A stretch of 64,000 nucleotides of DNA from Kutzneria buriramensis (GTDB lineage Bacteria; Actinomycetota; Actinomycetes; Mycobacteriales; Pseudonocardiaceae), in contig NZ_QUNO01000021.1 in the NCBI RefSeq assembly GCF_003387475.1, positions 62,001-126,000 on the forward strand, given 5' to 3'. A program made the translations under genes and the position numbers. Position 1 is the first letter of the stretch. The number at the start of each line of letters is the position of its first letter. Below the pieces are notes generated by a model, which made no database searches, was not told the DNA's origin, and saw only the letters and a program-made list of their open reading frames with translations. Shown in pieces: positions 1-64,000 of this stretch.

Positions 1-592
1 GCGCCGCCGTCAGTCCGGTTTGGATGAACACCACCGAGAACGCGCTGCCGACCGACTTGGCCGCGAACCGGTCGGCGTCGCCCACGCCGTTGAAGTGGAC
101 CGGCAGCATGGCCGGCAGGTCCGGGTAGCGGATGATGCCGATCACCGCGCTCGCCGCGACCACGGCGACCGGCAGCAGCATCCAGGCCCACGGGAACTTC
201 GGAGGATCGCTGCGCAGCGACGTGTCGGCGGCGACCCCCTGGCGCAGCCCGCCGAACCAGTCCTGCTCGCGCTTCGCCGCCGTGATCACGCGGTTGGCGC
301 GGTAGTACAGCACGTACCAAACGATCACCTGCGCCAGGATCGGCGCCGGCAGCAGCGCGATGCCGACCGTCAGCACGAGGGCGATGCCCACCAGGGTGAT
401 CAGCACGCCCGCGATGAGGATCGCGGTGCGGAAGCGGGCGGTTTCCCGCTGCACCACCGGGTCCTCGACCCGGTCGTCCGGCACGCGCACGCCGAAGCGC
501 ACGGTGCGCGCGGTCAGCGTCGGCGTCAGCCAGCCCAGGTAGACCAGCAGCGCCATCAAGATCAAGTGCACCACAACACCGGTCGTGGTCAC
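1..592 (-). CDS. DUF1648 / SdpI-like membrane protein, 3' end outside window
   Basis: The first 197 residues of a multi-pass membrane protein are visible; the gene runs off the left edge. Hydrophobic helices lie near residues 5-20, 55-80 and 120-140. A segment with PDLPAMLPVHFNGVGDADRF is typical of DUF1648, the domain shared with SdpI-type immunity and signalling proteins. The GTG start overlaps the stop of the upstream GntR regulator by four bases (GTGA), so the two are translationally coupled. YtrA-type GntR regulators are commonly paired with membrane proteins of this kind, which supports a regulator/membrane-protein operon. Substrate and role cannot be read from the sequence. Confidence 0.8.
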   Translation of the reverse strand, partial: MTTTGVVVHLILMALLVYLGWLTPTLTARTVRFGVRVPDDRVEDPVVQRETARFRTAILIAGVLITLVGIALVLTVGIALLPAPILAQVIVWYVLYYRANRVITAAKREQDWFGGLRQGVAADTSLRSDPPKFPWAWMLLPVAVVAASAVIGIIRYPDLPAMLPVHFNGVGDADRFAAKSVGSAFSVVFIQTGLTAA

Positions 593-981
593 GATGACTC
601 ATCCCCTTGTTGATTGTCGAAAGCCGCGAGCAGGTCCCGGCACGTGGCCAGCACCTCGTCCGCGGGTACCCCTTTGGCGACCGCCTCCGCGAGCAGCGTG
701 CGCGCCCGCGCCGACCAGTCGGCGGCGAACGACTCGTCCGAGGCGGTGGGACCGACGACGGCCCCGGTCTTGCGGTTCAGCCGCACGAATCCCTGTTGCC
801 GTAACAGGTCGTACGCCTTGTTCACGGTGTGGAAGTTGATGCCGAAGTCAGCCGCGAGCTGTCGGGTGGACGGCAGCGATTCGCCGTCGGGCAGCGTGCC
901 GGCGGCGATGCCCTCCACGATGCGGTCCCGCAGCTGCTGGTAGATCGGCACCTCGCTGGACAGGTCGAGGCTGATGATCAC
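589..981 (-). CDS. GntR family regulator, YtrA subfamily
   Basis: A 130-residue DNA-binding repressor. Residues 1-75 form the GntR winged helix (VPIYQQLRDRIVEG, then LPSTRQLAADFGINFHTVNKAY). The short C-terminal tail of about 50 residues has no large ligand domain, which defines the YtrA subfamily. The GTG start was chosen because AGGAGGGGGG lies five bases upstream and the fold starts there; an in-frame ATG further upstream would add 66 residues of non-family sequence. It is the first gene of a two-gene operon with the DUF1648 protein and probably represses its own promoter. The ligand is unknown. Confidence 0.88.
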   Translation of the reverse strand: MIISLDLSSEVPIYQQLRDRIVEGIAAGTLPDGESLPSTRQLAADFGINFHTVNKAYDLLRQQGFVRLNRKTGAVVGPTASDESFAADWSARARTLLAEAVAKGVPADEVLATCRDLLAAFDNQQGDESS

Positions 982-1003
982 GTGACCCCCCTCCTGTTGC
1001 TCT

Positions 1004-1041
1004 GTTGTAGTAGTTATAGAACAAAGCAACCAGGCGGGCAA
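1004..1041 (-). promoter_or_regulatory. Promoter and probable operator of the GntR operon
   Basis: On the minus strand, TTGCCC (1036-1041) and TATAAC (1013-1018) are separated by 17 bp, a near-consensus sigma-70 promoter. An imperfect dyad TTGT...ACAA (about 1004-1024) covers the -10 and start point, where a YtrA-type repressor would be expected to bind. The predicted leader is about 25 nt and carries the strong ribosome binding site. Confidence 0.6.
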
Positions 1042-1181
1042 GGAGGCTCGTCGGGTGTCGTTGATCACTGGCCGAATCCGTCGGTGTCCGGGCGTGGTTG
1101 TCGGGCCGGTCTCCCTGACTCGTCCCGGGCATCGCGCGTGACGGCTTGCTTCGCACATCGACTTGTTGTGAACCTTCACCC

Positions 1182-1682
1182 ATGACCTCAGAGCAGCGTG
1201 CCGTGTTCAAGAGCCAGTGGGTCCTGGAGGCCCAGGGAGCCGGCGGCGAACCCGTTCCGCCCTCCGTGCTGGCCGAGTGGCAGCGCTATCAGAAGACCTC
1301 GTGGTCTGCGCGACGTCGACATTCCGTCGTCGAGGTGTCGAGCCTTGTCGTCAGCGCCGCCATCCCCGCGCTGGCAGCCTTCGCGTTCGACGCGAGGATC
1401 GTTGCCGCTGTCGGTTCGCTCGCGGTTTTGGTCAACGGACTCCGGGCGCTGGGTGGTTTCAAGGAGAACTGGACCAGCCGAACACGGGCGAGGTATGCCA
1501 TCGAGCGAGAGATCGCTCTCTTCGCGGTGCACCACGGCAAATACGCCGGGCCCGGCGCGGCCGTCGCCTTGGTCGAGGCCGTCGAGGAGATCTGTGCCAC
1601 GGAACGCGAAGGCTGGGCAGCTCTTCGACTGGCCTACGGCGGGCTTTCGGAGAAGTCGAAGACCACGCCACACGCAAGCTGA
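1182..1682 (+). CDS. DUF4231 domain membrane protein
   Basis: A 166-residue protein. Residues 40-90 hold two adjacent hydrophobic helices (EVSSLVVSAAIPALAAF and ARIVAAVGSLAVLVNGL). They are followed by an amphipathic helix with the W..RTRARYAIEREIALF signature of DUF4231. These small two-helix proteins are widespread in actinobacteria and have no established biochemical role. The ATG was preferred to an ATG twelve codons upstream because homologous sequence begins after it, but no good ribosome binding site is visible and the start is uncertain. It diverges from the GntR operon with about 200 bp between. Confidence 0.72.
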   Translation: MTSEQRAVFKSQWVLEAQGAGGEPVPPSVLAEWQRYQKTSWSARRRHSVVEVSSLVVSAAIPALAAFAFDARIVAAVGSLAVLVNGLRALGGFKENWTSRTRARYAIEREIALFAVHHGKYAGPGAAVALVEAVEEICATEREGWAALRLAYGGLSEKSKTTPHAS

Positions 1683-1972
1683 CGGCACGGCGATCCGCCA
1701 AGTCCGGTCGGACGGGACGGTCGCCGATCGCCGGCGGGCGACCTCATGCCGTCGACTTGGGCGATTCGGACACCCCTGCGCCTGATGGATGAGGCTCGAA
1801 GACCGCATTCGGGGCAGCCGCACCCTCACGTCGAAGCACTGCCTTTTGGGACATGTTTCGGCGCGCCTATCGCCCGTATCGTGGGCGGCAGGGGGTCCTT
1901 CGGTTCGCAAATACGCGCTCCCGGATCTGTTTCCGCCCATCGGTCGCGGCAAATATCAGGAAGGCGCACGTG

Positions 1973-3148
1973 ATGCTCTCTCGAAGTCGATTAAGACGCC
2001 CGGTGTCGCCGGGTAGGGTCTTCTCCGTCGCCGGAATCGGCATTCTCGTCGCCGTTCTCGGGGCGCCGCAGGCGCTGGCCAGCGCCCCCGGGGACGCGGT
2101 GCAGTGCGGCGACACGGTGACGGCCAGCATTCAGCTCGACAGCGACCTGAACTGCACCGGGGCGGCGCTCACCATTGCCGCCAGCGGCGTCACCGTCGAT
2201 CTCGGCGGTCACACGGTGGTCGGGACGACCAGTGGGATATCGGCGCAGAACCAGACCGATGTGACCATTGTCAACGGAACCGTCGGCGGCGGGATATCGC
2301 TCATCGGGGTGAAGCCGAGCGCCTTCACGAACCTGCGTGTCGACAGCCTCACGCTCAAGCTGGGCACCAGAGTCGTGGCCACGGACTCGGTGATCCAGAA
2401 CGGCAACATCAACCTTCAGGGCGACCTCTCGCTGGTCAGGTCCTCGATGATCGGCGTCCACACGCGCGCCATGTCCTCCGGGATCACCATGACCGACAGC
2501 ACGGTGACCGACAGCGGATTCTCCACCAACGGGGTCGGCTTCACGTTGACCAGGAACACCCTGACGCGCACCGTGATAGGCGAGGACGAGTCCGGCAATC
2601 AGGTCGCGATCGACAACAAGTTCATTCAGAGCCACCTGGACGTGCTCCTGGTCAACAGTCTCGACATCGAGAACAATCAGTTCACCGGGCCGGGCTCCGG
2701 CCTGGCCGTCGACGACAGCATCTTCCGGGCGAGCACCGTCAAGGGAAACGTGTTCGACGGCGCCAGAGTGGGCATCGCCATCAACACCGCCAACTTCGGG
2801 CGGATCGACAACATCGCCATCACGCACAACGTGTTCTTCAACAACTCGGCGGCCGGGATTCTCCTGGAGGCCCCGAAGGGTGACGGCGCGCATGGCGTCG
2901 CCATCAGTGACAACGTGTTCGCGTCGAACGGCAAGGCATCGAACGGATTCGTCGACAGGCATGGCGTCCCCGTCGACGACGGCGTGCACGTCGACATCCC
3001 GGCCGGCAACCAGGTGACCATCGGCAACAACGTCACGCTGGACAACGCCGATCACGGCATCGAGGCGACACCGGGCACCGTGATCGACGGCGGCGGCAAC
3101 ATCTCGGTGGGCGACCCGAACGGCTGCGTCGGCGTCGTCTGCAAGTGA
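1973..3148 (+). CDS. Secreted right-handed parallel beta-helix protein
   Basis: A 391-residue exported protein. The signal peptide has arginines in its first ten residues, a hydrophobic core (FSVAGIGILVAVLG) and probable cleavage after ALA near residue 36. The rest is a run of short beta-strand repeats of about 22 residues with regularly spaced N, D, G and V (for example IDNNVFDGARVGIAI-like turns), the pattern of NosD or pectate-lyase-like beta-helices. Four cysteines lie at the ends (QCGDT, LNCTG, GCVGVVCK) and could cap the helix by disulfides. No catalytic residue can be assigned. AGGAAGG precedes adjacent GTG/ATG codons; the ATG is used here. It converges on the FAD monooxygenase with a 4-bp gap. 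Confidence 0.8.
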   Translation: MLSRSRLRRPVSPGRVFSVAGIGILVAVLGAPQALASAPGDAVQCGDTVTASIQLDSDLNCTGAALTIAASGVTVDLGGHTVVGTTSGISAQNQTDVTIVNGTVGGGISLIGVKPSAFTNLRVDSLTLKLGTRVVATDSVIQNGNINLQGDLSLVRSSMIGVHTRAMSSGITMTDSTVTDSGFSTNGVGFTLTRNTLTRTVIGEDESGNQVAIDNKFIQSHLDVLLVNSLDIENNQFTGPGSGLAVDDSIFRASTVKGNVFDGARVGIAINTANFGRIDNIAITHNVFFNNSAAGILLEAPKGDGAHGVAISDNVFASNGKASNGFVDRHGVPVDDGVHVDIPAGNQVTIGNNVTLDNADHGIEATPGTVIDGGGNISVGDPNGCVGVVCK

Positions 3149-3152
3149 CCCG

Positions 3153-4268
3153 CTAGGCCGGCTTCGTGGTCGGGGCGAACGCCGGGAGGGCGTCGAGGCT
3201 GTGGCGAACGGCCTCGGCGCCGTACTCGAACATCTGCCGTTCGTACGCGCCGACGGCGGCGACCAGGTCCCGGCGACCCTCGATCAGGTTACGCCGCAAC
3301 AGATCGGCGTCGCGCAGGGCGGTGTTCGCGCCGTTGCCGCCGGTCGGGGAGGTGGCATGGATCGCGTCGCCGAGCAGCGTGACGGGACCGGGCGCCCAGC
3401 GCTCGCGGGGCTCGACGACCCGGATGGACAGCAGGGTGCTGTTGTCCGGGTCGGACTGCTCGACGAGCGCCCGCAGATCCGGGTGCCAACCGTCCATCCT
3501 GGACAGTGCGGCCTCCTGCGGGGTCGCCGCGCCGAGCGAGCCGTCCGGCGGCAGGATCATGGCCCAGCGCACGTAGTCGCGGATGTCCGGCAGGGTCACC
3601 TCGGGCGCGAGCTCCTCGGCGGCCTGCTTCGGCGGGGTCCGGAACCGCATCGCGCCGAGCAGCAGGCTCACGCCGTCGCCGGCGATCTTCGAGCCGTATG
3701 CCCGGGACAGGCCGGCGAACTGCTCGGTCAGCGACGTGCGGCCGATGACGAACCGGACGCCGGTGTCGGTCTGCCTGGTCTGCGGCGACAGCGCCGCGCG
3801 GACGGCGGAGCCGACGCCGTCGGCCCCGACGAGCAGGTCGGCGACGGCGGGGTCGCGATCCGCGAACCGGGCCTCGACGCGGCCGTCGGACAGCACCTCG
3901 TAGCCGGTCAGCGCGGCGCCGGTGTGCACCGGCAGCCCCGTCAGGAGCAGGTGCCGGAGCACGTGCCGGTCGACGACGAACCCGCTGCGGCCGGGGCCGA
4001 GCTCGCCGATCCGGTTGAGCTGCGAGTCCAGCACCAGCCGCTCGACATAGGTGTCGTCGACGATCTCGTCCAGCAGCGGGTGCCAGCGCGCCGGCAGACA
4101 GCCGCGCAGCGCCTCGAAACCGACTGCGTTCAGCACGAGCCGGTAGCCCTGGAACCGCGCGGTGATCGCCGGGTCGCGCTCGTACACGTCGACGTCGATG
4201 CCGGCGCCACGCAGGCCCTGGGCCAGGGCAAGGCCGCCCAGGCCGGCTCCGGCCACGGAAACTTGCAT
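3153..4268 (-). CDS. FAD-dependent monooxygenase (PHBH fold)
   Basis: A 371-residue class A flavoprotein hydroxylase. The N-terminal dinucleotide motif is GAGLGGLALAQGL, a DG motif (LLVGADGVGSAVR) sits near residue 150, and a GD motif (VTLLGDAIHATSPTGGNGAN) near residue 300 contacts FAD ribose. Such enzymes use NAD(P)H and O2 to hydroxylate aromatic or drug-like substrates; the substrate here is unknown. The ATG lies six bases after GGGAGG; a GTG one codon earlier is too close. The promoter is overlain by three palindromic operators, so expression is probably inducible by a ligand of a TetR-type repressor encoded elsewhere. Confidence 0.9.
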   Translation of the reverse strand: MQVSVAGAGLGGLALAQGLRGAGIDVDVYERDPAITARFQGYRLVLNAVGFEALRGCLPARWHPLLDEIVDDTYVERLVLDSQLNRIGELGPGRSGFVVDRHVLRHLLLTGLPVHTGAALTGYEVLSDGRVEARFADRDPAVADLLVGADGVGSAVRAALSPQTRQTDTGVRFVIGRTSLTEQFAGLSRAYGSKIAGDGVSLLLGAMRFRTPPKQAAEELAPEVTLPDIRDYVRWAMILPPDGSLGAATPQEAALSRMDGWHPDLRALVEQSDPDNSTLLSIRVVEPRERWAPGPVTLLGDAIHATSPTGGNGANTALRDADLLRRNLIEGRRDLVAAVGAYERQMFEYGAEAVRHSLDALPAFAPTTKPA

Positions 4269-4291
4269 CACAAACCTCCCGAACAGGGGAA

Positions 4292-4350
4292 ACGAACTTA
4301 GTTCGTCAATAACGAACTAAGTTCTACTCGACGAACTTAGTTCGTGTCAA
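4292..4350 (-). promoter_or_regulatory. Promoter with three tandem palindromic operators (TetR-type)
   Basis: Two perfect copies of ACGAACTTAGTTCGT (4292-4306 and 4331-4345) flank a third, slightly degenerate copy (4312-4325, ACGAACTAAGTTCT). Their centres are 19-20 bp apart, about two helical turns, so bound dimers would lie on one face. On the minus strand, TTGACA (4345-4350) and TAGAAC (4321-4326) with an 18-bp spacer form a promoter fully covered by these sites. The palindrome size and symmetry fit a TetR-family repressor. No such gene is adjacent. Confidence 0.75.
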
Positions 4351-4417
4351 CCGCCGCCGAGGGGACGACCGCGACGGCGCGAGGAGGTGCGGGGCCGGTT
4401 CGCCGCCTGATCGGACG

Positions 4418-4454
4418 CCACGGGGTGTGCGGCCGGCGGCCGCACACCCCGTGG
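4418..4454 (-). terminator. Terminator of the ricin-type lectin gene
   Basis: A perfect 17-bp stem (CCACGGGGTGTGCGGCC and its complement) with a 3-nt loop lies 45 bp downstream of the lectin stop codon. There is no U-tract, as is usual for high-GC actinobacterial hairpin terminators. Confidence 0.75.
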
Positions 4455-4498
4455 TCGGTCATTCGGTTGTCACGCGTCGGTCAGACGGCGAGGAGGAC

Positions 4499-5188
4499 TC
4501 AGAACTCCCAGTCCTGGTTGAACCCCTCGATGCCGTGGTCGTCCCACAGCTGCACCGGCGTGCCCGGGGCGCCGATGTTGTCCGCGTCGGCGTCCAGCAC
4601 CCGGCCGCTGTCGGCGTTGACCCACTTGAACAGCTCGTTGTTGGTCTGCACGTCGTAGTAGCCGGTGTCCACCAGCCACCACAGCTGGTTGGCCTGGTCG
4701 GGGCCGAGGTCGTCCCACAGCTGCACGTGCGTGCCGTTGTCGCCGATGGTGTCCAGGTCGGCGTCGAGCGGGCGGCCGCTGGCGTTGTTGACGATCTTGT
4801 ACAGGCCGGCGGTGTCCGTGCCGGCGATCGTCCACTGCTGGTTCGACGCGTCGGCGCCGGCGTCGGGCCACAGTGCGACGCTGGTGCCGTTGTCGCGGAT
4901 GGTCTCCGTGTCGGCGTCCAGCACACCGTAGTTGTCGAAGTTGTAGATCTTCGTGACCGGCGCCTCGTTCGCGTTCGGCTTCACGAACTTCGGGTTCACC
5001 GACGCGTCCGGCTTGGCGACCGACGCGAACGGAGCCGCCTTGCCGTGCGCCGCCGCGGTGGATCTCGCCACCTTGTGCGTGTGTGCAGACCCCGACGCGG
5101 TGGGCGCCGCCGAAGCCGTGCCGACGCCTGCGGCCAGCACGGAGCCGCCCAGTGTCATGACCGCGAGCGCGGAGAATACCTTCTTCAT
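4499..5188 (-). CDS. Secreted ricin-type beta-trefoil lectin-like protein
   Basis: A 229-residue exported protein. The signal peptide is MKKVFSALAVMTLGGSVLAA with cleavage after TASA, followed by a linker to about residue 85. Three beta-trefoil repeats follow, each with an LDAD...G..V.LW element and a Q-x-W-type motif (NQQWTI, NQLWWL, NQDWEF). Such folds usually bind carbohydrate; there is no attached catalytic domain, so it probably acts as a free lectin or adhesin. The second of two adjacent ATGs is best spaced from GGAAAGG. A strong hairpin terminator follows and several dyads precede the gene. Confidence 0.85.
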   Translation of the reverse strand: MKKVFSALAVMTLGGSVLAAGVGTASAAPTASGSAHTHKVARSTAAAHGKAAPFASVAKPDASVNPKFVKPNANEAPVTKIYNFDNYGVLDADTETIRDNGTSVALWPDAGADASNQQWTIAGTDTAGLYKIVNNASGRPLDADLDTIGDNGTHVQLWDDLGPDQANQLWWLVDTGYYDVQTNNELFKWVNADSGRVLDADADNIGAPGTPVQLWDDHGIEGFNQDWEF

Positions 5189-5370
5189 CATTGCCTTTCC
5201 TGAGTGTGAACCCATCCAGCGCGGGACGCTGGTTGGCGTGGTGGGCGCGCGGCGGCATGCGCAGCCGAATCGGCTGTCCTGCATGCACTTCGTGGTCCTG
5301 CCGCCGAAAGCTGAGTGTCGCGCGCGGACACTCGCCGGTTCGCGATCGACGCGGAGCGGCAGGCGTGCGC

Positions 5371-5481
5371 CTAGGGCCGCTCGAAGCGGCGCTCGGTGGT
5401 GATGTCCGCGGCTGTCCGGTCGAGGCACGGCTGCGCGAAGGAGGTGGCCTCGAGTCTGGCCACGACGACTGCTGCTGGCAT
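5371..5481 (-). CDS. Possible small peptide gene, 36 aa
   Basis: An ATG preceded by GGGGGGAACACC opens a 36-codon frame ending in TAG, encoding MPAAVVVARLEATSFAQPCL and then an acidic/basic tail ending RRFERP. About 86% of third positions are G or C while first and second positions are less so, which is the local coding signature. It has one cysteine and several Ser/Thr but no recognisable precursor-peptide motif and no adjacent modifying enzyme. It could be a small regulatory or secreted peptide, or chance. Confidence 0.3.
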   Translation of the reverse strand: MPAAVVVARLEATSFAQPCLDRTAADITTERRFERP

Positions 5482-5608
5482 GGTGTTCCCCCCGAATCAC
5501 CCGCGGCGCCAGGAAGTCCTGGACTGCACCAGAGTACGGGATGTGGTGATCCGTGACCACGAAATCGAGCGGCAATCTTGTGGCGGTTCGCCCGCCGCGT
5601 CCTGTCGA

Positions 5609-5614
5609 TAGATT
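5609..5614 (+). promoter_or_regulatory. -10 element of a leaderless phosphotransferase transcript
   Basis: TAGATT ends six bases before the GTG start, placing transcription initiation on the G of the start codon. No ribosome binding site is present, consistent with a leaderless mRNA. Confidence 0.5.
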
Positions 5615-5620
5615 CGGCAC

Positions 5621-6508
5621 GTGAGCGAGTTGGAGCAGGTGGCGGCGGCGCTGGGCAGCCCGGTCGTCGGGACGCGGGTGCTGGCCGGTGGGTTCTCCCA
5701 CGAGACGTCGCTGCTCACGTTGGCGAGCGGGCCGGTGGTGGTGCGGATCGGCGACACCGACCACGCGATCGAGGCCGCGGTCATGGCGGCCGCGCGCCGG
5801 CACGTCCCCGTGCCCGAGGTGATCGACGTCCTGTCGGTGGGCTCGCGGTCGGCGATGGTGCTGGAGTACGTGGTCGGGACCCCGCTGAGCGAGGTGCTCG
5901 ACGACGCCGGGACCGACCTCGGGCCGCTCGGCGTCGAGGTCGGGCGGGTCGCCGCGGCCATCGGCGCGACGACGTTCGACCGTCCCGGGTTCTTCGCCGA
6001 CGCCGACCTCGACGTCAAGCCGCAAATCCCGTGGTCGCAACAACTTCCCGAGTTCGCCGCCGGGTGCATGGATGCCGTGCCCGCCGCGCGGCTGGACCCG
6101 GCCACGCGCACGGCCTGGGCGGCGCTCTGCGCGGGCCACGCCCCGGCCCTTGCCGCCGTCGACGATGACGCCCGCCTGGTCCATGCCGATCTGAACCCCA
6201 AGAACATCCTCGTCACCCGCGTCCGCGGCGGATGGCGCGTCGACGCCGTTCTCGACTGGGAGTTCAGCTTCTCCGGCTGCCCGTACGCCGACGCCGCCAA
6301 CATGACGCGGTTTGGCGCGGACTACCCGTCAGAGTTCGTGGCCGGCTTCCAGTCGGCCTTCGCCGACGAGCCGGCGGAATGGCTGTACCTCGGCCGGGTC
6401 ATGGACATGTTCGCCCTCAGCGACCTGGTCACCCGCCCCGCCGGCAATCCCGTCGCCGACCGGGCGGCGCGGGAGATCCGGCGCTGGGTCGCCGAGTCAC
6501 GCCGGTGA
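5621..6508 (+). CDS. Aminoglycoside phosphotransferase-fold (APH) family protein
   Basis: A 295-residue kinase-like protein. The N-lobe carries GGFSHETSLL and VVVRI; the catalytic loop is HADLNPKNIL near residue 187 (HxDxxxxN) and the metal-binding Asp is in DAVLDWEF near residue 210, so the active site looks intact. Family members phosphorylate aminoglycosides, macrolides, choline, homoserine or other small alcohols; the substrate cannot be assigned. The GTG start fits a leaderless transcript. The 3' end abuts a thioesterase remnant on the opposite strand. Confidence 0.85.
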   Translation: MSELEQVAAALGSPVVGTRVLAGGFSHETSLLTLASGPVVVRIGDTDHAIEAAVMAAARRHVPVPEVIDVLSVGSRSAMVLEYVVGTPLSEVLDDAGTDLGPLGVEVGRVAAAIGATTFDRPGFFADADLDVKPQIPWSQQLPEFAAGCMDAVPAARLDPATRTAWAALCAGHAPALAAVDDDARLVHADLNPKNILVTRVRGGWRVDAVLDWEFSFSGCPYADAANMTRFGADYPSEFVAGFQSAFADEPAEWLYLGRVMDMFALSDLVTRPAGNPVADRAAREIRRWVAESRR

Positions 6509-6602
6509 GGGCGCCCAGGTGGGCAATCAGGCCCTGGCGGTCGAAGTCGGCCTGCACGCGTGACCGCGCGCCGTCGTTCGTGAGGACGCCCGGTTCCGGT
6601 GC
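6498..6602 (-). pseudogene. Remnant of a PaaI-type thioesterase N-terminus
   Basis: On the minus strand, between the phosphotransferase and the MFS exporter, a 35-codon stretch reads VLTNDGARSRVQADFDRQGL then IAHLGALTGV. The segment V-x-A-D-F-x-R-Q-G-L-I-A-H-L-G-A resembles the amino-terminal helix of PaaI-family hotdog thioesterases, and codon use is strongly GC3. There is no start codon upstream and the similarity stops at the phosphotransferase stop codon, so the rest of the gene appears lost. The call rests on one short motif. Confidence 0.4.
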
Positions 6603-6638
6603 GTAAGGTGCGGGAGGAACGACGCCGGAGGGGGAGCA

Positions 6639-8045
6639 GTGCCGCAGCTGAGCCAGAAGATCGTCGTGCCCGTCGTGTACGTCGCCGCGGTGTTCATGTC
6701 GATCCTGGACAGCACGGTGGTCAACGTCACGCTGCCGTCCATCGCCCGTCAGTTCCAGGTGCAGCCGGAGCAGGGGCACGCGGTGATCATCGGCTACCTG
6801 CTCAGCCTCGCCGTGTTCATGCCGGTCTCCGGCTGGCTCGCCGACCGCTTCGGGGAGAAGCGGGTGTTCCTGACGTCGCTGGCGCTGTTCGTGGCGGCGT
6901 CGGCGCTGTGCGGGCTGGCGCAGAGCCTGCCGGCGCTGGTGGTGTTCCGGGTGGTGCAGGGCGCGGGCGGCGGCATGCTCGTGCCGGTCGGCATGGCGAT
7001 GGTGCTGCGCGTGTTCGAGCCGGTGGAGCGGCCCCGGCTGACCCGGATGATGAACCTGGCCACGATCTTCGCGCCGGCGTCCGGGCCGGTGATCGGCGGC
7101 CTGCTCACGGTGCGGCTGTCCTGGCGGTACGTGTTCTACGTCAACATCCCCATCGGGGCGGCGGCGTTCCTGTTCGGGCTGCTGTTCCTGACCGGATCGT
7201 CGCCGGCGCTCGCGCGCCGCTTCGACGTGGCGGGATTCCTGTTGTCCGGCAGCGGTTTCGGCGCGGTGATCTACGCGCTGAGCGAGGGGCCGGAGCGCGG
7301 CTGGGACCGGCCGGACGTGCTCGTCACGGGGGCGCTCGGCGTCGCGCTGCTGATCACGCTGGTGCTGGTGGAGCTGCGGACCGAGACGCCCGTGCTGAAC
7401 CTGCGGCTGCTCGGCAACCGGCCGTTCCGCACCAGCTCGTCGGTGCTTTTCCTGAGCACGGCGGCGTTTCTCGGCGTGCTGTATCTGATGCCGCAGTTCC
7501 TCCAGACGGTTCGCGGCTTCGACCCGCTGGAGTCGGGGCTCACGACGTTTCCCGAGGCGGTCGGCGTGGTGATCTGCCTCCAGGTCATCGCGCGGGTCTA
7601 CCCGCGGGTCGGTCCGCGCCGGCTCCAGCTGGTCGGGCTGCTGGGGCTGGCGGCGGTGGTGGGCTGGATGGCGTTGATCGGCCTGGACACGCCGCGGTGG
7701 CAGATCGTGGCGCTGATGTTCCTGGCCGGCGTGAGCATGGGGTTCGTCTTCATGCCGACGCAGACCGCCGCCTTCGCCACCATGCCGACGGAGTCGCTCA
7801 GCCAGTCGTCCGCGCTGTACAACGTGGGCCGGCAGCTCGGCTCGGCCGCCGGCGTCGCCGGCCTGAGCACGGTGGTCGCCGCGCTCGGTTCGGACGGCGA
7901 GGGGCCGGGTCCGATCGCCTACCACGCCGGTTTCCTCACCGCGGCCACGTTCGCGCTGCTCGCCGCGGCCGTTTCGCTGACCACCCGGGACGCCGACGCC
8001 GCCGCGACCATGCGGTCCGTCGAGCGTGTCGCCGACCACGCTTAG
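6639..8045 (+). CDS. MFS exporter, DHA2 (EmrB/QacA) family
   Basis: A 468-residue, 14-helix drug:H+ antiporter. Helix 1 carries the DHA2 signature FMSILDSTVVNVTLPSIA, the loop between helices 2 and 3 has GWLADRFGEKRVF (motif A), and VVQGAGGGMLVP marks helix 4. It exports hydrophobic drugs or metabolites; the substrate is unknown. GTG follows GGAGGGGGA at a good distance. The GbsR/MarR-type gene begins about 60 bp downstream on the same strand and may be its regulator. Confidence 0.92.
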   Translation: MPQLSQKIVVPVVYVAAVFMSILDSTVVNVTLPSIARQFQVQPEQGHAVIIGYLLSLAVFMPVSGWLADRFGEKRVFLTSLALFVAASALCGLAQSLPALVVFRVVQGAGGGMLVPVGMAMVLRVFEPVERPRLTRMMNLATIFAPASGPVIGGLLTVRLSWRYVFYVNIPIGAAAFLFGLLFLTGSSPALARRFDVAGFLLSGSGFGAVIYALSEGPERGWDRPDVLVTGALGVALLITLVLVELRTETPVLNLRLLGNRPFRTSSSVLFLSTAAFLGVLYLMPQFLQTVRGFDPLESGLTTFPEAVGVVICLQVIARVYPRVGPRRLQLVGLLGLAAVVGWMALIGLDTPRWQIVALMFLAGVSMGFVFMPTQTAAFATMPTESLSQSSALYNVGRQLGSAAGVAGLSTVVAALGSDGEGPGPIAYHAGFLTAATFALLAAAVSLTTRDADAAATMRSVERVADHA

Positions 8046-8056
8046 CTTTCACCTCC

Positions 8057-8075
8057 TACACTGGGGCTTCAGTGT
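8057..8075 (+). promoter_or_regulatory. Promoter element and dyad before the GbsR/MarR gene
   Basis: TACACT (8057-8062) is a good -10 hexamer, and it forms one arm of the inverted repeat ACACTG-N6-CAGTGT (8058-8075). The site lies 30-50 bp upstream of the regulator start, as expected for autoregulation. No clear -35 was found. Confidence 0.45.
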
Positions 8076-8106
8076 CGATTGAAGTCGATCGGTGGGGGTG
8101 GATGGC

Positions 8107-8568
8107 GTGGCGACGCAGAGCCAGCTGTCGGCGTGGATCGAGCGGATGGCGGCGCACTTCGTGCCGGAGGGCATCCCGCTGATCGGCGGCCGGATCCTGG
8201 CGTACCTGCTGGTGTGCGACCCGGTGGAGCGCACGGCGGCCGAGCTGTCCGAGGAGCTGGAGGCCAGCAGCGGCTCGATCAGCACCAACGTGCGGCTGCT
8301 GATCAACCTCGGCGTCGTCACCAAGACCACCCGCCGCGGCCGGCAGGCCGCCGAGTACCGGCTCAACGAGCAGGGCTGGAACGACATGATCGACCGCCGG
8401 CTGCGCGCCCTGGCCGGCACCCGCGAGCTGACCGCGGCCGGCCTGCGCCTGCTCAGCGGCGACCCGCAGCGGGCCCAGCGCCTGCGCAACATCGACGAGA
8501 TGTACGGCTGGCTCGCCGACGAACTCCCCGCCGTCTGGCAGCGCCGCCCCCTCCCACCCCGCACCTGA
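8107..8568 (+). CDS. GbsR/MarR-type transcriptional regulator
   Basis: A 153-residue winged-helix regulator. The recognition region is AAELSEELEASSGSISTNVRLLINLGVVTKT near residues 40-75, followed by a wing (GRQAAEYRL) and a C-terminal dimerisation helix. This layout matches the GbsR-like branch of MarR. Three in-frame GTGs are possible; this one is preferred because GGGGGTGG lies about seven bases upstream, though the longest form would add five residues. It follows the MFS exporter and probably controls it. A convergent palindromic element starts one base after its stop codon. Confidence 0.8.
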   Translation: MATQSQLSAWIERMAAHFVPEGIPLIGGRILAYLLVCDPVERTAAELSEELEASSGSISTNVRLLINLGVVTKTTRRGRQAAEYRLNEQGWNDMIDRRLRALAGTRELTAAGLRLLSGDPQRAQRLRNIDEMYGWLADELPAVWQRRPLPPRT

Positions 8569-8703
8569 ACCCCCGCGAGTCACGCTGTCAGGCACACCGA
8601 AATCCGGTTTCAGGCACAAACGAGACCGGGCAGTTCGGATCTGCCCCAGAACGACATTCGGTGTGCCCCGCTGTGTTCGATTTCTGGGCGAACTCGCGGG
8701 GGT
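8569..8703. repeat. Stop-to-stop palindromic intergenic element, copy A
   Basis: Outer arms ACCCCCGCGAGT and ACTCGCGGGGGT (12 bp, perfect) enclose inner arms GGCACACCGAA and TTCGGTGTGCC (11 bp, perfect) with about 55 bp between the inner arms. The element begins one base after the regulator stop codon and its last base is the first base of the ctaA stop codon. Related copies occur at 37426-37532 and, cut by the window edge, at 63975-64000. It may act as a bidirectional terminator or be a non-autonomous repeat. Confidence 0.7.
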
Positions 8704-9677
8704 CAGTGGGTGGCTAGTTCGGGTTCGGGGGTGGTGGCCGGCTCCGGGCGGGTGGCGACCGGGGCGGGGCCGCGGGTGCGGCTGGCGGTCCAGAGGGAGG
8801 CGCCGGCGACCAGGACCAGGGTGGCGCCGAGGACGTGGACCAGGACCAGGATGTCCGGCACGCCGGTCCAGTACTGGACGAGGCCGACCACGCCCTGGGC
8901 CAGCACCACCGCGACGAGCACCCAGTAGCGCCGCCACTGGTCGCGGGTGGCGTCCTTGATCCGCATGCCGAAGCCCAGCGCGAACAGCGAGCCCATCAGC
9001 AGGAACACGAGATCGGCGTGGGCCTGGGCCAGCGCCGAGATGGGCAGTTCGAGCCGCGGCGTGTGGATGTCGCCGGAGTGCGGGCCGGCGGACGTCACCA
9101 GCGTGCCGGCGATCAGGATCACACCGACCATCACGGCCTGAGCCAGCTGCAAACCGAGCAGTGGCCGGGGAAGCAGCGGGCGGGGCTTCTCGTCACCCTC
9201 GCCGACGGCCTTGAACAGCAGGACGGCCAGCCAGATCAACGGCATGGACGCCAGGAAGTGCAGCGCCACCACCCACCACTGCAAACCGGTCAGCACGGTC
9301 ATGCCGCCGATGACCGCCTGCGCCACCACGCCCAGCGGCATCATCAGCGCCAGCACGAGGACCCGTCGGCGTAGCGGCTTGGCGAACAGCGCCATCAGCA
9401 CGCACAGCGCCGACACGACGCCGAGCCCGCCGCCGAGCAGCCGGTTGGTGAACTCGATCCACTGGTGCGCCTGGCCGCCGACCGGGTCCGCGACCGGCAC
9501 GAGGCTGCCGGGCTGGCACTGCGGCCACGTGGTGCAGCCGAGCCCGGAGCCGGTGACCCGGACGACCGCGCCGGTGACCGCGATGCCCGCCTGCGTCACG
9601 ACGGCGGCCCCGGTGATGAGGCGCTGCACGGCGCGGCTGGGGGACGGGACGCGGGACAGCAGCGAGGGGGTTGACAC
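8703..9677 (-). CDS. ctaA: Heme A synthase (COX15/CtaA family)
   Basis: A 324-residue, eight-helix membrane enzyme that oxidises the C8 methyl of heme O to give heme A for aa3 cytochrome oxidase. Four family histidines are visible (QAHQWIEFTNR, ALHFLASMP, QAHADLVF, LVHVLGAT). The extracytoplasmic cysteine pair GLGCTTWPQC near residue 50 is that of actinobacterial and Bacillus CtaA. The gene lies in the same order relative to the ABC exporter, mptB and suf as in mycobacteria, where the homologue has been misnamed an antibiotic transporter. The GTG start fits a leaderless promoter. Confidence 0.95.
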   Translation of the reverse strand: MSTPSLLSRVPSPSRAVQRLITGAAVVTQAGIAVTGAVVRVTGSGLGCTTWPQCQPGSLVPVADPVGGQAHQWIEFTNRLLGGGLGVVSALCVLMALFAKPLRRRVLVLALMMPLGVVAQAVIGGMTVLTGLQWWVVALHFLASMPLIWLAVLLFKAVGEGDEKPRPLLPRPLLGLQLAQAVMVGVILIAGTLVTSAGPHSGDIHTPRLELPISALAQAHADLVFLLMGSLFALGFGMRIKDATRDQWRRYWVLVAVVLAQGVVGLVQYWTGVPDILVLVHVLGATLVLVAGASLWTASRTRGPAPVATRPEPATTPEPELATH

Positions 9678-9683
9678 GAGTCG

Positions 9684-9689
9684 ATGGTA
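9684..9689 (-). promoter_or_regulatory. -10 element of leaderless ctaA
   Basis: On the minus strand TACCAT ends six bases before the ctaA GTG, so transcription should begin at the start codon. No ribosome binding site is present. Confidence 0.5.
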
Positions 9690-9940
9690 GGACCGCTCGG
9701 TGGGCGGCCCGGCACCGGGCCACGGGGCCCACGTCGAGAGCGCCGGCGGGAGGACGCCGACCGCGCGGCAGCCCGAGCCGGCGGTCAGCGCGGACCGGCC
9801 CGGGTCGCCCGGGCTGCGTGCGCCGGCGCGGAAGCCGCCGACAACGCTGCCACCACCCGGGTCTGGTCCGTCTCGTCAGTCCCACACGGGCCGTTTGTCC
9901 GGATGTAGGGGTGGGGTGATCGGACGAGGGATTTCCCTCG
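9690..9940. other. Non-coding stretch between ctaA and the first sedolisin-like gene
   Basis: No convincing gene, hairpin or repeat was seen in this 250-bp part of the divergent intergenic region. Short open frames here lack homology, ribosome binding sites and codon bias. Confidence 0.5.
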
Positions 9941-9969
9941 TTGGCTCTCCGCAGTCGGATGCCTACGTT
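9934..9969 (+). promoter_or_regulatory. Promoter of first sedolisin-like peptidase gene
   Basis: TTGGCT (9941-9946) and TACGTT (9964-9969) are 17 bp apart. The -35 is embedded in TTTCCCTCGTTGGC, which recurs with one change upstream of the paralogue at 11259-11271, so the two genes have kept the same promoter after duplication. Confidence 0.6.
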
Positions 9970-10030
9970 GGGGAAGCGCTTCCACTCTGACGGAGCGTGC
10001 TCAACCCCCACACCCTGCGTGGAGGTCCCT

Positions 10031-11194
10031 GTGAAATTCCGTTCCCTGCTAGCGGTTGCCGCGATGGCCGGCGCGGCGATGGCGATGACCGGCGCGGCCG
10101 CCATGGCGCAGCCGACCGGCGTCACCACCGTCCACTCCTGCGCCGCGAAGCCGGCCCCCGGCTACGCGGCCTGCAACGCCCTGCGCCGCACCGACGCGGC
10201 AGCCCGGGCGTTCTCGCCGGCGGCCCCGTCCGGTCTGAGCCCGGCCAACCTGGACGCGGCGTACAAGCTGTCCGCCTCCGGCGGCGCCGGCAAGACGGTC
10301 GCGATCGTCGACGCCTACGACGACCCGAACGCCGAGAAGGACCTGGGCACCTACCGGTCGACCTTCGGCCTGCCGGCCTGCACCACGGCCAACGGCTGCT
10401 TCAAGAAGGTCAACCAGACCGGCGGCACCAGCTACCCTACCGGCGACACCGGCTGGAGCGAGGAGATCTCGCTGGACATCGACATGGTGTCGGCGATCTG
10501 CCCGCAGTGCCACATCCTGCTGGTGGAGGCCACGAGCCCCTCCTACGTCAACCTCGGCACGGCCGTGAACGAGGCGGTCAAGCTGGGAGCCAACGCCGTG
10601 TCCAACAGCTACGGCGGCGGCGAGTCCTCGGCGGAGACGACCAGTTACGACACCTACTACAACCACCCGGGTGTGGCGATCACCGTCAGCTCCGGCGACT
10701 CCGGTTACGGCGTCGAGTACCCGGCGGCCTCCCGCTACGTCACGGCGGTCGGCGGCACCAGCCTCAAGACCGGCAGCGGCACCCGTGGCTGGACCGAAAC
10801 CGCTTGGAGCGGCGCGGGTTCCGGCTGTTCCGCGTACGAGGCGAAGCCCAGCTGGCAGCACGACACCAGCTGCTCGCGGCGCGCCGTCGCGGACGTGTCC
10901 GCGGTGGCCGACCCGGCCACCGGCGTCGCCGTCTACGACACGTACGGCGAGTCGGGCTGGCTGGTCTTCGGCGGCACGAGCGTCGCGTCGCCGATCATCG
11001 CCTCGGTCTACGCCCTGGGCAGCTTCGCCGGCACGAGCGTCCCGGCGTCGCTGGCTTACGCCAACACGGGGTCGCTGTTCGACGTGACGAGCGGTTCGAA
11101 CGGAAGCTGCGGCGGCACTTACCTATGTACCGCGAAGGCGGGTTACGACGGTCCGACGGGTCTGGGTACGCCGAACGGCACAGGAGCCTTCTGA
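10031..11194 (+). CDS. Secreted sedolisin-like (S53) peptidase, copy 1
   Basis: A 387-residue exported serine-carboxyl peptidase. The signal peptide (FRSLLAVAAMAGAAMAMTGAAAMA) is followed by a short cysteine-containing segment rather than a large prodomain. The S53 catalytic set is visible: Glu145 and Asp149 in EEISLDIDM, Asp223 in SSGDSGYG and Ser317 in GGTSVASP. Cysteine pairs (PACTTANGC, ICPQC, GCSAYE/TSC, GSCGGTYLC) suggest disulfides. GGAGG sits five bases before the GTG. It forms a tandem pair with the next gene and ends in a strong hairpin terminator. Confidence 0.87.
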   Translation: MKFRSLLAVAAMAGAAMAMTGAAAMAQPTGVTTVHSCAAKPAPGYAACNALRRTDAAARAFSPAAPSGLSPANLDAAYKLSASGGAGKTVAIVDAYDDPNAEKDLGTYRSTFGLPACTTANGCFKKVNQTGGTSYPTGDTGWSEEISLDIDMVSAICPQCHILLVEATSPSYVNLGTAVNEAVKLGANAVSNSYGGGESSAETTSYDTYYNHPGVAITVSSGDSGYGVEYPAASRYVTAVGGTSLKTGSGTRGWTETAWSGAGSGCSAYEAKPSWQHDTSCSRRAVADVSAVADPATGVAVYDTYGESGWLVFGGTSVASPIIASVYALGSFAGTSVPASLAYANTGSLFDVTSGSNGSCGGTYLCTAKAGYDGPTGLGTPNGTGAF

Positions 11195-11201
11195 CGGTCA
11201 G

Positions 11202-11230
11202 CGCCGGGCGGGGTCACCCGCCCGGCGTTT
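11202..11230 (+). terminator. Terminator of first sedolisin-like gene
   Basis: A perfect 11-bp stem, CGCCGGGCGGG with its complement, loop GTCA, is followed by TTTCG. It lies eight bases after the stop codon. Confidence 0.8.
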
Positions 11231-11258
11231 CGTCCGGTTCGAGGGTAGGGAGCGGGTT

Positions 11259-11295
11259 TTCCCTCATTGGCGCACGGTAGCCGTCTCCTTACGGT
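11259..11295 (+). promoter_or_regulatory. Promoter of second sedolisin-like peptidase gene
   Basis: TTGGCG (11267-11272) and TACGGT (11290-11295) with a 17-bp spacer, within TTTTCCCTCATTGGC. It parallels the promoter of the upstream paralogue in sequence and in spacing. Confidence 0.6.
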
Positions 11296-11331
11296 CAGGG
11301 AGCTTCGTCCCGCTCCCTGTGGAGGTAACCG

Positions 11332-12513
11332 GTGACCTCGAAAGCCCTGAGAATCCTTGCCGCCGTCACACTGTGGGCCGGTGTGACGGCGCTGGGCGGC
11401 GCGACTGCCGCACAGGCCCAACCCCTGCCGACCATCACGACGACGCATGCCTGCAACACCACCCCGGCGCCCGGCTTCGCCGCCTGCAACGCCCTGGTGC
11501 GCACCGATTCCGGCGCCCGCTCGTTCGCGCCGGCCGCCCCTGCCGGCCTGAGCCCCGCGAACCTGCACGCCGCGTACAAGCTGCCGACGGCCGGCGGCGC
11601 CGGCCTGACCGTGGCGATCGTGGACGCCATGGACGACCCGAACGCCGAGAAGGACCTGGGCACCTACCGGTCGACCTTCGGGCTGCCGGCGTGCACCACG
11701 GCCAACGGCTGCTTCCGCAAGCTCAACCAGAACGGGGCCGCCAGCCCGTTGCCGGCCAGCGACACCGGCTGGGCCGAGGAGATCTCGCTGGACGTCGACA
11801 TGGTGTCGGCGATCTGCCCGCAGTGCCACATCCTGTTGGTGGAGGCCAGTTCCGCGTCCTTCAACAACCTGGGCACCGCGGTGAACACGGCCGCGAGGCT
11901 CGGCGCGGTGGCGATTTCCAACAGCTACGGCGGCGGCGAGTTCAACGGCGAGCAGACCTCCGGCGACGCCTTCTTCAACCACCCGGGGATCGCGGTCACC
12001 GCCAGCTCCGGTGACTCCGGCTTCGGCGTGGAGTACCCGGCGGCCTCCCGGTTCGTCACGGCCGTCGGCGGCACCAGCCTGCGCACCGCGTCCACGGCCC
12101 GCGGCTGGAGCGAAACCGCGTGGAGCGGCGCGGGTTCCGGTTGCTCGCGGTTCGAGGCGAAGCCGACCTGGCAGCACGACACCGGCTGCGCGCGCCGCAC
12201 CGTCGCCGACGTCTCCGCGGTCGCCGACCCGGCCACCGGCGTCGCCGTCAACGACACGTTCAACGAGAGCGGCTTCCTGGTGTTCGGCGGCACGAGTGTC
12301 TCGTCGCCGATCATCGCGTCCGTGTACGCACTGGCCGGCCGCCCGGCGGCGGGCAGCACCCCGGCCTCGCTGGCGTACTCGCACACCGGTTCATTGTTCG
12401 ACGTGACCAGCGGGTCCAACGGCAGCTGCGGCGGCACGTACCTGTGCACCGCCAAGGCCGGCTACGACGGCCCGACCGGTCTCGGCACCCCGAACGGCCT
12501 CGGCGCCTTCTGA
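11332..12513 (+). CDS. Secreted sedolisin-like (S53) peptidase, copy 2
   Basis: A 393-residue paralogue of the preceding gene, alike over nearly its whole length. It has a signal peptide (ALRILAAVTLWAGVTALGGATAAQA), the Glu-Asp pair in EEISLDVDM, Asp in SSGDSGFG and Ser in GGTSVSSP. Differences are scattered rather than clustered, indicating an old duplication under selection rather than a recent copy. It has its own promoter and ribosome binding site (GGAGGTAACC-GTG), so it is not simply an operon partner. Both are probably secreted nutritional or developmental proteases. It ends in a long bidirectional hairpin shared with murJ. Confidence 0.87.
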   Translation: MTSKALRILAAVTLWAGVTALGGATAAQAQPLPTITTTHACNTTPAPGFAACNALVRTDSGARSFAPAAPAGLSPANLHAAYKLPTAGGAGLTVAIVDAMDDPNAEKDLGTYRSTFGLPACTTANGCFRKLNQNGAASPLPASDTGWAEEISLDVDMVSAICPQCHILLVEASSASFNNLGTAVNTAARLGAVAISNSYGGGEFNGEQTSGDAFFNHPGIAVTASSGDSGFGVEYPAASRFVTAVGGTSLRTASTARGWSETAWSGAGSGCSRFEAKPTWQHDTGCARRTVADVSAVADPATGVAVNDTFNESGFLVFGGTSVSSPIIASVYALAGRPAAGSTPASLAYSHTGSLFDVTSGSNGSCGGTYLCTAKAGYDGPTGLGTPNGLGAF

Positions 12514-12516
12514 TCT

Positions 12517-12573
12517 ATGCAGGGAAGGACGCCTTACCCTCGTTCAGCGCGGGTAAGGCGTCCTTCCCTGCAT
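12517..12573. terminator. Bidirectional terminator, 23-bp perfect stem
   Basis: Arms of 23 bp (12517-12539 and 12551-12573, starting ATGCAGGGAAGG) are perfect complements around an 11-nt loop. The structure begins three bases after the peptidase stop codon and its last base is the first base of the murJ stop codon, so it fills the convergent gap. The arm length exceeds what termination needs and may mark a dispersed repeat. Confidence 0.75.
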
Positions 12574-14210
12574 CACCGCCGGACGAAAGAGGCGATCTTG
12601 TCCAGGGCGGGGCGGAGTTCGTGCACCCGTAGCAGCGCCATCATGCCGAACGCCGCGAGCAGGCCCAGGACGCCACCCCCGACAAGGGAAAGCCACGCGC
12701 CGGCGGCCCCGTGCACGCCGCCCGGCACGAACTTCCGGACACCCAGCTCGATCACCAGCGCCACGGCCGCGCCCCACACCGCCGCGACCCCGACCTTGAC
12801 GTAGGTGCGCACCACCCGCCGGCTGCCCAGCCGACCGAATCGCTTACGCAGCAACAATTCCCCGACCAGCATGCCGAGGCTGAAGCTGATCGCGTCGGAG
12901 AACGTCAGGCCGAACACGACCTGCGACGGCGGCAGGATCGACGCCGCCAGCAGGCAGACCGGCACCTTCAGGGCGATCATCACCGCGTTGATCACGGTCG
13001 GCGTGCGGGCGTCCTTCATCGCGTAGAAGACCCGCATCTGCAACATGGTCAGCGCGTACGGCAGCAGCCCGAACGAGGAGGCGGTGATCGCCAGCCCGAG
13101 CCGCGTGGCGTCCGAGCCGCCCTTGCCGAACACGGTGATGCCCACGGCCAGCGCCGGCCCCAGCACGGTCATCAGGGCGCTGATCGGGGCCAGCATCACC
13201 GCCGACATCCGGCTGCCCAGCGAGAGGTCGTCCAGCAGCGCCGGGATGTTCTTGGTGGCGGCGGCCTTGCTCATCCGCGGCATGATCGCCGTCAGCAGCG
13301 ACACGCCCAGCACGCCGTACGGCATCTGCACCAGCAGCCACGAGTACGTGTACACGGAGATGCTGCCGGTGGCGGCGTTGGTGCCGACGCGGGTGATGGT
13401 GATGTAGCCGACCTGGCTGACCACCACGTACGCGACGACCCACAGCGCCAGCCCGCCGAATTCGGACAGCCGCTTGTCCCAGCCCCACTTCCAGCGCGGC
13501 CGGTAGCCGGTGCGCAGCAGTGGCGGCAGCAACACGACCGCCTGGATGACGATGCCGAGCGTGGTGCCGAGGCCGAGCAGCAGCAGCTTGAAGTCGGTGA
13601 TGCGGACCGGGTCGGTGGAGATGTCGCCCGGCAGCACGAAGTACGCGCCGATGGTGATCAGCAGCGTCACGTTGTTCAACACCGGCGCCCACGCCGGCGG
13701 CGAGAAGATGTTGCGGGTGTTGAGGATCGCGCCCACCATCGCGAACATGCCGTAGAACAGGATCTCCGGCAGCAGCAGGTAGGCGAACGCGGTCACCAGC
13801 GCGGGGTTGGAGTTGCCGCTGGCGTCGTCCACGAACAGCTTGGTCAGCAGCGGCGCGGCGGCGACCGCGAGCGCGGTCATGCCGATCAGCATGGTGAAGC
13901 TGACGGTGAGCAGCCGGTGCGTGTACTCCTCGCCGCCGTCGGGGTCCTCGTGCCGGGCCCGCACCAGCAGCGGCACCACCACGCTGGTCAGGACGCCGCC
14001 GAGCAGCAGCTCGTAGATGATGTTGGGCACGGTGTTGGCCACCGTGTACGAGTCGTTGATCGCCTTGGCGCTGAAGCCGACCACGGCGGCCAGCAGCAGC
14101 TTCGAGACGAAGCCCGTGATGCGGCTGACCAGGGTCGCCACGGCCATGGAGCCGCTGGCTCTGGCCAGGGACGGTTCTTCTTCGCGTTGTTCCACAGTCG
14201 TCGTGCTCAA
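12573..14210 (-). CDS. murJ: MurJ/MviN-type lipid II flippase
   Basis: A 545-residue polytopic MOP-superfamily protein with 14 predicted helices. Signatures include ASGSMAVATLVSRITGFVSKLLLAA at the N-terminus and VYTYSWLLVQMPYGVLGVSLLTAIMPRMS mid-protein. It lacks the long cytoplasmic kinase-like extension found on the mycobacterial MviN, so it may be a second paralogue rather than the essential oriC-proximal gene. The first possible start is TTG; a GTG five codons later is an alternative, and neither has a good ribosome binding site. It lies between ctaA and the ABC exporter, interrupting the order known from mycobacteria. Confidence 0.88.
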   Translation of the reverse strand: MSTTTVEQREEEPSLARASGSMAVATLVSRITGFVSKLLLAAVVGFSAKAINDSYTVANTVPNIIYELLLGGVLTSVVVPLLVRARHEDPDGGEEYTHRLLTVSFTMLIGMTALAVAAAPLLTKLFVDDASGNSNPALVTAFAYLLLPEILFYGMFAMVGAILNTRNIFSPPAWAPVLNNVTLLITIGAYFVLPGDISTDPVRITDFKLLLLGLGTTLGIVIQAVVLLPPLLRTGYRPRWKWGWDKRLSEFGGLALWVVAYVVVSQVGYITITRVGTNAATGSISVYTYSWLLVQMPYGVLGVSLLTAIMPRMSKAAATKNIPALLDDLSLGSRMSAVMLAPISALMTVLGPALAVGITVFGKGGSDATRLGLAITASSFGLLPYALTMLQMRVFYAMKDARTPTVINAVMIALKVPVCLLAASILPPSQVVFGLTFSDAISFSLGMLVGELLLRKRFGRLGSRRVVRTYVKVGVAAVWGAAVALVIELGVRKFVPGGVHGAAGAWLSLVGGGVLGLLAAFGMMALLRVHELRPALDKIASFVRR

Positions 14211-14232
14211 GTCGGGGAGGGGCCCTCTCGGG

Positions 14233-15024
14233 TCAGGTCAGCCGGGTGGTCCTGGTGGCGATGCCGCCCGCGGCGGCCGCCCAGATGATCAATACCAGCA
14301 CCGGTTGCCAGCCCGGCGCGCCGCCCCGGGTCAGCACGGTGTTCAAGGCGTCGGCGAGCGCCCCGGACGGCAGCAGTTCGACGACCGCGCCCAGGCCGCC
14401 CGGCAGCGAACTCGGCGGCAGCGCGATGCCGCCGGCCAGCAGCAGCACGAACCACACGATGTTGGCCACCGCCAACACGATCTCCGCGCGCAGCGCCCCG
14501 CCGAGCAGCACGCCCAGCGCGCCGAACGCGATCGTGCCCAGCAGCACCAGCACGACCGCCCAGGCGACGCCGCTCAGTTCCGGCGCCCAGCCCAGCAGCG
14601 CGGCGACGACGCCCAGCACGATCACCTGGATCGCGACGATCGTCAGCGCCGCCAGCACCCGGCCGGCGCCGAGCAGCCAGCGCGGGATCGCCGTGGCCGC
14701 AAGGCGTTTGAGCACGCCGTAGCGGCGGTCGAAGCCCAGCGCGATGGCCTGCCCGGTGAACGCCGAGGACATCACCGCCAGCGCCAGGATCCGCGGCGTC
14801 ACGGCGTTCACGCGCGGCTCCGACAGCGGCACGATCTTCAGCAGCGTCAGGCCGATCAGCAGCGCCAGCGGGATCAGCAGGGTCAGCAGCACCTGTTCGC
14901 CGTTGCGCAGCGCCAGAGCCGCCTCGGTGCGGGCCTGCGCCAACAGCATCCGGCCGAGTTTTCCTCGACCGGGGGCGGGGGTGAATGTGCCGGGTGGGAA
15001 GGCCCGGGGAATTGACTCAGTCAC
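14233..15024 (-). CDS. ABC transporter permease (ABC-2 type)
   Basis: A 263-residue integral membrane subunit with six hydrophobic helices, DrrB-like. Its GTG start overlaps the ATPase stop codon (GTGA), which fixes the start and shows coupling. With the ATPase it should form an exporter. The pair corresponds in position to mycobacterial Rv1457c-Rv1458c beside mptB. The exported substrate is unknown; conservation next to the mannosyltransferase and suf suggests a housekeeping role rather than drug resistance. Confidence 0.9.
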   Translation of the reverse strand: MTESIPRAFPPGTFTPAPGRGKLGRMLLAQARTEAALALRNGEQVLLTLLIPLALLIGLTLLKIVPLSEPRVNAVTPRILALAVMSSAFTGQAIALGFDRRYGVLKRLAATAIPRWLLGAGRVLAALTIVAIQVIVLGVVAALLGWAPELSGVAWAVVLVLLGTIAFGALGVLLGGALRAEIVLAVANIVWFVLLLAGGIALPPSSLPGGLGAVVELLPSGALADALNTVLTRGGAPGWQPVLVLIIWAAAAGGIATRTTRLT

Positions 15025-16007
15025 GAGCGCAGCTCCCGTCCGGTCAGCTCCAGGAAGACGTCCTCGAGGCTGCGGCGGGCCACCCGGAGCTCCTCGGCCA
15101 GCACGCCCTGCTGCGCGCACCAGGACGTGACCGTGGAGACGACCTGCGGGTCGATGCAGCCGGCGACCAGGTAGGAGCCGGGGCCGACCTCGTCGACCTT
15201 GCAGTTCTCCGGCAGCGCGTCCACGAGCAGCTTGGTGTCCAGGCCCGGCCGGGCGCGGAAGCGCAGCTGCTGCTCGGCGGAGCCGCTGCTGGTCAGCTCG
15301 CGCGGGGTGCCGCTGGCCACCACGCGGCCGTGGTCGACGATCACCACCTGGTCGGCCAGCGTCTCCGCCTCGTCCATCAGGTGCGTGGTCAGCAGCACGC
15401 CGACGCCGTCGGACCGCAGCGCCTGCACCAGGTCCCAGACCAGGCGGCGGGCCTGCGGGTCCAGGCCGGCCGTCGGCTCGTCCAGGAACACCAGCTCCGG
15501 CCGGCCGACGAGCGCGCAGGCCAGCGACAGCCGCTGCTGCTGGCCGCCCGAGAGCCGCTTGTACGGGGTGCGGCGCGCGGCGCTGAGGCCCAGCACGTCC
15601 AGCAGCCAGGCCGGATCGAGCGGGTTCGCGGCGCAGGCGGCCACCAGCCGCAGCATCTCCTCGGTCCGCACGCCGGGGTACGCGCCGCCGCCCTGGGGCA
15701 TCACGCCGATCCGCGCGCGCAGCGCCGCGCCGTCACGAATCGGGTCCAGGCCGAGCACGCGGACCGTACCGCCGTCGGGACGCAGGAAGCCCTCGCAGAG
15801 CTCGACGGTGCTGGTCTTGCCGGCGCCGTTCGGGCCCAGCAGGGCGAGCACGCTGCCGCGGTCCATCCTCAGGTCCAGGCCGTTCACCGCGACGGTGGAC
15901 CCGTAGCGCTTCACCAGGCCCGACACCTCGACAGCCGGGGTGGTCGGGTGTGCGGTCACGACTGTCGAGCCTAGGGGGTGGCCCGAGCGCAGGCTCGTGG
16001 GGCTCAT
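15021..16007 (-). CDS. ABC transporter ATP-binding protein
   Basis: A 328-residue nucleotide-binding subunit. Walker A is GPNGAGKTST near residue 58, the signature is LSGGQQQRLSLA near residue 155, Walker B is LVFLDEPTAGLD, and the switch His is in LLTTHLMDEAE. A C-terminal domain of about 80 residues follows, as in DrrA-type exporters. The start is taken at the ATG overlapping the mptB stop (ATGA), with GGAG nine bases upstream; a GTG sixteen codons later is a shorter alternative. It forms an operon mptB-ATPase-permease. Confidence 0.92.
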   Translation of the reverse strand: MSPTSLRSGHPLGSTVVTAHPTTPAVEVSGLVKRYGSTVAVNGLDLRMDRGSVLALLGPNGAGKTSTVELCEGFLRPDGGTVRVLGLDPIRDGAALRARIGVMPQGGGAYPGVRTEEMLRLVAACAANPLDPAWLLDVLGLSAARRTPYKRLSGGQQQRLSLACALVGRPELVFLDEPTAGLDPQARRLVWDLVQALRSDGVGVLLTTHLMDEAETLADQVVIVDHGRVVASGTPRELTSSGSAEQQLRFRARPGLDTKLLVDALPENCKVDEVGPGSYLVAGCIDPQVVSTVTSWCAQQGVLAEELRVARRSLEDVFLELTGRELRS

Positions 16008-17656
16008 CCGCAGGGCTCCACGGTGGCGGGGGTCACGGTCAGTTCACCTCGGGGTTCACGTTCGGGGAGTTTGCCGCGCACCAGCAACAACAGCAGGCCG
16101 ACCAGGATCAGCGCGGCCGCGGCGGCGGTCGGGATGAGGAACGCCCGGCCGTCGAATGTCGACCCGGTCGGCGGGGTGACCAGGGCGATCAGCGCGCTGA
16201 ACACCGTCACCCACAGCCGGAACCGCTTGCTGGCCTTGGCCGTGGCCAGCGGGATGATCGCCCACAGCGGGTACCAGGGCTGAACGACCGGGCCCAGCAC
16301 GACGAACCAGACCAGGAACAGGCCCAGCCCGGCCATCGCCGACAGCCGGCCGCGGTAGGCCTGCCACAGCAGGATCACGCCCGAGCAGGCGAAGCCCACC
16401 CAGCCGATGGCCCGGGCCGCGCCGACGGTGGCGTCGACGTGGTTGCCGAGCTGGAACAGGATGCCCAGGGCGACGCCGCCGAGCGCGACCAGCGTCACGG
16501 GGGACAGCCAGCTGATGATGATCGTGCCGCCGTTGAGCGTGCCCAGCCAGCCCCAGCCCAGGCCGCTGATGACCGTGATCAACGTCATCACGGCGACGCC
16601 GACCGCCGCCATCGCGCCGGCCGCCTTGAGCAGCTGCGGCAGGCCGCCGCCCCGGCGCCGGGCGATCATCACGCCGACGAAGCCCAGCGCCACCAGCGCC
16701 AGCACCTTGACGCCGCCGCCCATCGTGATCAGCGTCGCGCCGGCGAGAATGCCGACCAGCTCGCGGCGTGACCACGGCGGTATCTCGTCGCCCGGGCTGA
16801 CGCGGGGCAGGTGCTTGATCGCGACGTGGAAGCCGGCCAGCATCAGGCCGATCGCCAGCGCCTCGTTGTGCACACCGACGACCAGGTGGAACAGCACCAG
16901 CGGGTTGGCCGCGCCCAGCCAGATCGCCGCCACCGGCGGGATCTGGAACCGGCGTGCCAGCCGGGGGATCGCCCACACGATCAGGCCCAGGCCGATCAGC
17001 GCCAGCACCCGCTCCAGCAGGATGCCGACCACGATGTTGTCGCCGGCGATGCCGGTGATCGCGCGGCCGACCGTGAGGAACAGCGGGCCGTACGGGGAGG
17101 GCGTGTCCCGCCAGATCGTCGGCACGTTGCGGGCCAGGAAGTTGTCCGGCCCCAGCGCCTGCGCCGCGCCCACCGTGTACGGGTCCAGGCCGCGCTGCAC
17201 CACCGCGCTCTGCGCGAGGTAGCTGTAGACGTCCTGGCTGAACATCGGCGGCACCAGGATCAGCGGGATCGTCCACATCACCAGCGTGCGGTCCATCTGC
17301 GCGCGCGACAGCATGCGCGGGCGGCCCGGCCACACCAGCCGGCCCAGCCACAGCCAGGCCAGCACGATCATCAGCATTCCGGAGAAGGCGCTGGCCATCG
17401 CCACCGTCGGGATGCGGGAGAAGATGCCCAGCACCGGCGTGTCCAGTAGCGGGTTGATCGTGGGCGAGGCGCCCGCGCCGAGGCCGCCGCAGGCCAGCAG
17501 CAGCGAGCCGATCGTGCCGAACCGCCGGATCACCTGGAGCTGGCGGCGCTCCGCCCGGTCCAGCCGCAGCGGCGCGTCCTCGACCGGCACCAGTCCGGGC
17601 GGCGAGGTCTCACCGACCGACCCGGTCACCAGCTCGCGAAGTTTGGCCGCCAACAC
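16004..17656 (-). CDS. mptB: Polyprenol-phosphate-mannose alpha-1,6-mannosyltransferase (MptB family)
   Basis: A GT-C glycosyltransferase of about 550 residues with 13 predicted helices. The first large loop carries the catalytic acidic motif (MFSQDVYSYLAQS near residue 150), followed by PSPYGPLFL and GVHNEALAIG. MptB elongates the alpha-1,6-mannan core of lipomannan at the outer face of the membrane using polyprenyl-phosphate mannose. The location next to suf and the ABC exporter matches Rv1459c. The start is placed at a GTG six bases after TACGCT, giving a leaderless transcript; a GTG 14 codons upstream (17698) is possible. Confidence 0.88.
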   Translation of the reverse strand: MLAAKLRELVTGSVGETSPPGLVPVEDAPLRLDRAERRQLQVIRRFGTIGSLLLACGGLGAGASPTINPLLDTPVLGIFSRIPTVAMASAFSGMLMIVLAWLWLGRLVWPGRPRMLSRAQMDRTLVMWTIPLILVPPMFSQDVYSYLAQSAVVQRGLDPYTVGAAQALGPDNFLARNVPTIWRDTPSPYGPLFLTVGRAITGIAGDNIVVGILLERVLALIGLGLIVWAIPRLARRFQIPPVAAIWLGAANPLVLFHLVVGVHNEALAIGLMLAGFHVAIKHLPRVSPGDEIPPWSRRELVGILAGATLITMGGGVKVLALVALGFVGVMIARRRGGGLPQLLKAAGAMAAVGVAVMTLITVISGLGWGWLGTLNGGTIIISWLSPVTLVALGGVALGILFQLGNHVDATVGAARAIGWVGFACSGVILLWQAYRGRLSAMAGLGLFLVWFVVLGPVVQPWYPLWAIIPLATAKASKRFRLWVTVFSALIALVTPPTGSTFDGRAFLIPTAAAAALILVGLLLLLVRGKLPEREPRGELTVTPATVEPCG

Positions 17657-17662
17657 CCAGGC

Positions 17663-17668
17663 AGCGTA
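17663..17668 (-). promoter_or_regulatory. -10 element of the mptB operon
   Basis: TACGCT on the minus strand ends six bases before a GTG in frame with mptB, predicting a leaderless start. If the longer mptB frame is used this element would lie inside the coding region. Confidence 0.4.
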
Positions 17669-17726
17669 TCCACCCGCGCGTGAGCCCCACCTCAACACCC
17701 GTCACCCGGCTGGCGCCCCTTTTTTT

Positions 17727-17775
17727 CACATGCGCTTCCCATGTGGCGTCAGGCGCCAAGTAGGAAGCGCATGTG
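17727..17775. repeat. Large inverted repeat between mptB and sufR
   Basis: Perfect 13-bp arms, CACATGCGCTTCC and GGAAGCGCATGTG, enclose a 23-nt loop that contains a smaller hairpin (TGGCG/CGCCA). A T7 run precedes it on the plus strand. The neighbouring genes diverge, so a terminator is not expected; an operator or a dispersed repeat is more likely. Confidence 0.6.
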
Positions 17776-17850
17776 GCAGAAGAGCGGGCCGCCGTCACCC
17801 GCTCGGGTGTGAGGCGAGTCACTCAGCGTGGTGTCAAAGCCCCCCTGGCT

Positions 17851-17889
17851 TTGCTGTACCGATCGAAATAGGCAACACTTGTGTTGTGA
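17851..17889 (+). promoter_or_regulatory. suf operon promoter with SufR operator
   Basis: TTGCTG (17851-17856) and AACACT (17874-17879) with a 17-bp spacer place transcription at the sufR GTG (leaderless). The operator ACACT-TGTGT-TGTGA (17875-17889) overlaps the -10, start point and start codon. ACACT-N5-TGTGA is, as I recall, the inverted repeat reported for M. tuberculosis SufR. Repressor binding here would block initiation directly. Confidence 0.75.
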
Positions 17890-18626
17890 AAAACGTCGGG
17901 AGCGATCAGACGCAGGGTGCGGCGCCGCCGCAGCCGGCGGACGGCCGCACCCGGCAGGCGGTGGCGAGGCTGCTGCTCGAACGGGGACCGGTCACCGCGG
18001 CCGACGTCGCCGACGAGCTGGGACTGAGCCACGTCGCCGTGCGCAGGCACCTGGACGCCCTGCTGGCCGACGGTGAAGCGGCCACCAGGGACGCGCCGCT
18101 GCGTGGGCGCAGGGGGCGCGGCCGCCCGGCCAAGCTCTTCCTGCTGACCGAGACGGGCCGGTCCCGCTTCGGGCACGCCTACGACGACCTGGCGGTCGCG
18201 GCGCTGCGCTTCCTCGCCGAGAACGGCGGGGAGCAGGCGGTCCGGGCCTTCGCCGAGCGCAGGGTCGAAGCCATGATCGAACGGCACCGCGACGCGGTGA
18301 CGGAGCCGAACCAGCCGGCGGAGCGGGCCAAGGCCCTCGCCACCGCGCTGACCCGCGAGGGTTACGCTTCGTCGTCACGGCACGTCGGCGCCGGGGAGCA
18401 GCTGTGCCAGCACCACTGCCCGGTGGCGCACGTCGCGGCCGAGTTCCCGCAGCTGTGCGAGGCCGAGACGGCGGCGTTCGCCGACATGCTCGGTGTCCAC
18501 GTGCAGCGGCTGGCGACCATCGCCCGCGGTGACGCAGCGTGCACCACCCACGTGCCGGTGCTCCCGACCCAAGGTAAGACCCCGAACACGACACCACCCA
18601 CCCCGGACGGAGGGGAACTCGCATGA
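17886..18626 (+). CDS. sufR: SufR, Fe-S-sensing repressor of the suf operon
   Basis: A 246-residue ArsR-like winged-helix regulator. The helix-turn-helix is [28 protein letters not shown] near residues 35-65, with a wing [15 protein letters not shown]. Cluster-ligand cysteines lie near residues 174-193 in [21 protein letters not shown], as in SufR, where a 4Fe-4S cluster governs DNA binding. The GTG start was chosen because it coincides with the predicted transcription start and operator; longer upstream frames lack SufR similarity. Its stop overlaps sufB (ATGA), making it the first gene of the operon and an autorepressor. Confidence 0.93.
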
Positions 18627-20080
18627 CTGCCGCTGCCGAGCAGCGCACGCCCACCACGGCCCAGACCACGCCGCTCACCCAGGAAGAAACCCTGGAGACC
18701 CTGGGCAAGTACGAGTACGGCTGGGCCGACGCGGATGTCGCTGGCGCCAGCGCTCGCCGCGGGCTGAACGAGGACGTCGTCCGGGACATCTCGGCCAAGA
18801 AGAGCGAGCCCGAGTGGATGCTCGAGCACCGCCTCAAGGGCCTGCGGCTCTTCGAGCGCAAGCCCATGCCGAACTGGGGCTCGGACCTCTCCGGCATCGA
18901 CTTCGACTCGATCAAGTACTTCGTGCGCTCCACGGAGAAGCAGGCCGCCACCTGGGAGGACCTGCCCGAGGACATCAAGAACACCTACGACAAGCTGGGC
19001 ATCCCGGAGGCGGAGAAGCAGCGCCTGGTCGCCGGTGTGGCCGCCCAGTACGAGTCCGAGGTGGTCTACCACAAGATCAACGAGGAGCTGGAGCGCCAGG
19101 GCGTCATCTTCCTGGACACCGACACCGGCCTCAAGGAGCACCCGGAGCTCTTCCAGGAGTACTTCGGCTCGGTGATCCCGTCCGGCGACAACAAGTTCTC
19201 CGCGCTGAACTCGGCGGTCTGGTCCGGCGGCTCGTTCATCTACGTGCCCAAGGGCGTGCACGTGGAGATCCCGCTGCAGGCCTACTTCCGGATCAACACC
19301 GAGAACATGGGCCAGTTCGAGCGGACGCTGATCATCGTCGACGAGGGCGCGTACGTGCACTACGTCGAGGGCTGCACCGCCCCGATCTACTCCTCCGACT
19401 CGCTGCACTCCGCGGTCGTGGAGATCATCGTCAAGAAGGGCGGCCGCTGCCGCTACACGACCATCCAGAACTGGTCGAACAACGTCTACAACCTGGTCAC
19501 CAAGCGCGCCAAGGCCGAAGAGGGCGCGACCATGGAGTGGATCGACGGCAACATCGGCTCCAAGGTGACGATGAAGTACCCGTCGGTGTTCCTGATGGGC
19601 GAGCACGCCAAGGGCGAGGTGCTCTCCATCGCGTTCGCCGGCGAGGGCCAGCACCAGGACGCCGGCGCGAAGATGGTGCACCTGGCGCCGCACACCTCCT
19701 CGACCATCGTGTCGAAGTCGGTGGCCCGCGGCGGCGGCCGCACCTCCTACCGCGGCCTGGTCCGGGTGAACAAGGGCGCGCACCACTCCGCCTCCACGGT
19801 GAAGTGCGACGCGCTGCTGGTGGACCAGATCAGCCGGTCGGACACCTACCCGTACGTGGACGTCCGCGAGGACGACGTGTCCATGGGCCACGAGGCCACC
19901 GTCTCCAAGGTCAGCGCGGACCAGCTGTTCTACCTGATGTCCCGCGGCCTCACCGAGGACGAGGCGATGGCCATGGTGGTGCGCGGCTTCGTCGAGCCGA
20001 TCGCCCGCGAGCTGCCCATGGAGTACGCGCTCGAGCTGAACCGCCTGATCGAACTGCAGATGGAAGGGGCCGTCGGCTGA
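18623..20080 (+). CDS. sufB: Fe-S cluster scaffold protein SufB
   Basis: A 485-residue scaffold subunit of the SufBCD complex on which Fe-S clusters are built. The beta-helix core and the essential C-terminal cysteine segment ([20 protein letters not shown]) are present, along with the [20 protein letters not shown] ending shared by SufB and SufD. No intein interrupts the gene, unlike M. tuberculosis Rv1461. The start ATG overlaps the sufR stop. sufD follows after one base. Confidence 0.97.
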
Positions 20081-20081
20081 C

Positions 20082-21278
20082 ATGGCCAACCCAACGACCG
20101 AGCAGCACGGGTTGACCGAGCACTCGCACGGTGACGTCTCCAAGGGGGAGCCAGTTGTCCCCCAGAGTTCGCGCGGTGACCGCTTCACCTCCTACGACGT
20201 CGACGCCTTCGAGGTGCCCGGCGGCCGCGAGGAGGACTGGCGGTTCACGCCGCTCAAGCGGCTGAACGGCCTGCACAACGGCACGGCGGCGGCCGGCGGT
20301 TCGGCCTCCGTGGACGTCAAGGAGTCGCCGGAGGTGCGCGTCGAGCGCGTCGCCCGCGACGACAAGCGCATCGGCGAGGGCGGCGTGCCGGCGGACCGCG
20401 TGTCCGCGCAGGCGTGGTCGGCCTTCACCGAGGCCACCGTCGTCACCTTCCCCAAGGAGACGAGGACGACCAGCCCGACGATCGTGACCGTCACCGGTCC
20501 CGGCGAGGGCAACGCGGCCTACGGGCACGTGCAGCTGCGCGCCGAGGCCTTCGCCGAGGCCGTGGTGGTCGTCGACTACCGTGGCTCCGGCACGTACGCC
20601 GACAACCTGGAGATCGTCGCCCTCGACGGCTCGAAGCTGACCGTGGTCGTCGTGCACGACTGGGCCGACGACGCCGTGCACGTGGGCGCGCACCTGGCCA
20701 AGCTGGGCCGGGACGCGACGCTCAAGCACACCGTCGTCACCATCGGCGGCAGCCTGGTGCGGGTCAGCCCGACCGTCACCTACGGCGACAAGGGCGGCGA
20801 CGCCGAGCTGACCGGCCTGTACTTCGCCGACGCCGACCAGCACCTGGAGCACCGCACCTTCGTCGACCACGCGGTGTCCAACTGCCGCAGCAACGTCGTC
20901 TACAAGGGCGCGTTGCAGGGCGAGGGCGCGCACACGGTGTGGATCGGCGACGTGCTGATCCGCGCGGCGGCCGAGGGCACGAACACCTACGAGCTGAACC
21001 GGAACCTGGTGCTCACCGACGGGGCGCGTGCCGACTCGGTGCCGAACCTGGAGATCGAGACCGGCGAGATCGAGGGCGCCGGGCACGCCAGCGCCACCGG
21101 CCGGTTCGACGACGAGCAGCTGTTCTACCTCCAGGCCCGGGGCATCCCGGTGGACCAGGCGCGGCGGCTGGTCGTGCGCGGCTTCTTCCACGAGGTGCTC
21201 CAGAAGATCGACGTGCCCGAGGTGCGGGAGCGCCTGGAGGCCGCGATCGAGGCCGAGCTCCAGGCCGTGGGGGCGTGA
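20082..21278 (+). CDS. sufD: Fe-S cluster assembly protein SufD
   Basis: A 398-residue partner of SufB in the SufBCD complex, needed for iron acquisition. The N-terminal EEDWRFTPLKRL motif, the central beta-helix, and the C-terminal TGRFDDEQLFYLQARGIP and RGFFHEVLQKI segments are characteristic. An N-terminal extension of about 30 residues (QHGLTEHSHGDVSKGE) is polar and probably disordered. The Rieske gene starts three bases after the stop, so expression is coupled. Confidence 0.95.
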   Translation: MANPTTEQHGLTEHSHGDVSKGEPVVPQSSRGDRFTSYDVDAFEVPGGREEDWRFTPLKRLNGLHNGTAAAGGSASVDVKESPEVRVERVARDDKRIGEGGVPADRVSAQAWSAFTEATVVTFPKETRTTSPTIVTVTGPGEGNAAYGHVQLRAEAFAEAVVVVDYRGSGTYADNLEIVALDGSKLTVVVVHDWADDAVHVGAHLAKLGRDATLKHTVVTIGGSLVRVSPTVTYGDKGGDAELTGLYFADADQHLEHRTFVDHAVSNCRSNVVYKGALQGEGAHTVWIGDVLIRAAAEGTNTYELNRNLVLTDGARADSVPNLEIETGEIEGAGHASATGRFDDEQLFYLQARGIPVDQARRLVVRGFFHEVLQKIDVPEVRERLEAAIEAELQAVGA

Positions 21279-21280
21279 CG

Positions 21281-21595
21281 ATGCTTCGGGCGTGTTCGCT
21301 GGCCGAACTGGAGGACGGCAAGCCGTTCCCGGTGGAGTTGGCGGACACGCCGATCGTCCTGGTGCGCCGCGGCGACGAGGTGCACGCGCTGCGTGACGAG
21401 TGCACGCACGCCGAGCTCGCCCTGGCCGAGGGCGAGCTCACCCGCAGGGGCCTGGAGTGCTGGCTGCACGGGTCGTGCTTCGACCTGCGCACCGGCGCGC
21501 CGTCCTCGCCGCCCGCCACCGAGCCGGTGGCCGTGTACGCGGTGACCGTGGCCGGCGACGACGTGCTCGTCGACCCGGACCACCGAACAAACTGA
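21281..21595 (+). CDS. Rieske 2Fe-2S ferredoxin in the suf operon
   Basis: A 104-residue small Rieske protein. Cluster ligands are CTHAELAL near residue 40 and CWLHGS about 18 residues later (C-x-H and C-x2-H), with only a short C-terminal strand region. It resembles the ferredoxin subunits of ring-hydroxylating oxygenases, but its place between sufD and sufC, common in actinobacteria, suggests an electron-transfer role in cluster assembly or repair. The ATG is preferred over a GTG two codons earlier because GGGGG is seven bases upstream of the ATG. Confidence 0.9.
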
Positions 21596-21635
21596 CTTTC
21601 TGTTTCTAACCGCCACACAGGAGAACGAAGAACCG

Positions 21636-22409
21636 ATGGCCACCCTGGAGATCAAGGACCTGCACGTCTCGGTCGTCACCGACGACGCCCCCAAGGAGAT
21701 CCTCAAGGGCGTGGACCTGACGATCAAGGCCGGCGAGACGCACGCCATCATGGGCCCCAACGGCTCCGGCAAGTCCACGCTGTCGTACGCGATCGCGGGC
21801 CACCCCAAGTACGAGGTCACCTCGGGCGAGATCCTGCTCGACGGGGAGGACGTGCTGGGGATGGCCGTCGACGAGCGCGCCCGCGCCGGCATCTTCCTGG
21901 CCATGCAGTACCCGGTCGAGGTGCCCGGCGTGTCCATGTCGAACTTCCTGCGCACCGCCGCCACCGCCGTCCGCGGCGAGGCGCCGCAGGTGCGGCACTG
22001 GGTCAAGGAAGTCAAGAACGCCATGTCGGAGCTGGAGATCGACCCGTCGTTCGCCGAGCGCAGCGTGAACGAGGGCTTCTCCGGCGGCGAGAAGAAGCGG
22101 CACGAGATCCTCCAGCTGGCGCTGCTCAACCCGAAGATCGCCATCCTCGACGAGACCGACTCCGGCCTCGACGTGGACGCGCTGCGGGTGGTCTCCGAGG
22201 GCGTGAACCGCTTCCGGGCCAACGGCGAGTCCGGCGTCATGCTGATCACGCACTACACCCGCATCCTCAAGCACATCACCCCCGACTTCGTGCACGTCTT
22301 CGCCGGCGGCCGGATCGTCGAGTCCGGCGGCGCCGAGCTGGCCGCGCGCCTGGAGGACGAGGGTTACGTGAAGTACACCGGCAAGCAGGAAGCCGCGCAG
22401 GTCTCCTGA
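21636..22409 (+). CDS. sufC: Fe-S assembly ATPase SufC
   Basis: A 257-residue ABC-type ATPase that binds SufB and SufD and drives the conformational change for cluster assembly. Walker A is [12 protein letters not shown] near residue 39, the signature is [13 protein letters not shown] near residue 150, Walker B is [12 protein letters not shown], and the switch His is in LITHYTRIL. The ATG follows AGGAGAACGAAG. It is separated from the Rieske gene by 40 bp and is part of the operon. Confidence 0.96.
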
Positions 22410-23740
<1,331 letters not shown>

Positions 23741-23741
<1 letters not shown>

Positions 23742-24199
23742 TGCAGCTTCAGCAGATGTACCAGGAGATCATCCTGGATCACTACAAGAACCCGCATCAT
23801 CGCGGCCTGCGCGACCCGTACGAGGCCGAGGTGCACCACGTCAACCCCACCTGCGGGGACGAGGTGACCGTGCGGGTGCACCTGGAGGGCGAGGGCGCCG
23901 ACGCCAAGGTCGTCGACGTGTCCTACGACGGCCAGGGCTGCTCCATCAGCCAGGCCTCCACCTCCGTGCTCACCGACCTGGTGATCGGCCGCACGGTCGG
24001 GGACGCCTTCGGCACGCTGGACGTGTTCGTGGAGCTGATGCAGGGCCGCGGCAAGATCGAGCCGGACGAGGACGTGCTGGAGGACGCCGTCGCGTTCGCC
24101 GGCGTCGCCAAGTACCCGGCGCGGGTCAAGTGCGCCCTGCTCGGCTGGATGGCGTTCAAGGACGCGGTCGCCCGCGTCGTCGACGGAGACGGTGCGTGA
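23741..24199 (+). CDS. sufU: SufU, zinc-dependent sulfur acceptor / scaffold
   Basis: A 152-residue protein. Its three ligand cysteines lie in NPTCGDE near residue 40, GQGCSISQAS near residue 66 and RVKCALLGW near residue 128. The 18-20 residue insertion that separates SufU from IscU is present. In Gram-positive bacteria SufU takes sulfur from SufS through a zinc site. It overlaps sufS by one base, and its stop overlaps the GTG of the next gene. Confidence 0.95.
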
Positions 24200-24744
24200 C
24201 GACTCGGCTGTGGACCCTCGGGGAGTGGACCGCACTCCCCGAGGACACCAGCTGCCGTTTCGAGCTCGAAGACGGCGTGATGCTCGTCGGACCGAACCCG
24301 GGACCCCGGCACCAGTTCGTGGCCACGAAGCTCGCGCTTGCGCTGCAGGAGCAATTGCCCGAGCCCTGGGAGGTGCTGCCGGCGGTCGAGGTGATCACTC
24401 GGCCCGCCTTCCCGGCCTGCGTTCGCGTGCCCGACATCGTCGTCGTCGACGGCAATGCGATCGACTGGAACGCCGAGCAGCTGGCCGCCGCCGACGTGCT
24501 CGTCGCGATAGAGATCATGGAACCTGGCACGCGGGAGGCCGACACCGGTCGCAAGCGGCTGGAATACGCTGAGGCGGGGATCCGTCACTACTGGATGGTG
24601 GTTCCCACGCCGCCGGTCTCGCTGACGGTGGGATCGTCGTCGGCGACCGGCAGGGTCGTCCTCGACCTGCCGTTCCCGATCGAGCTCGACCTGACCGAAC
24701 TGACATCCCGCCGCAGGCGGACCGAGAGGATGATGAACCGGTGA
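24196..24744 (+). CDS. Uma2 (DUF820) family protein inserted in the suf operon
   Basis: A 182-residue protein of the Uma2 family, a PD-(D/E)xK nuclease-like fold. The motifs RVPDIVVVDG near residue 80 and VAIEIMEPGTREADTGRKRLEYAEAGIRHYWMV near residue 105 carry the family Asp, Glu and Lys. Activity of Uma2 proteins is not established. It is joined on both sides by GTGA overlaps, after sufU and before sufT, so it is translated as part of the operon although it is not part of known Suf machinery. It may have been inserted precisely between coupled genes. Confidence 0.88.
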   Translation: MTTRLWTLGEWTALPEDTSCRFELEDGVMLVGPNPGPRHQFVATKLALALQEQLPEPWEVLPAVEVITRPAFPACVRVPDIVVVDGNAIDWNAEQLAAADVLVAIEIMEPGTREADTGRKRLEYAEAGIRHYWMVVPTPPVSLTVGSSSATGRVVLDLPFPIELDLTELTSRRRRTERMMNR

Positions 24745-25124
24745 CCGAGGACGTGGCCCGGACCGCCGAGGCGCTGCCCGAGGCGCCGGTGAAGGCCGAC
24801 CGGCCGTCGCTGGAGGACATCGAGGAGGCCATGCGCGACGTGGTCGACCCCGAGCTGGGCATCAACGTGGTGGACCTGGGCCTGGTCTACGACATCCACC
24901 TGGACGACGACAACGTGGCCACCCTGGACATGACGCTGACCTCGGCGGCGTGCCCGCTGACCGACGTGATCGAGGACCAGACCCGGTCGGCGCTGACCGC
25001 CGGCCCGGGCGGCGGCGTGGTCAGCGACTTCCGCATCAACTGGGTGTGGATGCCGCCGTGGGGGCCGGAGAAGATCACAGACGACGGCCGTGACCAGTTG
25101 CGCGCCCTGGGCTTCACCGTCTGA
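24741..25124 (+). CDS. sufT: SufT, MIP18/DUF59-type Fe-S maturation protein
   Basis: A 127-residue protein with the DUF59 signature VVDPELGINVVDLGLVYDI near residue 40 and the conserved Cys in LTSAACPLTD near residue 75. It ends in WMPPWGPEKITDDGRDQLRALGF, typical of actinobacterial SufT (Rv1466). It assists maturation of Fe-S proteins under high demand. It is the last gene of the operon, before a strong hairpin. Confidence 0.94.
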   Translation: MTEDVARTAEALPEAPVKADRPSLEDIEEAMRDVVDPELGINVVDLGLVYDIHLDDDNVATLDMTLTSAACPLTDVIEDQTRSALTAGPGGGVVSDFRINWVWMPPWGPEKITDDGRDQLRALGFTV

Positions 25125-25145
25125 GAGTTGTGAAACGGTGTCGTC

Positions 25146-25173
25146 ACCGGCCCCTCCGACCGGAGGGGCCGGT
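25146..25173 (+). terminator. Terminator of the suf operon
   Basis: ACCGGCCCCTCC and its perfect complement enclose loop GACC, 21 bp after the sufT stop, followed by GGCCTTTC. Confidence 0.8.
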
Positions 25174-25193
25174 GGCCTTTCAGGGGGCACACC

Positions 25194-25628
25194 GTGGAAC
25201 TTCCGTTCATCGACGAACACCGCGAGCCGGTGGCCGCGCCGGCCGCGGCCGTGTGGGCGGCGCTGGTCGAGGGGATCACCCGCAGCCTGGGCACCTCGGC
25301 GCTGTCGGCGGTGCTCGGCACCGAACCGCGTCGCGCCAGCGGCGGGCCGTTCGAGACCGGCTCGACGCTGCCGGGCTTCGCCGCCGCCGAGGTGGTGCCG
25401 GAGCAGCTGATCCGCCTCGTCGGCCGGCATCGCTTCTCCCACTACGAGCTCATCTTCACCCTGACCGAGGAGCCGGGCGGCACCGTGCTGGCCGCCCGGT
25501 CCCTGGCCGATTTCCCCGGCCTGCTCGGCTCCGTCTACCGCGCCCTGGTGATCAGCAGCGGCGCCCACCGGCAGGTCGTCGGCCGCATGCTCAAGACGAT
25601 CCGCCGGCACGCGGAAGCACGGCCCTGA
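25194..25628 (+). CDS. SRPBCC-fold protein
   Basis: A 144-residue protein with the START-like pattern: an N-terminal strand and helix (VAAPAAAVWAALVEGI), central strands (RFSHYELIFTLTEE, GTVLAARSLADFPG) and a long C-terminal helix (HRQVVGRMLKTIRRHAE). These domains bind hydrophobic ligands; none can be named here. It lies just after the suf terminator and its 3' end overlaps the convergent methyltransferase gene by 38 bp. Confidence 0.72.
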   Translation: MELPFIDEHREPVAAPAAAVWAALVEGITRSLGTSALSAVLGTEPRRASGGPFETGSTLPGFAAAEVVPEQLIRLVGRHRFSHYELIFTLTEEPGGTVLAARSLADFPGLLGSVYRALVISSGAHRQVVGRMLKTIRRHAEARP

Positions 25629-26343
25629 CCAGGAATCGGTGCGTGCGGACCTCGAAGGGCCCGTCCGATTCGATACGGGCGTGCAGCCGGCGCAGGGCCG
25701 GGTCGTACCGGTCGACGGTGAAGTCCGGCACCTGCCACGGCACCATCCGCAGCTGGTAGACGAGCGCGCCGACGTCGTGGAAGGCGAGCACCGGGAACTC
25801 CTCGACGGCATCGACGACGTCCAGCCCGGCGGCGGTCAGCGCTTCCGTTGCCACGTCCAGGTTCCAGCGCTTCGCGGTGACCGGCGCGTCGAGGGCCTCG
25901 TTGACACCCGAGCAGTCCTCGCTGCCGACCTGCTGCGTGAGCAGGGTGCCGCCGGCGGCCAGCACCCGGGCCAGGCCCGCGGCGTCGAAGCGGCCGTGAC
26001 GGTTCAGCACCACGGAGAACTCCCCGTCAGGAAAGGGAAGTTCTTCCGTGGCGACGACCGTGACCCCCAGCGGCGCCAGCCGTTCCCGCGCCACGGGCAC
26101 GTTCGGCGGCCACCCCTCGGCGGCCCAGGTCCGACCGGCGGGTGGGCCCAGCGCTGCCAGCAGCTCGCCGCCGCCGGTGTCGATGTCCAGCACCCGATCG
26201 GCGTCGACGAGCATCTTGCAGGCCAGCTCGGCGTAGTGCCACGACGGCTCCGCGCCCACCGCCCGTCCGGACAGCCAGCCGAAATCCCAGCCGTGCAACG
26301 GAACCTCCGCCGCGGCCGTCACCAGAGACTCGTAATCCCCCAT
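25591..26343 (-). CDS. Class I SAM-dependent methyltransferase
   Basis: A 250-residue protein. SAM motif I is RVLDIDTGGGELLAAL near residue 50, in which DTGGGE replaces the usual DxGxGxG. Motif II/III positions are visible (ELPFPDGEFSVVLNRHG, LARVLAAGGTLLTQQV). The substrate is not apparent. The ATG is used; a GTG three codons upstream would lie inside TAGGGT, a possible -10 for a leaderless start. The 3' end overlaps the SRPBCC gene. Confidence 0.85.
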   Translation of the reverse strand: MGDYESLVTAAAEVPLHGWDFGWLSGRAVGAEPSWHYAELACKMLVDADRVLDIDTGGGELLAALGPPAGRTWAAEGWPPNVPVARERLAPLGVTVVATEELPFPDGEFSVVLNRHGRFDAAGLARVLAAGGTLLTQQVGSEDCSGVNEALDAPVTAKRWNLDVATEALTAAGLDVVDAVEEFPVLAFHDVGALVYQLRMVPWQVPDFTVDRYDPALRRLHARIESDGPFEVRTHRFLVRAVLPRAGGSS

Positions 26344-26390
26344 GCCCGCCACCCTAGGGTCGCGGGCACGGGGGAGTCGAGCAGGTTACC

Positions 26391-26900
26391 TCAGCCCTCG
26401 TGCCAGTTCTGGTTGTTCACCCCCGTGCACCCGAACAGCTTGACGGCCGCCCCCTGGAGAGGGTTCGCGTCGGTGATGTCCAGGCACAGGCCGTTGGCGT
26501 TGTGCTCGTGGCTGCCGTCGAACGTCCACCGCTCGGCCGGCCAGTCCGAGTGGCAGTCGTAGACGTCGATGGCCGCCCCGGCGCGCGGGTTGTTCCACCG
26601 GTCGTCCAGACAGAGCTGCGGCTGGCCCGCCGCGGGGGTCAGGTCGCTGACGACGAGCCCGCCGGGCTGGTGGCTCCAGCGCTGGTTGGGCGCGCCGGTG
26701 CAGTTCTCCATGTCGACCTCGGCGCCGTGGAAGTTGTTGGCCTCGGCGATGGTCAGGCACAGGCCGCCGGCCGGCGACGTGATGGTGACGCCGGCCTGCG
26801 CGCTGTGCGGCGCGGCGGGCGCGCCCTGGGCGGACGCGACGGTGGGGACCACGGCGGCGGCCAAGGCCGCCGCCGCTGCCGCCACGAGCTGCAACTTCAT
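26391..26900 (-). CDS. Secreted ricin-type lectin-like protein, cysteine-rich
   Basis: A 169-residue exported protein. The signal peptide is MKLQLVAAAAAALAAAVVPT with cleavage after ASA. Three trefoil repeats follow, each with a cysteine pair and a Q/E-x-W motif (GLCLTI..NCTGAPNQRW, QLCLDD..DCHSDWPAERW, GLCLDI..GCTGVNNQNW). Compared with the lectin at 4499 it is shorter and disulfide-rich, so the two are not recent duplicates. GGAGGG lies six bases before the ATG. A nested dyad sits upstream. Confidence 0.85.
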   Translation of the reverse strand: MKLQLVAAAAAALAAAVVPTVASAQGAPAAPHSAQAGVTITSPAGGLCLTIAEANNFHGAEVDMENCTGAPNQRWSHQPGGLVVSDLTPAAGQPQLCLDDRWNNPRAGAAIDVYDCHSDWPAERWTFDGSHEHNANGLCLDITDANPLQGAAVKLFGCTGVNNQNWHEG

Positions 26901-26948
26901 GCTGTTCCCTCCAGTGTGGTGGTGACAGCACAAGCCTGCGCGACGCCG

Positions 26949-26993
26949 TTCAGGCCGTGATCATTAACGGTTTTGATCATGCGAATGCCTGAA
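26949..26993. promoter_or_regulatory. Nested dyad between the AICAR transformylase and lectin genes
   Basis: Outer arms TTCAGGC/GCCTGAA and inner copies of TGATCA are arranged symmetrically around TTAACGGTTT. It lies about 20 bp after the transformylase stop and 50 bp before the lectin start, both on the minus strand. It could be a weak terminator of the first or an operator of the second. Confidence 0.4.
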
Positions 26994-27012
26994 AGGGCAA
27001 GGAAAGCGCGGA

Positions 27013-28080
27013 TCAGTGGTGGAACAGCCGCAGGTCGGTGCGGGTGAGGTGGATGCCGTGCTTGCGGCACGCCTCGGCGACCTCGTCGGAGCGGATGGAG
27101 CCGCCGGGTTCGGCGATGTACCGGACGCCGTGCCGGGCGGCGTGGTCGACGTTGTCGCGGAACGGCAGATAGCCGTCGGAGGCGAAGGAGACGCCGGTCA
27201 GCCGCTGGAGCCATTCGGCGCGCTCGATGGCGGTGAGGTCCTCCTCGATGTACCGGATCTGCTCGTTGACCAGGTCCTGCCGCCGGGTGCCGGGGGCGAC
27301 GTCGAGCAGCACCCGCACGGCGGGATGCCGCCGCAGCCACCAGATGTCGACCTTGCTGCCGGCGAGCCGGGTGCAGTCCACCCGGGACTGCTGCCCGGCG
27401 CCGATGCCCAGCGTCACGCCGTCGCGGACGTAGCAGACCGAGTTGGACTGGGTGTAGCGCAGCACGGCCATGCCCAGCAGCAGGTCGTCGACGGCGGCCG
27501 AGGGCAGGTCGGCGCCGAACAGGGACCGCGACAGCGGCACCGGATCCCGGTCCTGGGTCAGCCGCATGCCGAAGACCTCGCGGGTTTCCCGTTGCGGGGG
27601 AACGAAATCCGGGTCGGCCTCGACGACGAGGAAGCGGCCGCCCTTCTTGGCGCTCAGCGTGGCCACGGCGCCGGGCTCGAAGCCGGGCGCCACGATGCCG
27701 TCGCAGACGACCGCGCTGAGCAGGGCGGCGAGCTCGGCGTCGACGGGCGCGGACACGGCGGCGAAGTCCCCGTAGGACGACTTGGGGTCGGCGTCGCGGG
27801 CCCGCAGGTAGGCGCTGGCCACGGGGCCGAGCCCGTCCATGCCGTACAGCTCGGCGGTGACCTGGTCGATGGTGCCGGACAGCGCGGCGCCGGCGGGGGA
27901 GACGTGCTTGAACGACGTGGCGACGATCCGGCCCAGCGCCCGGGACGCCTCCCGGACCAGCTGCCACGCGTTCAGGGCGTCCAGCATGTTGATGTACGAC
28001 GGCTGCCCGTTGAGGACTCTGACCGCCGATCCCTCGTACTCGGCGGCCTGTTGCGGGTTCAGGCCGTAGCGGAACTCCAT
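27013..28080 (-). CDS. Stand-alone AICAR transformylase (PurH C-terminal domain homologue)
   Basis: A 355-residue protein with only the AICARFT half of PurH: it formylates AICAR using 10-formyl-THF but lacks the IMP cyclohydrolase domain. The catalytic Lys-His pair is in SFKHVSPAGAA near residue 59 and the substrate segment YTQSNSVCYV near residue 205. Usual PurH is over 500 residues. It is governed by a ZTP riboswitch, which senses the folate-stress alarmone ZTP/ZMP, so it is probably induced when 10-formyl-THF is limiting. AGGAGG lies five bases before the ATG. Confidence 0.92.
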   Translation of the reverse strand: MEFRYGLNPQQAAEYEGSAVRVLNGQPSYINMLDALNAWQLVREASRALGRIVATSFKHVSPAGAALSGTIDQVTAELYGMDGLGPVASAYLRARDADPKSSYGDFAAVSAPVDAELAALLSAVVCDGIVAPGFEPGAVATLSAKKGGRFLVVEADPDFVPPQRETREVFGMRLTQDRDPVPLSRSLFGADLPSAAVDDLLLGMAVLRYTQSNSVCYVRDGVTLGIGAGQQSRVDCTRLAGSKVDIWWLRRHPAVRVLLDVAPGTRRQDLVNEQIRYIEEDLTAIERAEWLQRLTGVSFASDGYLPFRDNVDHAARHGVRYIAEPGGSIRSDEVAEACRKHGIHLTRTDLRLFHH

Positions 28081-28084
28081 CGCT

Positions 28085-28191
28085 GCCTCCTCAGCTCCTC
28101 TGCTGACGGAGGCGCCCAGGCGGTCGACGCTCGCATCCGGTCCCGGCCGCTCCCCGGTGGTAGCCCACCCTCGCCAGTCACGACCTGACCC
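28085..28191 (-). promoter_or_regulatory. ZTP (pfl) riboswitch with ribosome-binding-site sequestering platform
   Basis: On the minus strand the aptamer (28191-28114) has the three invariant blocks of the pfl motif in order: GTCGTGACTGGCG, a P2 hairpin GGTGG-GCTA-CCACC followed by GGGGAGC, a variable linker, then CCGCCTGGGC. Immediately after it, GCCTCC (28113-28108) is complementary to GGAGGC in the ribosome binding site (28090-28085), giving a translational off-state. The downstream gene, an AICAR transformylase, is a canonical ZTP-riboswitch target. Confidence 0.92.
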
Positions 28192-28192
28192 A

Positions 28193-28202
28193 ATGTTACC
28201 GT
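28193..28202. promoter_or_regulatory. Overlapping divergent -10 elements
   Basis: TAACAT on the minus strand (28193-28198) serves the riboswitch transcript, whose start would fall at the first base of the aptamer. TACCGT on the plus strand (28197-28202) ends seven bases before the ATG of the DinB-like gene, predicting a leaderless mRNA. The two hexamers share two base pairs, so the promoters should exclude each other. Confidence 0.5.
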
Positions 28203-28209
28203 ATCGAAC

Positions 28210-28719
28210 ATGAGTTCGAGCGAATTGCCGCGCGAATGGCCGGCCACGGACGCCGCCGACGAGCTGACGCTGCTCACCGAGTTCCTGACCTTTCTCCGCA
28301 TCACCGCGGTGAACAAGCTGGCCGGGCTGGACCGCGAGCAGGCGGCGGCCACGCCGTTCCCGGCCTCGCCGGTGTTCAGCATGCTGGGCCTGATCCGCCA
28401 CCTCACCTCGGTCGAGCGCTACTGGCTGTCCTGGGTGGGCGGCGGCATGGACGTGCCGAACCGCTGGGAGAGCCCCGATCGGGACATCGACTTCCGTCTG
28501 TCCGAACAGGACACGCCGGAATCCGTGGTGGCGGAGTACCGGGCGCAGTGGGCGCTCTCCCAGCAGGCCTTGGCCGGCAAGAAAGCGGGTGACAAGTCGA
28601 GCATCGACGACGACAAGACGGTGCGCTGGCTGCTGACGCACCTGGTGCAGGAGACCGCGCGTCACGTGGGACATCTGGACGTGCTCAGGGAATTCGCCGA
28701 CGGCACCACCGGCGAGTGA
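28210..28719 (+). CDS. DinB/DUF664 superfamily protein
   Basis: A 169-residue four-helix-bundle protein. The putative metal-ligand histidines are in LIRHLTSVERYW near residue 64 and THLVQETARHVGHLDVLRE near residues 140-155. Many actinobacterial members are metal-dependent thiol transferases that use mycothiol, but the substrate here is unknown. It is divergent from the riboswitch-controlled transformylase with overlapping promoters. It converges on the YbdK-type gene with a 3-bp gap. Confidence 0.82.
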   Translation: MSSSELPREWPATDAADELTLLTEFLTFLRITAVNKLAGLDREQAAATPFPASPVFSMLGLIRHLTSVERYWLSWVGGGMDVPNRWESPDRDIDFRLSEQDTPESVVAEYRAQWALSQQALAGKKAGDKSSIDDDKTVRWLLTHLVQETARHVGHLDVLREFADGTTGE

Positions 28720-28722
28720 GGC

Positions 28723-29904
28723 TCACACCAGTTCGTCCGCGCCGGCGGTCTGGGCGGTCAGCAGGTCCACCACGTCGGTGAGCTTGCCGTTGCGCCCGAA
28801 CGCCCGCCGCTGCCGGGTCGCGCCGCATCCCTTGGCCACCAACGACTCCAGCAGGTCCAGGACGAGGTCGAGGTCGCCGGCGTCCTCCAGCGCCGGCCGC
28901 ACCCGGCCGATGAGCTGGCGGGCCAGCACGGGCGTGGGCAGCGTGTGTCCGGTGACGGGGTTGACGCAGCTGCCGTCGAGCCCGTCGCGGGCGGCGCGCC
29001 AGCCGGCGGCCCGCAGCAGGTGGTGCGGCATGGCCAGCGGCGGCCGGGTGTCCTCCAGCGCCATTGCGACCATCGCTCGGGTCAGCGCCGCGATCAGCAC
29101 GACCTCGTCGGCGGTCGCGGCGACGTCGCACACCCGCACCTCGATGGTCGGATGGCGCTGGGAGAGCCGGATGTCCCAGTACGCCATGTGCCGGTCCATG
29201 GCCGCGCCGGCCTGGAGCAGCGACCGCAGGGCGTGCTCGTACTGCTCGGGCGACTCGAACACCGGCGGCGGCCCGGACGTGGGCCAGCTCGCCCACACCA
29301 GGTAGCGCCAGCTCGCGTAGCCGGTGTCCCGGCCCTCCCAGAACGGGGAATTGGCGCTGAGCGCCAGCAGCACCGGCAGCCACGGCCGCAGGTAATTGCT
29401 GGCCCGAATCCCTTCCTCCGGCCCGGAAATGCCGATGTGCACGTGACATCCGCAGATCGACAGCCCGTCGGTGACCGCGCCGAACTCGGTGGCCATCTGC
29501 TGGTAGCGGGCGCTGTCGGTGAGCGGTGGCGGCGCGGCGCGGCCGAGCACGGGCGTGCCGGTGGCGGCCAGCCGCAGCCCGTGCCGGCGCGCCAGGGCGG
29601 CGAGGTTTTCCCTGCTGGCAACGATGTTCTCGCGAACCTCGGCCATGCTGTGGCAGATCGGCGTGGCCGTCTCCAGCTGGAACTGAGTGATCTCCGCCTG
29701 CAGCCCGGGCAGCCGGTCGGACGCCGCGGCCAGCACCTGCGGTGCGCGCGGCGACACCCGCCGGGTGCGGTAGTCGACCAGCAGGAACTCCTCCTCCACG
29801 CCGACGGTGAGGGGCGCCCGCTTCGCGGCCGCCCTGGGTGCGGGCACCACCAGCCGGTCCGTCTTGCCGTGCTGCTGATGCCCGCGCTCATTGATGGTGT
29901 GCAC
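28723..29904 (-). CDS. YbdK-type carboxylate-amine ligase (glutamate-cysteine ligase 2 fold)
   Basis: A 393-residue ATP-dependent ligase of the GCS2 family. Signatures are TVGVEEEFLLVD near residue 34, ITQFQLETATPICHS near residue 70, CGCHVHIGI near residue 150 and HPTIEVRVCDVAAT near residue 250. Family members join glutamate and an amine such as cysteine; mycothiol-producing bacteria lack glutathione, so the true substrate is unclear. GGGAG lies five bases before the GTG. Confidence 0.87.
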   Translation of the reverse strand: MHTINERGHQQHGKTDRLVVPAPRAAAKRAPLTVGVEEEFLLVDYRTRRVSPRAPQVLAAASDRLPGLQAEITQFQLETATPICHSMAEVRENIVASRENLAALARRHGLRLAATGTPVLGRAAPPPLTDSARYQQMATEFGAVTDGLSICGCHVHIGISGPEEGIRASNYLRPWLPVLLALSANSPFWEGRDTGYASWRYLVWASWPTSGPPPVFESPEQYEHALRSLLQAGAAMDRHMAYWDIRLSQRHPTIEVRVCDVAATADEVVLIAALTRAMVAMALEDTRPPLAMPHHLLRAAGWRAARDGLDGSCVNPVTGHTLPTPVLARQLIGRVRPALEDAGDLDLVLDLLESLVAKGCGATRQRRAFGRNGKLTDVVDLLTAQTAGADELV

Positions 29905-29966
29905 CGAAACTCCCGCCGCCGCCGTGGGGATAGTCGCGTTCCGTCACCGTGGTAATGCTAGGAGTG

Positions 29967-29994
29967 ACCAACCGGACGCGCGTCCGGCGTTGGT
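29967..29994 (-). terminator. Hairpin downstream of the EAL-GGDEF gene
   Basis: The 16-bp palindrome CCGGACGCGCGTCCGG is extended by ACCAAC/GTTGGT with a 2-nt bulge. It lies about 75 bp after the signalling gene stop and upstream of the ligase gene on the same strand. Confidence 0.5.
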
Positions 29995-30067
29995 GTGGTC
30001 CCCAGGCCCACGATGGTGGCAGCAGTAGGTCGGAGTGTGGGGAGTGCTAACCCGGCTGGCCCTGGCG

Positions 30068-31786
30068 CTACGCACTCACCGCGCCGCGCCGGGCCGGCGG
30101 CACCTGCGGCGCGGTGTTGGCCCCGCGCAGCACGTCGATCCGGTCCGAGCCGGGCCGGCCGAGCACCCAGCTGTCCCCGCGCAGCGCCTTGGCCTGCTTC
30201 TTCAGCGGGGCCAGCAGCCGGGACACCTCGCGGTAGTCGGTCACGCTGCCGGGAGAGCAGACCAGCGTGGCCAGCGACATCGACACGGCCATGCCGCCGG
30301 CGGCGTGTGTGCTGTCCAGCTGTCCGGACGACAGCGGCACCAGGTCGTCCAGGCCGGAGACGAACACGAAGTCGTCGCCGCCGACGTGCCCGACCTGCAC
30401 GGTGGGCAGCACGGCGGCGGCGTCGGCCAGCGCGCGGCCGATCTCGCGGATCAGGTCGTCGCCGGCGGCGAACCCGGCCGAGTCGTTGACCTGCTTGAAG
30501 CCGTCCACGTCGAGCCAGCCGACGGCGAAGATCTCGCGGGTCGCGATGCGCCGGTCCACCTCGCGGGCCAGCGCGTCGCTGCCGGGCAGCCGGGTCAGCG
30601 GGTTGAGCGAGGCGGCCTGCTCCACCTTCATCTCGGCGATGCCGCGCACCACGTCCGCGGCGTGCACGACGCCGAGGCAGCGGTCGCGCGCGTCCACGAT
30701 GACGACCTCGTCGTTCATCCGCTGCCGCTCGGCCTGACCCAGCAGGTCCAGCAGGTCGAGGCCGGTGGCGTCGCTGGGCAGGATGTACGGCCGGTCGGCC
30801 AGCCGGGCGGCGTCGCGCTTGGCGTGCAGGGCGTGCCCGTACGGGCCGGTGACGGCGAGCAGGAAGCGGTTTCGGTCGACCGTGAACATCGGCCGGTTGA
30901 GCTCGTCGACCAGCACGACCCCGCCGACCGTGCCCTGGGCCAGCAGCGACCGGACCTCCTCGGCGGTCGCGGTCACCGGCAGCATGGTCGCCGGGTGCAG
31001 GAAGTCGGTGACGCGAGGGCCGCTCGCGCGGCGGCGCACCGGGCCGGTGAGCTCGCCCTCGGGCAGCTTGGTCAGCGCCGCGGAGATGGTGGTCTCCACG
31101 TTGGGCCGGCGGCCGGCCTTGGCCAGCAGGTTGCCCTGGGCCATGCCGAAGCCGAGCCGGCGCACCGCGGCCAACTGCTCCTCGCTCTCCACGCCCTCGG
31201 CGACGAGCTGGGCCCCGTTGTGCTCGGCGAGCACGGCCAGCGCCTGCACCAGGGCGGCCTTGCCGGCGTCGATGGCCAGCCCGGCGACGATGCGCCGGTC
31301 CAGCTTGATCATCTCGGGGGCGAGCTCGGTGTACAGCGCCAGCGGCACGTCGCCGTCGCCCACGCCGTCCAGCGCCACGTGGAAGCCGCTGGTCCGCAGC
31401 AGGTCGAGGCCGGCGCGCAGGTTCTCGCGGCGCAGCCGGGAGAACGGGGTGCCGATCTCCAGCCACAGCGTGTCCGGCGCCCGGCCGGTGTCCCGCATCG
31501 CCTCCAGCAGCGGACCGATGAACTCGGCGGCCTTGGACACGGTCGCGGCCAGCACGTTGACGTGCAGCGGCACGACGTTGTTGTGCTCGGCGGCGGCCCG
31601 CACGGCCGCCGCGGCCAGCGCCGCGTCCGTCTCCAGCAGCTCCCCGGCGCGCGCGGCATCGCGTAGCAGCTCGTAGACGCTACGAGAGGCGGGCCTCGCC
31701 AGCGCTTCGATCGCGACGACTCCGCCGGTGTGCAGGTTGAACAACGGCTGGAACGCGAAGCGCACATCCTCCAGCAACCCGGTCAC
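30068..31786 (-). CDS. EAL-CBS-GGDEF signalling protein, catalytic motifs degenerate
   Basis: A 572-residue cytosolic protein with an N-terminal EAL domain (residues 5-245), a CBS pair (residues 270-400) and a C-terminal GGDEF domain (residues 410-550). The EAL motif itself (AIEALARP) and AEGVE are kept, but DDFGTG is replaced by DGVGDG, removing a metal-binding Asp. GGDEF reads GGDDF and no inhibitory RxxD site precedes it. Both c-di-GMP activities are therefore doubtful; it may be a c-di-GMP or nucleotide receptor. The GTG fits a leaderless promoter (CAGTAT at 31793-31798). Confidence 0.87.
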   Translation of the reverse strand: MTGLLEDVRFAFQPLFNLHTGGVVAIEALARPASRSVYELLRDAARAGELLETDAALAAAAVRAAAEHNNVVPLHVNVLAATVSKAAEFIGPLLEAMRDTGRAPDTLWLEIGTPFSRLRRENLRAGLDLLRTSGFHVALDGVGDGDVPLALYTELAPEMIKLDRRIVAGLAIDAGKAALVQALAVLAEHNGAQLVAEGVESEEQLAAVRRLGFGMAQGNLLAKAGRRPNVETTISAALTKLPEGELTGPVRRRASGPRVTDFLHPATMLPVTATAEEVRSLLAQGTVGGVVLVDELNRPMFTVDRNRFLLAVTGPYGHALHAKRDAARLADRPYILPSDATGLDLLDLLGQAERQRMNDEVVIVDARDRCLGVVHAADVVRGIAEMKVEQAASLNPLTRLPGSDALAREVDRRIATREIFAVGWLDVDGFKQVNDSAGFAAGDDLIREIGRALADAAAVLPTVQVGHVGGDDFVFVSGLDDLVPLSSGQLDSTHAAGGMAVSMSLATLVCSPGSVTDYREVSRLLAPLKKQAKALRGDSWVLGRPGSDRIDVLRGANTAPQVPPARRGAVSA

Positions 31787-31839
31787 ACGGCGATACTGGC
31801 GGCTGCGGTGTGAAATTAACGAGTGGCTTCACTATGTGT

Positions 31840-32913
31840 TCATCGAGTCGTTGCGGCAAATGCAATAGCGCTGCGTAACCGGGGTGACGCGGACCGGAAC
31901 AGGGCCAGCATCGCAGCCGCCGTCCCGGTGAAGTTCTCACGCCCAGAGAGGTAATCCCGTTGATTTTCGGCGGGCAAACGGAAGAAATGCTCGAAGAACT
32001 CGGGGATGCGTGCCGGCGGCATGTGGAGCAATGCCGCCAGGCCCCGTCGACGCAATACATGCGTCATTCTGGCCGACATCGGCCAGATTGTGCGCGGTAT
32101 CACGGCGGGCGTCTCGGCGATCGCCCGCGCGACCCGGGGGGCAAGCGTGAGCGCGGTCGCCACGCCGAAGCCGGTCGCCGGGTGGATCATGCCGGCGCGC
32201 GCGCCGAACGTCACGAGCCCGCCGCGCGGCAGCGGCGGGTCGAGCGGGAAACGGACCAGCTCGTGCTCCGGACGGTCCAAGGGCCACCCGTGCACGGTCA
32301 GCCGCCGGTGCAGTCGCTCGCGAAGCAGGCCGAGAGAAAGCCCGGGCAGATGCGCGAGCGAGGTCTCCTCAACCAGCACCCGCTCGCCGTCCAGCGGCAG
32401 CGCGTAGCAGAAGGTGGGCGGGTCGCCGGCCTGCCGCCAGTCCATGAACACCGCCTCGCCGGGCGCGAGCACGTCGGCCGGCAGCGCGACGCCGACCGCG
32501 GTCTGCTCGGCGTGCCGGCCGCGCGGCGGGCCGGTTGCGTCGACAACTACCCCCGCGCGCAGCGTGCGACCGTCGACCAGCCGCACCTCGGTGGGTGTGA
32601 TCGCCTCGGCCCGCCCGGTGACGATCCCGATGTCCGGACGGGACAGATGCCGGCGGAGATTCTCGTTGTGCAGCACGAGGTATTCGCCGTCGAGCTTGTG
32701 CTCGGTGAGGGCGTGCGCCCGGACATTCGTGGCCCGGGCGGCGATCGCGTCGGCCGGCAGCGGCGGCAGCTCCCGCGCCCACGAGCCGTACGTGGCGCGC
32801 CACGGGCGTTCCGGCGCCCGGTCCAGCAGCATCGTGCGCAGGCCCAGGTCCGAACAGGCGGCCGCGAGGGCGGACCCGGCGGGTCCGGCCCCGACCACCA
32901 GGACGTCGACCAC
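31840..32913 (-). CDS. Lycopene cyclase family flavoprotein (CrtY-like)
   Basis: A 357-residue Rossmann-fold protein. The FAD/NAD motif is VVGAGPAGSALAAACSDLGL, followed by the CrtY-like RPWRATYGSWARELPPLPAD region near residue 40, a strand pattern ending VVVDATGP, and GARAGMIHPATGFGVATAL near residue 240. CrtY-type enzymes cyclise lycopene ends to beta-ionone rings. No other carotenoid gene is nearby, so the substrate is inferred from family only. It is divergent from dgt with 23 bp between start codons and appears leaderless. Confidence 0.82.
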   Translation of the reverse strand: MVDVLVVGAGPAGSALAAACSDLGLRTMLLDRAPERPWRATYGSWARELPPLPADAIAARATNVRAHALTEHKLDGEYLVLHNENLRRHLSRPDIGIVTGRAEAITPTEVRLVDGRTLRAGVVVDATGPPRGRHAEQTAVGVALPADVLAPGEAVFMDWRQAGDPPTFCYALPLDGERVLVEETSLAHLPGLSLGLLRERLHRRLTVHGWPLDRPEHELVRFPLDPPLPRGGLVTFGARAGMIHPATGFGVATALTLAPRVARAIAETPAVIPRTIWPMSARMTHVLRRRGLAALLHMPPARIPEFFEHFFRLPAENQRDYLSGRENFTGTAAAMLALFRSASPRLRSAIAFAATTR

Positions 32914-32919
32914 CAGACC

Positions 32920-32929
32920 AGGCTAACGT
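32920..32929. promoter_or_regulatory. Overlapping -10 elements of two divergent leaderless genes
   Basis: TAGCCT on the minus strand (32920-32925) ends six bases before the lycopene cyclase GTG. TAACGT on the plus strand (32924-32929) ends seven bases before the dgt ATG. They share a TA pair. The whole intergenic region is 23 bp, too short for ribosome binding sites, so both mRNAs should be leaderless and their initiation mutually exclusive. Confidence 0.6.
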
Positions 32930-32936
32930 CACCGCT

Positions 32937-34484
32937 ATGCACGACCTTCGGGCGCACCGCCGATCCAGCGAGACCTCGGCCGACCTGGCCGCCAGCCCGT
33001 TCCGGGCGGACCGGGACCGGGTGGCCAGCTCGCCGTTCTTCGCCCGGCTGGCCGGCGTCACCCAGGTGGTCAGCCCCACCGGCTCCGGCCTGCTGCTGCA
33101 CAACCGGCTCACGCACAGCCTGAAGGTGGCGCAGGTGGCGCGGGCCATCGCGGAGAGGCTGACCGCCGTCGGCGACACCGCGGCCGTGCTGGACAAGCTC
33201 GGCGGCTGCGACCCGGACGTGGTGGAGGCGGCCAGCCTCGCGCACGACCTCGGGCACCCGCCGTTCGGGCACCTCGGCGAGGAGGTGCTGGACCGCATCG
33301 CCCGCAACCGGTTCGGGCTGGCCGACGGCTTCGAGGGCAACGCCCAGTCGTTCCGGATCATCACCACCACGGACGTGCGGGGGCCGGCGGCGGTCGGCCT
33401 CAACCTGACGGTGGCGGTGCGCGCGGCGGTGCTGAAGTACCCGTGGACCCGGCTGTCGCACCCGACCCCGCATCCCCGCGCGCTGCGGATCCCGCCGCGC
33501 GGCGCGTCGGAGCCGCCGGAGTCCGCCGGCAGCGGCTCGGCGAAGTTCTCCGCGTACGTCACGGAACTCGACGACTTCGAGCAGTCGAGGGCGCCGTTCC
33601 GGGGACGCATCGAGGACTGGCAGCAGACCGTGGAAGCGTCCGTCATGGACACTGCCGACGACATCGCGTACGCCATCCACGACGTGGAGGACTTCCATCG
33701 CGTCGGCGTGTTGCAGCACGCGACCGTGGCGGCCGAGCTGACGACGTGGCTCACCGAGGCGCTGGACCTGGCGGCACTGTCCAAAGAGGAGCTTGCCGCC
33801 CAGTCGCGGCTGCCGGGACGGTCGCTGGAGGCGATGCGCCGGCGGCTGCACGAGAAGGACTCTTGGGCGGTCGACGACGACGCCTTCGCCGCGGCGGTCC
33901 GCCGCGTGCGGACCGAGTTGGTGGACGGCCTGCTGGCGGTGCCGTTCGACGGCTCGGCCGAGGCGGAGCAGCGCGTCGCCGACTTCTCCGGCCGGTGGAC
34001 CACGCGGCTGGTGGACGGCGTCGAGGTGCTGCTGGACCCGACGCCGAGGTCCGGTCACGTTCTGCTGGCGCCCGCGCAGTGGCACGAAGTGGCCGTGCTG
34101 AAGTTCGTGCACCGGCGGTTCGTGCTGCTGCGCCCGGACCTGGCGCTGCACCAGCGCGGGCAGGCCCGGTTGCTGACGAATCTCGTTGAGGCGCTTGACC
34201 AATGGCTGTCGGACCGGCACGAGTCGGACCGGCTGCCGCGGCGGCTGCACGATCTCGTGGAACTCGCCGACTCCGAGTACCGCGGGTTGGCCCGAACGGT
34301 CCCCGAGCTGCTCGCCGGACCGGCTGGCGACGTTCGGACTGGGCCGGATGCAGTACGCGCGCTGGCGCGGGGACGCGCCGTCGTGGACTTCGTGGCGTCG
34401 CTGACGGACGGTCAGGCGGCGGCGATGCTGGATGCGCTGTCCGGGCGAACCGGACAGCTGTGGACAGAAGCCTTTGTCCTGTAG
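32937..34484 (+). CDS. dgt: Deoxyguanosinetriphosphate triphosphohydrolase family protein
   Basis: A 515-residue HD-domain enzyme that removes triphosphate from dNTPs. Metal ligands are in NRLTHSLKVAQVAR near residue 60, AHDLGHPPFGHLGEE near residue 100 and MDTADDIAYAIHD near residue 240. GNAQSFRIIT is also diagnostic. In actinobacteria a dgt gene normally lies near dnaG; that context is absent here. The leaderless start is supported by the TAACGT element. Confidence 0.93.
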   Translation: MHDLRAHRRSSETSADLAASPFRADRDRVASSPFFARLAGVTQVVSPTGSGLLLHNRLTHSLKVAQVARAIAERLTAVGDTAAVLDKLGGCDPDVVEAASLAHDLGHPPFGHLGEEVLDRIARNRFGLADGFEGNAQSFRIITTTDVRGPAAVGLNLTVAVRAAVLKYPWTRLSHPTPHPRALRIPPRGASEPPESAGSGSAKFSAYVTELDDFEQSRAPFRGRIEDWQQTVEASVMDTADDIAYAIHDVEDFHRVGVLQHATVAAELTTWLTEALDLAALSKEELAAQSRLPGRSLEAMRRRLHEKDSWAVDDDAFAAAVRRVRTELVDGLLAVPFDGSAEAEQRVADFSGRWTTRLVDGVEVLLDPTPRSGHVLLAPAQWHEVAVLKFVHRRFVLLRPDLALHQRGQARLLTNLVEALDQWLSDRHESDRLPRRLHDLVELADSEYRGLARTVPELLAGPAGDVRTGPDAVRALARGRAVVDFVASLTDGQAAAMLDALSGRTGQLWTEAFVL

Positions 34485-34623
34485 ATATCGACAAATCGTG
34501 ATCATTGGCCCGCTTGGGCGACACCCGCAAGGCTGCTATGGGTGATCGTGCGGAAACTTTACGTTGGGCAGACGTCCGGTGATCACCGGCCGTCACGCCC
34601 GCGCCGCACCCCTGGAGGGCCAG

Positions 34624-37425
34624 TTGCGCAGATCGGTACGACCCAGAACCACTCTGTTAGCCGCCGGGGCCGCGTGCCTCACCGCCGTGCTCGGCCTCGC
34701 CGCCCCGGCGACCGCCGCGCCGCACCCCAATCCCGGCTACATGGCTGCCAACACCGCGGCGCAGATCGCCGCGCTCCAGCAGATCAAGCAGACCGAATCG
34801 GCGTCCGACCGCAAGGTCGACAGCCGCCTGCTCGTCGAGAACAAGCTGCGCACCGACCGCTCCGCGCACACCGCGCTGCCGCAGGTGCAGTCCGGCGTGA
34901 AGGTGGCCGCCGGCAACACCGTCCTGGTCGACATCCGCGCCACCAAGACGTCCGACGCTCTGGTCGACGCCGTGCAGAAGGCGGGCGGCCAGGTCAAGAA
35001 CGTCTCGCAGCGCGAGGCCACCGTGCGCGCCGAGGTGCCGCTGGCGGCGGTCTCGTCGCTGGCGACCCGCGACGACGTCAAGCAGATCCAGCCCGGCAGC
35101 GACGCCATGACCTCGGCGTCGAGCGCACCCGGCCGGAACTCGGCCGACACCGACCCCGTCTCGAAGCAGACCCGCGACGCGCGGGTCGAACAGGCGACCA
35201 AGCCCGGAATGCGAGCCAACCTCGCCGCCGCGGTCGTCAGCCAGGGCGACCGCGCGCACGCCGCGGACACCGCCCGTCAGCAGAACGGCGTCACCGGCGT
35301 CGGCACCAAGCTGTGTGCGCTGTCGGACGGTGTGTCGTCGCTGGCCGCCTCGGTGGCCACCGGCGAGCTGCCGCCGGTCGACGTGCTGCCCGGCCAGGAA
35401 GGCAGCGGTGACGAGGGCACCGCGATGCTGGAGATCATGCACGACGTCGCGCCCGGCGCGGCGCTGGGCTTCGCGACCGCGTTCAACGGCGACGCCAGCT
35501 TCGCGGACAACATCCGCGCCCTGCGCAGCCAGGAACACTGCGACATCATCGTCGACGACGTCTTCTACTTCAACGAGGCCGCCTTCCAGGACGGCCCGAT
35601 CGCGCAGGCCGTCAACGCCGTCATCGCCGACGGCGCGCTGTACTTCTCCTCCGCCGGCAACGAGGGCAACGTCGGCGACGGCACCGCCGGGCACTGGGAG
35701 GGCAACTACGTCGACTCCGGCCAGCCGATCGCCAAGTTCGCCGGCGGAGCCAACAACTTCGCCGCCGCGACCGGCGGCACCCAGATCCTCGAACCGCTGT
35801 CGGCGTCGTCCGCCGGCGTGCCGGTGACGCTGTGGTGGAACGACCCGCTCGGCCACGCCGGCGACGACTACGACCTGTACCTGCTGGATGCGGGCGGGAA
35901 CGTGGTGACGTTCAGCCAGAACATCCAGAACGGCACGCAGGACCCGTACGAGCGGATCAACACCACCGGCGGCAACCAGCGGCTCGCCGTCGTGAAGTTC
36001 AAGGGCGACGCCAAGTATCTGTCGCTGTCGGCCCTGCGTGGCCGGTTCGTCGACTCCTCCGACGGGCTCAAGGCCTACGTGACGCCCGGCGAGACCAGCG
36101 GCCACTCCGCCGCCGCGGGCGCGTTCAGCGTCGCCGCCGCGCCGGCCGCCGACGCCTTCCCGCGCGCCCTGGAGCCCGGCGACCCGCCGAACCCGGCCGG
36201 CCCGTACCCCGGCACGTTCAGCTCCGCCACGAAGATCGAGCGGTTCAGCTCCGACGGTCCCCGTAAGATCTTCTTCAACGCCGACGGCACGCCCGTCGCC
36301 GGCGGCTCCGTGGTGCGGCAGAAGCCCGACATCACCGCCGCCGACGGCGTTTCCACCTCTGTGGCCGGCTTCTCCCCGTTCTACGGCACCTCGGCCGCCG
36401 CGCCGCACGCCGCCGCCATCGCCGGTCTCGTCCTGTCCGGCAACCCCGGCATGTCCAACGCCGACGTGCGGCAGGCGCTGACCGCCACCGCCGTCGACAT
36501 CGGCGCGCCCGGCGTCGACAACCGCACCGGCGCCGGCGTGATCCTCGCCGACCGCGTGTTGGCCTACACCGGCGCCAGCCCGCAGCCGCTGGCCGTCGCG
36601 CAGGCGCCGTCGGTCAAGGGCCCCAACGGTTCCCCGTTCGTGAAGCCCGGTGACACGGCGACCGTCACACTGCCCGTGTACAACGGCGGCGACGGCACCG
36701 CGGCGTCCACCAGCGTCGTCGTCGACTCGCCGACGCCCGGCGTGACCATCGCGCCGCGGTCCAAGCGGTACGGCACCATCGAGGCCGGCCAGACCGTCAT
36801 CAACTCGTTCACCCTCACCGTGCCGGCCACGCAACAGCTCGGCGTGCCCGTGGTGATCAACGCCAAGGTCACCTTCGCCGGGGCGCATTCGCCGACCACA
36901 CAGACGTTCCAGATCCCGATCGGCCAACCGTCCACTGTGGTCCAGGACTTCGCGTACACCGGCGCGCCGGTGGCGATTCCCGACAACAGCGCCGTCGGGG
37001 CCAGCGTGCAGATTCCCGTCAGCGGCGTCGGGCGGGCCTCGAAGATCACGTTCTCCATCGACGGCACGTCGTGCAGCACCGCCGCCGGCTCCACCACCGT
37101 CGGCCTGGACCACACCTACGTCGGTGACCTGACCGGGACCCTCACGTCCCCGTCCGGCGCCACGGCCGTGCTGTTCCAGCGTCGCGGCGGCCCCGGCCAC
37201 AACTTCTGCCAGGTCGTCTTCGACGACAACGCCGCCACCGCCTTCTCCTCCGTCAGCTCCACCAACGCGCCCTTCACCGGCTCCTGGAAACCCCAGTCCG
37301 GCCTCGGCTCGCTGCTGACCGACGCGGTCGACGGCACCTGGACGTTCAAGGTCGTCGACGGCGGCCCCGTCGACACCGGCAGCATCCGCGCCGTGTCCCT
37401 CCACCTCAACGGCTTCGTCGCCTAA
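34624..37425 (+). CDS. Large secreted S8-like serine protease with C-terminal P-domain
   Basis: A 933-residue exported protein. The signal peptide (TTLLAAGAACLTAVLGLAAP) is cleaved near ATA-AP. An S8/S53-like catalytic domain (residues 220-650) has Asp235 in ALSDGV, oxyanion Asn346 in SSAGNEGN and Ser590 in GTSAAAPH. The His motif HGTxVA is replaced by DEGTAM (Glu264). A beta-sandwich (residues 660-780) and a proprotein-convertase P-domain (residues 790-930) follow. TTG is chosen because GGAGGG lies five bases upstream; earlier starts would add residues before the signal peptide. It ends next to a palindromic element. Confidence 0.88.
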   Translation: MRRSVRPRTTLLAAGAACLTAVLGLAAPATAAPHPNPGYMAANTAAQIAALQQIKQTESASDRKVDSRLLVENKLRTDRSAHTALPQVQSGVKVAAGNTVLVDIRATKTSDALVDAVQKAGGQVKNVSQREATVRAEVPLAAVSSLATRDDVKQIQPGSDAMTSASSAPGRNSADTDPVSKQTRDARVEQATKPGMRANLAAAVVSQGDRAHAADTARQQNGVTGVGTKLCALSDGVSSLAASVATGELPPVDVLPGQEGSGDEGTAMLEIMHDVAPGAALGFATAFNGDASFADNIRALRSQEHCDIIVDDVFYFNEAAFQDGPIAQAVNAVIADGALYFSSAGNEGNVGDGTAGHWEGNYVDSGQPIAKFAGGANNFAAATGGTQILEPLSASSAGVPVTLWWNDPLGHAGDDYDLYLLDAGGNVVTFSQNIQNGTQDPYERINTTGGNQRLAVVKFKGDAKYLSLSALRGRFVDSSDGLKAYVTPGETSGHSAAAGAFSVAAAPAADAFPRALEPGDPPNPAGPYPGTFSSATKIERFSSDGPRKIFFNADGTPVAGGSVVRQKPDITAADGVSTSVAGFSPFYGTSAAAPHAAAIAGLVLSGNPGMSNADVRQALTATAVDIGAPGVDNRTGAGVILADRVLAYTGASPQPLAVAQAPSVKGPNGSPFVKPGDTATVTLPVYNGGDGTAASTSVVVDSPTPGVTIAPRSKRYGTIEAGQTVINSFTLTVPATQQLGVPVVINAKVTFAGAHSPTTQTFQIPIGQPSTVVQDFAYTGAPVAIPDNSAVGASVQIPVSGVGRASKITFSIDGTSCSTAAGSTTVGLDHTYVGDLTGTLTSPSGATAVLFQRRGGPGHNFCQVVFDDNAATAFSSVSSTNAPFTGSWKPQSGLGSLLTDAVDGTWTFKVVDGGPVDTGSIRAVSLHLNGFVA

Positions 37426-37532
37426 CCCCGGCGAGTCCCGCTCGGCGTCAGTGCGAATGTACGAAAACCGGCAGACACCCGTCTGCCGGTTTTCGTACGT
37501 TCGGTGTGTTTGTGAGCGCGACTCGCGGGGGT
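37426..37532. repeat. Stop-to-stop palindromic intergenic element, copy B
   Basis: Right arm GAGCGCGACTCGCGGGGGT pairs with the left arm at 17 of 19 positions. Inside, GTACGAAAACCGGCAGAC (37459-37476) and its perfect complement (37481-37498) form an 18-bp hairpin with loop ACCC. The element begins after the protease TAA and ends at the base before the stop codon of the DUF6081-like gene. Arm sequence and layout match the copy at 8569-8703. Confidence 0.7.
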
Positions 37533-38396
37533 TCACCCGGACTGGACGGTGAGGCGGCGGGCGCGCAGGCGGGCGCCCTGGCCCCAGAGCGGGGAGCCGC
37601 CGACGAAGGCGCGGGGGAGTCGGTAGGCGCTGTCGGCCTCGGGCACCAGGCCGGTGCCGTCGGGACCGGCGGCGTGCAGCAGGCAGAGCAGGCCCAGTCC
37701 GAACGTGAGCTGCCGGGGCGCGGCCGGCTGTTCGACACCGCCCTGGTCGATCACGAGGTGCCGGTCGTCCAGGCACCGGTAGCCGATCTTGTCGATGACC
37801 AGCACCTGCTCGCCGTCGACGGCCCAGCGGGCGACGCCCGCGGCGCCGTCCAGGGCGATGCTCAGGCGATGCCAGTCGTCGGGCTGCCGCGAGGCCACCG
37901 GCACGGCGTAGGCGAACGACGCGTGGTCGCTGCCCGGCCTGGGCAGCCGCTCGTAGTAGGCGTACACCGCGGTCGAGGTGAGCAGGAAGTCCAGCACCAC
38001 ACCGGATTCCAGGTCCGCGGCGATGAAAACCCCCGCGGCCAGCCGGAAGTCGGCGGCGTGGCCGGCGACCGCCGGGCCGAACGGATGGCCGGCGGCCCCG
38101 AAGACGCGGGCCGAGACCTCGGCGGCGCCGGTCAGCGCGCCGGCGGCCGGCACGTCGAAGCCCGGCAGGCCCTGCGACGACCGGCGGGCCAGGATGGCGT
38201 TCCACTTCACGTGGTCGGTGGCCAGCTCGAACGCCGGCTCGCCGGTGGTCTCGTGCCGGCCGGCCGGCTCGACGGCCAGCCCGCCCGCGCCCGCGGTGAT
38301 CACGCCGTCGCCCGCCGGCAGCGAGCCCAGCGGCCGGACCAGCCAGTCGGCCCCGAGGCCGCCGGTGAAGTCGTCGTCGAAGAGGGTGGCTGTCAT
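37533..38396 (-). CDS. Hypothetical protein, DUF6081-like beta-sandwich
   Basis: A 287-residue protein beginning MTATLFDDDFTGGLGADWL, a D-D-F-x-G-x-W opening like that of DUF6081 and laminin/concanavalin-like folds. Later segments (LESGVVLDFLLTSTAVYAYYERLPRPG, DWHRLSIALDGAAGVARWAVDGEQV) are strand-rich like carbohydrate- or ligand-binding sandwiches. No signal peptide is visible. It lies at the left edge of the polyketide cluster, divergent from the monooxygenase gene. A role in the pathway is only suggested by position. Confidence 0.65.
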   Translation of the reverse strand: MTATLFDDDFTGGLGADWLVRPLGSLPAGDGVITAGAGGLAVEPAGRHETTGEPAFELATDHVKWNAILARRSSQGLPGFDVPAAGALTGAAEVSARVFGAAGHPFGPAVAGHAADFRLAAGVFIAADLESGVVLDFLLTSTAVYAYYERLPRPGSDHASFAYAVPVASRQPDDWHRLSIALDGAAGVARWAVDGEQVLVIDKIGYRCLDDRHLVIDQGGVEQPAAPRQLTFGLGLLCLLHAAGPDGTGLVPEADSAYRLPRAFVGGSPLWGQGARLRARRLTVQSG

Positions 38397-38531
38397 GGCC
38401 TCACCGTCCTGGCGGCGTCTCGAGCGGCGGTGGACTCGCGATCCAGGGCCGGCCCGACACGCGTTCAAGCCATCCCTGAGTTCCCGCCGAGATGCTGCCA
38501 CCGACACGTCTGCTATCGGAAGGGTGCGGAG

Positions 38532-39641
38532 ATGGGCCAACTGCTGACGGCGGCGGTGGGCGTGGCGGCGCTCGCGGCCAAGCACGCCACCACCGCCGAC
38601 CGTGATCGACGGGTCCCGGCCGAGGTCGCCGAGGCGGTGGTGGAGGCGGGATTCGCGCGGCACTTCGTGCCGGCCAGCCGGGGCGGCGACGCCGGCTCCT
38701 TCACCGAGCTGACGCGGGCGGTCGCGGCCGTCGGCGAGGGCTGCACCGCCACCGCCTGGATCGCGGCGCTGCTGGCGGCGGCCGCGCGCATGACCGCGCA
38801 CCTGCCGGACGAGGGGCAGGCCGAGGTGTGGTCGGACGGCGCGGACACCGTCGTCGTGGCGGCGCTGGTGCCCTTCGGCAAGGCCGAACCGGTCGAGGGC
38901 GGCTGGCGGCTGAGCGGGGAGTGGCCGTACATCAGCGGCGTCGACTTCGCGGACTGGGCGCTGGTCTGCGGCAACGTGCTGACCGACGGCAAACCGGCGC
39001 CGCACTACTTCGCCGTGCCGCGGGCGGAGCACAAGGTCGTCGACACGTGGTTCACGCTCGGCATGCGCGGCACCGGCAGCAACACCCTCGTGCTGGAGGA
39101 CGTCGTCGTCCCCGCGAGCCGGGTGACCGCCCGGGACTCGGTCATCGACGGCCGCGGCAGTTCGTCGCCGGCCCCGTGTCACAACGTGCCGCTGCGGGCG
39201 GTCAACGGACTGCCGTTCTGCGCGCCGGCTCTCGGCGCGGCGAGGGCCATGCTGTCGGGGTGGACGGCGTCGACCGGTCAGAAGATCCGCAACGGCGCCA
39301 CCGCCGGCCGTCCGGTGGACAAGTCCGCGCTGAGCCTCACACTGGCCGAAGCCGCCGGCGAGATCGAGGTCGTGGAGCTGCTGCTGTCGCGGGCGGCCGA
39401 GATCGCCGACCGGGCGGACGTCACGTCGGGGGAGACGGCGCGCAGCGCTCGCGACTACGCGCTGGCCATCCGCCACCTGCGGTCCGCGGTCGACCGCCTG
39501 TTCGCCGCCGGCGGCACGAGCGTGCAGACGGAGAGCAGCCCGCTGGCCCGGATCTGGCGGGACGTGCACGCCATCGCCAGCCACATGGTTATCCAGCTCG
39601 AACCGGCGGCCCTGGCCTACGCCGAGGAAGTCCTACGCTGA
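38532..39641 (+). CDS. Flavin-dependent monooxygenase, acyl-CoA dehydrogenase fold (ActVA-5-like)
   Basis: A 369-residue group D monooxygenase. It has the acyl-CoA-dehydrogenase fold with WRLSGEWPYISGVDFADWALVCG near residue 130 and FTLGMRGTGSNTLVLEDVVVPASRV near residue 180, as in ActVA-ORF5 and HsaA. Such enzymes use reduced flavin from a separate reductase to hydroxylate a polyketide phenol; the partner is probably the flavin reductase at 42949. The acidic catalytic base typical of acyl-CoA dehydrogenases is not evident. It probably introduces quinone oxygens. Confidence 0.85.
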   Translation: MGQLLTAAVGVAALAAKHATTADRDRRVPAEVAEAVVEAGFARHFVPASRGGDAGSFTELTRAVAAVGEGCTATAWIAALLAAAARMTAHLPDEGQAEVWSDGADTVVVAALVPFGKAEPVEGGWRLSGEWPYISGVDFADWALVCGNVLTDGKPAPHYFAVPRAEHKVVDTWFTLGMRGTGSNTLVLEDVVVPASRVTARDSVIDGRGSSSPAPCHNVPLRAVNGLPFCAPALGAARAMLSGWTASTGQKIRNGATAGRPVDKSALSLTLAEAAGEIEVVELLLSRAAEIADRADVTSGETARSARDYALAIRHLRSAVDRLFAAGGTSVQTESSPLARIWRDVHAIASHMVIQLEPAALAYAEEVLR

Positions 39642-39653
39642 TCTCGACCGCCG

Positions 39654-39686
39654 TGCGCGGTGGAGCCGTTGCGGCCCCACCGCGCA
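39654..39686. terminator. Bidirectional terminator between monooxygenase and ketoreductase
   Basis: TGCGCGGTGG and CCACCGCGCA form a 10-bp stem with a 13-nt loop in the 57-bp space between two convergent stop codons. Confidence 0.7.
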
Positions 39687-39698
39687 GCCGGCGCGGGC

Positions 39699-40484
39699 TC
39701 AGTAGTTGCCCAGTCCGCCGCACACGTTCATGGCCTGCGCGGTGACCGCCGCGGCGGCGTCGCTGATCAGGTAGCTGACCATCGCGGCCACCTCCTCGAC
39801 CTGGACGTACCGGCCGAGCGGCACCCGCGCGGTGATCCGGTCGAACGCCTCGGTCTCGTCCACGCCCCACAGCTGGGCGTAGTTCTGCCGCACCGTCGCC
39901 GCCATCGGCGTCTCGACGAAGCCGGGGCACACCGCGTTCACGGTGACGCCGGTCTTGGCCAGCTCCAGCCCGAGCGCCTTGGTGAAACCGACGACGCCGT
40001 GCTTGGCCGCCGAGTACGGCGCGGCGTGCACGACGCCCTGCTTGCCGCCGGTGGAGGCGATGTTGATGATCCGGCCGCCGGTCCGCCCGGCCAGGCCGCC
40101 GGTGGTGAGCACCTCCCGGGTCATGCGGAACACGCTGTTGAGGTTGGTGTCGATGACGTCGAACCACAGCTCGTCCGGCAGCTCCGCGGTGACGCCGCCG
40201 CCGCCCCGGCCGGCGTTGTTGACCAGCACGTCGACCGGCCCGTAGCGGTCCACCGCATTCTGCACGAACCGGGTGACCCGCTCCCCGTCAGTCACGTCGC
40301 AGCTGCTGCCGTCGACGTCATACCCTTTGTCCTGCAACGACTTCACCAGCTCGGCCACCGCGTCCTCGCGCCGGGCGCACACGTACACCCGGTGTCCCTC
40401 GGCCGCGAGGCGCTCGGTGATCGCGAGGCCGATCCCGCTGGTCGCTCCGGTCACCAGCGCGACCGATCCGGCCCGTTCCTGCAT
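39699..40484 (-). CDS. Polyketide C-9 ketoreductase, ActIII type
   Basis: A 261-residue SDR, the same length as ActIII and highly similar to it. TGATSGIG is the NADP motif, and NIASTGGKQGVVHAAPYSAAKHG holds the catalytic Ser, Tyr and Lys. It ends in TAQAMNVCGGLGNY as in ActIII. It reduces the C-9 carbonyl of the nascent poly-beta-ketone and sets first-ring regiochemistry. The stereochemistry-linked PGG motif of ActIII reads GGG here (AGRGGGGVTAEL). GGAGG lies four bases before the ATG. Confidence 0.95.
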   Translation of the reverse strand: MQERAGSVALVTGATSGIGLAITERLAAEGHRVYVCARREDAVAELVKSLQDKGYDVDGSSCDVTDGERVTRFVQNAVDRYGPVDVLVNNAGRGGGGVTAELPDELWFDVIDTNLNSVFRMTREVLTTGGLAGRTGGRIINIASTGGKQGVVHAAPYSAAKHGVVGFTKALGLELAKTGVTVNAVCPGFVETPMAATVRQNYAQLWGVDETEAFDRITARVPLGRYVQVEEVAAMVSYLISDAAAAVTAQAMNVCGGLGNY

Positions 40485-40589
40485 GGTTCCTCCACTCCGC
40501 AGCGCGACAGGCATCGGTGGCGAGCCTGGGTCGTCGCGGTGGAACCAGGGTCGACCCGTGGTGGAGCGGACGCCGGTCCCGGTCGCGAC

Positions 40590-40618
40590 TCGAGCGTGTC
40601 TCAAGAGCGAGCCGAGAC
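40590..40618 (+). promoter_or_regulatory. SARP box: three heptamers at 11-bp spacing
   Basis: TCGAGCG (40590), TCAAGAG (40601) and CCGAGAC (40612) are direct repeats with an 11-bp period, the arrangement bound by SARP activators. They lie 45-75 bp upstream of the SnoaL-like gene. A clear -10 was not found. Confidence 0.55.
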
Positions 40619-40663
40619 GGTGGCACGGTCACATGCACGCAGCGTTGTCGGCGGAGGAGTTCG

Positions 40664-41095
40664 ATGAGTAACACCCAGACGTTCACCGACCTCTACGCGG
40701 AGGTCCAGCACTTCTACGCGAAGCAGGTGCAGCTGCTGGACTCGCGGGCGTTCGACGAGTACGCCGCGACCTACACCGAGGACGCCGAGTTCCAGCACAG
40801 TCCCGGCGTGCCGCCCGCGGTGACCCGGACGGCCATCCTGGCCGAGCTGCACCGCTTCCACGAGCGGTTCGAGGCCGATCCGGTGCAGCGCCGGCACTGG
40901 TTCAACGGGTTCGTGCTCGAGCCGCAGGAGGACGGCAGCGTGCGGTCGACCTTCTACGCCCTGATCGTGCACGTGCGGCCGGGCGTCCGGGAGCCGGAGA
41001 TCGGGCCCAGCTGCGTCGTGCACGACGTGTTGGTGTGGTCGGACGGCGTGTTGCTGACCCGGTCGCGGCGGGTCGACCACGACCACGCGGCCTGA
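40664..41095 (+). CDS. SnoaL-like (NTF2-fold) protein
   Basis: A 143-residue alpha+beta barrel protein: N-terminal helix (FTDLYAEVQHFYAKQVQLLDSRAFDEYAATYTEDAEFQHSP), then strands with HWFNGFVLEPQ and STFYALIVHV. In type II polyketide clusters members act as polyketide cyclases or hydroxylase-associated proteins, for example in pyran ring formation. The exact step is not predictable. GGAGGAG precedes the ATG. It is divergent from the ketoreductase and preceded by a SARP box. Confidence 0.8.
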   Translation: MSNTQTFTDLYAEVQHFYAKQVQLLDSRAFDEYAATYTEDAEFQHSPGVPPAVTRTAILAELHRFHERFEADPVQRRHWFNGFVLEPQEDGSVRSTFYALIVHVRPGVREPEIGPSCVVHDVLVWSDGVLLTRSRRVDHDHAA

Positions 41096-41191
41096 CCGAG
41101 GTGCCGGGCCGCGGACGCGGCCCGGCGCCGAATCCGGGAAATGCCGAGCAGTGCTCGAATAATGCCGGGCCGAGTAGTCAAGAGGAGGCCC

Positions 41192-41229
41192 TCAAGTCTC
41201 GCTGGAGTTTCTTGAGTCTCGCTTGACCC
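41192..41229 (+). promoter_or_regulatory. Two pairs of SARP-type heptamers upstream of a SARP gene
   Basis: TCAAGTC-TCGC-TGGAGTT (41192-41209) and TTGAGTC-TCGC-TTGACCC (41212-41229) each have an 11-bp period, and the pairs are offset by 20 bp. This suggests cross- or autoregulation of the downstream SARP. Confidence 0.5.
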
Positions 41230-41312
41230 TGTCTCGGAGTCACGGTTAGCCTTTTGGCAACCGATTGTCGGGGGAATCGGTTATCGGGCATCGTGCTTTC
41301 CTGGGGGAAATG

Positions 41313-42128
41313 ATGGCGGGAATACGTGTCGCGCTGCTGGGGCCCTTGTCCGTGACGTACGACGGCGTCGCCGTGATACCGACGGCGGCCAAGCCGCGCC
41401 AGCTGCTCGCGTTGCTGCTGCTCAACGACGGTGAGACGGTGCCGATCGCGTCGCTGGTCAGCGAGCTGTGGGACGACGCGCCGCCGCGCAGCGCGCTGAC
41501 GACGCTGCAGACCTACGTGCTCCAGTTACGCAAGGAATTCGCGAAGATTCCCGGAATGTGTCCGCAATCCGTCGCCCGCGACCTGTTGCAGACCCGGCAC
41601 GGCGGATACCTGATCAATCTCGGCGGCGCCGAATTCGATCTGCATGAATACCGCGCTCTCCTCGACGCGGGAAACCGGTTCCAGCGGGCCGACGACCCGG
41701 CCGGCGTCGTCGCCGCCTGCACCCGGGCGCTGGGCCTCTGGCAGGGCGCCGCGCTGGCCGATGTCGACCAGGGTCGGTTCCTGCGGGCCGAGACGGCCCA
41801 GCTCGAACAGTCCCGGCTGACCACCCTGGAGACGCTGTTCGACGCCCAGCTGCGGCTCCGGCGGCACCGGGAGGTGCTCAGCGAGCTGGCGGCGATGGTG
41901 GTGCAGCATCCCCTGCACGAACACATCCACGCGCAGTACATGTTGGCGCTGCACCGTTCCGGCCATCGGGCCCGGGCGCTGGAGGTGTTCGGCCGGCTGC
42001 GCGGGGAGCTCACCAGCGAGCTGGGGATCGAGCCGTCCCCGCTGCTGCGCTGGCTGCACCGCGCGATCCTCGCCTCCGACAGCTCGCTGAGCTCACCCGA
42101 GTTCCGGCTGGAGAACGTGGTCGCCTGA
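41313..42128 (+). CDS. SARP family activator 1
   Basis: A 271-residue Streptomyces antibiotic regulatory protein of the short type (ActII-ORF4/RedD-like). The N-terminal OmpR-like winged helix (PRQLLALLLLNDGETVPIASLVSELWDDAPPRSALTTLQTYVLQLRK) is followed by the BTAD all-helical domain (FDLHEYRALLD, LWQGAALADVDQGRFLRAE). It activates biosynthetic promoters at heptamer repeats. The second of two ATGs is best spaced from GGGGG. Its 3' end overlaps the convergent dehydratase by 36 bp. Confidence 0.93.
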   Translation: MAGIRVALLGPLSVTYDGVAVIPTAAKPRQLLALLLLNDGETVPIASLVSELWDDAPPRSALTTLQTYVLQLRKEFAKIPGMCPQSVARDLLQTRHGGYLINLGGAEFDLHEYRALLDAGNRFQRADDPAGVVAACTRALGLWQGAALADVDQGRFLRAETAQLEQSRLTTLETLFDAQLRLRRHREVLSELAAMVVQHPLHEHIHAQYMLALHRSGHRARALEVFGRLRGELTSELGIEPSPLLRWLHRAILASDSSLSSPEFRLENVVA

Positions 42129-42500
42129 CACCGTCGCCGTGACCCGGGCGACCTGCTCGTCCCCACAGCTCACCACGATCCGCACGGTGACCGCCCCGTC
42201 GGCGTCGACGGCGGCGGCCGCACCTCGGACGTCGAGGAACGTGCCTTCCTCGGCCGGCACCGGCACCGCGCGCAGGAACTGCGCCCGGCAGTCGCGCACC
42301 GCCCCGGGATCGCCCGCCCACTCGGTGACCAGGCGCAGGGCCAGCCCCATGGTGAGCATCCCGTGCGCGACGACGTCGGGCAGCCCGGCGTGGACGGCCG
42401 CGTCGGCGTCGAGATGGATCGGGTTGCCGTCGCCCGACGCGGCCGCGTAGCGGGCCAGGTCGGCCCGGGTGACGGGGTACCGGCGATGGCGCACGGTCAT
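42093..42500 (-). CDS. MaoC-like dehydratase subunit
   Basis: A 135-residue hotdog-fold (R)-hydratase. The catalytic Asp-His motif is visible in ARYAAASGDGNPIHLDADAAVHAGLPDVVAHGMLTMGLALRL near residues 22-60. The start ATG overlaps the stop of the upstream hotdog gene (ATGA), so the two are coupled, as in HadA/HadB-type heterodimers. It probably dehydrates 3-hydroxyacyl-ACP during starter-unit assembly, an inference from cluster context. Confidence 0.87.
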   Translation of the reverse strand: MTVRHRRYPVTRADLARYAAASGDGNPIHLDADAAVHAGLPDVVAHGMLTMGLALRLVTEWAGDPGAVRDCRAQFLRAVPVPAEEGTFLDVRGAAAAVDADGAVTVRIVVSCGDEQVARVTATVSGDHVLQPELG

Positions 42501-42946
42501 CGCGCGCCCCCGCGGCATACCAGCGTCGTCGTCGCGTCGCAGACCGGCGCGCCGGCCACCGTGGTGATCTCCTGGTGGGTCACCAGCAGCTCGCTGCCGG
42601 CCACCGACTTGATGTCCTTGACCGTCAAGTGCACGAGGAGCTCGTCGCCGGCGTGGATCGGCCGGTGGTGGACGAAGCGCTGTTCCCGGTGCACGACGCG
42701 GCCGTAGTCCAGGCCGAGCTCGGGGTCGCGGGCCACCCGGTCGTCGGCGCGCCACACCAGCACGATCGGAAACGTCGGCGGGGCAACGAGATCGGGGTGG
42801 CCGAGGGCCCGCGCGGACTCGACGTCGTGGCAGGCCAGCGTGTCGTCGCCGATCGAGGACGCGAAGGCCCGCAGCGCCGAGCGGCCCACGGCGTACACCG
42901 CGTTCGGCGGGTAGGCGCGGCCGATGAACTCCCGGCTGAGCGTCAT
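42497..42946 (-). CDS. FAS1-type (MaoC N-terminal-like) dehydratase subunit
   Basis: A 149-residue hotdog protein of the MaoC_dehydrat_N type: REFIGRAYPPNAVYAVGRSALRAFASSIGD, then APPTFPIVLVWRADD and a helix/strand HREQRFVHHRPIHAGDELLVHL. It lacks the GDxNPxH catalytic motif and would pair with the following MaoC subunit, which has it, as HadA pairs with HadB in mycobacteria. GGGAGGGTGAGC precedes the ATG, and the flavin reductase stop lies two bases upstream. Confidence 0.83.
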   Translation of the reverse strand: MTLSREFIGRAYPPNAVYAVGRSALRAFASSIGDDTLACHDVESARALGHPDLVAPPTFPIVLVWRADDRVARDPELGLDYGRVVHREQRFVHHRPIHAGDELLVHLTVKDIKSVAGSELLVTHQEITTVAGAPVCDATTTLVCRGGAR

Positions 42947-42948
42947 GC

Positions 42949-43434
42949 TCACCCTCCCACGAGTCGTCGGAACGAGCGGTTGAAATAGACCATCGGCGCG
43001 CCGTCGCGCACGGTCGCGGCGACCACCTCGCCGACCAGGACCACGTGGTCCCCGGCCGGCCACACGTTCACCGTCTCGCAGCTGAGCACGCACAACGCGT
43101 CCTCGACCGCCGGCGCGCCCTCGGCCGGCACGAAACCGGCCGCCAGCTTGTCCACGTCCTTGGTGGCGCAGCGGTTCGCGACGTCGACGTGGTGCTCGCG
43201 CAGGATGCTCACGGTGAACCGCGCACAACGGGAGAACGCCGGGAACGAGTTGGCCGACGTGGACAGGCACAGCAGGATCAGCGGTGGGTCGGCCGACACC
43301 GAGCAGAACGAGCTGGCCGTGAAGGCGAACGAGCGACCCTCGTCGTCCACCGTGGTCGCGACGGTGACGCCGGCGGGGTAGCGGGCCATCGCCGCCCGGA
43401 ACGTGTCGGCGTCGATCCCGGCGCGGGCGGTCAT
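42949..43434 (-). CDS. Flavin reductase (ActVB-like)
   Basis: A 161-residue FMN/FAD reductase of the short-chain HpaC/ActVB family: FRAAMARYPAGVTVATTVDDEGRSFAFTASSFCSVSADPPLILLCL carries the flavin-binding region, and GDHVVLVGEV the C-terminal strand. It supplies reduced flavin to a monooxygenase, probably the ActVA-5-like protein at 38532. The start overlaps the KSIII stop (ATGA). Confidence 0.93.
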   Translation of the reverse strand: MTARAGIDADTFRAAMARYPAGVTVATTVDDEGRSFAFTASSFCSVSADPPLILLCLSTSANSFPAFSRCARFTVSILREHHVDVANRCATKDVDKLAAGFVPAEGAPAVEDALCVLSCETVNVWPAGDHVVLVGEVVAATVRDGAPMVYFNRSFRRLVGG

Positions 43435-44444
43435 CGGCGTTGCCCCGGCAGCAGCACGGCCTGCGCGGCCAGGTTCAGCCCGGCGCCGAAGCCGACCAGC
43501 AGGGCGATGTCGCCCGGCCCGACGTCGCCCTGTGCGAGCAGCCGGTGCATGGCCAGCGGGATCGAGGCGGACGACGTGTTGCCGCTGTCGCGCACATCCC
43601 TTGCCACCACGGCGTTCTCGGCCAGGCCGAGCCGGTCCGCGAGCACCTCGATCATGCGCAGGTTGGCCTGGTGCGGGATGAACGCCCGCACGTCGGCCGC
43701 GGTGACGCCGGCGGCGTCCAGCGCCCGCCGGCAGGCCGGCACGACGTTCTCGACGGCCCAGCGGAACACCCGCTTACCGTCCATCTTCATCATCGGCGGG
43801 TCCAGGGCCGGATCGGCCCGGAAGTCGCCCCACGAGGTGTTCATCCGCAGTGCCGCAAGGCTTTCCGCGTCGGCGGCGCGGATCGCGGGGCCGATGCCCT
43901 GCCGGTCGCCGGGACCGACGACGACCGCGCCGGCGCCGTCGGCGAACAGGAACGCGATGGACCGGTCGGCCGGGTCGACGATGTCGGTCATCCGCTCGAC
44001 GCCGATGACCAGGACGTGCTCGGCCTGGCCGGTGCACACCATGTCGCTCGCGGTCGCCAGCGCGTGGCAGAAGCCCGCGCACGCCGCCGAGACGTCGAAG
44101 CCCGCCGCGTTCGGCAATCCCAGTCCGTCGACGACGGTGATCGCCAGCGGCGGCGTCTGCACGAGATTGGACATGCTGGCCACCACGACGCAGTCGATCC
44201 GGTCGGCAGGCACGCCGGCGTCCGCCAGCGCCTTGCCGCCGGCCGCGACCGCCATCGCGGTCAGCGTCTCCTCCGAGCCGGCGAAGCGCCGGGTGACGAT
44301 ACCTGAGCGTGCCTCTATCCAGTCCGGCGTGGAGTCGATGGTCCGGCACACCTCGTCGTTGGACACGGCCCGGGTCGGCCGGTACACGCCGACGCCGTGC
44401 AGGCTGCTGTGCTGGCGCCGGCCAGCGCGAAGCGACTCGATCAC
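43431..44444 (-). CDS. KSIII (FabH-like) priming ketosynthase 1
   Basis: A 337-residue thiolase-fold enzyme with an intact triad: Cys122 in SAACAGFCHA, His in FIPHQANLRM near residue 262 and Asn in DSGNTSSASIP near residue 292. FabH-type KSIII enzymes start chains by condensing an acyl-CoA with malonyl-ACP. With the adjacent ACP (44589) and acyltransferase (46280) it forms a priming set like those of the frenolicin and R1128 pathways. The start is GTG. Downstream it is coupled to the flavin reductase and dehydratases. Confidence 0.9.
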   Translation of the reverse strand: MIESLRAGRRQHSSLHGVGVYRPTRAVSNDEVCRTIDSTPDWIEARSGIVTRRFAGSEETLTAMAVAAGGKALADAGVPADRIDCVVVASMSNLVQTPPLAITVVDGLGLPNAAGFDVSAACAGFCHALATASDMVCTGQAEHVLVIGVERMTDIVDPADRSIAFLFADGAGAVVVGPGDRQGIGPAIRAADAESLAALRMNTSWGDFRADPALDPPMMKMDGKRVFRWAVENVVPACRRALDAAGVTAADVRAFIPHQANLRMIEVLADRLGLAENAVVARDVRDSGNTSSASIPLAMHRLLAQGDVGPGDIALLVGFGAGLNLAAQAVLLPGQRR

Positions 44445-44479
44445 GCCGACCAGCCTGGGACCGCGGGCTACAGGCCGGG

Positions 44480-44497
44480 TCGAACGGGGCTCGAACG
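44480..44497. promoter_or_regulatory. SARP box between divergent KSIII and ACP genes
   Basis: TCGAACG-GGGC-TCGAACG is a perfect direct repeat with an 11-bp period. Read on the minus strand it gives TTCGAGC-CCCG-TTCGACC followed by a weak -10-like TAGCCC near 44465-44470, suited to the KSIII operon. It could serve either side. Confidence 0.6.
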
Positions 44498-44588
44498 GCG
44501 GCGGCCGGTGGACCCGGGCTGGACCGGCGTTCGAGGCGGCGGGCGCATCGTCGGCGGCGACCCGGAGTTCACTCGCCCTGGAGGCGCC

Positions 44589-44849
44589 ATGACCGACTTC
44601 CCCCTCGCCGAACTCAAGCGCGTCGTCGAATCCTGTGTGGGCACGGACAACGCCGCCGAGATCGAGGAGAGCACGCTCGACGTCGAGCTGGTCGAGCTCG
44701 GCCTGGACTCGCTCGCCGTGTACGAGGTGGTCACCCGGCTCCAGGACGAGCTGGGCATCACCGTGTCCGACGAGGAGATCGACGGCCTGCGCACGCCGCG
44801 CCAGGTGCTCGAGTTCGTCGGCGGCCGGCTGGCCACCGCGGCCGGCTGA
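44589..44849 (+). CDS. Acyl carrier protein 2 (priming ACP)
   Basis: An 86-residue ACP with the phosphopantetheine serine Ser41 in ELGLDSLAVYE. It is distinct from the minimal-PKS ACP at 51175 and lies next to KSIII 1, so it probably carries the starter unit during its elongation and reduction, like ZhuG or FrnJ. GGAGG precedes the ATG. It converges on the XRE-TPR gene with a 6-bp gap. Confidence 0.93.
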   Translation: MTDFPLAELKRVVESCVGTDNAAEIEESTLDVELVELGLDSLAVYEVVTRLQDELGITVSDEEIDGLRTPRQVLEFVGGRLATAAG

Positions 44850-44855
44850 CCGTGC

Positions 44856-46232
44856 TCAGAGGCGCCCCGGCCAGTCGACCGCCGCGGCGTCCAGGGCGTT
44901 GCGGTAGGCCGCCAGCGCCGTCTCGGTGTCGCCGAGGCCGCTGGACAGGTCGCCGAGCGCCCGGAGGGCGATGGCGCTGCGCCGGCTCGGCGTCAGCGCC
45001 ATCAGCACCTCGTTGGCCGCGAACACGTCCCGCATCGCCCCGGCCGCGTCACCGCCGTGCTGGCGGCTGCGGCTGCGGACCATCAGCGCCCACGCCTGTT
45101 CCAGGCGCGGCGGTTGCCCCGCGCTGAGGTCGAGGGCCCGCTGCGCCCGGGCGACGGCCGCCGGCAGGTCGCCCCGCAGCGCCGCCGCGCCGGCCAGACC
45201 GACCTCGCAGAAGGCCCGGTCCGCCGCCGTGCCCACCGAATCCAGCGCCGCATGCGCCCGGTGCAGCGCGGCCTCGGCGGCCCGCGCGTAGTCGACCCGA
45301 TTGTGCAGCACGACGGTGGCCGTGACCGCGCACATCACCGCCGCCGCACGCGAGTCCGCCGCCGCCGCGTGGCCGGCGAGCGCCCGCTCGGCCAGCGACA
45401 GCGCCTCCGCGACGTGGCCCGCGTCGGCGGCCTTGCGACTCGCCCGCCAGTAGCCGTCCGCGTGCACGGCCGTCACCGCCACGGTCACGTGGTCGACATG
45501 CCGCAGCGCCAGGGCCACCGCCTCATCGACCCGGTTCGCCTCGTGCAACTCGTGCACGAGGCTGATCACCAGCTCCGAGTGGTTGGCCACGCCGCGCAGG
45601 CCGAAGCCCTCGGCGCGGTCGAGTGCGGCCGCCGCCAGCGCGAGGCACTCGCCGTGCCGGCCGACCTTGCGGTAGCAGCGGGCGAGCGCGGCGTCGACGT
45701 CCAGCGACGACCGGGTCGTCGAATCCGCGTGCAGCGCCTCGAGTTCGGTGATCGCCGCAGCCACGTCGCCGAGCAGTTCCACGGCCAGCGCGCGGCCGAG
45801 CCGACGGCGGTGGGCGAGCGCGGGGCCGAGCGGCTGGGCGGCCAGTTCGTCGAAGCCGGCCAGCGCCGCCTCAGGGTGGCCTGCCAGCAGTTCCAGCTCG
45901 GCGGTGAGCAGATCGAGGCGGACCTTGTCCTCGCCGGCCGGATCGGCGCCGTCGGTCAGGTACTCGACGGTGGCGCCGAGCCGCCGCGCGAGCAGTTCGA
46001 GCGTGCGGGACTGGGGCTCGCGGCGGCCCGCCTCGAGCAGTGAGATCGCGCTGGCCGACAGTTCGTCGCCGGCCAGGTCGGCCTGGCTGAGGCCGAGCCC
46101 CGTGCGCAGCCGCCGCACGCGCTGCCCGATCGTCTCCCCGGTCACCGGCGCCGCGTCGCGCAGGATTCCTCGGGTTCGGCTCACTTTGCCACCCCGCCTC
46201 GCCAAACGTAACCCACTGTTCACACGGTTCAT
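44856..46232 (-). CDS. XRE-family regulator with TPR-like repeats
   Basis: A 458-residue protein. An HTH_3 domain (IGQRVRRLRTGLGLSQADLAGDELSASAISLLEAGRREPQ) lies near residues 34-75, followed by about 350 residues of helical TPR-like repeats rich in A-L-x-x-A/H. Such proteins often sense peptides or small ligands through the TPR. The start is uncertain: the ATG given is preceded by TAATACAAT, which could be a -10 driving a leaderless start at the GTG three codons later (46223). It shares direction with the acyltransferase upstream. Confidence 0.85.
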   Translation of the reverse strand: MNRVNSGLRLARRGGKVSRTRGILRDAAPVTGETIGQRVRRLRTGLGLSQADLAGDELSASAISLLEAGRREPQSRTLELLARRLGATVEYLTDGADPAGEDKVRLDLLTAELELLAGHPEAALAGFDELAAQPLGPALAHRRRLGRALAVELLGDVAAAITELEALHADSTTRSSLDVDAALARCYRKVGRHGECLALAAAALDRAEGFGLRGVANHSELVISLVHELHEANRVDEAVALALRHVDHVTVAVTAVHADGYWRASRKAADAGHVAEALSLAERALAGHAAAADSRAAAVMCAVTATVVLHNRVDYARAAEAALHRAHAALDSVGTAADRAFCEVGLAGAAALRGDLPAAVARAQRALDLSAGQPPRLEQAWALMVRSRSRQHGGDAAGAMRDVFAANEVLMALTPSRRSAIALRALGDLSSGLGDTETALAAYRNALDAAAVDWPGRL

Positions 46233-46279
46233 TGTATTACGAGAAGTATCGAGAACAGAGGGAAATGCCGAAACCGGAG

Positions 46280-47287
46280 TTAAAACGGTGTCACGCCGTC
46301 CTTGACAGAGTGTGACACAGGTTCGGCGGCTGTCAATATCGTGCGGGCGGCGGTCCAGGAGTTGAGTGCGCCGTCCCGCCCGGCCGACAGCGCCGGCCGG
46401 ACGGCGCTCACCCCGCGCCGAACCTGCGGATGGCGTCTGGCCAGCAGCGACAGGGTCTGCCCCGGACCCGTCTCGACGACCAGGCGTGGCCCGGCGCCGA
46501 GCAGGGCCTCCAACGCCGGCCAGAACAGCACCGGCGAGGTCAGCTGGCCCGCCCAGAACGCCGGGTCGACGGCCTCCCTCGGCTCCACGAGCCGGGCCGT
46601 CCGGGTGGACATGATCGGGATCGACGGCGGCCGCAGCCGGCAGCCGGCCAGCGCCTCCTCGAACGCGGCCGCCGCGGCGCGCATCGACGGGCTGTGGAAC
46701 GGCTGACGGGCCGGCACCCGGCGGCCGGCGAAGCCGGCGGCCGCGAGCGCGTCCACGACCTGGGTGAGTCTGGGCTCGGGACCGGCGATGACGGTTTGTC
46801 GCGGCGCATTGCGGGCGCCCACCACCACGCCCTGCAAATCATCCGATTCGTCCAGATATTCGGCGATTTCCGCGACCGAGGCGCTCACCGCCACCATTCC
46901 GCCGTGTGGTGCGCGTGCGGTGGCCGCGTCGCGCGCCACCAGCAGCGCCGCCGCCTCGGTGGCCGTGAACACCCCGCCCAGCGCGGCCGCGGCCAGTTCG
47001 CCGACGCTGTGTCCGAGCATCACCGCGGGGTGCACGCCGTGTTCGCGCAGGCTGCGCCCGACGGCGTAGGCGGTGGTGAACAGCAGCGGCTGGGCTCGGG
47101 ACGCGTCGTCCAGCGCCAGCTCCGGGTCCGCGGCCAGCCACTCCGCCCGCAGGGTCGACCCGCGCTCACCCATCGCGTCGAAGAGCTCGTCGACCGTGTC
47201 GGTGAACACGCGGTCGGCCCCGTACAGCTCGACGGCCATGCCGAGGTGCTGGGCGCCCTGTCCCGGCAGCAGCAACGCGACGTCCAT
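46280..47287 (-). CDS. Discrete acyltransferase (FabD-like) of the polyketide cluster
   Basis: A 335-residue malonyl/acyl transferase fold. The nucleophile is Ser94 in GHSVGELAAA, the oxyanion motif is LLPGQGAQ, and the catalytic His is in QPFHSPSMRAA near residue 200. Homologues in KSIII-containing clusters (ZhuC, FrnK) act as editing thioesterases or loaders that favour longer starters by removing acetyl groups. GGAG precedes the ATG. A SARP-type repeat lies upstream on the same strand. Confidence 0.9.
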   Translation of the reverse strand: MDVALLLPGQGAQHLGMAVELYGADRVFTDTVDELFDAMGERGSTLRAEWLAADPELALDDASRAQPLLFTTAYAVGRSLREHGVHPAVMLGHSVGELAAAALGGVFTATEAAALLVARDAATARAPHGGMVAVSASVAEIAEYLDESDDLQGVVVGARNAPRQTVIAGPEPRLTQVVDALAAAGFAGRRVPARQPFHSPSMRAAAAAFEEALAGCRLRPPSIPIMSTRTARLVEPREAVDPAFWAGQLTSPVLFWPALEALLGAGPRLVVETGPGQTLSLLARRHPQVRRGVSAVRPALSAGRDGALNSWTAARTILTAAEPVSHSVKDGVTPF

Positions 47288-47352
47288 GGTGACTCCCTCG
47301 ATCGTTCGGCGGCAAAAGCGGTTCCCCGATTGGCGTCATGTTGGGGACCGCC

Positions 47353-47370
47353 GCTTGACATCGGGTTGAA
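47353..47370 (-). promoter_or_regulatory. SARP box upstream of the acyltransferase gene
   Basis: On the minus strand TTCAACC-CGAT-GTCAAGC has an 11-bp period and is followed after nine bases by CAACAT, a possible -10. Confidence 0.45.
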
Positions 47371-47498
47371 TTTCACCGTTTGTAACAACGCGTATATGTG
47401 CAATCGGGTGTAATGTGGCTCACACTGGCGACGTTTGTTGGTGAGGGTGCGGACAGCCGGTGTAGCTTGCGGTTGCGGCACATAATTCGTCGGGTCGT

Positions 47499-47525
47499 GT
47501 CAACCGCTCAGCGGCGCCGGTTGAC
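47499..47525. promoter_or_regulatory. Dyad upstream of SARP 2
   Basis: GTCAACCG and CGGTTGAC are perfect 8-bp arms around 11 bp, located about 110 bp before the SARP 2 start. It is a candidate operator for a dimeric regulator. Confidence 0.45.
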
Positions 47526-47633
47526 GACCTCAGCACCGGGCTAGTCGGATAACGACAATGGGGATAGCCCGGTTTCGCACGGCGACCATGGTCACGGATC
47601 GACGACGAGGTCCAGGGAACGCAGGGGGAGAAT

Positions 47634-48461
47634 ATGGACATCAATGTTCTCGGCGTGTTAGCCGTGCGGCACCGCGGGGTGGACGCGGTGCCCACGGCGC
47701 GCAAGCCACGCAAGGTGCTCGCGCTGCTGCTGCTCAACGGCGGGCACGCCGTGCCGGTGTCGGCGCTGGTGTCGGAGCTCTGGGACGTCCGGCCGCCCAA
47801 GAGCGCGCTGACCACCATGCAGACGTACATCCTCCAGCTGCGCAAGGAGTTGGCGGCGGCGCTGGGCTGGTCGCTGGCCGAGGTCGCCGAGCGGCTGCTC
47901 CAGACGTGCGGCAACAGCTACCGGTTCGACACCGACCTGTGCCGGCTCGACCTCGACCGGTACTGGGAGCTGGACCGCTCCGCCACCGCGGCGCTGTCCG
48001 ACGGGGACCTGCGGGCGGCGCACCGCGACTTCCGGGAGGCGCTGGCCCTGTGGGCCGGACCGGCGCTGATGGACGTGGAGCAGGGCCGGCTGCTGCGGGC
48101 CGCGGTGGCCCGCCTGGAGCAGTCCCGGCTGACGATGATCGAGCACCGGTTCGAGCTGGACCTGCGGCTCGGCCTGCACCGCGTGATCCTCGACGAGCTG
48201 GCCGGGCTCACCGCCCAGCACCGCTTCCACGAGGACCTGTGCGCGCAGTACATCCTCGCGCTGTACCGGTCGGGGCAACGCATCCGCGCCATGGGCGTCT
48301 TCCACGACCTGCGCAAGAACATGATCGACGAGCTGGGGCTGGAACCCTCGCCGAAGCTCCAGCGCCTGGTGCGCTCGGTGCTGACCTGTGACCCGGCCCT
48401 CGACGACACCCCGATCGTGCCGCTGCCCCGGCTCGCCGAGGCGGACCGGGCGCTGGCCTGA
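47634..48461 (+). CDS. SARP family activator 2
   Basis: A 275-residue SARP with the OmpR-like DNA-binding domain (ARKPRKVLALLLLNGGHAVPVSALVSELWDVRPPKSALTTMQTYILQLRK) and BTAD domain (LDLDRYWELDR, LWAGPALMDVEQGRLLRA). It is a paralogue of SARP 1 with similar length and layout. It sits immediately upstream of the minimal PKS operon, the usual position of the pathway activator. AGGGGGAG precedes the ATG. Confidence 0.93.
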   Translation: MDINVLGVLAVRHRGVDAVPTARKPRKVLALLLLNGGHAVPVSALVSELWDVRPPKSALTTMQTYILQLRKELAAALGWSLAEVAERLLQTCGNSYRFDTDLCRLDLDRYWELDRSATAALSDGDLRAAHRDFREALALWAGPALMDVEQGRLLRAAVARLEQSRLTMIEHRFELDLRLGLHRVILDELAGLTAQHRFHEDLCAQYILALYRSGQRIRAMGVFHDLRKNMIDELGLEPSPKLQRLVRSVLTCDPALDDTPIVPLPRLAEADRALA

Positions 48462-48507
48462 TCCGCCGCTGGTCCCCGGGCGCCGACCGCGCCCCGCACA
48501 CCGCTGT

Positions 48508-48538
48508 CCAGCCGGCCGTCGACTCGACGGTCGGCTGG
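48508..48538 (+). terminator. Terminator of SARP 2
   Basis: CCAGCCGGCCGTC pairs with GACGGTCGGCTGG at 12 of 13 positions around loop GACTC or similar, 46 bp after the SARP 2 stop. Confidence 0.6.
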
Positions 48539-48567
48539 AAGTCGTTGTGAGCCAAGGGAAAACCCGC

Positions 48568-48596
48568 GCGAGCGGTAATCGAGTCGCGTTTGAGCC
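48568..48596 (+). promoter_or_regulatory. SARP box of the minimal PKS operon: three heptamers
   Basis: GCGAGCG (48568), TCGAGTC (48579) and TTGAGCC (48590) are direct repeats with an exact 11-bp period, 70-100 bp upstream of the ketosynthase start. The TCGAG core matches binding sites described for ActII-ORF4 and DnrI. This is the most likely target of SARP 1 or SARP 2. Confidence 0.65.
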
Positions 48597-48666
48597 GGCC
48601 GGGCGAGCGTGGACGCATCGCTGGCGCGCGGCCAGCTGAAGTGCGAGTCCAGCCAGGAGGTACGCG

Positions 48667-49935
48667 GTGAGCCGACGCGTGGTGATCACCGGCATCGGGG
48701 TCTTGGCGCCCGGCGGCGCCGGCGCCAAGTCGTTCTGGGAGCTGCTCATGTCCGGCCGCACGGCGACGCGGCGGATATCGTTCTTCGACCCGGCGCCGTT
48801 CCGGTCGCAGATCGCCGCCGAGTGCGACTTCGACCCGGCCGAGGCGGGCCTGAGCCGCCGGGAGATCCGGCGGATGGACCGCGCCGCGCAGTTCGCGGTG
48901 GTCAGCGCCCGCGAGTGCGCCGCCGACAGCGGCATCGTCTTCGACGACGTCGATCCGGCCCGGATCGGCGTCACCGTCGGCAGCGCGGTCGGCGCCACCA
49001 CCAGCCTCGAACGGGAGTACCTCGTGCTCTCCGACACCGGGCGGAACTGGTTGGTGGACAACGACTACGCCTCGCCGCACCTGTTCGACTACTTCGTGCC
49101 CAGCGCGATGTCGGCCGAGGTCGCCTGGGCCGTCGGTGCCGAGGGCCCGGTCAGCGTGGTCTCCTCGGGCTGCACGTCCGGCATCGACTCGGTCGGCTAC
49201 GCCTACCAGGTCCTGCAGGACGGCTCGGCCGACGTGATGGTGGCCGGCGCGTCCGACGCGCCGATCTCGCCGATCGCCGTGTCCTGCTTCGACGCGATCA
49301 AGGCGACCAGCCCCCGCAACGACGACCCGGAGCACGCCTCCCGGCCGTTCGACCGGACCCGGGACGGCTTCGTGCTCGGCGAGGGCGCCGCCATGTTCGT
49401 GCTGGAGGAGTACGAGCACGCGAAGGCCCGCGGCGCGCACATGTACGCGGAGATCACCGGCTACGCCACGCGGGCCAACGCCTACCACATGACCGGGCTC
49501 AAGCCGGACGGCCGGGAGATGGCCGAGGCGATCCGGCATGCGCTGGCCGAGTCGCGGCTGGATCCGTCCGAAGTGGACTACGTGAACGCCCACGGCTCCG
49601 GCACCAAGCAGAACGACCGGCACGAGACCGCGGCCTTCAAGACGACGCTCGGCCGGCACGCCTACGAGGTGCCGGTCAGCTCCATCAAGTCGATGATCGG
49701 CCACTCGCTCGGCGCCATCGGCTCCATCGAGGTCGCCGCCTGCGCGCTGGCGATCGAGAACGGCGCCGTGCCGCCGACGGCCAACCTGCACGAGAAGGAC
49801 CCCGAGTGCGACCTGGACTACGTGCCGCTGCAGGCCCGTGAGCACCGGGTCCGCTCGGTGCTGACCGTCGGCAGCGGGTTCGGCGGCTTCCAGAGCGCGA
49901 TGGTGCTGCGCGACCCCCGGGAGGGCGACCGATGA
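48667..49935 (+). CDS. Type II PKS ketosynthase alpha subunit
   Basis: A 422-residue beta-ketoacyl synthase that elongates the poly-beta-ketone with the CLF partner. The catalytic residues are Cys169 in [10 protein letters not shown], His in [12 protein letters not shown] near residue 309 and His in [10 protein letters not shown] near residue 346. Length and motifs match ActI-ORF1. CAGGAGG lies before the GTG. Its stop overlaps the CLF start (ATGA), ensuring equal expression. Confidence 0.97.
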
Positions 49936-51173
49936 CGACCACGCTGACCGCGACCGAGCCGACGGTGGTGACCGGTATCGGCGTGCTCGCGCCCAACGGC
50001 GTCAGCGCCGAGGACTACTGGCGGGCGACCCTGGCCGGGCGGACCGGCATCGGCCGGCTGACCGGGTTCGACGTGTCCGAGTACCCGGTCCGGCTGGCCG
50101 GCCAGGTCGACCTCGATCCGGCCGGGCGGCTGCCGGGCCGGCTGCTGCCGCAGACCGACCGGGTGACCCGGCTGGCGCTGGTGGCCGCCGAGGACGCGCT
50201 CGCCGACGCCGGCGTCGACCCGGCCGCGCTGCCCGAGTACGGCATGGGCGTCGTGACCTCGAACGCGTCCGGCGGCTTCGGCTTCACCCACACCGAGATC
50301 CAGAAGCTGTGGACCAGGGGCCCGCAGTTCGTCAGCGTCTACGAGTCGTTCGCCTGGTTCTACGCCGTCAACACCGGGCAGATCTCGATCCGGCACGGCA
50401 TGCGCGGCCCGAGCGGCGTCGTCGTCGCCGAGCAGGCCGGCGGCCTCGACGCCATCGGCCATGCCCGCCGCAACCTCGCCCGCGGCGCCCGGCTCATGGT
50501 GACCGGCGGCGTGGAGTCGTCCTTCGACCCGTGGGGCTGGGTGTCGCACATCGCCAGCGGGCGGCTCACCACGGACGACGACCCGGCGACCGCGTACCGG
50601 CCGTTCGACCCGACCGCCTCGGGCTACGTGGCCGGTGAGGGCGGCGCGATCCTCGTGCTGGAGAACGAGTCGTCGGCACGCGAGCGTGACGCCCGGGTCT
50701 ACGGAGAGATCGCCGGCTACGCCGCCACCTTCGACCCACGACCCGGGTCGGGCCGCCCGCCGGGACTCGGCCGTGCCGCGCGGCTGGCGCTGGAGCAGGC
50801 GGAGGTGAGCCCCGCCGACGTGCAGGTGGTCTTCGCCGACGCGGCCGGCACGCCCGAGCTGGACCGGCAGGAGGCCGAGGCGCTGGTGTCGCTGTTCGGC
50901 CCGTACGGCGTCCCCGTCACCGCGCCGAAGGCGCTGACGGGCCGGCTGTACTCCGGCGGCCCGCCGCTCGACGTCGCCGCCGCCCTCTTGTCCATTCGGG
51001 ACGGTGTGGTGCCGCCGACGCCGAGCGCCGCCGGCGAGGACTACCGGCTCGACCTGGTCACCGGCAGCGCCCGGCGGCTGCCGGTGCGCACCGCGCTCGT
51101 GCTGGCCCGGGGTCGGGGCGGCTTCAACGCGGCCGCCGTCGTGCGCGAATTCCCTTCCACTCAGAGGAGTTGA
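49932..51173 (+). CDS. Type II PKS chain length factor (KS beta)
   Basis: A 413-residue partner of the ketosynthase with the active-site Cys replaced by Gln168 ([13 protein letters not shown]), the hallmark of CLFs. The gating region reads [14 protein letters not shown]. Aligned with ActI-ORF2 numbering it gives Phe109, Thr112 and Ile116, close to octaketide factors (Phe, Thr, Phe) but with a smaller third residue, so an octaketide-size chain, possibly with a longer starter, is likely. The start overlaps the ketosynthase stop. Confidence 0.96.
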
Positions 51174-51174
51174 C

Positions 51175-51429
51175 ATGTCCGACCGGATCACCCTGGCCGA
51201 CCTGCGGCAGATTCTCGTCGAAAGCGCCGGCGAGGACGACCTGCTGCTCGGCGACATCGAGCACACGCCGTTCGCGGAGCTGGGCTACGACTCGCTGGCG
51301 TTGATCGAGACCGCCGCCCTGATCAAGCAGCGCTTCGGCGTGCAGATCGCCGACGACGCCATCGCCGGGCTGGCGACGCCGGCCGAGGTGCTCGACCTGG
51401 TCAACGGCACGCTGGTGGAGGCCGGCTGA
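51175..51429 (+). CDS. Acyl carrier protein 1 (minimal PKS)
   Basis: An 84-residue ACP with Ser40 in ELGYDSLALIE as phosphopantetheine site. It completes the KS-CLF-ACP minimal PKS. AGAGGAG lies six bases before the ATG, and its stop overlaps the aromatase start by one base (TGATG). Confidence 0.96.
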   Translation: MSDRITLADLRQILVESAGEDDLLLGDIEHTPFAELGYDSLALIETAALIKQRFGVQIADDAIAGLATPAEVLDLVNGTLVEAG

Positions 51430-52358
51430 TGGAGACTCTGCGCGAACGCGACGTCGAGCACGGCATCGCGGTGGCCGCGCCGGCCGCCGCCGTGTACGAC
51501 CTGGTGCGCGACGTCACCCGCTGGCCGGTGATCTTCGCGCCGACCGTGCACGTCCGGCACCTGGCGCGGGACGAGCGCGGCGAGCGGTTCCAGATCTGGG
51601 CCGTCGCCGGCGACGGCGTGCTGACCTGGACCTCGCGCCGCGAGTTCGAGCCGTCGGCCGTCGCGTTCCGGCAGGAGCGCAGCCAGCCGCCGGTCGCCTC
51701 GATGGGCGGCCGCTGGGAGTTCCGCGACTCCGCCGAGGGCTCGGAAGTCCTGCTGCGGCACCGGTTCGCCGCGACGGAGGAAGAGGCCGTCGGGTGGATC
51801 GAGCAGACGCTGGACCGCAACAGCGAGGCGGAGCTGGCCGGCCTGCGGCGCATCGCCGAGCTCGGCGTGCCGCTCGACCAGGCCTGCTTCACGTTCGAGG
51901 ACTCGGTGGAGATCGCCGGCTCGGCCGCCGACGCGTACCGGTTCATCGACGAGGCGGACCGGTGGCCGGACCTGCTGCCGCACGTCCGGCGGGTGGACCT
52001 CGTCGAGACCGCGCCGGGCATCCAGCGGCTGGAGATGGACACCGTGACGAAGGACGGCGACACCCACACCACCAGCTCGGTCCGCGTCTGCTTCCCCGAC
52101 GAGCTGATCGTCTACAAGCAGGTGCTGCCGCCGGCGTTGCTGATCGGCCACAGTGGACAGTGGTCGTTCCGGCCCACCGCGACCGGGGCCACCGTCACCG
52201 CGACGCACACCGTGCTGATCGACCCGGCGGCGGTGGCCGGCGTGCTCGGCGCCTCGGCCACCCTTCAGGACGCGCGCGCCTTCGCCCGCAAGGCGTTGGG
52301 CGGCAACAGCCTGACCACGTTGGCGCACGCCAAGGAATTCGCCGAGGCGGCACGGTGA
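51429..52358 (+). CDS. Didomain aromatase/cyclase (ActVII type)
   Basis: A 309-residue protein with two START/Bet v1-like domains. Domain 1 covers residues 1-150 (VEHGIAVAAPAAAVYDLVRDVTRWPVIF) and domain 2 residues 155-305 (FEDSVEIAGSAADAYRFIDEADRWPDLLPHV). Didomain enzymes accompany ketoreductase-containing PKSs and aromatise the C7-C12 first ring of C9-reduced chains. Coupled to the ACP by TGATG and to the next cyclase by GTGA. Confidence 0.93.
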   Translation: METLRERDVEHGIAVAAPAAAVYDLVRDVTRWPVIFAPTVHVRHLARDERGERFQIWAVAGDGVLTWTSRREFEPSAVAFRQERSQPPVASMGGRWEFRDSAEGSEVLLRHRFAATEEEAVGWIEQTLDRNSEAELAGLRRIAELGVPLDQACFTFEDSVEIAGSAADAYRFIDEADRWPDLLPHVRRVDLVETAPGIQRLEMDTVTKDGDTHTTSSVRVCFPDELIVYKQVLPPALLIGHSGQWSFRPTATGATVTATHTVLIDPAAVAGVLGASATLQDARAFARKALGGNSLTTLAHAKEFAEAAR

Positions 52359-53272
52359 CCGCGCTGCGGGCCGAGCCCGCGCTGCGGGAGATCGCCGACG
52401 GCGTGCACGTCTACGTCCAGCCCGAGGGCGGCTGGTGCGTCAACAACGCCGGCGTGCTGGTCGACGACGAGGGCGTGGTGGTGATCGACACCGTCGCCAC
52501 CGAGGCTCGCGCGCTGCGGCTGCGGGACACCGTCGACGGGCTGGGCGCGGGTCCCGTGCGCACGATCGTCAACACCCACAGCCATGGCGACCACACCTTC
52601 GGCAACTCCGTGTTCGGGGCCGGCGTCACCGTGATCGCCCACGAGCTCGCCCGGACCGAGATGGCCGCCGTCGGGCTGGGACTGACCGGGCTGTGGCCGG
52701 ACGTGGCGTGGGGCGACATCCGGCTGCGGCTGCCGTCCGTGACCTTCTCCGACCGGCTGACCGTGCACCTGGGGGAGCGGCGGCTCGAACTGATCCATGT
52801 CGGCCCGGCGCACACCACGAACGACGTGGTCGGCTGGCTGCCCGACCAACGCGTGCTGTTCGCCGGCGACGTCGTGATGTCCGGCTGCACTCCCTTCCAC
52901 CTCATGGGATCGATCGTCGGCACGCACCAGGCGCTGGCGGTGCTGCGCGCGCTGGAGCCCGAGGTCGTGGTGTCCGGCCACGGCCCCGTCGCGGGCGTCG
53001 AGGTGCTCGACGCGGCCGAGCGGTACCTGCTCTGGCTCGGCCGCCTCGCGGTGGAGGGCAGCGCCGCCGGCCTGGCGCCGTTGGACGCCGCCCGGCAGGC
53101 CGACCTCGGCGAATTCGCCTCGCTGCTGGACCCCGAGCGGCTCGTCGGCAACCTGCACCGCGCGTACGCGGAGCTGGGCGGCGAACGTCCGGGCGCGCCA
53201 CTCGACGTGCTGGGCGCCTTCGGGGATATGGTCGAGTTCAACGGCGGCACGGTGCCGGAGTGCCTGGCCTGA
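52355..53272 (+). CDS. Metallo-beta-lactamase-fold cyclase (ActIV type)
   Basis: A 305-residue MBL-fold hydrolase. The metal motif is VNTHSHGDHTFGN near residue 73, a later His is in LIHVGPAHTTNDVV, and an Asp in VLFAGDVVMSGCTP near residue 170. In actinorhodin biosynthesis the equivalent (ActIV) closes the second ring and releases the chain from ACP. Length and position directly after the aromatase fit that role. The start overlaps the aromatase stop. Confidence 0.88.
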   Translation: MTALRAEPALREIADGVHVYVQPEGGWCVNNAGVLVDDEGVVVIDTVATEARALRLRDTVDGLGAGPVRTIVNTHSHGDHTFGNSVFGAGVTVIAHELARTEMAAVGLGLTGLWPDVAWGDIRLRLPSVTFSDRLTVHLGERRLELIHVGPAHTTNDVVGWLPDQRVLFAGDVVMSGCTPFHLMGSIVGTHQALAVLRALEPEVVVSGHGPVAGVEVLDAAERYLLWLGRLAVEGSAAGLAPLDAARQADLGEFASLLDPERLVGNLHRAYAELGGERPGAPLDVLGAFGDMVEFNGGTVPECLA

Positions 53273-53288
53273 AAGGGATCTGGAGACA

Positions 53289-54287
53289 GTGTCGATGACG
53301 GACAAGACCGTCGCCGTGATCGGCGGCGGCACGATCGGCCTCGGGTGGACGGTGCTGCTGCTGGCACGCGGCGTGCGGGTGCGGCTGAACTCACGTCGGG
53401 CGGACGCGGAGCAGCTGGCGACCGACGCCATGGAGCTCTTCCACCCGACTGTGCGCGGCGACAAGCTCGCCATCGCCGATGCCCTGGCGTTGCTGGAGAT
53501 CCGGCACGACCGGGCCGGCGCGGTGTCCGATGTGGACGTCGTGCTGGAGAACACGCCGGACCAGCTGGAGCTCAAACAGGCGCTGTTCGCCGAGATCGAG
53601 CCGCACCTTGCCGACGGCGCGCTGCTGCTGTCCTCGACGTCCCGACTGCTGCCGGCCGACATGGGGGCGTCGATGGCCGACCGGTCGCGGCTCGTGGTCG
53701 GCCATCCGTTCAACCCGCCGCATCTCATCCCGCTGGTGGAGGTCGTGCCGGACGAACGGACCGATCCCGACGCCGTGTCCCGGGCGGTCGAGTTCTACCG
53801 GAGCCTCGGCCAGTCGCCGGTGGTGCTGCGCAAGGCCGTCCCGGGCTTCGCGGCCAACCGGCTGCAGGCCGCACTGCTGCGCGAGAGCATCCATCTCGTC
53901 CGCGAGGGCGTACTGGACATGGCCGAGCTGGACGAGGTCGTCACGCAGTCGGTCGGGCTGCGCTGGGCGACGGTCGGCCCGTTCCAGGCGTTCCATCTCG
54001 GCGGCGGGCCGGGCGGCCTGCGCAAGTGGCTGACCTCGGTCGCGCCGAGCATGCCGCGCACCTGGGCCGGACTCGGCGCGCCGGCGCTCGACCCGTCCAC
54101 TGTGGACGATTTGAGCACGGAGGCGGAACGCCTGTTCGGCGCCGACGGGTACGAGCGGCTCAGCGCGCGCCGGGACCACCGGCAGAAGGCGATCCTGGAC
54201 GTCCTCGCCGAGTCGGACTCGAGCCCGGCTCCACCGGTGCGGCCCATTCTCCAAGCACTTCCGGCCAATGGAGCTGATGACCTGTGA
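53289..54287 (+). CDS. 3-hydroxyacyl-CoA-dehydrogenase-like ketoreductase (ActVI-1 type)
   Basis: A 332-residue protein with the NAD motif VAVIGGGTIGLGWTVLLLARG near residue 8, followed by LLLSSTSRLLPADM and VVGHPFNPPHLIPLVEVVP near residue 140, typical of 3HCDHs. In benzoisochromanequinone pathways this RED1-type enzyme reduces the C-3 ketone of the bicyclic intermediate and sets pyran stereochemistry. The start is GTG; an ATG two codons later is equally possible. It is coupled to the acyltransferase gene. Confidence 0.9.
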   Translation: MSMTDKTVAVIGGGTIGLGWTVLLLARGVRVRLNSRRADAEQLATDAMELFHPTVRGDKLAIADALALLEIRHDRAGAVSDVDVVLENTPDQLELKQALFAEIEPHLADGALLLSSTSRLLPADMGASMADRSRLVVGHPFNPPHLIPLVEVVPDERTDPDAVSRAVEFYRSLGQSPVVLRKAVPGFAANRLQAALLRESIHLVREGVLDMAELDEVVTQSVGLRWATVGPFQAFHLGGGPGGLRKWLTSVAPSMPRTWAGLGAPALDPSTVDDLSTEAERLFGADGYERLSARRDHRQKAILDVLAESDSSPAPPVRPILQALPANGADDL

Positions 54288-55423
54288 CCACGACCGCGCC
54301 ACAGCAGAGATCGGGCACGCTGCTGCCCTCGCTGACCGGGATGCGCTTCATCGCCGCGATGATCGTGTTCCTCTTCCACTCGACCTACGAGCTGCCCTTC
54401 GCCAACGCCGGCATGGGGCACGCGAGCCAGTTCGTCATGCAGAAGGCCGGCCCGATGGCCGTCGCCTTCTTCTTCATCCTCAGCGGTTTCATCCTCACCT
54501 ACACCTGGAAGCCGGGCGTGCCGGCCCGCACCTTCTGGCGCCGCCGGTTCGCGCGGATCTTCCCCAACCACGCGGTGGCCTGGGCGGTCGCGCTGGTGTG
54601 CCTGCTCGCCCTCGGCCAGGCCGTCGGCCTGGACGTGGCGCTGCCCAACCTGCTGATGCTGCACCCGTGGATCCCGCGCGTGCAGAACATGTTCAGCATG
54701 GACGTGGTGAGCTGGTCGCTGGCCTGCGAGGCCTGGTTCTACCTGGCCGCGCCGCTGCTGTTCCTGCTGGTCAACAAGATCGCCGAGCGGCGGCTGTGGC
54801 TGTGGGCCGGCGTCGTGGTCGTCGCGATCTTCCTGGTCCCGCTGGTGGCCAACCTGCTGCCGGCCACGCCGATGTACTACACCAGCCCGGTGTGGCGGGT
54901 GTGGCTGGTCGAGCTGCTGCCGGTGACCCGAGCGCTGGACTTCTTCCTGGGCATGGTGCTGGCCCGCGTCATCAAGGCCGGCAAGTGGCCCGGGCTGGGA
55001 GTGCTGCCCTCGCTCGGCATCGTCGTGCTGGCCTATCTCGCCGGCATCTTCGTGTTGCCGGTGTCCTACGGCTACGTCGCCATCGGCACCTCGCTGGCGC
55101 TGGTGATCGGCGCCTGCGCGGCCGCGGACATCAAGGGCCGGCGCACGCCGTTCTCCAGCAACACCATGGTCCGACTCGGCGAGCTGGCCTTCGCCTTCTA
55201 TCTGGTGCACTGGATGGTCCTGCACTTCGGGCACCTGGCCCTCGGACCGGGCCGGACGTGGGACACGCCGACCGCGATCGGGCTGATCGCGCTGGCGTTC
55301 GTCATCTCCGCGCCGCTGGCCTGGCTGCTGCACACGGGCGTGGAGCGCCCGGCGGAGAAGTGGATCAGTGGCCGGCGACGGCCGGCGCCGCGGCCGCGGC
55401 CGACCGCCGCGCCGGTGAGCTGA
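54284..55423 (+). CDS. Acyltransferase family 3 (OafA/YrhL-like) membrane protein
   Basis: A 379-residue integral membrane acyltransferase with ten or more helices. Family motifs are SLTGMRFIAAMIVFLFHSTYE near residue 16 (with the catalytic-type His), FFILSGFILTYTW near residue 65, FWRRRFARIFPNHAV near residue 85 and SWSLACEAWFYLAAPLLF near residue 145. Such proteins O-acylate sugars or polyketides such as macrolides. Position inside the PKS operon with GTGA coupling predicts acylation of the product. Confidence 0.9.
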   Translation: MTTTAPQQRSGTLLPSLTGMRFIAAMIVFLFHSTYELPFANAGMGHASQFVMQKAGPMAVAFFFILSGFILTYTWKPGVPARTFWRRRFARIFPNHAVAWAVALVCLLALGQAVGLDVALPNLLMLHPWIPRVQNMFSMDVVSWSLACEAWFYLAAPLLFLLVNKIAERRLWLWAGVVVVAIFLVPLVANLLPATPMYYTSPVWRVWLVELLPVTRALDFFLGMVLARVIKAGKWPGLGVLPSLGIVVLAYLAGIFVLPVSYGYVAIGTSLALVIGACAAADIKGRRTPFSSNTMVRLGELAFAFYLVHWMVLHFGHLALGPGRTWDTPTAIGLIALAFVISAPLAWLLHTGVERPAEKWISGRRRPAPRPRPTAAPVS

Positions 55424-55434
55424 GGAGTGACACG

Positions 55435-55905
55435 GTGACCATCACCCCCGGCAAGGTCGTCGCGACCGCCGACGTCGAGCCGGTCCGCTGGACCGTCGAG
55501 CAGGGCCGGTTCCTGCTGCGGTCGACCGACACCGGCGGCCTGTTCTCGCTGTTCGAGCTGACCACGCCACCGGGCGGCGGCCCGCCGCCGCATCGGCACG
55601 ACCGCGAGGACGAGACGTTCTACGTCCTCGAGGGGAGCTACGAGATCCGGCTCGGCGACGACCTGCACGTCGCCGGACCCGGCACCGTCGTGCACGGCCC
55701 GCGCACGGTGCCGCACGGCTTCCGCAACGTGGGCGACGCGCCGGCCCGGATGCTGTGCGTGGCGACCCCCGGCGGGGCCGAGCGGATGTTCGAGGAGCTG
55801 GCCGAGCTGGTGTCGGCCGGGCCGCCCGACCGCGACCGCGTGCTGGAACTGGCCGCACGACACGGTTTGTCCTACCTGCTGCCGTCGACGGGAGGGGCCC
55901 GATGA
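55435..55905 (+). CDS. Cupin-fold protein
   Basis: A 156-residue single-domain cupin. Motif 1 is PPPHRHDREDETFYVLEGSYEIRLG near residues 50-75 with the H-x-H...E metal ligands. Motif 2 is GPGTVVHGPRTVPHGFRNVG near residue 85 with the final His. Cupins in aromatic polyketide clusters act as oxygenases, quinone-forming enzymes or cyclases; the step cannot be fixed. TGAGGAG precedes the GTG, and the stop overlaps the next gene (ATGA). Confidence 0.87.
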   Translation: MTITPGKVVATADVEPVRWTVEQGRFLLRSTDTGGLFSLFELTTPPGGGPPPHRHDREDETFYVLEGSYEIRLGDDLHVAGPGTVVHGPRTVPHGFRNVGDAPARMLCVATPGGAERMFEELAELVSAGPPDRDRVLELAARHGLSYLLPSTGGAR

Positions 55906-56624
55906 GCGCGATCGCGCTGGTCACCGGCGCCAACAAGGGAATCGGCTACCAGACCGCGCTGGCGCTGGGCCGGCTCGGCATGACGGTGGTGCTCGGCATC
56001 CGCGACCCGCAGCGGGCCGGACTCGCGCTCAAGCAACTCGCCGCGGCCGGTGTGGCCGCGCGGGCGATCCAGCTGGACGTCACCGACGAGCAGACGGTGA
56101 AGGCGGCCGCCGCGTTCGTCGAGACGAACTTCGGCCGGCTCGACGTGCTCGTCAACAACGCCGGAATCCTGGTGGACGCCGGCGTCCCGGTCACCGAGGT
56201 GTCCGCCGGCCAGATGCGGGAGACCTTCGACACCAACGTCTTCGGCGTGGTCGCGGTGACCTCCGCCATGGTGCCGCTGCTGCGGCGGTCGGCCGCGGCG
56301 CGGGTGGTCAACCTGTCCAGCGGGCTCGGCTCGCAGCGGCGCAACAGCGAGCAGCACGAACGGCTGGCCGCCTACCAGATGCTGGCGTACTGCTCGTCCA
56401 AGGCGGCGCTCAACTCGCTGACCATCCTGTACGCCAACGCGCTGCGGGCGGACGGGATCAAGGTGAACGCGGCGGAGCCGGGCTTCGTCGCGACGGATCT
56501 GAACGGGCACCGCGGACCCGGCACCGCCGCCGAGGGGGCCGAGATCGTGGTCCGGCTGGCGACGCTGGACGAGACCGGCCCCACCGGCACGTTCCAGTCC
56601 GCCGACGGGCCGATCGAATGGTAG
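55902..56624 (+). CDS. Short-chain dehydrogenase/reductase, carbonyl-reductase type
   Basis: A 240-residue SDR with TGANKGIGYQTA near residue 8, NNAGI near residue 87, and NLSSGLGS...YCSSKAAL holding Ser and Lys. The active-site Tyr should be Y in LAYCSSK. The TGANKGIG and FDTNVFG elements resemble eukaryotic-type carbonyl reductases. It probably reduces a ketone of a tailoring intermediate. Coupled to the cupin upstream. Confidence 0.88.
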   Translation: MSAIALVTGANKGIGYQTALALGRLGMTVVLGIRDPQRAGLALKQLAAAGVAARAIQLDVTDEQTVKAAAAFVETNFGRLDVLVNNAGILVDAGVPVTEVSAGQMRETFDTNVFGVVAVTSAMVPLLRRSAAARVVNLSSGLGSQRRNSEQHERLAAYQMLAYCSSKAALNSLTILYANALRADGIKVNAAEPGFVATDLNGHRGPGTAAEGAEIVVRLATLDETGPTGTFQSADGPIEW

Positions 56625-56638
56625 ACGGGAGTCACGCG

Positions 56639-57631
56639 ATGCTGACCATGCCCATCGACAGCTACGGCGCGCCCGACGTGCTGCGGCCGGTACGGGTCCC
56701 AGTACCCGAGCCGGCAGCCGGCCAGGTGCGGATCGCCGCCGAGGCGATCAGCGTCGGCTTCGCGCAGACCCAGATCCGGCGCGACATCTTCCCCGCGCCG
56801 GTGTGGCGGCCGAAGCTGCCGGTCGTGCTCGGCGGCGATGTCGTCGGCGTCGTCGCCGCGCTCGGGCCCGATGTCACCGGTGTCGGCGTCGGCGACCGCG
56901 TGGGCGCGTTCCTGTTGGAGGGCGCCTACGCCGACCACGTCGTCGCCGAGGCCGCCACGCTGATCCCGGTGCCGGCGGAACTGGACGCGGGGGCGGCGAC
57001 GGTGCTCGCCGGCAGCGGCCCCATCGCGGTCGGCGTGCTGAGCGAGGGCCGGCTCGCGGCCGGCGAGACCGTCCTCGTGCACGCGGCGGCGGGCGGCATC
57101 GGGCATCTCGCCGTGCAGCTGGCGAAGCTCGCGGGCGCCGGCCTCGTCGTCGCGACCGCCAGCACCCCGGCGAAGCTGGAGTTCGCCCGCTCGCTCGGCG
57201 CGGACGTGGTCGTCGACTACACGAAGCCGGACTGGGCCGACGAGGTGCGTGCCGCCACCGACGGCCGCGGCGTGGACCTCGTCCTGGACAGCGTGGGCGG
57301 AGACGTGCTGCGCCAAGGCATCCAGCTGCTCGCGCCGTCGGGACGGCTGGTGTTCTTCGGCTCGGCCGGCGGCGGCCGGGAGATTCCGAGCGTGTCCGTG
57401 ATGGACCTCATCGGCCTCAAGCACGTCACCGGATTCGCGCTGAACACCTGGCGCCGGGCCCATCCGGACGCCTTCCGCGACGGCGTCGCCGAGCTGACCG
57501 AGCACCTGCGCGCCGGTCGGGTCGTGTCGGCCGTGCACGCCCGGCTGCCGCTGTCGGACGCCGCACGGGGCCACGAGATGGTGGAGGGCCGCCAGCACCA
57601 CGGCACCGTGGTGCTCGTGCCGTCCGTGTGA
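56639..57631 (+). CDS. Zinc-independent quinone oxidoreductase / enoyl reductase (ActVI-2/4-like)
   Basis: A 330-residue MDR-superfamily reductase. VLGGDVVGVVAALGPDVTGVGVGDRVGAF is the GroES-like core, and VLVHAAAGGIGHLAVQLAKLAGA near residue 140 is the NADPH motif; zinc-ligand cysteines are absent. In the actinorhodin pathway such enoyl reductases reduce the C14-C15 double bond during pyran formation. ATG is preferred because GGGAG lies seven bases upstream; an ATG seven codons earlier overlaps the SDR stop. Confidence 0.88.
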   Translation: MLTMPIDSYGAPDVLRPVRVPVPEPAAGQVRIAAEAISVGFAQTQIRRDIFPAPVWRPKLPVVLGGDVVGVVAALGPDVTGVGVGDRVGAFLLEGAYADHVVAEAATLIPVPAELDAGAATVLAGSGPIAVGVLSEGRLAAGETVLVHAAAGGIGHLAVQLAKLAGAGLVVATASTPAKLEFARSLGADVVVDYTKPDWADEVRAATDGRGVDLVLDSVGGDVLRQGIQLLAPSGRLVFFGSAGGGREIPSVSVMDLIGLKHVTGFALNTWRRAHPDAFRDGVAELTEHLRAGRVVSAVHARLPLSDAARGHEMVEGRQHHGTVVLVPSV

Positions 57632-57639
57632 GGACGCCG

Positions 57640-57671
57640 ATCGGGGCCGCACCGACCGGTGCGGCCCCGAT
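57640..57671. terminator. Bidirectional terminator ending the core PKS operon
   Basis: ATCGGGGCCGCACC and its perfect complement with loop GACC, in the 51-bp space between two convergent genes. Confidence 0.8.
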
Positions 57672-57682
57672 TCCTCGCTGTC

Positions 57683-58483
57683 TCACAGCAATGAGCCGCC
57701 GCTGACGTCGAACCAGTCGCCGGTGATCCAGCGCGCGTCCGGCGAGGCGACGAAGGCCACCACGTCCGCGACCTCCTCCGGCCGGCCCATCCGGCCCAGC
57801 ACCGCCCGGCCGGCCAGCTCCGACCGGGCCGCGAGCACGGTGCGCACGCTGTCGGCGTCCCAGTTCTCCGGATGCCCCAGCCGCCGGGGCGTGCCGCTGG
57901 TGTCGATCACGCCCGGCGCCACCGAGTTCACGGTGATCTGCCGCGGCGCCAACGCCTTGGCCAGGTGCCGGGTGAAGACGTCCAGCGCGCCCTTGGTCAT
58001 CGCGTAGGCGATGTCCGCCGGGAACGCGAGCCGGCCGACCACCGACGAGACGTTGATGATCCGGCCGCCGTCGTTGAGCCGCGGCAATGCCTGCTGCACC
58101 ACGAAGAACGGCGCGCGGGCGTTGACCGCGAAGACCCGGTCGAAGTCCTCGGGTCGGATGCTCTCGATCGAGCCGGGCCAGCCGACGGCGGCGTTGTTGA
58201 CCAGGATGTCGAGGCGGTCGCCGCCGGTGTGCTCGCGCAGGCCCGCGTCCAGTCCGGCGAACAGCTTGTCCACGCCGTCCGGCGCGCCCAGCTCGGCGGC
58301 GACGGCGAACGCCACGCCGCCCCGCTCGCCGATCTCGTTCACGACCTCCTTGGCGGCGGCCTCCTCCCGTGAGTAGTGCACGGCGACCGCCGCGCCGTCG
58401 GCGGCGAGCCGCAGCGCGGTGGCCCGTCCGATTCCCCTGCTGGCCCCGGTGATCAGCGCCGTCCGGCCGGTCAAGTCAGGCAC
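57683..58483 (-). CDS. Short-chain dehydrogenase/reductase, FabG-like
   Basis: A 266-residue SDR with TGASRGIGRAT near residue 12, NNAAVGWPGS near residue 95, and NVSSVVGRLAFPADIAYAMTKGAL holding Ser, Tyr and Lys. It ends ITGDWFDVSGGSLL. AAAGGGAG precedes the GTG, which is chosen over an ATG seventeen codons upstream. It is the only gene in this part on the minus strand and may act on the starter chain or on a tailoring step. Confidence 0.87.
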   Translation of the reverse strand: MPDLTGRTALITGASRGIGRATALRLAADGAAVAVHYSREEAAAKEVVNEIGERGGVAFAVAAELGAPDGVDKLFAGLDAGLREHTGGDRLDILVNNAAVGWPGSIESIRPEDFDRVFAVNARAPFFVVQQALPRLNDGGRIINVSSVVGRLAFPADIAYAMTKGALDVFTRHLAKALAPRQITVNSVAPGVIDTSGTPRRLGHPENWDADSVRTVLAARSELAGRAVLGRMGRPEEVADVVAFVASPDARWITGDWFDVSGGSLL

Positions 58484-58570
58484 GCCAACTCCCTTTCCTG
58501 CGCACGGTTTTCCCACGACGGTAAGCACTTCCACGATGTCCCCGGCTACAGAACGACTTGAGCGATCTCA

Positions 58571-58599
58571 TCAATCGGACTTCGAGTCGGGTTCGAGGC
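58571..58599 (+). promoter_or_regulatory. SARP box upstream of KSIII 2
   Basis: TCAATCG (58571), TCGAGTC (58582) and TCGAGGC (58593) repeat with an 11-bp period about 50-75 bp before the ketosynthase start. The last two are close to the SARP heptamer consensus. Confidence 0.6.
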
Positions 58600-58647
58600 G
58601 AGCCGGGCAGCGTTCGGCCTGGCCTGGGGGGTCCTTGAGGAGGCAAC

Positions 58648-59622
58648 ATGCCCGTCGGAATTCTCAACACCGGAAGCTATGTGCCCGACCACGTCGTCGG
58701 CAACGCCGAGGTGGCGCGGTGGAGCGGCGCCACCGAGGACTGGATCCGTGACCGTACCGGCGTTTTCGAGCGCCGTTACGCCGACGTCGGCACGCCGACC
58801 TCCGAGTTGGCCCACCGCGCCGTCGACGACATGCTCTCGCGCGACCCCGGGGCGTTGGCCGGCGTCGGCGCGATCGTGCTCGCGACGTCCACTCCGGACC
58901 AACCGCAGCCGGCCACCGCCGCCGTCCTGCACGGCCGGCTCGGCCTGCCGCCGATGCCGGCGTTCGACGTCAACTCGGTGTGCGCCGGGTTCCTCTACGC
59001 GCTCGTGGTCGGCTCCCAGCTGGTCACCGACGACCGCGGGGTCCTCGTGGTCGGCGCGGACATCTACTCGACGATCATGGACCGTGGCGACCGCCGGACG
59101 GTGACGCTGTTCGGGGACGGGGCCGGCGCCGTGGTGCTGGGCCAGGTTCCCGAGGGCCACGGCCTGCACGCGCACCGGCTGGTCACCCACGGCGAGCACC
59201 GCGGCCTGGTGGAGGTCGCCGCCGGCGGCACCCGCATGGCGCTGGACGAGCCGGCGCGGGAGAAGGGCGAGCACCTGTTCCGGATGCAGGGCAGAGCCGT
59301 GCGGGAGTACGCCATGGCCACCCTGCCCGGCCTCGTCGTGGAGACGCTCGACGAGGCCGGGCTGCTGTTGTCCGATGTGGACAGACTGGTGCTGCACCAG
59401 GCCAATCCCCGGATGCTGGCCGACCTCGCCCACGAACTGGGTGTGCGCATGGACCGCGTGGTGCTGTCCGCGCCCCGTTTCGGCAACACCGGCGCCGCGT
59501 CCATCCCGATCACGCTGCGCACCGCCGAGCGGCAGCGGCCGTTCGTGCGCGGCGAGCGGATCCTGTTCGCGGCTGTGGGTGGCGGCATGAGCGCCGGCGC
59601 GGCCGTGCTCACCTGGTACTGA
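58648..59622 (+). CDS. KSIII (FabH-like) priming ketosynthase 2
   Basis: A 324-residue FabH homologue with an intact triad: Cys112 in DVNSVCAGFLYA, His in LVLHQANPRML near residue 250 and Asn in RFGNTGAASIP near residue 281. Numbering and motifs are closer to housekeeping FabH than KSIII 1 is. It heads an operon with an SDR and a crotonase, suggesting a dedicated starter-unit elongation line. GAGGAGG precedes the ATG. Confidence 0.9.
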   Translation: MPVGILNTGSYVPDHVVGNAEVARWSGATEDWIRDRTGVFERRYADVGTPTSELAHRAVDDMLSRDPGALAGVGAIVLATSTPDQPQPATAAVLHGRLGLPPMPAFDVNSVCAGFLYALVVGSQLVTDDRGVLVVGADIYSTIMDRGDRRTVTLFGDGAGAVVLGQVPEGHGLHAHRLVTHGEHRGLVEVAAGGTRMALDEPAREKGEHLFRMQGRAVREYAMATLPGLVVETLDEAGLLLSDVDRLVLHQANPRMLADLAHELGVRMDRVVLSAPRFGNTGAASIPITLRTAERQRPFVRGERILFAAVGGGMSAGAAVLTWY

Positions 59623-59636
59623 GGAGAGTAGGAGCG

Positions 59637-60359
59637 ATGCTGCTCAAGGGAAAGGTCGCCGTGGTCACCGGCGGCACCAGAGGCCTGGGACGGGCGATCG
59701 CCGAGGCCTACGCGATCGAGGGCGCGACCGTGGTGTGCGCGTCGCGTCGGCCCGGCCCGGCCGACGTCGACCTGATGGAGTTCGATCAGGTCGACGTCGC
59801 CGACCCGGACTCGGCGCAGCGGCTGATGGACCGGACCGTGGACCGGCACGGCCGGCTGGACGTGGTGGTCGCCAACGCGGGCGTCAACCACGACGGCAAG
59901 GTGCACCGGCTGCCGGTGGACCGGTGGAACGAGATGGTCGGGGTCAACCTGAGCGGCGTCTTCCACTGCACCCGGGCCGCCGTCGGACACATGGAGCGCC
60001 AGGGCGGCGGCCGCATCGTGAACGTGTCGTCGAGCATGGCGACCCGGGTCGCCATCGGGGCGGCCGGCTACTGCGCGACCAAGGCCGCCGTCGAGATGTT
60101 CACCAAGGTCTCGGCGATCGAGTTGGGGCGCAAGGGAATTCTGGTCAACTGTCTCGCGCCGGGCATCCTCGACGAGGGCATGGGGCGGGAGCTGACCGGG
60201 AACGACAAGGTGTGGGCGGCCTACCGGTCCCGGTTCGCGCTCGGCCGGCCGGGCTCGGCGGCCGAGGCCGCGCAGGCCGCGGTCTTTCTCGCCGCCGAGG
60301 CGAGTTCCTACGTCAACGGGCACGTGCTGGAAGTGAACGGAGGCCTGCTGTGGGCGTGA
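59637..60359 (+). CDS. 3-oxoacyl reductase-like SDR (FabG-like)
   Basis: A 240-residue SDR. TGGTRGLGRAI is the cofactor motif, NAGVNHDGKVH near residue 80 the NAG motif, and NVSSSMATRVAIGAAGYCATKAAV holds Ser, Tyr and Lys. It ends in a FabG-like NGHVLEVNGGLLWA. In an operon between KSIII 2 and a crotonase it probably reduces the beta-keto group of the starter. GGAG precedes the ATG. Confidence 0.88.
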   Translation: MLLKGKVAVVTGGTRGLGRAIAEAYAIEGATVVCASRRPGPADVDLMEFDQVDVADPDSAQRLMDRTVDRHGRLDVVVANAGVNHDGKVHRLPVDRWNEMVGVNLSGVFHCTRAAVGHMERQGGGRIVNVSSSMATRVAIGAAGYCATKAAVEMFTKVSAIELGRKGILVNCLAPGILDEGMGRELTGNDKVWAAYRSRFALGRPGSAAEAAQAAVFLAAEASSYVNGHVLEVNGGLLWA

Positions 60360-61141
60360 CGACCACGCCGCTGGTGCGGCTGCTGGTGGACGGCGGGATC
60401 GGCACCATCATGGTCGACCGGCCGCCGGTGAACGCCCTGTCCGTCGCGGCGCAGGCCGATCTGCGGGCGGTGGCGACGCAGGCCGCCGAGCGCGACGACG
60501 TCCGCGCCGTGGTCGTCACCGGCGGGCGGCGGATCTTCTCGGCTGGCGCGGACATCCGTGAGATGGCGGAGATGTCGCACGCGGAGATGGCCGACCACGC
60601 GCCCCGCCTGCAGGCCGCCTTCGACGCCGTGGCCCGGATTCCCAAGCCGGTGGTGGCCGCGGTGAACGGCTACGCGCTCGGCGGCGGATGTGAGCTCGCG
60701 CTGGCCGCCGACCGCCGGATCTGCACCCCGCAGGCCCGGCTGGGCCTGCCGGAGATCCTGCTCGGGGTGATCCCGGGCGCCGGCGGCACCCAGCGGCTGA
60801 CCCGGCTGGTCGGGCCGGCGAAGGCCAAGGACCTGCTGTTCACCGGGCGCCAGCTGGACGCGGTGGAGGCGCTGGAGATCGGACTGGTCGACGAGATCGT
60901 GGACGAGGCCGATCTGGTGCCGGCGGCGCGGCGGTGGGCCGAGCAGTTCGTGTCGGGGCCGGCAGCGGCGCTGCGGGCGGCCAAGGCCGCCGTGGACGTC
61001 GGGGCCGGCCTGCCGATGGCCGAGGCGCTGGACTGGGAGACGTCGCTGTTCAGCGACCTGTTCGGCACCGAGGACCGGCTGATCGGCATGCGCAGCTTCG
61101 TGACCGACGGCGCCGGCCGGGCGCGGTTCGTCGGCCGGTGA
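60350..61141 (+). CDS. Enoyl-CoA hydratase/isomerase (crotonase) family protein
   Basis: A 263-residue crotonase. Oxyanion-hole segments are FSAGADIREM near residue 63 and GYALGGGCELALAADRRI near residue 105; the catalytic Glu is in LGLPEILLGVIPGAGGTQRL near residue 130. It could dehydrate a 3-hydroxyacyl starter intermediate. GGAGG is six bases before the GTG given; a GTG two codons later would give a 4-base overlap with the SDR stop. Confidence 0.9.
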   Translation: MGVTTTPLVRLLVDGGIGTIMVDRPPVNALSVAAQADLRAVATQAAERDDVRAVVVTGGRRIFSAGADIREMAEMSHAEMADHAPRLQAAFDAVARIPKPVVAAVNGYALGGGCELALAADRRICTPQARLGLPEILLGVIPGAGGTQRLTRLVGPAKAKDLLFTGRQLDAVEALEIGLVDEIVDEADLVPAARRWAEQFVSGPAAALRAAKAAVDVGAGLPMAEALDWETSLFSDLFGTEDRLIGMRSFVTDGAGRARFVGR

Positions 61142-61145
61142 CGGG

Positions 61146-61472
61146 TCAGTCCCGCGGCGCGGGCGCGTTGAGGACGGCCTCCAGCAGGCCGGGGAAGCAG
61201 GCGGCCAGGTCGTCCTCACGCAGCCGCACGATGCGGGCGGTGCCCTCGACGCGCTGCGAGATCACGCCGGCGTTGCGCAGGATGCGCAGGTGGTGCGACA
61301 CGGTCGAGCGGGAGATGGTCAGCCCGGCCTGGTGGGCCGCGTGGTAGCAGGCCGACTCGCCCTGGCCGGCCAGCACCCGGACGAGCGCGAGGCGCACCGG
61401 ATCGGCCAGCGCGGCGAGTACCGACTCGAGACGCAGCTCCGTCACGGCTGGCTGGGCGACCGCAATGTTCAC
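61146..61472 (-). CDS. ArsR-family winged-helix regulator
   Basis: A 108-residue regulator. The recognition region is AAHQAGLTISRSTVSHHLRILRNAGVISQR near residues 45-75. There is no ELCVCDL metal-binding motif and only two isolated cysteines, so it is probably not a metal sensor. It diverges from the MFS exporter and likely represses it at the dyad between them. The GTG lies six bases after TATGCT (61479-61484), indicating a leaderless mRNA. Confidence 0.9.
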   Translation of the reverse strand: MNIAVAQPAVTELRLESVLAALADPVRLALVRVLAGQGESACYHAAHQAGLTISRSTVSHHLRILRNAGVISQRVEGTARIVRLREDDLAACFPGLLEAVLNAPAPRD

Positions 61473-61501
61473 ATGACGAGCATAGCCGAGGCCTGGCCCT
61501 G

Positions 61502-61538
61502 ATTCGATGATCGCAGTAATATACGACGAACATCGAAT
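61502..61538. promoter_or_regulatory. Dyad operator between ArsR regulator and MFS exporter
   Basis: ATTCGATG and CATCGAAT form perfect 8-bp arms around an AT-richer core containing TAATATAC. The dyad lies 30 bp upstream of both genes and covers the -35 region of the leaderless regulator promoter. Confidence 0.55.
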
Positions 61539-61569
61539 AGTTGACGGATGTCGAACAAGGGGGGGACCT

Positions 61570-63033
61570 GTGTCCGAGCTGGAACCGCGCCGCTGGTGGA
61601 TACTGCCGGTGCTGTTGTCGGCGACGTTCATGTACGGCTTCGACGGCAACGCCGTGAACGTCGCCATCCCGTCGCTGCAGCAGGATCTGCACGCCGGCCA
61701 GGTCGCCCTCGAACTGGTCGTCGGCGGCTACGCCTTCTCCTACGCGATGGGCCTGGTGACCGGCGGCCGGCTGGGCGACCTGCTGGGCCACCGCCGGATG
61801 TTCCTGACCGGCATGGCCGGCTTCACCGTCGCGTCCGTGCTGTGCGGGCTGTCGCAGAACTCGGCCGAGCTGGTCGGCGCCCGCTTCATCCAGGGCCTGA
61901 CCGCGGCCGTGATGGTGCCGCAGGTGCTCGCGCTGATCACGTCGATCTTCCCGGCCACCGAGCGGCCGAAGGCCCTGTCCTGGTTCGGCGTGGTGATGGG
62001 CCTGTGCGGCATCGCCGGCCAGGTGCTGGGCGGCCTGCTGCTCACCGTGCAGCTGTTCGACCTGGGCTGGCGGGTCATCTTCTTCGTGAACCTGCCGATC
62101 GGCATCGTGGTGTTCGCGCTGGCCTGGCAGTTGCTGCCGCGCGTCGCCTCGCAGCGCAAGCCCGGCCTCGACCCGGTCGGCGTGGTCGGCATCTCCGGCG
62201 CGATCGCGCTGGCCCTGGTGCCGCTGGTGATCGGCCGGGAAGAGGGCTGGCCGGCGTGGACCTTCGTGTCGCTGGGCGCCTCGGTCGTGGTGATGGCGGC
62301 CGCGCTGCTGTGGGAACGGCGACTGGCCAACTCCGGCGGCCAGCCGCTGCTGGACCTGGCCCTGTTCCGCATCCGCTCGTTCAACACCGGGCTGGCCATC
62401 AACATCGCCTTCATGGCGTTCTTCGCGAGCAGCATGTTCACGCTGAGCCTGTTGCTGCAGACCGGCCTCGGCCTGACGGCGCTGCAGGCCGGCCTCACGT
62501 TCGTGCCGCTGGCGGTGCTGGCCATGGCGACGTCGCTGCTGGGACGGCCGCTGGTGGCCAAGTACGGGCTGCGCACGCTGACCTTCGGCAGCCTGATCAA
62601 CGTGGTCGGCGTGCTGCTGCTGGTGCTGGAGCTGCACACGCTGGGCGGTGCGGTCGGTCCGCTGTGGATGATCCTGCCGCTGGCCGTGATGGGCTTCGGG
62701 CAGGGCCTGGTGCTGCCGTCGCTGATCGGCGCCACGCTGTCGGGCATCCGTCCCGAGCAGGCCGGTGTCGCCGCGGGCGCGCTGACGACGACCCAGCAGT
62801 TCGCCGGCGCGGCCGGCCTGGCCGCCATCGGCGTGCTGTATTTCGCGACTCTGGGGTCGCGGACCGGGGCGGCGTCCTACGCTTCGGCCACCGAGATCGC
62901 GCTGTGGGTCGACCTCGGTGTGGTCGTGGTGATGACGGTTCTGACCCTGCTGCTGCCCAAGGGCCGGCCGGCCGCGCCGGCGCCCGCGCCGGCGGCGAAG
63001 GCCGAGGAGCCGGCCGCGGCCGCGAACAACTGA
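61570..63033 (+). CDS. MFS exporter, DHA2 family, of the polyketide cluster
   Basis: A 487-residue, 14-helix transporter: FMYGFDGNAVNVAIPSLQQDL in helix 1, TGGRLGDLLGHRRMFLTGM for motif A, and FIQGLTAAVMVPQVLALI in helix 4. A Pro/Ala-rich tail of about 25 residues follows the last helix. It probably exports the polyketide and gives self-resistance, controlled by the divergent ArsR regulator. GGGGGG lies six bases before the GTG. Confidence 0.93.
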   Translation: MSELEPRRWWILPVLLSATFMYGFDGNAVNVAIPSLQQDLHAGQVALELVVGGYAFSYAMGLVTGGRLGDLLGHRRMFLTGMAGFTVASVLCGLSQNSAELVGARFIQGLTAAVMVPQVLALITSIFPATERPKALSWFGVVMGLCGIAGQVLGGLLLTVQLFDLGWRVIFFVNLPIGIVVFALAWQLLPRVASQRKPGLDPVGVVGISGAIALALVPLVIGREEGWPAWTFVSLGASVVVMAAALLWERRLANSGGQPLLDLALFRIRSFNTGLAINIAFMAFFASSMFTLSLLLQTGLGLTALQAGLTFVPLAVLAMATSLLGRPLVAKYGLRTLTFGSLINVVGVLLLVLELHTLGGAVGPLWMILPLAVMGFGQGLVLPSLIGATLSGIRPEQAGVAAGALTTTQQFAGAAGLAAIGVLYFATLGSRTGAASYASATEIALWVDLGVVVVMTVLTLLLPKGRPAAPAPAPAAKAEEPAAAANN

Positions 63034-63044
63034 GAAGGGCGACG

Positions 63045-63965
63045 ATGCGCGGTTACGTCACCGATCCCGCCGGCCGGGCCGGTCTGCTGCTGGCCGACGA
63101 TCTGCCCGAGCCGACGCCGGCGCCCGACGAGTCGGTCGTCGAGGTGCGGGCGTTCGCGATCAACGCCGGTGAGGCGCGGCTGATCCAGATGCGGCCCGAC
63201 CGCTGGCGGCCGGGGCAGGACGTGGCCGGCGTGGTGGTGCGGGCCGCGGCCGACGGCGGCGGCCCGCCCGTCGGCGCGCGGGTGGCCGCCCGACTGGACT
63301 GGGAGGGCTGGGCCGAGCGGGTGCCGGTGCCGACCAGCCGGGCCGCGCGGTTCGACGACCGCGTGTCGTTCGAACAGGCCGCCACACTGCCGGTGGCCGG
63401 GCTGACCGCGCTGCGGGCGTTGTGGCAGGGCGGGGCCGTGTTCGGGCGGCGGGTGCTGGTGACGGGCGCGACCGGCGGCGTCGGCCAGTTCGCGGTGCAG
63501 CTCGCGGCGCTGGCCGGCGCCCGGGTCACCGCGTGGGTCAGTGGCGCTGATCGGGAGGAGGAGGCGCGCGAACTCGGCGCGCACTCCGTGATCACGTCGT
63601 TGGCCGACGGCGACGGCCCGTTCCACCTGGTGCTTGACGGCGTGGGCGGCCCGGGGCTGACCGAGGCCCTGCACCGGACCGCGCCGGACGGCACCGTCGT
63701 GCTGTACGGCGGACCCGGCGGCGCGGCCGAGATCCGGCTCGGCGACTTCTACCGGTCGGCGCACAACGGCCGGATCGTCGGCTTCATCAGCGACGCCCCG
63801 GAGGACGCGATCGGCGCCGATCTGACCGTGCTCACCGACCTGGTCGCCGAGGGCCGGCTGCGGCCGCGGATCGGGCTGGCGGCGGACTGGCGTGAGACGC
63901 CCGCGGCGTTCGAGGCGCTGGCCGAGCGAAAGGTCCGCGGCAAGGCCGTGCTCACGATCGGATAA
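63045..63965 (+). CDS. MDR-family quinone oxidoreductase / enoyl reductase
   Basis: A 306-residue NADPH-dependent reductase without zinc ligands. VLVTGATGGVGQFAVQLAALAGA near residue 140 is the cofactor motif, and INAGEARLIQMRPDRWRPGQDVAGVV the N-terminal domain. It starts 11 bases after the exporter stop, so the two share a transcript. It could be the enoyl reductase of the starter-unit cycle or a second ActVI-2/4-type enzyme. A palindromic element begins ten bases after its stop. Confidence 0.87.
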   Translation: MRGYVTDPAGRAGLLLADDLPEPTPAPDESVVEVRAFAINAGEARLIQMRPDRWRPGQDVAGVVVRAAADGGGPPVGARVAARLDWEGWAERVPVPTSRAARFDDRVSFEQAATLPVAGLTALRALWQGGAVFGRRVLVTGATGGVGQFAVQLAALAGARVTAWVSGADREEEARELGAHSVITSLADGDGPFHLVLDGVGGPGLTEALHRTAPDGTVVLYGGPGGAAEIRLGDFYRSAHNGRIVGFISDAPEDAIGADLTVLTDLVAEGRLRPRIGLAADWRETPAAFEALAERKVRGKAVLTIG

Positions 63966-63974
63966 CCGACCCCA

Positions 63975-64000
63975 ACCCCCGCGAGTCGCGCTCTCAGACA
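63975..64000. repeat. Stop-to-stop palindromic element, copy C (left arm only)
   Basis: ACCCCCGCGAGTCGCGCTC followed by TCAGACA matches the left arm of copy A and the inverted right arm of copy B. The remainder is cut by the window edge. It starts ten bases after the reductase stop codon. Confidence 0.6.

Follow-up and report, generated by a model that had tools for sequence, protein, structure and literature searches.

The window, the whole 64,000-nucleotide stretch of Kutzneria buriramensis DNA that we analyzed, holds a single type II polyketide synthase (PKS) cluster of 30 genes between positions 37,533 and 63,965. Genes were modeled with a home-made codon-usage predictor, and all 30 products were compared with Pfam and NCBIfam. 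The span matches the cluster ends stated in a first-pass annotation, and the flanking genes are apparently unrelated to it: on the left lie a subtilase gene and genes of the HD-domain and lycopene-cyclase-like kinds, on the right genes for DUF6786, GH36 and ABC transport. In the list below, the names ActVA-5-like, ActVB-like and ActIV-like are our assumptions, and we take PDB entries 4osp and 4kwh to be UrdM reductase and LanV; BIQ stands for benzoisochromanequinone, and paired percentages refer to Streptomyces lincolnensis L4 and a second Streptomyces cluster, G674.

37533–38396, −: DUF6081 protein, seen repeatedly in BIQ-like clusters (PF19559; homologues in relatives)
38532–39641, +: acyl-CoA-dehydrogenase-like flavin monooxygenase, ActVA-5-like (PF08028; best PDB matches, 3-HSA and p-hydroxyphenylacetate hydroxylase oxygenases)
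39699–40484, −: C-9 ketoreductase (KR), ActIII-like (actinorhodin KR in PDB, 380 bits; KR tree)
40664–41095, +: SnoaL/NTF2-like protein, ActVI-ORFA-like (PF13577)
41313–42128, +: SARP regulator 1 (BTAD, PF03704)
42093–42500, −: MaoC dehydratase subunit B, HadB-like (PF01575; NCBIfam HadB below cutoff; GDGNPIH motif)
42497–42946, −: MaoC dehydratase subunit A, HadA-like (PF13452; NCBIfam HadA below cutoff)
42949–43434, −: flavin reductase, ActVB-like (PF01613)
43431–44444, −: KSIII-1, ZhuH/FrnI-type priming ketosynthase (PDB 1mzj, 396 bits; C122, H258, N289)
44589–44849, +: ACP2, initiation-module acyl carrier protein (PF00550; adjoins KSIII-1 in relatives)
44856–46184, −: XRE/TPR regulator (PF01381)
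46280–47287, −: acyltransferase (AT), ZhuC/FrnK-type by context (PF00698; GHSVG; AT tree)
47634–48461, +: SARP regulator 2 (BTAD, PF03704)
48667–49935, +: KSalpha (PDB 1tqy_A, 687 bits)
49932–51173, +: CLF (PDB 1tqy_B, actinorhodin CLF, 528 bits)
51175–51429, +: ACP1, elongation ACP (PF00550)
51429–52358, +: didomain aromatase/cyclase (ARO/CYC), ActVII-like (PF10604/PF03364, two stretches)
52355–53272, +: metallo-beta-lactamase-fold (MBL) protein, ActIV-like cyclase (PF00753; homologue in BIQ-like relatives)
53295–54287, +: 3HCDH ketoreductase, ActVI-1/Med-ORF12-like (PF02737/PF00725; His/+12/Glu spacing)
54284–55423, +: AcTr3, membrane acyltransferase (Acyl_transf_3, PF01757; 52% S. lincolnensis L4, 45% G674)
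55435–55905, +: cupin (PF07883; 61% and 66% in the pair)
55902–56624, +: SDR56, carbonyl-reductase-like (PF00106; PDB carbonyl/menthone reductases; 63% in both)
56639–57631, +: MDR57, quinone-reductase-like MDR (PF00107; 67% and 70% in the pair)
57683–58483, −: SDR58, ketoreductase (PDB likeness to 4osp, 6ypz, 7nm7 [AntM among matches] and 4kwh)
58648–59622, +: KSIII-2, FabH-like, closest match not ZhuH (FabH families; C112, H250, N280)
59637–60359, +: SDR60, FabG-like, cassette member (PF13561; 67% in Mut1 plasmid)
60350–61141, +: crotonase (ECH), cassette member (PF00378; 60% in Mut1 plasmid)
61146–61472, −: ArsR-family regulator (PF01022; 50% and 54% in the pair)
61570–63033, +: MFS efflux transporter (PF07690; 65% and 64% in the pair)
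63045–63965, +: MDR64, quinone-reductase-like MDR (PF00107; 57% and 66% in the pair)

All enzyme classes that the first-pass annotation named were found among the 30 proteins: KSalpha/CLF/ACP, KR, didomain aromatase, MBL-fold protein and 3HCDH; the flavin monooxygenase and flavin reductase, two KSIII, second ACP and AT; and the MaoC pair, three SDRs beyond the KR, crotonase, two MDRs, Acyl_transf_3 and cupin. The SnoaL/NTF2-like protein, two SARPs, the XRE/TPR regulator, ArsR, MFS and DUF6081 were present as well and had gone unnamed. The reported lack of glycosyltransferase genes agreed with the Pfam/NCBIfam tables of the 30 proteins, where no such family occurs; the only kind of sugar-type match in Pfam was that of SDR proteins to the generic Epimerase model. 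The proteins checked had the expected active-site motifs, the choice of residues counted as such being our own assumption save where a paper is cited. Direct comparison with characterized proteins was made through the PDB, with the actinorhodin (act) KS, CLF and KR and with 1mzj, which we take to be ZhuH; judged by sequence, the match scores for CLF, KSalpha, KR and KSIII-1 exceed chance by far.

Domains and the PDB matches to actinorhodin KS, CLF and KR bore out the claim of a BIQ-type core gene set. The minimal PKS (KSalpha/CLF/ACP) is complete with the expected active residues in place, and a C-9 ketoreductase of the ActIII type (380 bits to act KR) and a didomain aromatase of the ActVII type (two Polyketide_cyc stretches) are both present. 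The stereospecific C3 reductase feature is present as the 3HCDH protein, with 3HCDH domains and a His followed by Glu 12 residues on, the spacing of His129/Glu141 in ActVI-ORF1 (PMC4498746). This protein matched, at 54.5%, an HCDH on pSA3239, the plasmid bearing the auricin cluster. The MBL-fold protein (PF00753), with homologues in BIQ-like relatives, is a candidate second-ring cyclase, and homologues of ActVI-ORFA have been reported from the clusters for alnumycin, medermycin, granaticin and frenolicin (PMC11315284).

The predicted machinery for a non-acetate starter was likewise found, as genes. Everything expected of an R1128/frenolicin-type initiation module is present: a ZhuH-type KSIII with C-H-N, a second ACP and, by domain, context and AT tree, a ZhuC/FrnK-type AT. 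KSIII-1 had 1mzj as its best PDB match (396 bits), and the C, H and N of its FabH motifs are the residue types given for ZhuH (PMC12664062). In the DpsC-type (S-H-D) priming acyltransferase, Ser replaces the catalytic Cys (PMC12664062); we rejected this type for the cluster because both KSIII carry Cys in CAGF. Among the 30 genes, no enoyl reductase dedicated to the starter was recognized, and endogenous fatty-acid enzymes, enoyl reductase included, are said to serve R1128 (PMC7221717). The frenolicin PKS also yields an acetate-primed product (PMC340942), so priming need not be exclusive.

We consider it probable that this is a bimodular type II PKS cluster of the frenolicin type and of mosaic origin, whose product would be a short-acyl-primed benzoisochromanequinone (pyranonaphthoquinone). 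It looks like a variant within a known type of system rather than a new type, and the starter predicted from its genes is most likely butyryl. In the route that we infer, KSIII-1 would join an acyl-CoA, most likely acetyl-CoA, to malonyl-ACP2; butyryl-ACP2 would then arise through ketoreduction (by SDR58, SDR60 or a fatty-acid enzyme), dehydration by MaoC-A/B and the action of a borrowed enoyl reductase, while the AT homologue would remove acetyl-ACP. KS/CLF/ACP1 would lengthen the butyryl primer with about seven malonyl units, and the ActIII-, ActVII- and ActIV-like enzymes would convert the chain to a bicyclic intermediate. The ActVI-1-like 3HCDH would fix the C3 alcohol, predicted to be S, the ActVA-5/ActVB-like enzymes would carry out hydroxylation, AcTr3, cupin, SDR56 and the MDRs may alter the core, and the MFS protein may export the product, possibly a novel pyranonaphthoquinone that bears an alkyl side chain and maybe also an acyl ester. 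The cluster is a candidate natural counterpart of engineered bimodular PKSs (PMC340942).

The frenolicin-type comparison was made with two frenolicin-like loci, L057 (Streptomyces sp. VRA16) and L062 (Streptacidiphilus jiangxiensis). A type II PKS cluster of the latter species, presumably L062, is reported to have 50% similarity to the frenolicin gene cluster (PMC7601586). Both share with the window the ZhuH/FrnI-type KSIII, ACP2, AT, KS/CLF, KR, didomain ARO/CYC, MBL, SnoaL-like protein and 3HCDH, and gene order is kept as FlavRed-KSIII-ACP2-AT-SARP-KS-CLF-ACP in L057 and KSIII-ACP2-AT-KS-CLF-ACP in L062. However, neither shows a MaoC pair, nor a KSIII-2 cassette or an AcTr3-MDR57-SDR56 block much like the window's (the L062 stretch has an AcTr3 at 33% and a cupin at 54%, further off), and their KR belongs to another lineage and is codirectional with KS, whereas the window's KR opposes KS.

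The initiation modules of R1128 (ZhuH/ZhuG/ZhuC) and rubrolone (RubE1-E3) have the same KSIII-1, ACP2 and AT types as the window, and an anthraquinone or rearranged product of that class, instead of a pyranonaphthoquinone, has to be weighed. The closest KS/CLF by identity (80%/74%) lie in an S. echinoruber cluster (KSIII 67%, AT 59%) that is KR-less, resembles the published rubrolone cluster as judged by eye and is probably rubrolone-type rather than BIQ-type; the KSIII-1 and AT trees also lean to rubrolone-like rows. Dactylosporangium vinaceum L069 has MaoC-B/MaoC-A/KSIII/ACP2 ordered as in the window, minus the intervening flavin reductase. Yet neither stretch examined, the S. echinoruber contig stopping just past CLF, has a match to the ActIII-type KR, full didomain ARO/CYC or 3HCDH, all of which the window has. 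By eye, DVIN and ECHI carry small cyclase-like genes to which none of the 30 genes evidently corresponds, the window's KS/CLF fall with the KR-bearing subset (89), and R1128 cyclases are reported to act on unreduced chains (PMC340942). Membership of the R1128/rubrolone class, which lacks an ActIII-type C-9 KR and uses ZhuI/ZhuJ-type cyclases, was rejected given the ActIII-type KR and didomain ARO/CYC, and we regard such a product as very improbable.

A quick IQ-TREE analysis of KS/CLF (56 of 103 rows) placed the window in an 18-row set (SH-aLRT = 94), in which 16 of the 17 other rows carry KSIII-1 at a minimum of 55% or AT at a minimum of 40%; the same holds for 2 of 26 rows in the neighboring set (support, 100). 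Among the clusters with an initiation module, the window adjoins the KR-bearing, frenolicin-like ones (SH-aLRT = 89), almost no tree row being of known product, and actinorhodin KS/CLF falls outside its group. In the comparisons made here, neither of the two outcomes that the first-pass annotation had named as refuting it was seen: a close match over full length to a characterized cluster, or KS/CLF outside the BIQ clade. FastTree with all 103 rows did not keep the primed group together. The window's KR groups with mostly unprimed clusters (99/98), although some priming genes occur there (L082, AT 47%; ISL11, KSIII 51%). Holding KR with nine primed rows was rejected (p-AU = 0.0131), as was holding KS/CLF with KR's group (p-AU = 0.00165): the KR and KS/CLF trees conflict. 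The KSIII-1 and AT trees set the window nearer rubrolone-like and same-family rows than Streptomyces frenolicin-like rows, and the ARO/CYC, SnoaL, MBL and DUF6081 trees gave no resolved placement.

Taken at the sequence level, the cluster resembles a natural mosaic whose initiation module and KS/CLF would have moved as one. These parts look to be from primed lineages, and the KR and AcTr3/MDR/MFS block from a lineage seen mostly without an initiation module, a direction of exchange that we infer. The cluster thus appears built from two known cluster types, with starter machinery and some finishing enzymes of different ancestry. By the published rule, KS-CLF counts atoms, while the KR and cyclases of the act system take reduced octaketides with any primer (PMC340942); joint travel is what this rule would require. 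Such a mosaic lends itself to testing which components have to move jointly, and whether primer specificity shifts when a dedicated MaoC dehydratase is present.

The first-pass annotation had joined the MDRs, SDRs, crotonase and KSIII-2 into one full priming and reduction set, a grouping that found no support, as the blocks occur apart in relatives. S. lincolnensis L4 (L076, G100:C44) and G674 share with the window AcTr3, MDR57, SDR56, cupin, MDR64, MFS, ArsR, the flavin monooxygenase, DUF6081 and ARO/CYC, with KR and SnoaL divergent and KR opposing KS as in the window. Their KS/CLF are of another lineage, and KSIII-1, AT, MaoC and 3HCDH are absent from the matches listed for them (61.1 and 40.0 kb). 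The recurrence of this block in two clusters where no initiation module was matched in the stretches examined points to probable roles in tailoring or export for AcTr3, cupin, SDR56, both MDRs, MFS and ArsR. The same recurrence weakens the view that a membrane acyltransferase and a cupin are unusual here. Division of the supposed reductive complement into three separately occurring blocks should aid product prediction for orphan clusters.

KSIII-2/SDR60/ECH is, by its neighborhoods, a separate cassette found elsewhere without CLF: none of the 24 other KSIII-2 neighborhoods examined has a CLF match above 37%, which makes a type II starter role atypical for KSIII-2. This count weighs against a longer or unsaturated (C6 or enoyl) starter, in which KSIII-1/MaoC would make a C4 unit for a second round by the cassette, or the missing enoyl reductase would leave a crotonyl/hexadienoyl primer. 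Such a starter would suit the presence in both KSIII of FabH-type condensing motifs with C, H and N, the two beta-processing sets (MaoC pair; SDR60 plus ECH) and the hexanoate and hexadienyl primers listed for type II systems (PMC12664062), but the endogenous enoyl reductase said to serve R1128 (PMC7221717) also speaks against it, and we think it unlikely. The cassette could instead supply AcTr3 with a short enoyl or hydroxyacyl group, made separately, for esterification to a quinone core primed with butyrate or even acetate. AcTr3 is encoded in the cluster, and the block common to S. lincolnensis L4 and G674 encloses the cassette, which sits between the MDR57 and ArsR genes; a cassette locus, L228, has an AcTr3 homologue (39%). 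However, L228 is the sole case in the 24 neighborhoods, and S. lincolnensis L4 and G674 have AcTr3 without a KSIII-1 or KSIII-2 match (61.1 and 40.0 kb), so AcTr3 needs no cassette; an ester of this origin seems quite improbable. A broader proposal, which we hold as doubtful, envisages two acyl-making lines, both driven by a KSIII and with separate dehydratases (MaoC pair; crotonase), one priming through a largely dedicated initiation module and the other re-elongating the primer or making an AcTr3 acyl ester. It also has the initiation module and its cognate KS/CLF transferred jointly into a BIQ-type cluster that was largely unprimed. If true, it would be a natural case in keeping with the atom-counting rule described for engineered PKSs. 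On the Streptomyces sp. Mut1 plasmid (L179), which has no type II KS/CLF match, KSIII-2 (59%), SDR60 (67%) and ECH (60%) keep their relative order and strand, but PaaA/C/D-like genes separate KSIII from SDR, and an AMP ligase comes after.

The first-pass annotation had proposed one biosynthetic cluster at 37,533-63,965 of the window, and gene prediction together with domain scans confirmed it as a single cluster of 30 genes. The window lies on contig 21 of a 12.0-Mb genome in 65 contigs. To the left of the cluster are a subtilase gene and a gene for an HD-domain protein, and to the right are DUF6786, GH36 and ABC-transport genes. The cluster is real, coherent and well bounded, with a putative product. 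Two of its gene runs are as follows:

44,444 to 42,093, minus strand: KSIII-1, flavin reductase, MaoC-A and MaoC-B, overlapping or almost touching
48,667 to 57,631, plus strand: KSalpha through MDR57, adjacent genes overlapping or at most 25 bases apart

The overlaps and short gaps from KSalpha to MDR57 suggest that these genes form one operon. KSIII-2, SDR60 and ECH make up a third gene unit.

The best PDB matches of KSalpha and CLF were the actinorhodin KS and CLF, and that of the KR was the actinorhodin KR; KSIII-1 matched 1mzj, which we take to be ZhuH. Expected motifs were found in KSIII-1, KSIII-2, KSalpha, CLF, both ACPs, AT, MaoC-B, ECH and 3HCDH. KSIII-1 has a Thr at position 97 (own numbering, compared by number), and excerpts of PMC12664062 give T97 as the cap residue of Mycobacterium tuberculosis FabH and Thr as that of ZhuH. 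The His/Glu spacing of 3HCDH is that of ActVI-ORF1, as given in an excerpt of PMC4498746, and the protein shares 54.5% identity with an HCDH encoded on pSA3239, the plasmid carrying the auricin cluster. DpsC-like priming was rejected on the active-site Cys found in both KSIII proteins. The reading of SDR58 as a plain FabG was also set aside, since it matched 4osp, 6ypz, AntM and 4kwh best in the PDB. Chain-length gatekeeper residues could not be matched by their numbering, and a PADLOC scan returned nothing informative.

We scanned named genomes by CLF alignment, which yielded at least 80 loci, and mapped the full set of 30 window proteins onto each. The sequence covered was extended to 31-61 kb for nine stretches (eight genomes), to 60 kb for six further genomes and to 40 kb for the related genome G674. 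A plasmid DNA search returned 94 records; among the 20 listed, matches centred on KS/CLF. A frenolicin-like layout was found in Streptomyces sp. VRA16 (L057) and Streptacidiphilus jiangxiensis (L062). Excerpts of PMC7601586 describe a type II PKS cluster in the latter species with 50% similarity to the frenolicin cluster; we infer that this is L062, in a genome with two KS loci. A rubrolone/R1128-like layout was recognised in S. echinoruber (L056) and Dactylosporangium vinaceum (L069), a visual judgement based on predicted proteins and on excerpts of PMC5059770, and the order of the MaoC pair in D. vinaceum is the same as in the window. The window, S. lincolnensis L4 and G674 have in common the AcTr3-MDR57-SDR56-cupin block, ArsR, MFS, MDR64, DUF6081 and the KR/SnoaL pair. 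KSIII-1, AT, MaoC and 3HCDH were absent from the matches listed for S. lincolnensis L4 (61.1 kb) and G674 (40.0 kb). The earlier proposal that all reductases form one starter set does not hold, since MDR57, MDR64, SDR56, the cupin and AcTr3 recur where the initiation module is unmatched. AcTr3 was also rejected as unique: a match of at least 40% occurs in 4 of the 80 loci listed (L070, L076, L083 and L090). At E ≤ 1e-85, it was found in 3 of 295 Streptomyces genomes, two of which have the block in common, the third hit being on a 12.8-kb contig without it.

We compared the phylogeny of the KS/CLF with that of the KR. Rows were labelled as primed by gene content alone (KSIII-1 of at least 55% or AT of at least 40% within the stretch examined). 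The 40% AT threshold was chosen post hoc; at 44%, locus L067 is unlabelled, unless a KSIII (L262) on apparently the same contig is counted. A quick IQ-TREE of KS/CLF was built from 56 of 103 rows of our choosing (43 of 50 and 12 of 52 from the two sides of the FastTree split, plus the window). The window fell into a set of 18 rows (SH-aLRT 94). Of its 17 companions there, 16 carry the primed label, and it adjoins eight KR-bearing frenolicin-like rows (89). A separate 26-row set (100), including S. lincolnensis L4 and G674, carries the label in only 2 of its 26 rows. The FastTree of all 103 rows, from which L058, G163, G238 and G242 were omitted, did not keep primed rows together: the smallest branch side with the window, S. 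echinoruber, VRA16 and D. vinaceum held 51 rows, with 19 of the 50 others primed versus 7 of 52 outside. An earlier FastTree of 101 rows united the primed rows in a clade of 18 (0.909) that excluded actinorhodin.

The KR tree was built from the 27 rows of at least 55%. There, the window grouped with 15 rows, most without priming genes (99/98), and away from nine primed rows; the exceptions in its group were L082, with an AT at 47%, and ISL11, with a KSIII at 51%. Constraining the KR to the nine primed rows was rejected (p-AU 0.0131). With L058 excluded, constraining the KS/CLF to the group of the KR was rejected (p-AU 0.00165), as was constraining it to ISL11, L060, G674 and S. lincolnensis L4 (p-AU 5.2e-7). 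The INIT label used here was drawn partly from the 101-row tree and the KRC label from the KR tree of the per-gene set, and the AU tests apply each label to the other gene; because the labels are tree derived, support for these groups in the per-gene, KR and early KS/CLF trees is partly circular. Gene orientation is in line with the KR tree: KR and KS point in opposite directions in the window, as they do in 10 of 13 listed loci of its KR group, and in the same direction in all four listed primed loci. KR and SnoaL may themselves be divergent in loci of either kind.

In trees of the other genes, AcTr3 clustered with S. lincolnensis L4 and G674 (support 1.0), and ACP1 (0.836) and the flavin reductase (0.807, with G197) leaned frenolicin-like. 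KSIII-1 (0.877 with G392 and 0.628 at the next larger grouping) and AT (0.824) both leaned to rubrolone-like, same-family and other rows. The ARO/CYC, SnoaL, MBL and DUF6081 trees gave no resolution. The lean of KSIII-1 and AT toward rubrolone-like rows counts against the best explanation, a predicted frenolicin-type benzoisochromanequinone cluster that is a mosaic of two lineages, which we regard as moderately probable.

The DUF6081 protein (37,533-38,396) is found in the same stretch as a type II KS/CLF in 14 other distinct loci (its tree has 15 rows, ISL11 and L083 being one locus), which suggests a so far overlooked function in pathways of this type.

The simplest account of the tree conflict would be exchange between lineages. 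One side of such an exchange would comprise the initiation module, KS/CLF, ACP1 and flavin reductase, and the other the KR and the AcTr3/MDR/MFS block. Excerpts of PMC340942 report that the act KS-CLF counts atoms and hence builds a shortened chain on a longer primer, and that the act KR and cyclases take reduced octaketides of any primer. Given such counting, a priming module moved without a longer-counting KS-CLF would yield a chain unusable by the resident cyclases; initiation module and KS/CLF transferred jointly would function. The KS/CLF versus KR conflict matches this joint pattern.

Our best guess for the starter of the putative product is butyryl, which is favoured because excerpts of PMC12664062 list it for R1128B, frenolicin and alnumycin and excerpts of PMC5059770 propose it for rubrolone; an excerpt of PMC10376017 likewise has alnumycin start from butyryl. 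According to excerpts of PMC7221717, R1128 borrows its reducing enzymes from fatty acid synthesis and rishirilide has a dedicated ketoreductase, RslO3; RubE7 of rubrolone may be another (PMC5059770, in part). A dedicated MaoC dehydratase pair would continue this trend toward dedicated starter enzymes. No dedicated starter enoyl reductase was identified among the 30 genes; neither MDR was assigned this role because both recur in clusters without a matched initiation module.

KSIII-1 was found at E ≤ 1e-110 in 12 of 392 Streptomyces genomes and in 7 of 390 Pseudonocardiaceae genomes, including the window's own. In the 17 hit neighbourhoods fetched (excluding the window and the VRA16 genome), both MaoC-B and MaoC-A lay beside it in two (L264 and L265) and MaoC-A alone in two (L268 and L269). 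G255, the genome of L265, encodes a type II KS/CLF, KR and AT as well, all within 60 kb. Counting D. vinaceum too, a MaoC pair thus adjoins the priming KSIII in at least two type II clusters besides that of the window. In the CC-licensed PMC literature, queries on MaoC-bearing priming modules, initiation-module recombination, and frenolicin with acyltransferase/cupin showed no arrangement like that of the window among the papers listed (12 of 44 for the last of these).

KSIII-2 occurred in 8 of the 390 Pseudonocardiaceae genomes, again including the window's own (E ≤ 1e-80), and in 17 of 392 Streptomyces genomes (E ≤ 1e-85); none of six same-genus genomes passed the cut-off for KSIII-1 or KSIII-2. 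The idea that KSIII-2 commonly serves type II clusters as a starter enzyme was rejected, as 0 of 24 other neighbourhoods had a CLF match above 37% in the stretch covered. SDR60 (at least 50%) and ECH (at least 45%) occurred together in six of these neighbourhoods and AcTr3 in one. On a plasmid of Streptomyces sp. Mut1, relatives of the KSIII, SDR and ECH (59, 67 and 60%) lie in a single run of genes, in which PaaA/C/D-like genes separate the KSIII from the SDR. Loci L217-L228 form a family of orphan clusters pairing a KSIII-2-like KSIII with an SDR; some members have PaaA/C/D-like genes and an AMP ligase, and others an additional KSIII-family protein, a KS about 40% identical to KSalpha and a KR-like SDR.

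In L268 and L269 (genomes G238 and G242), relatives of KSIII-1, ACP2 and MaoC-A sit beside a second KSIII (42% to KSIII-2), with acyl-CoA-dehydrogenase-like and aminotransferase-like genes (some named by eye from N-terminal residues). There was no CLF match within 60 kb, and KS matches reached only 26-27%. From this gene content, the acyl-ACP-making unit seems mobile outside aromatic PKS clusters. Elsewhere in the window, 18,623-25,124 looks by eye, from N-terminal residues, like a housekeeping Suf iron-sulphur assembly operon. The window's genome (G000) also has three further KS/CLF-like loci, at C9:275886-278332, C14:154717-157210 and C14:99212-101919, with CLF identities to the window CLF of 57, 48 and 44%, respectively.
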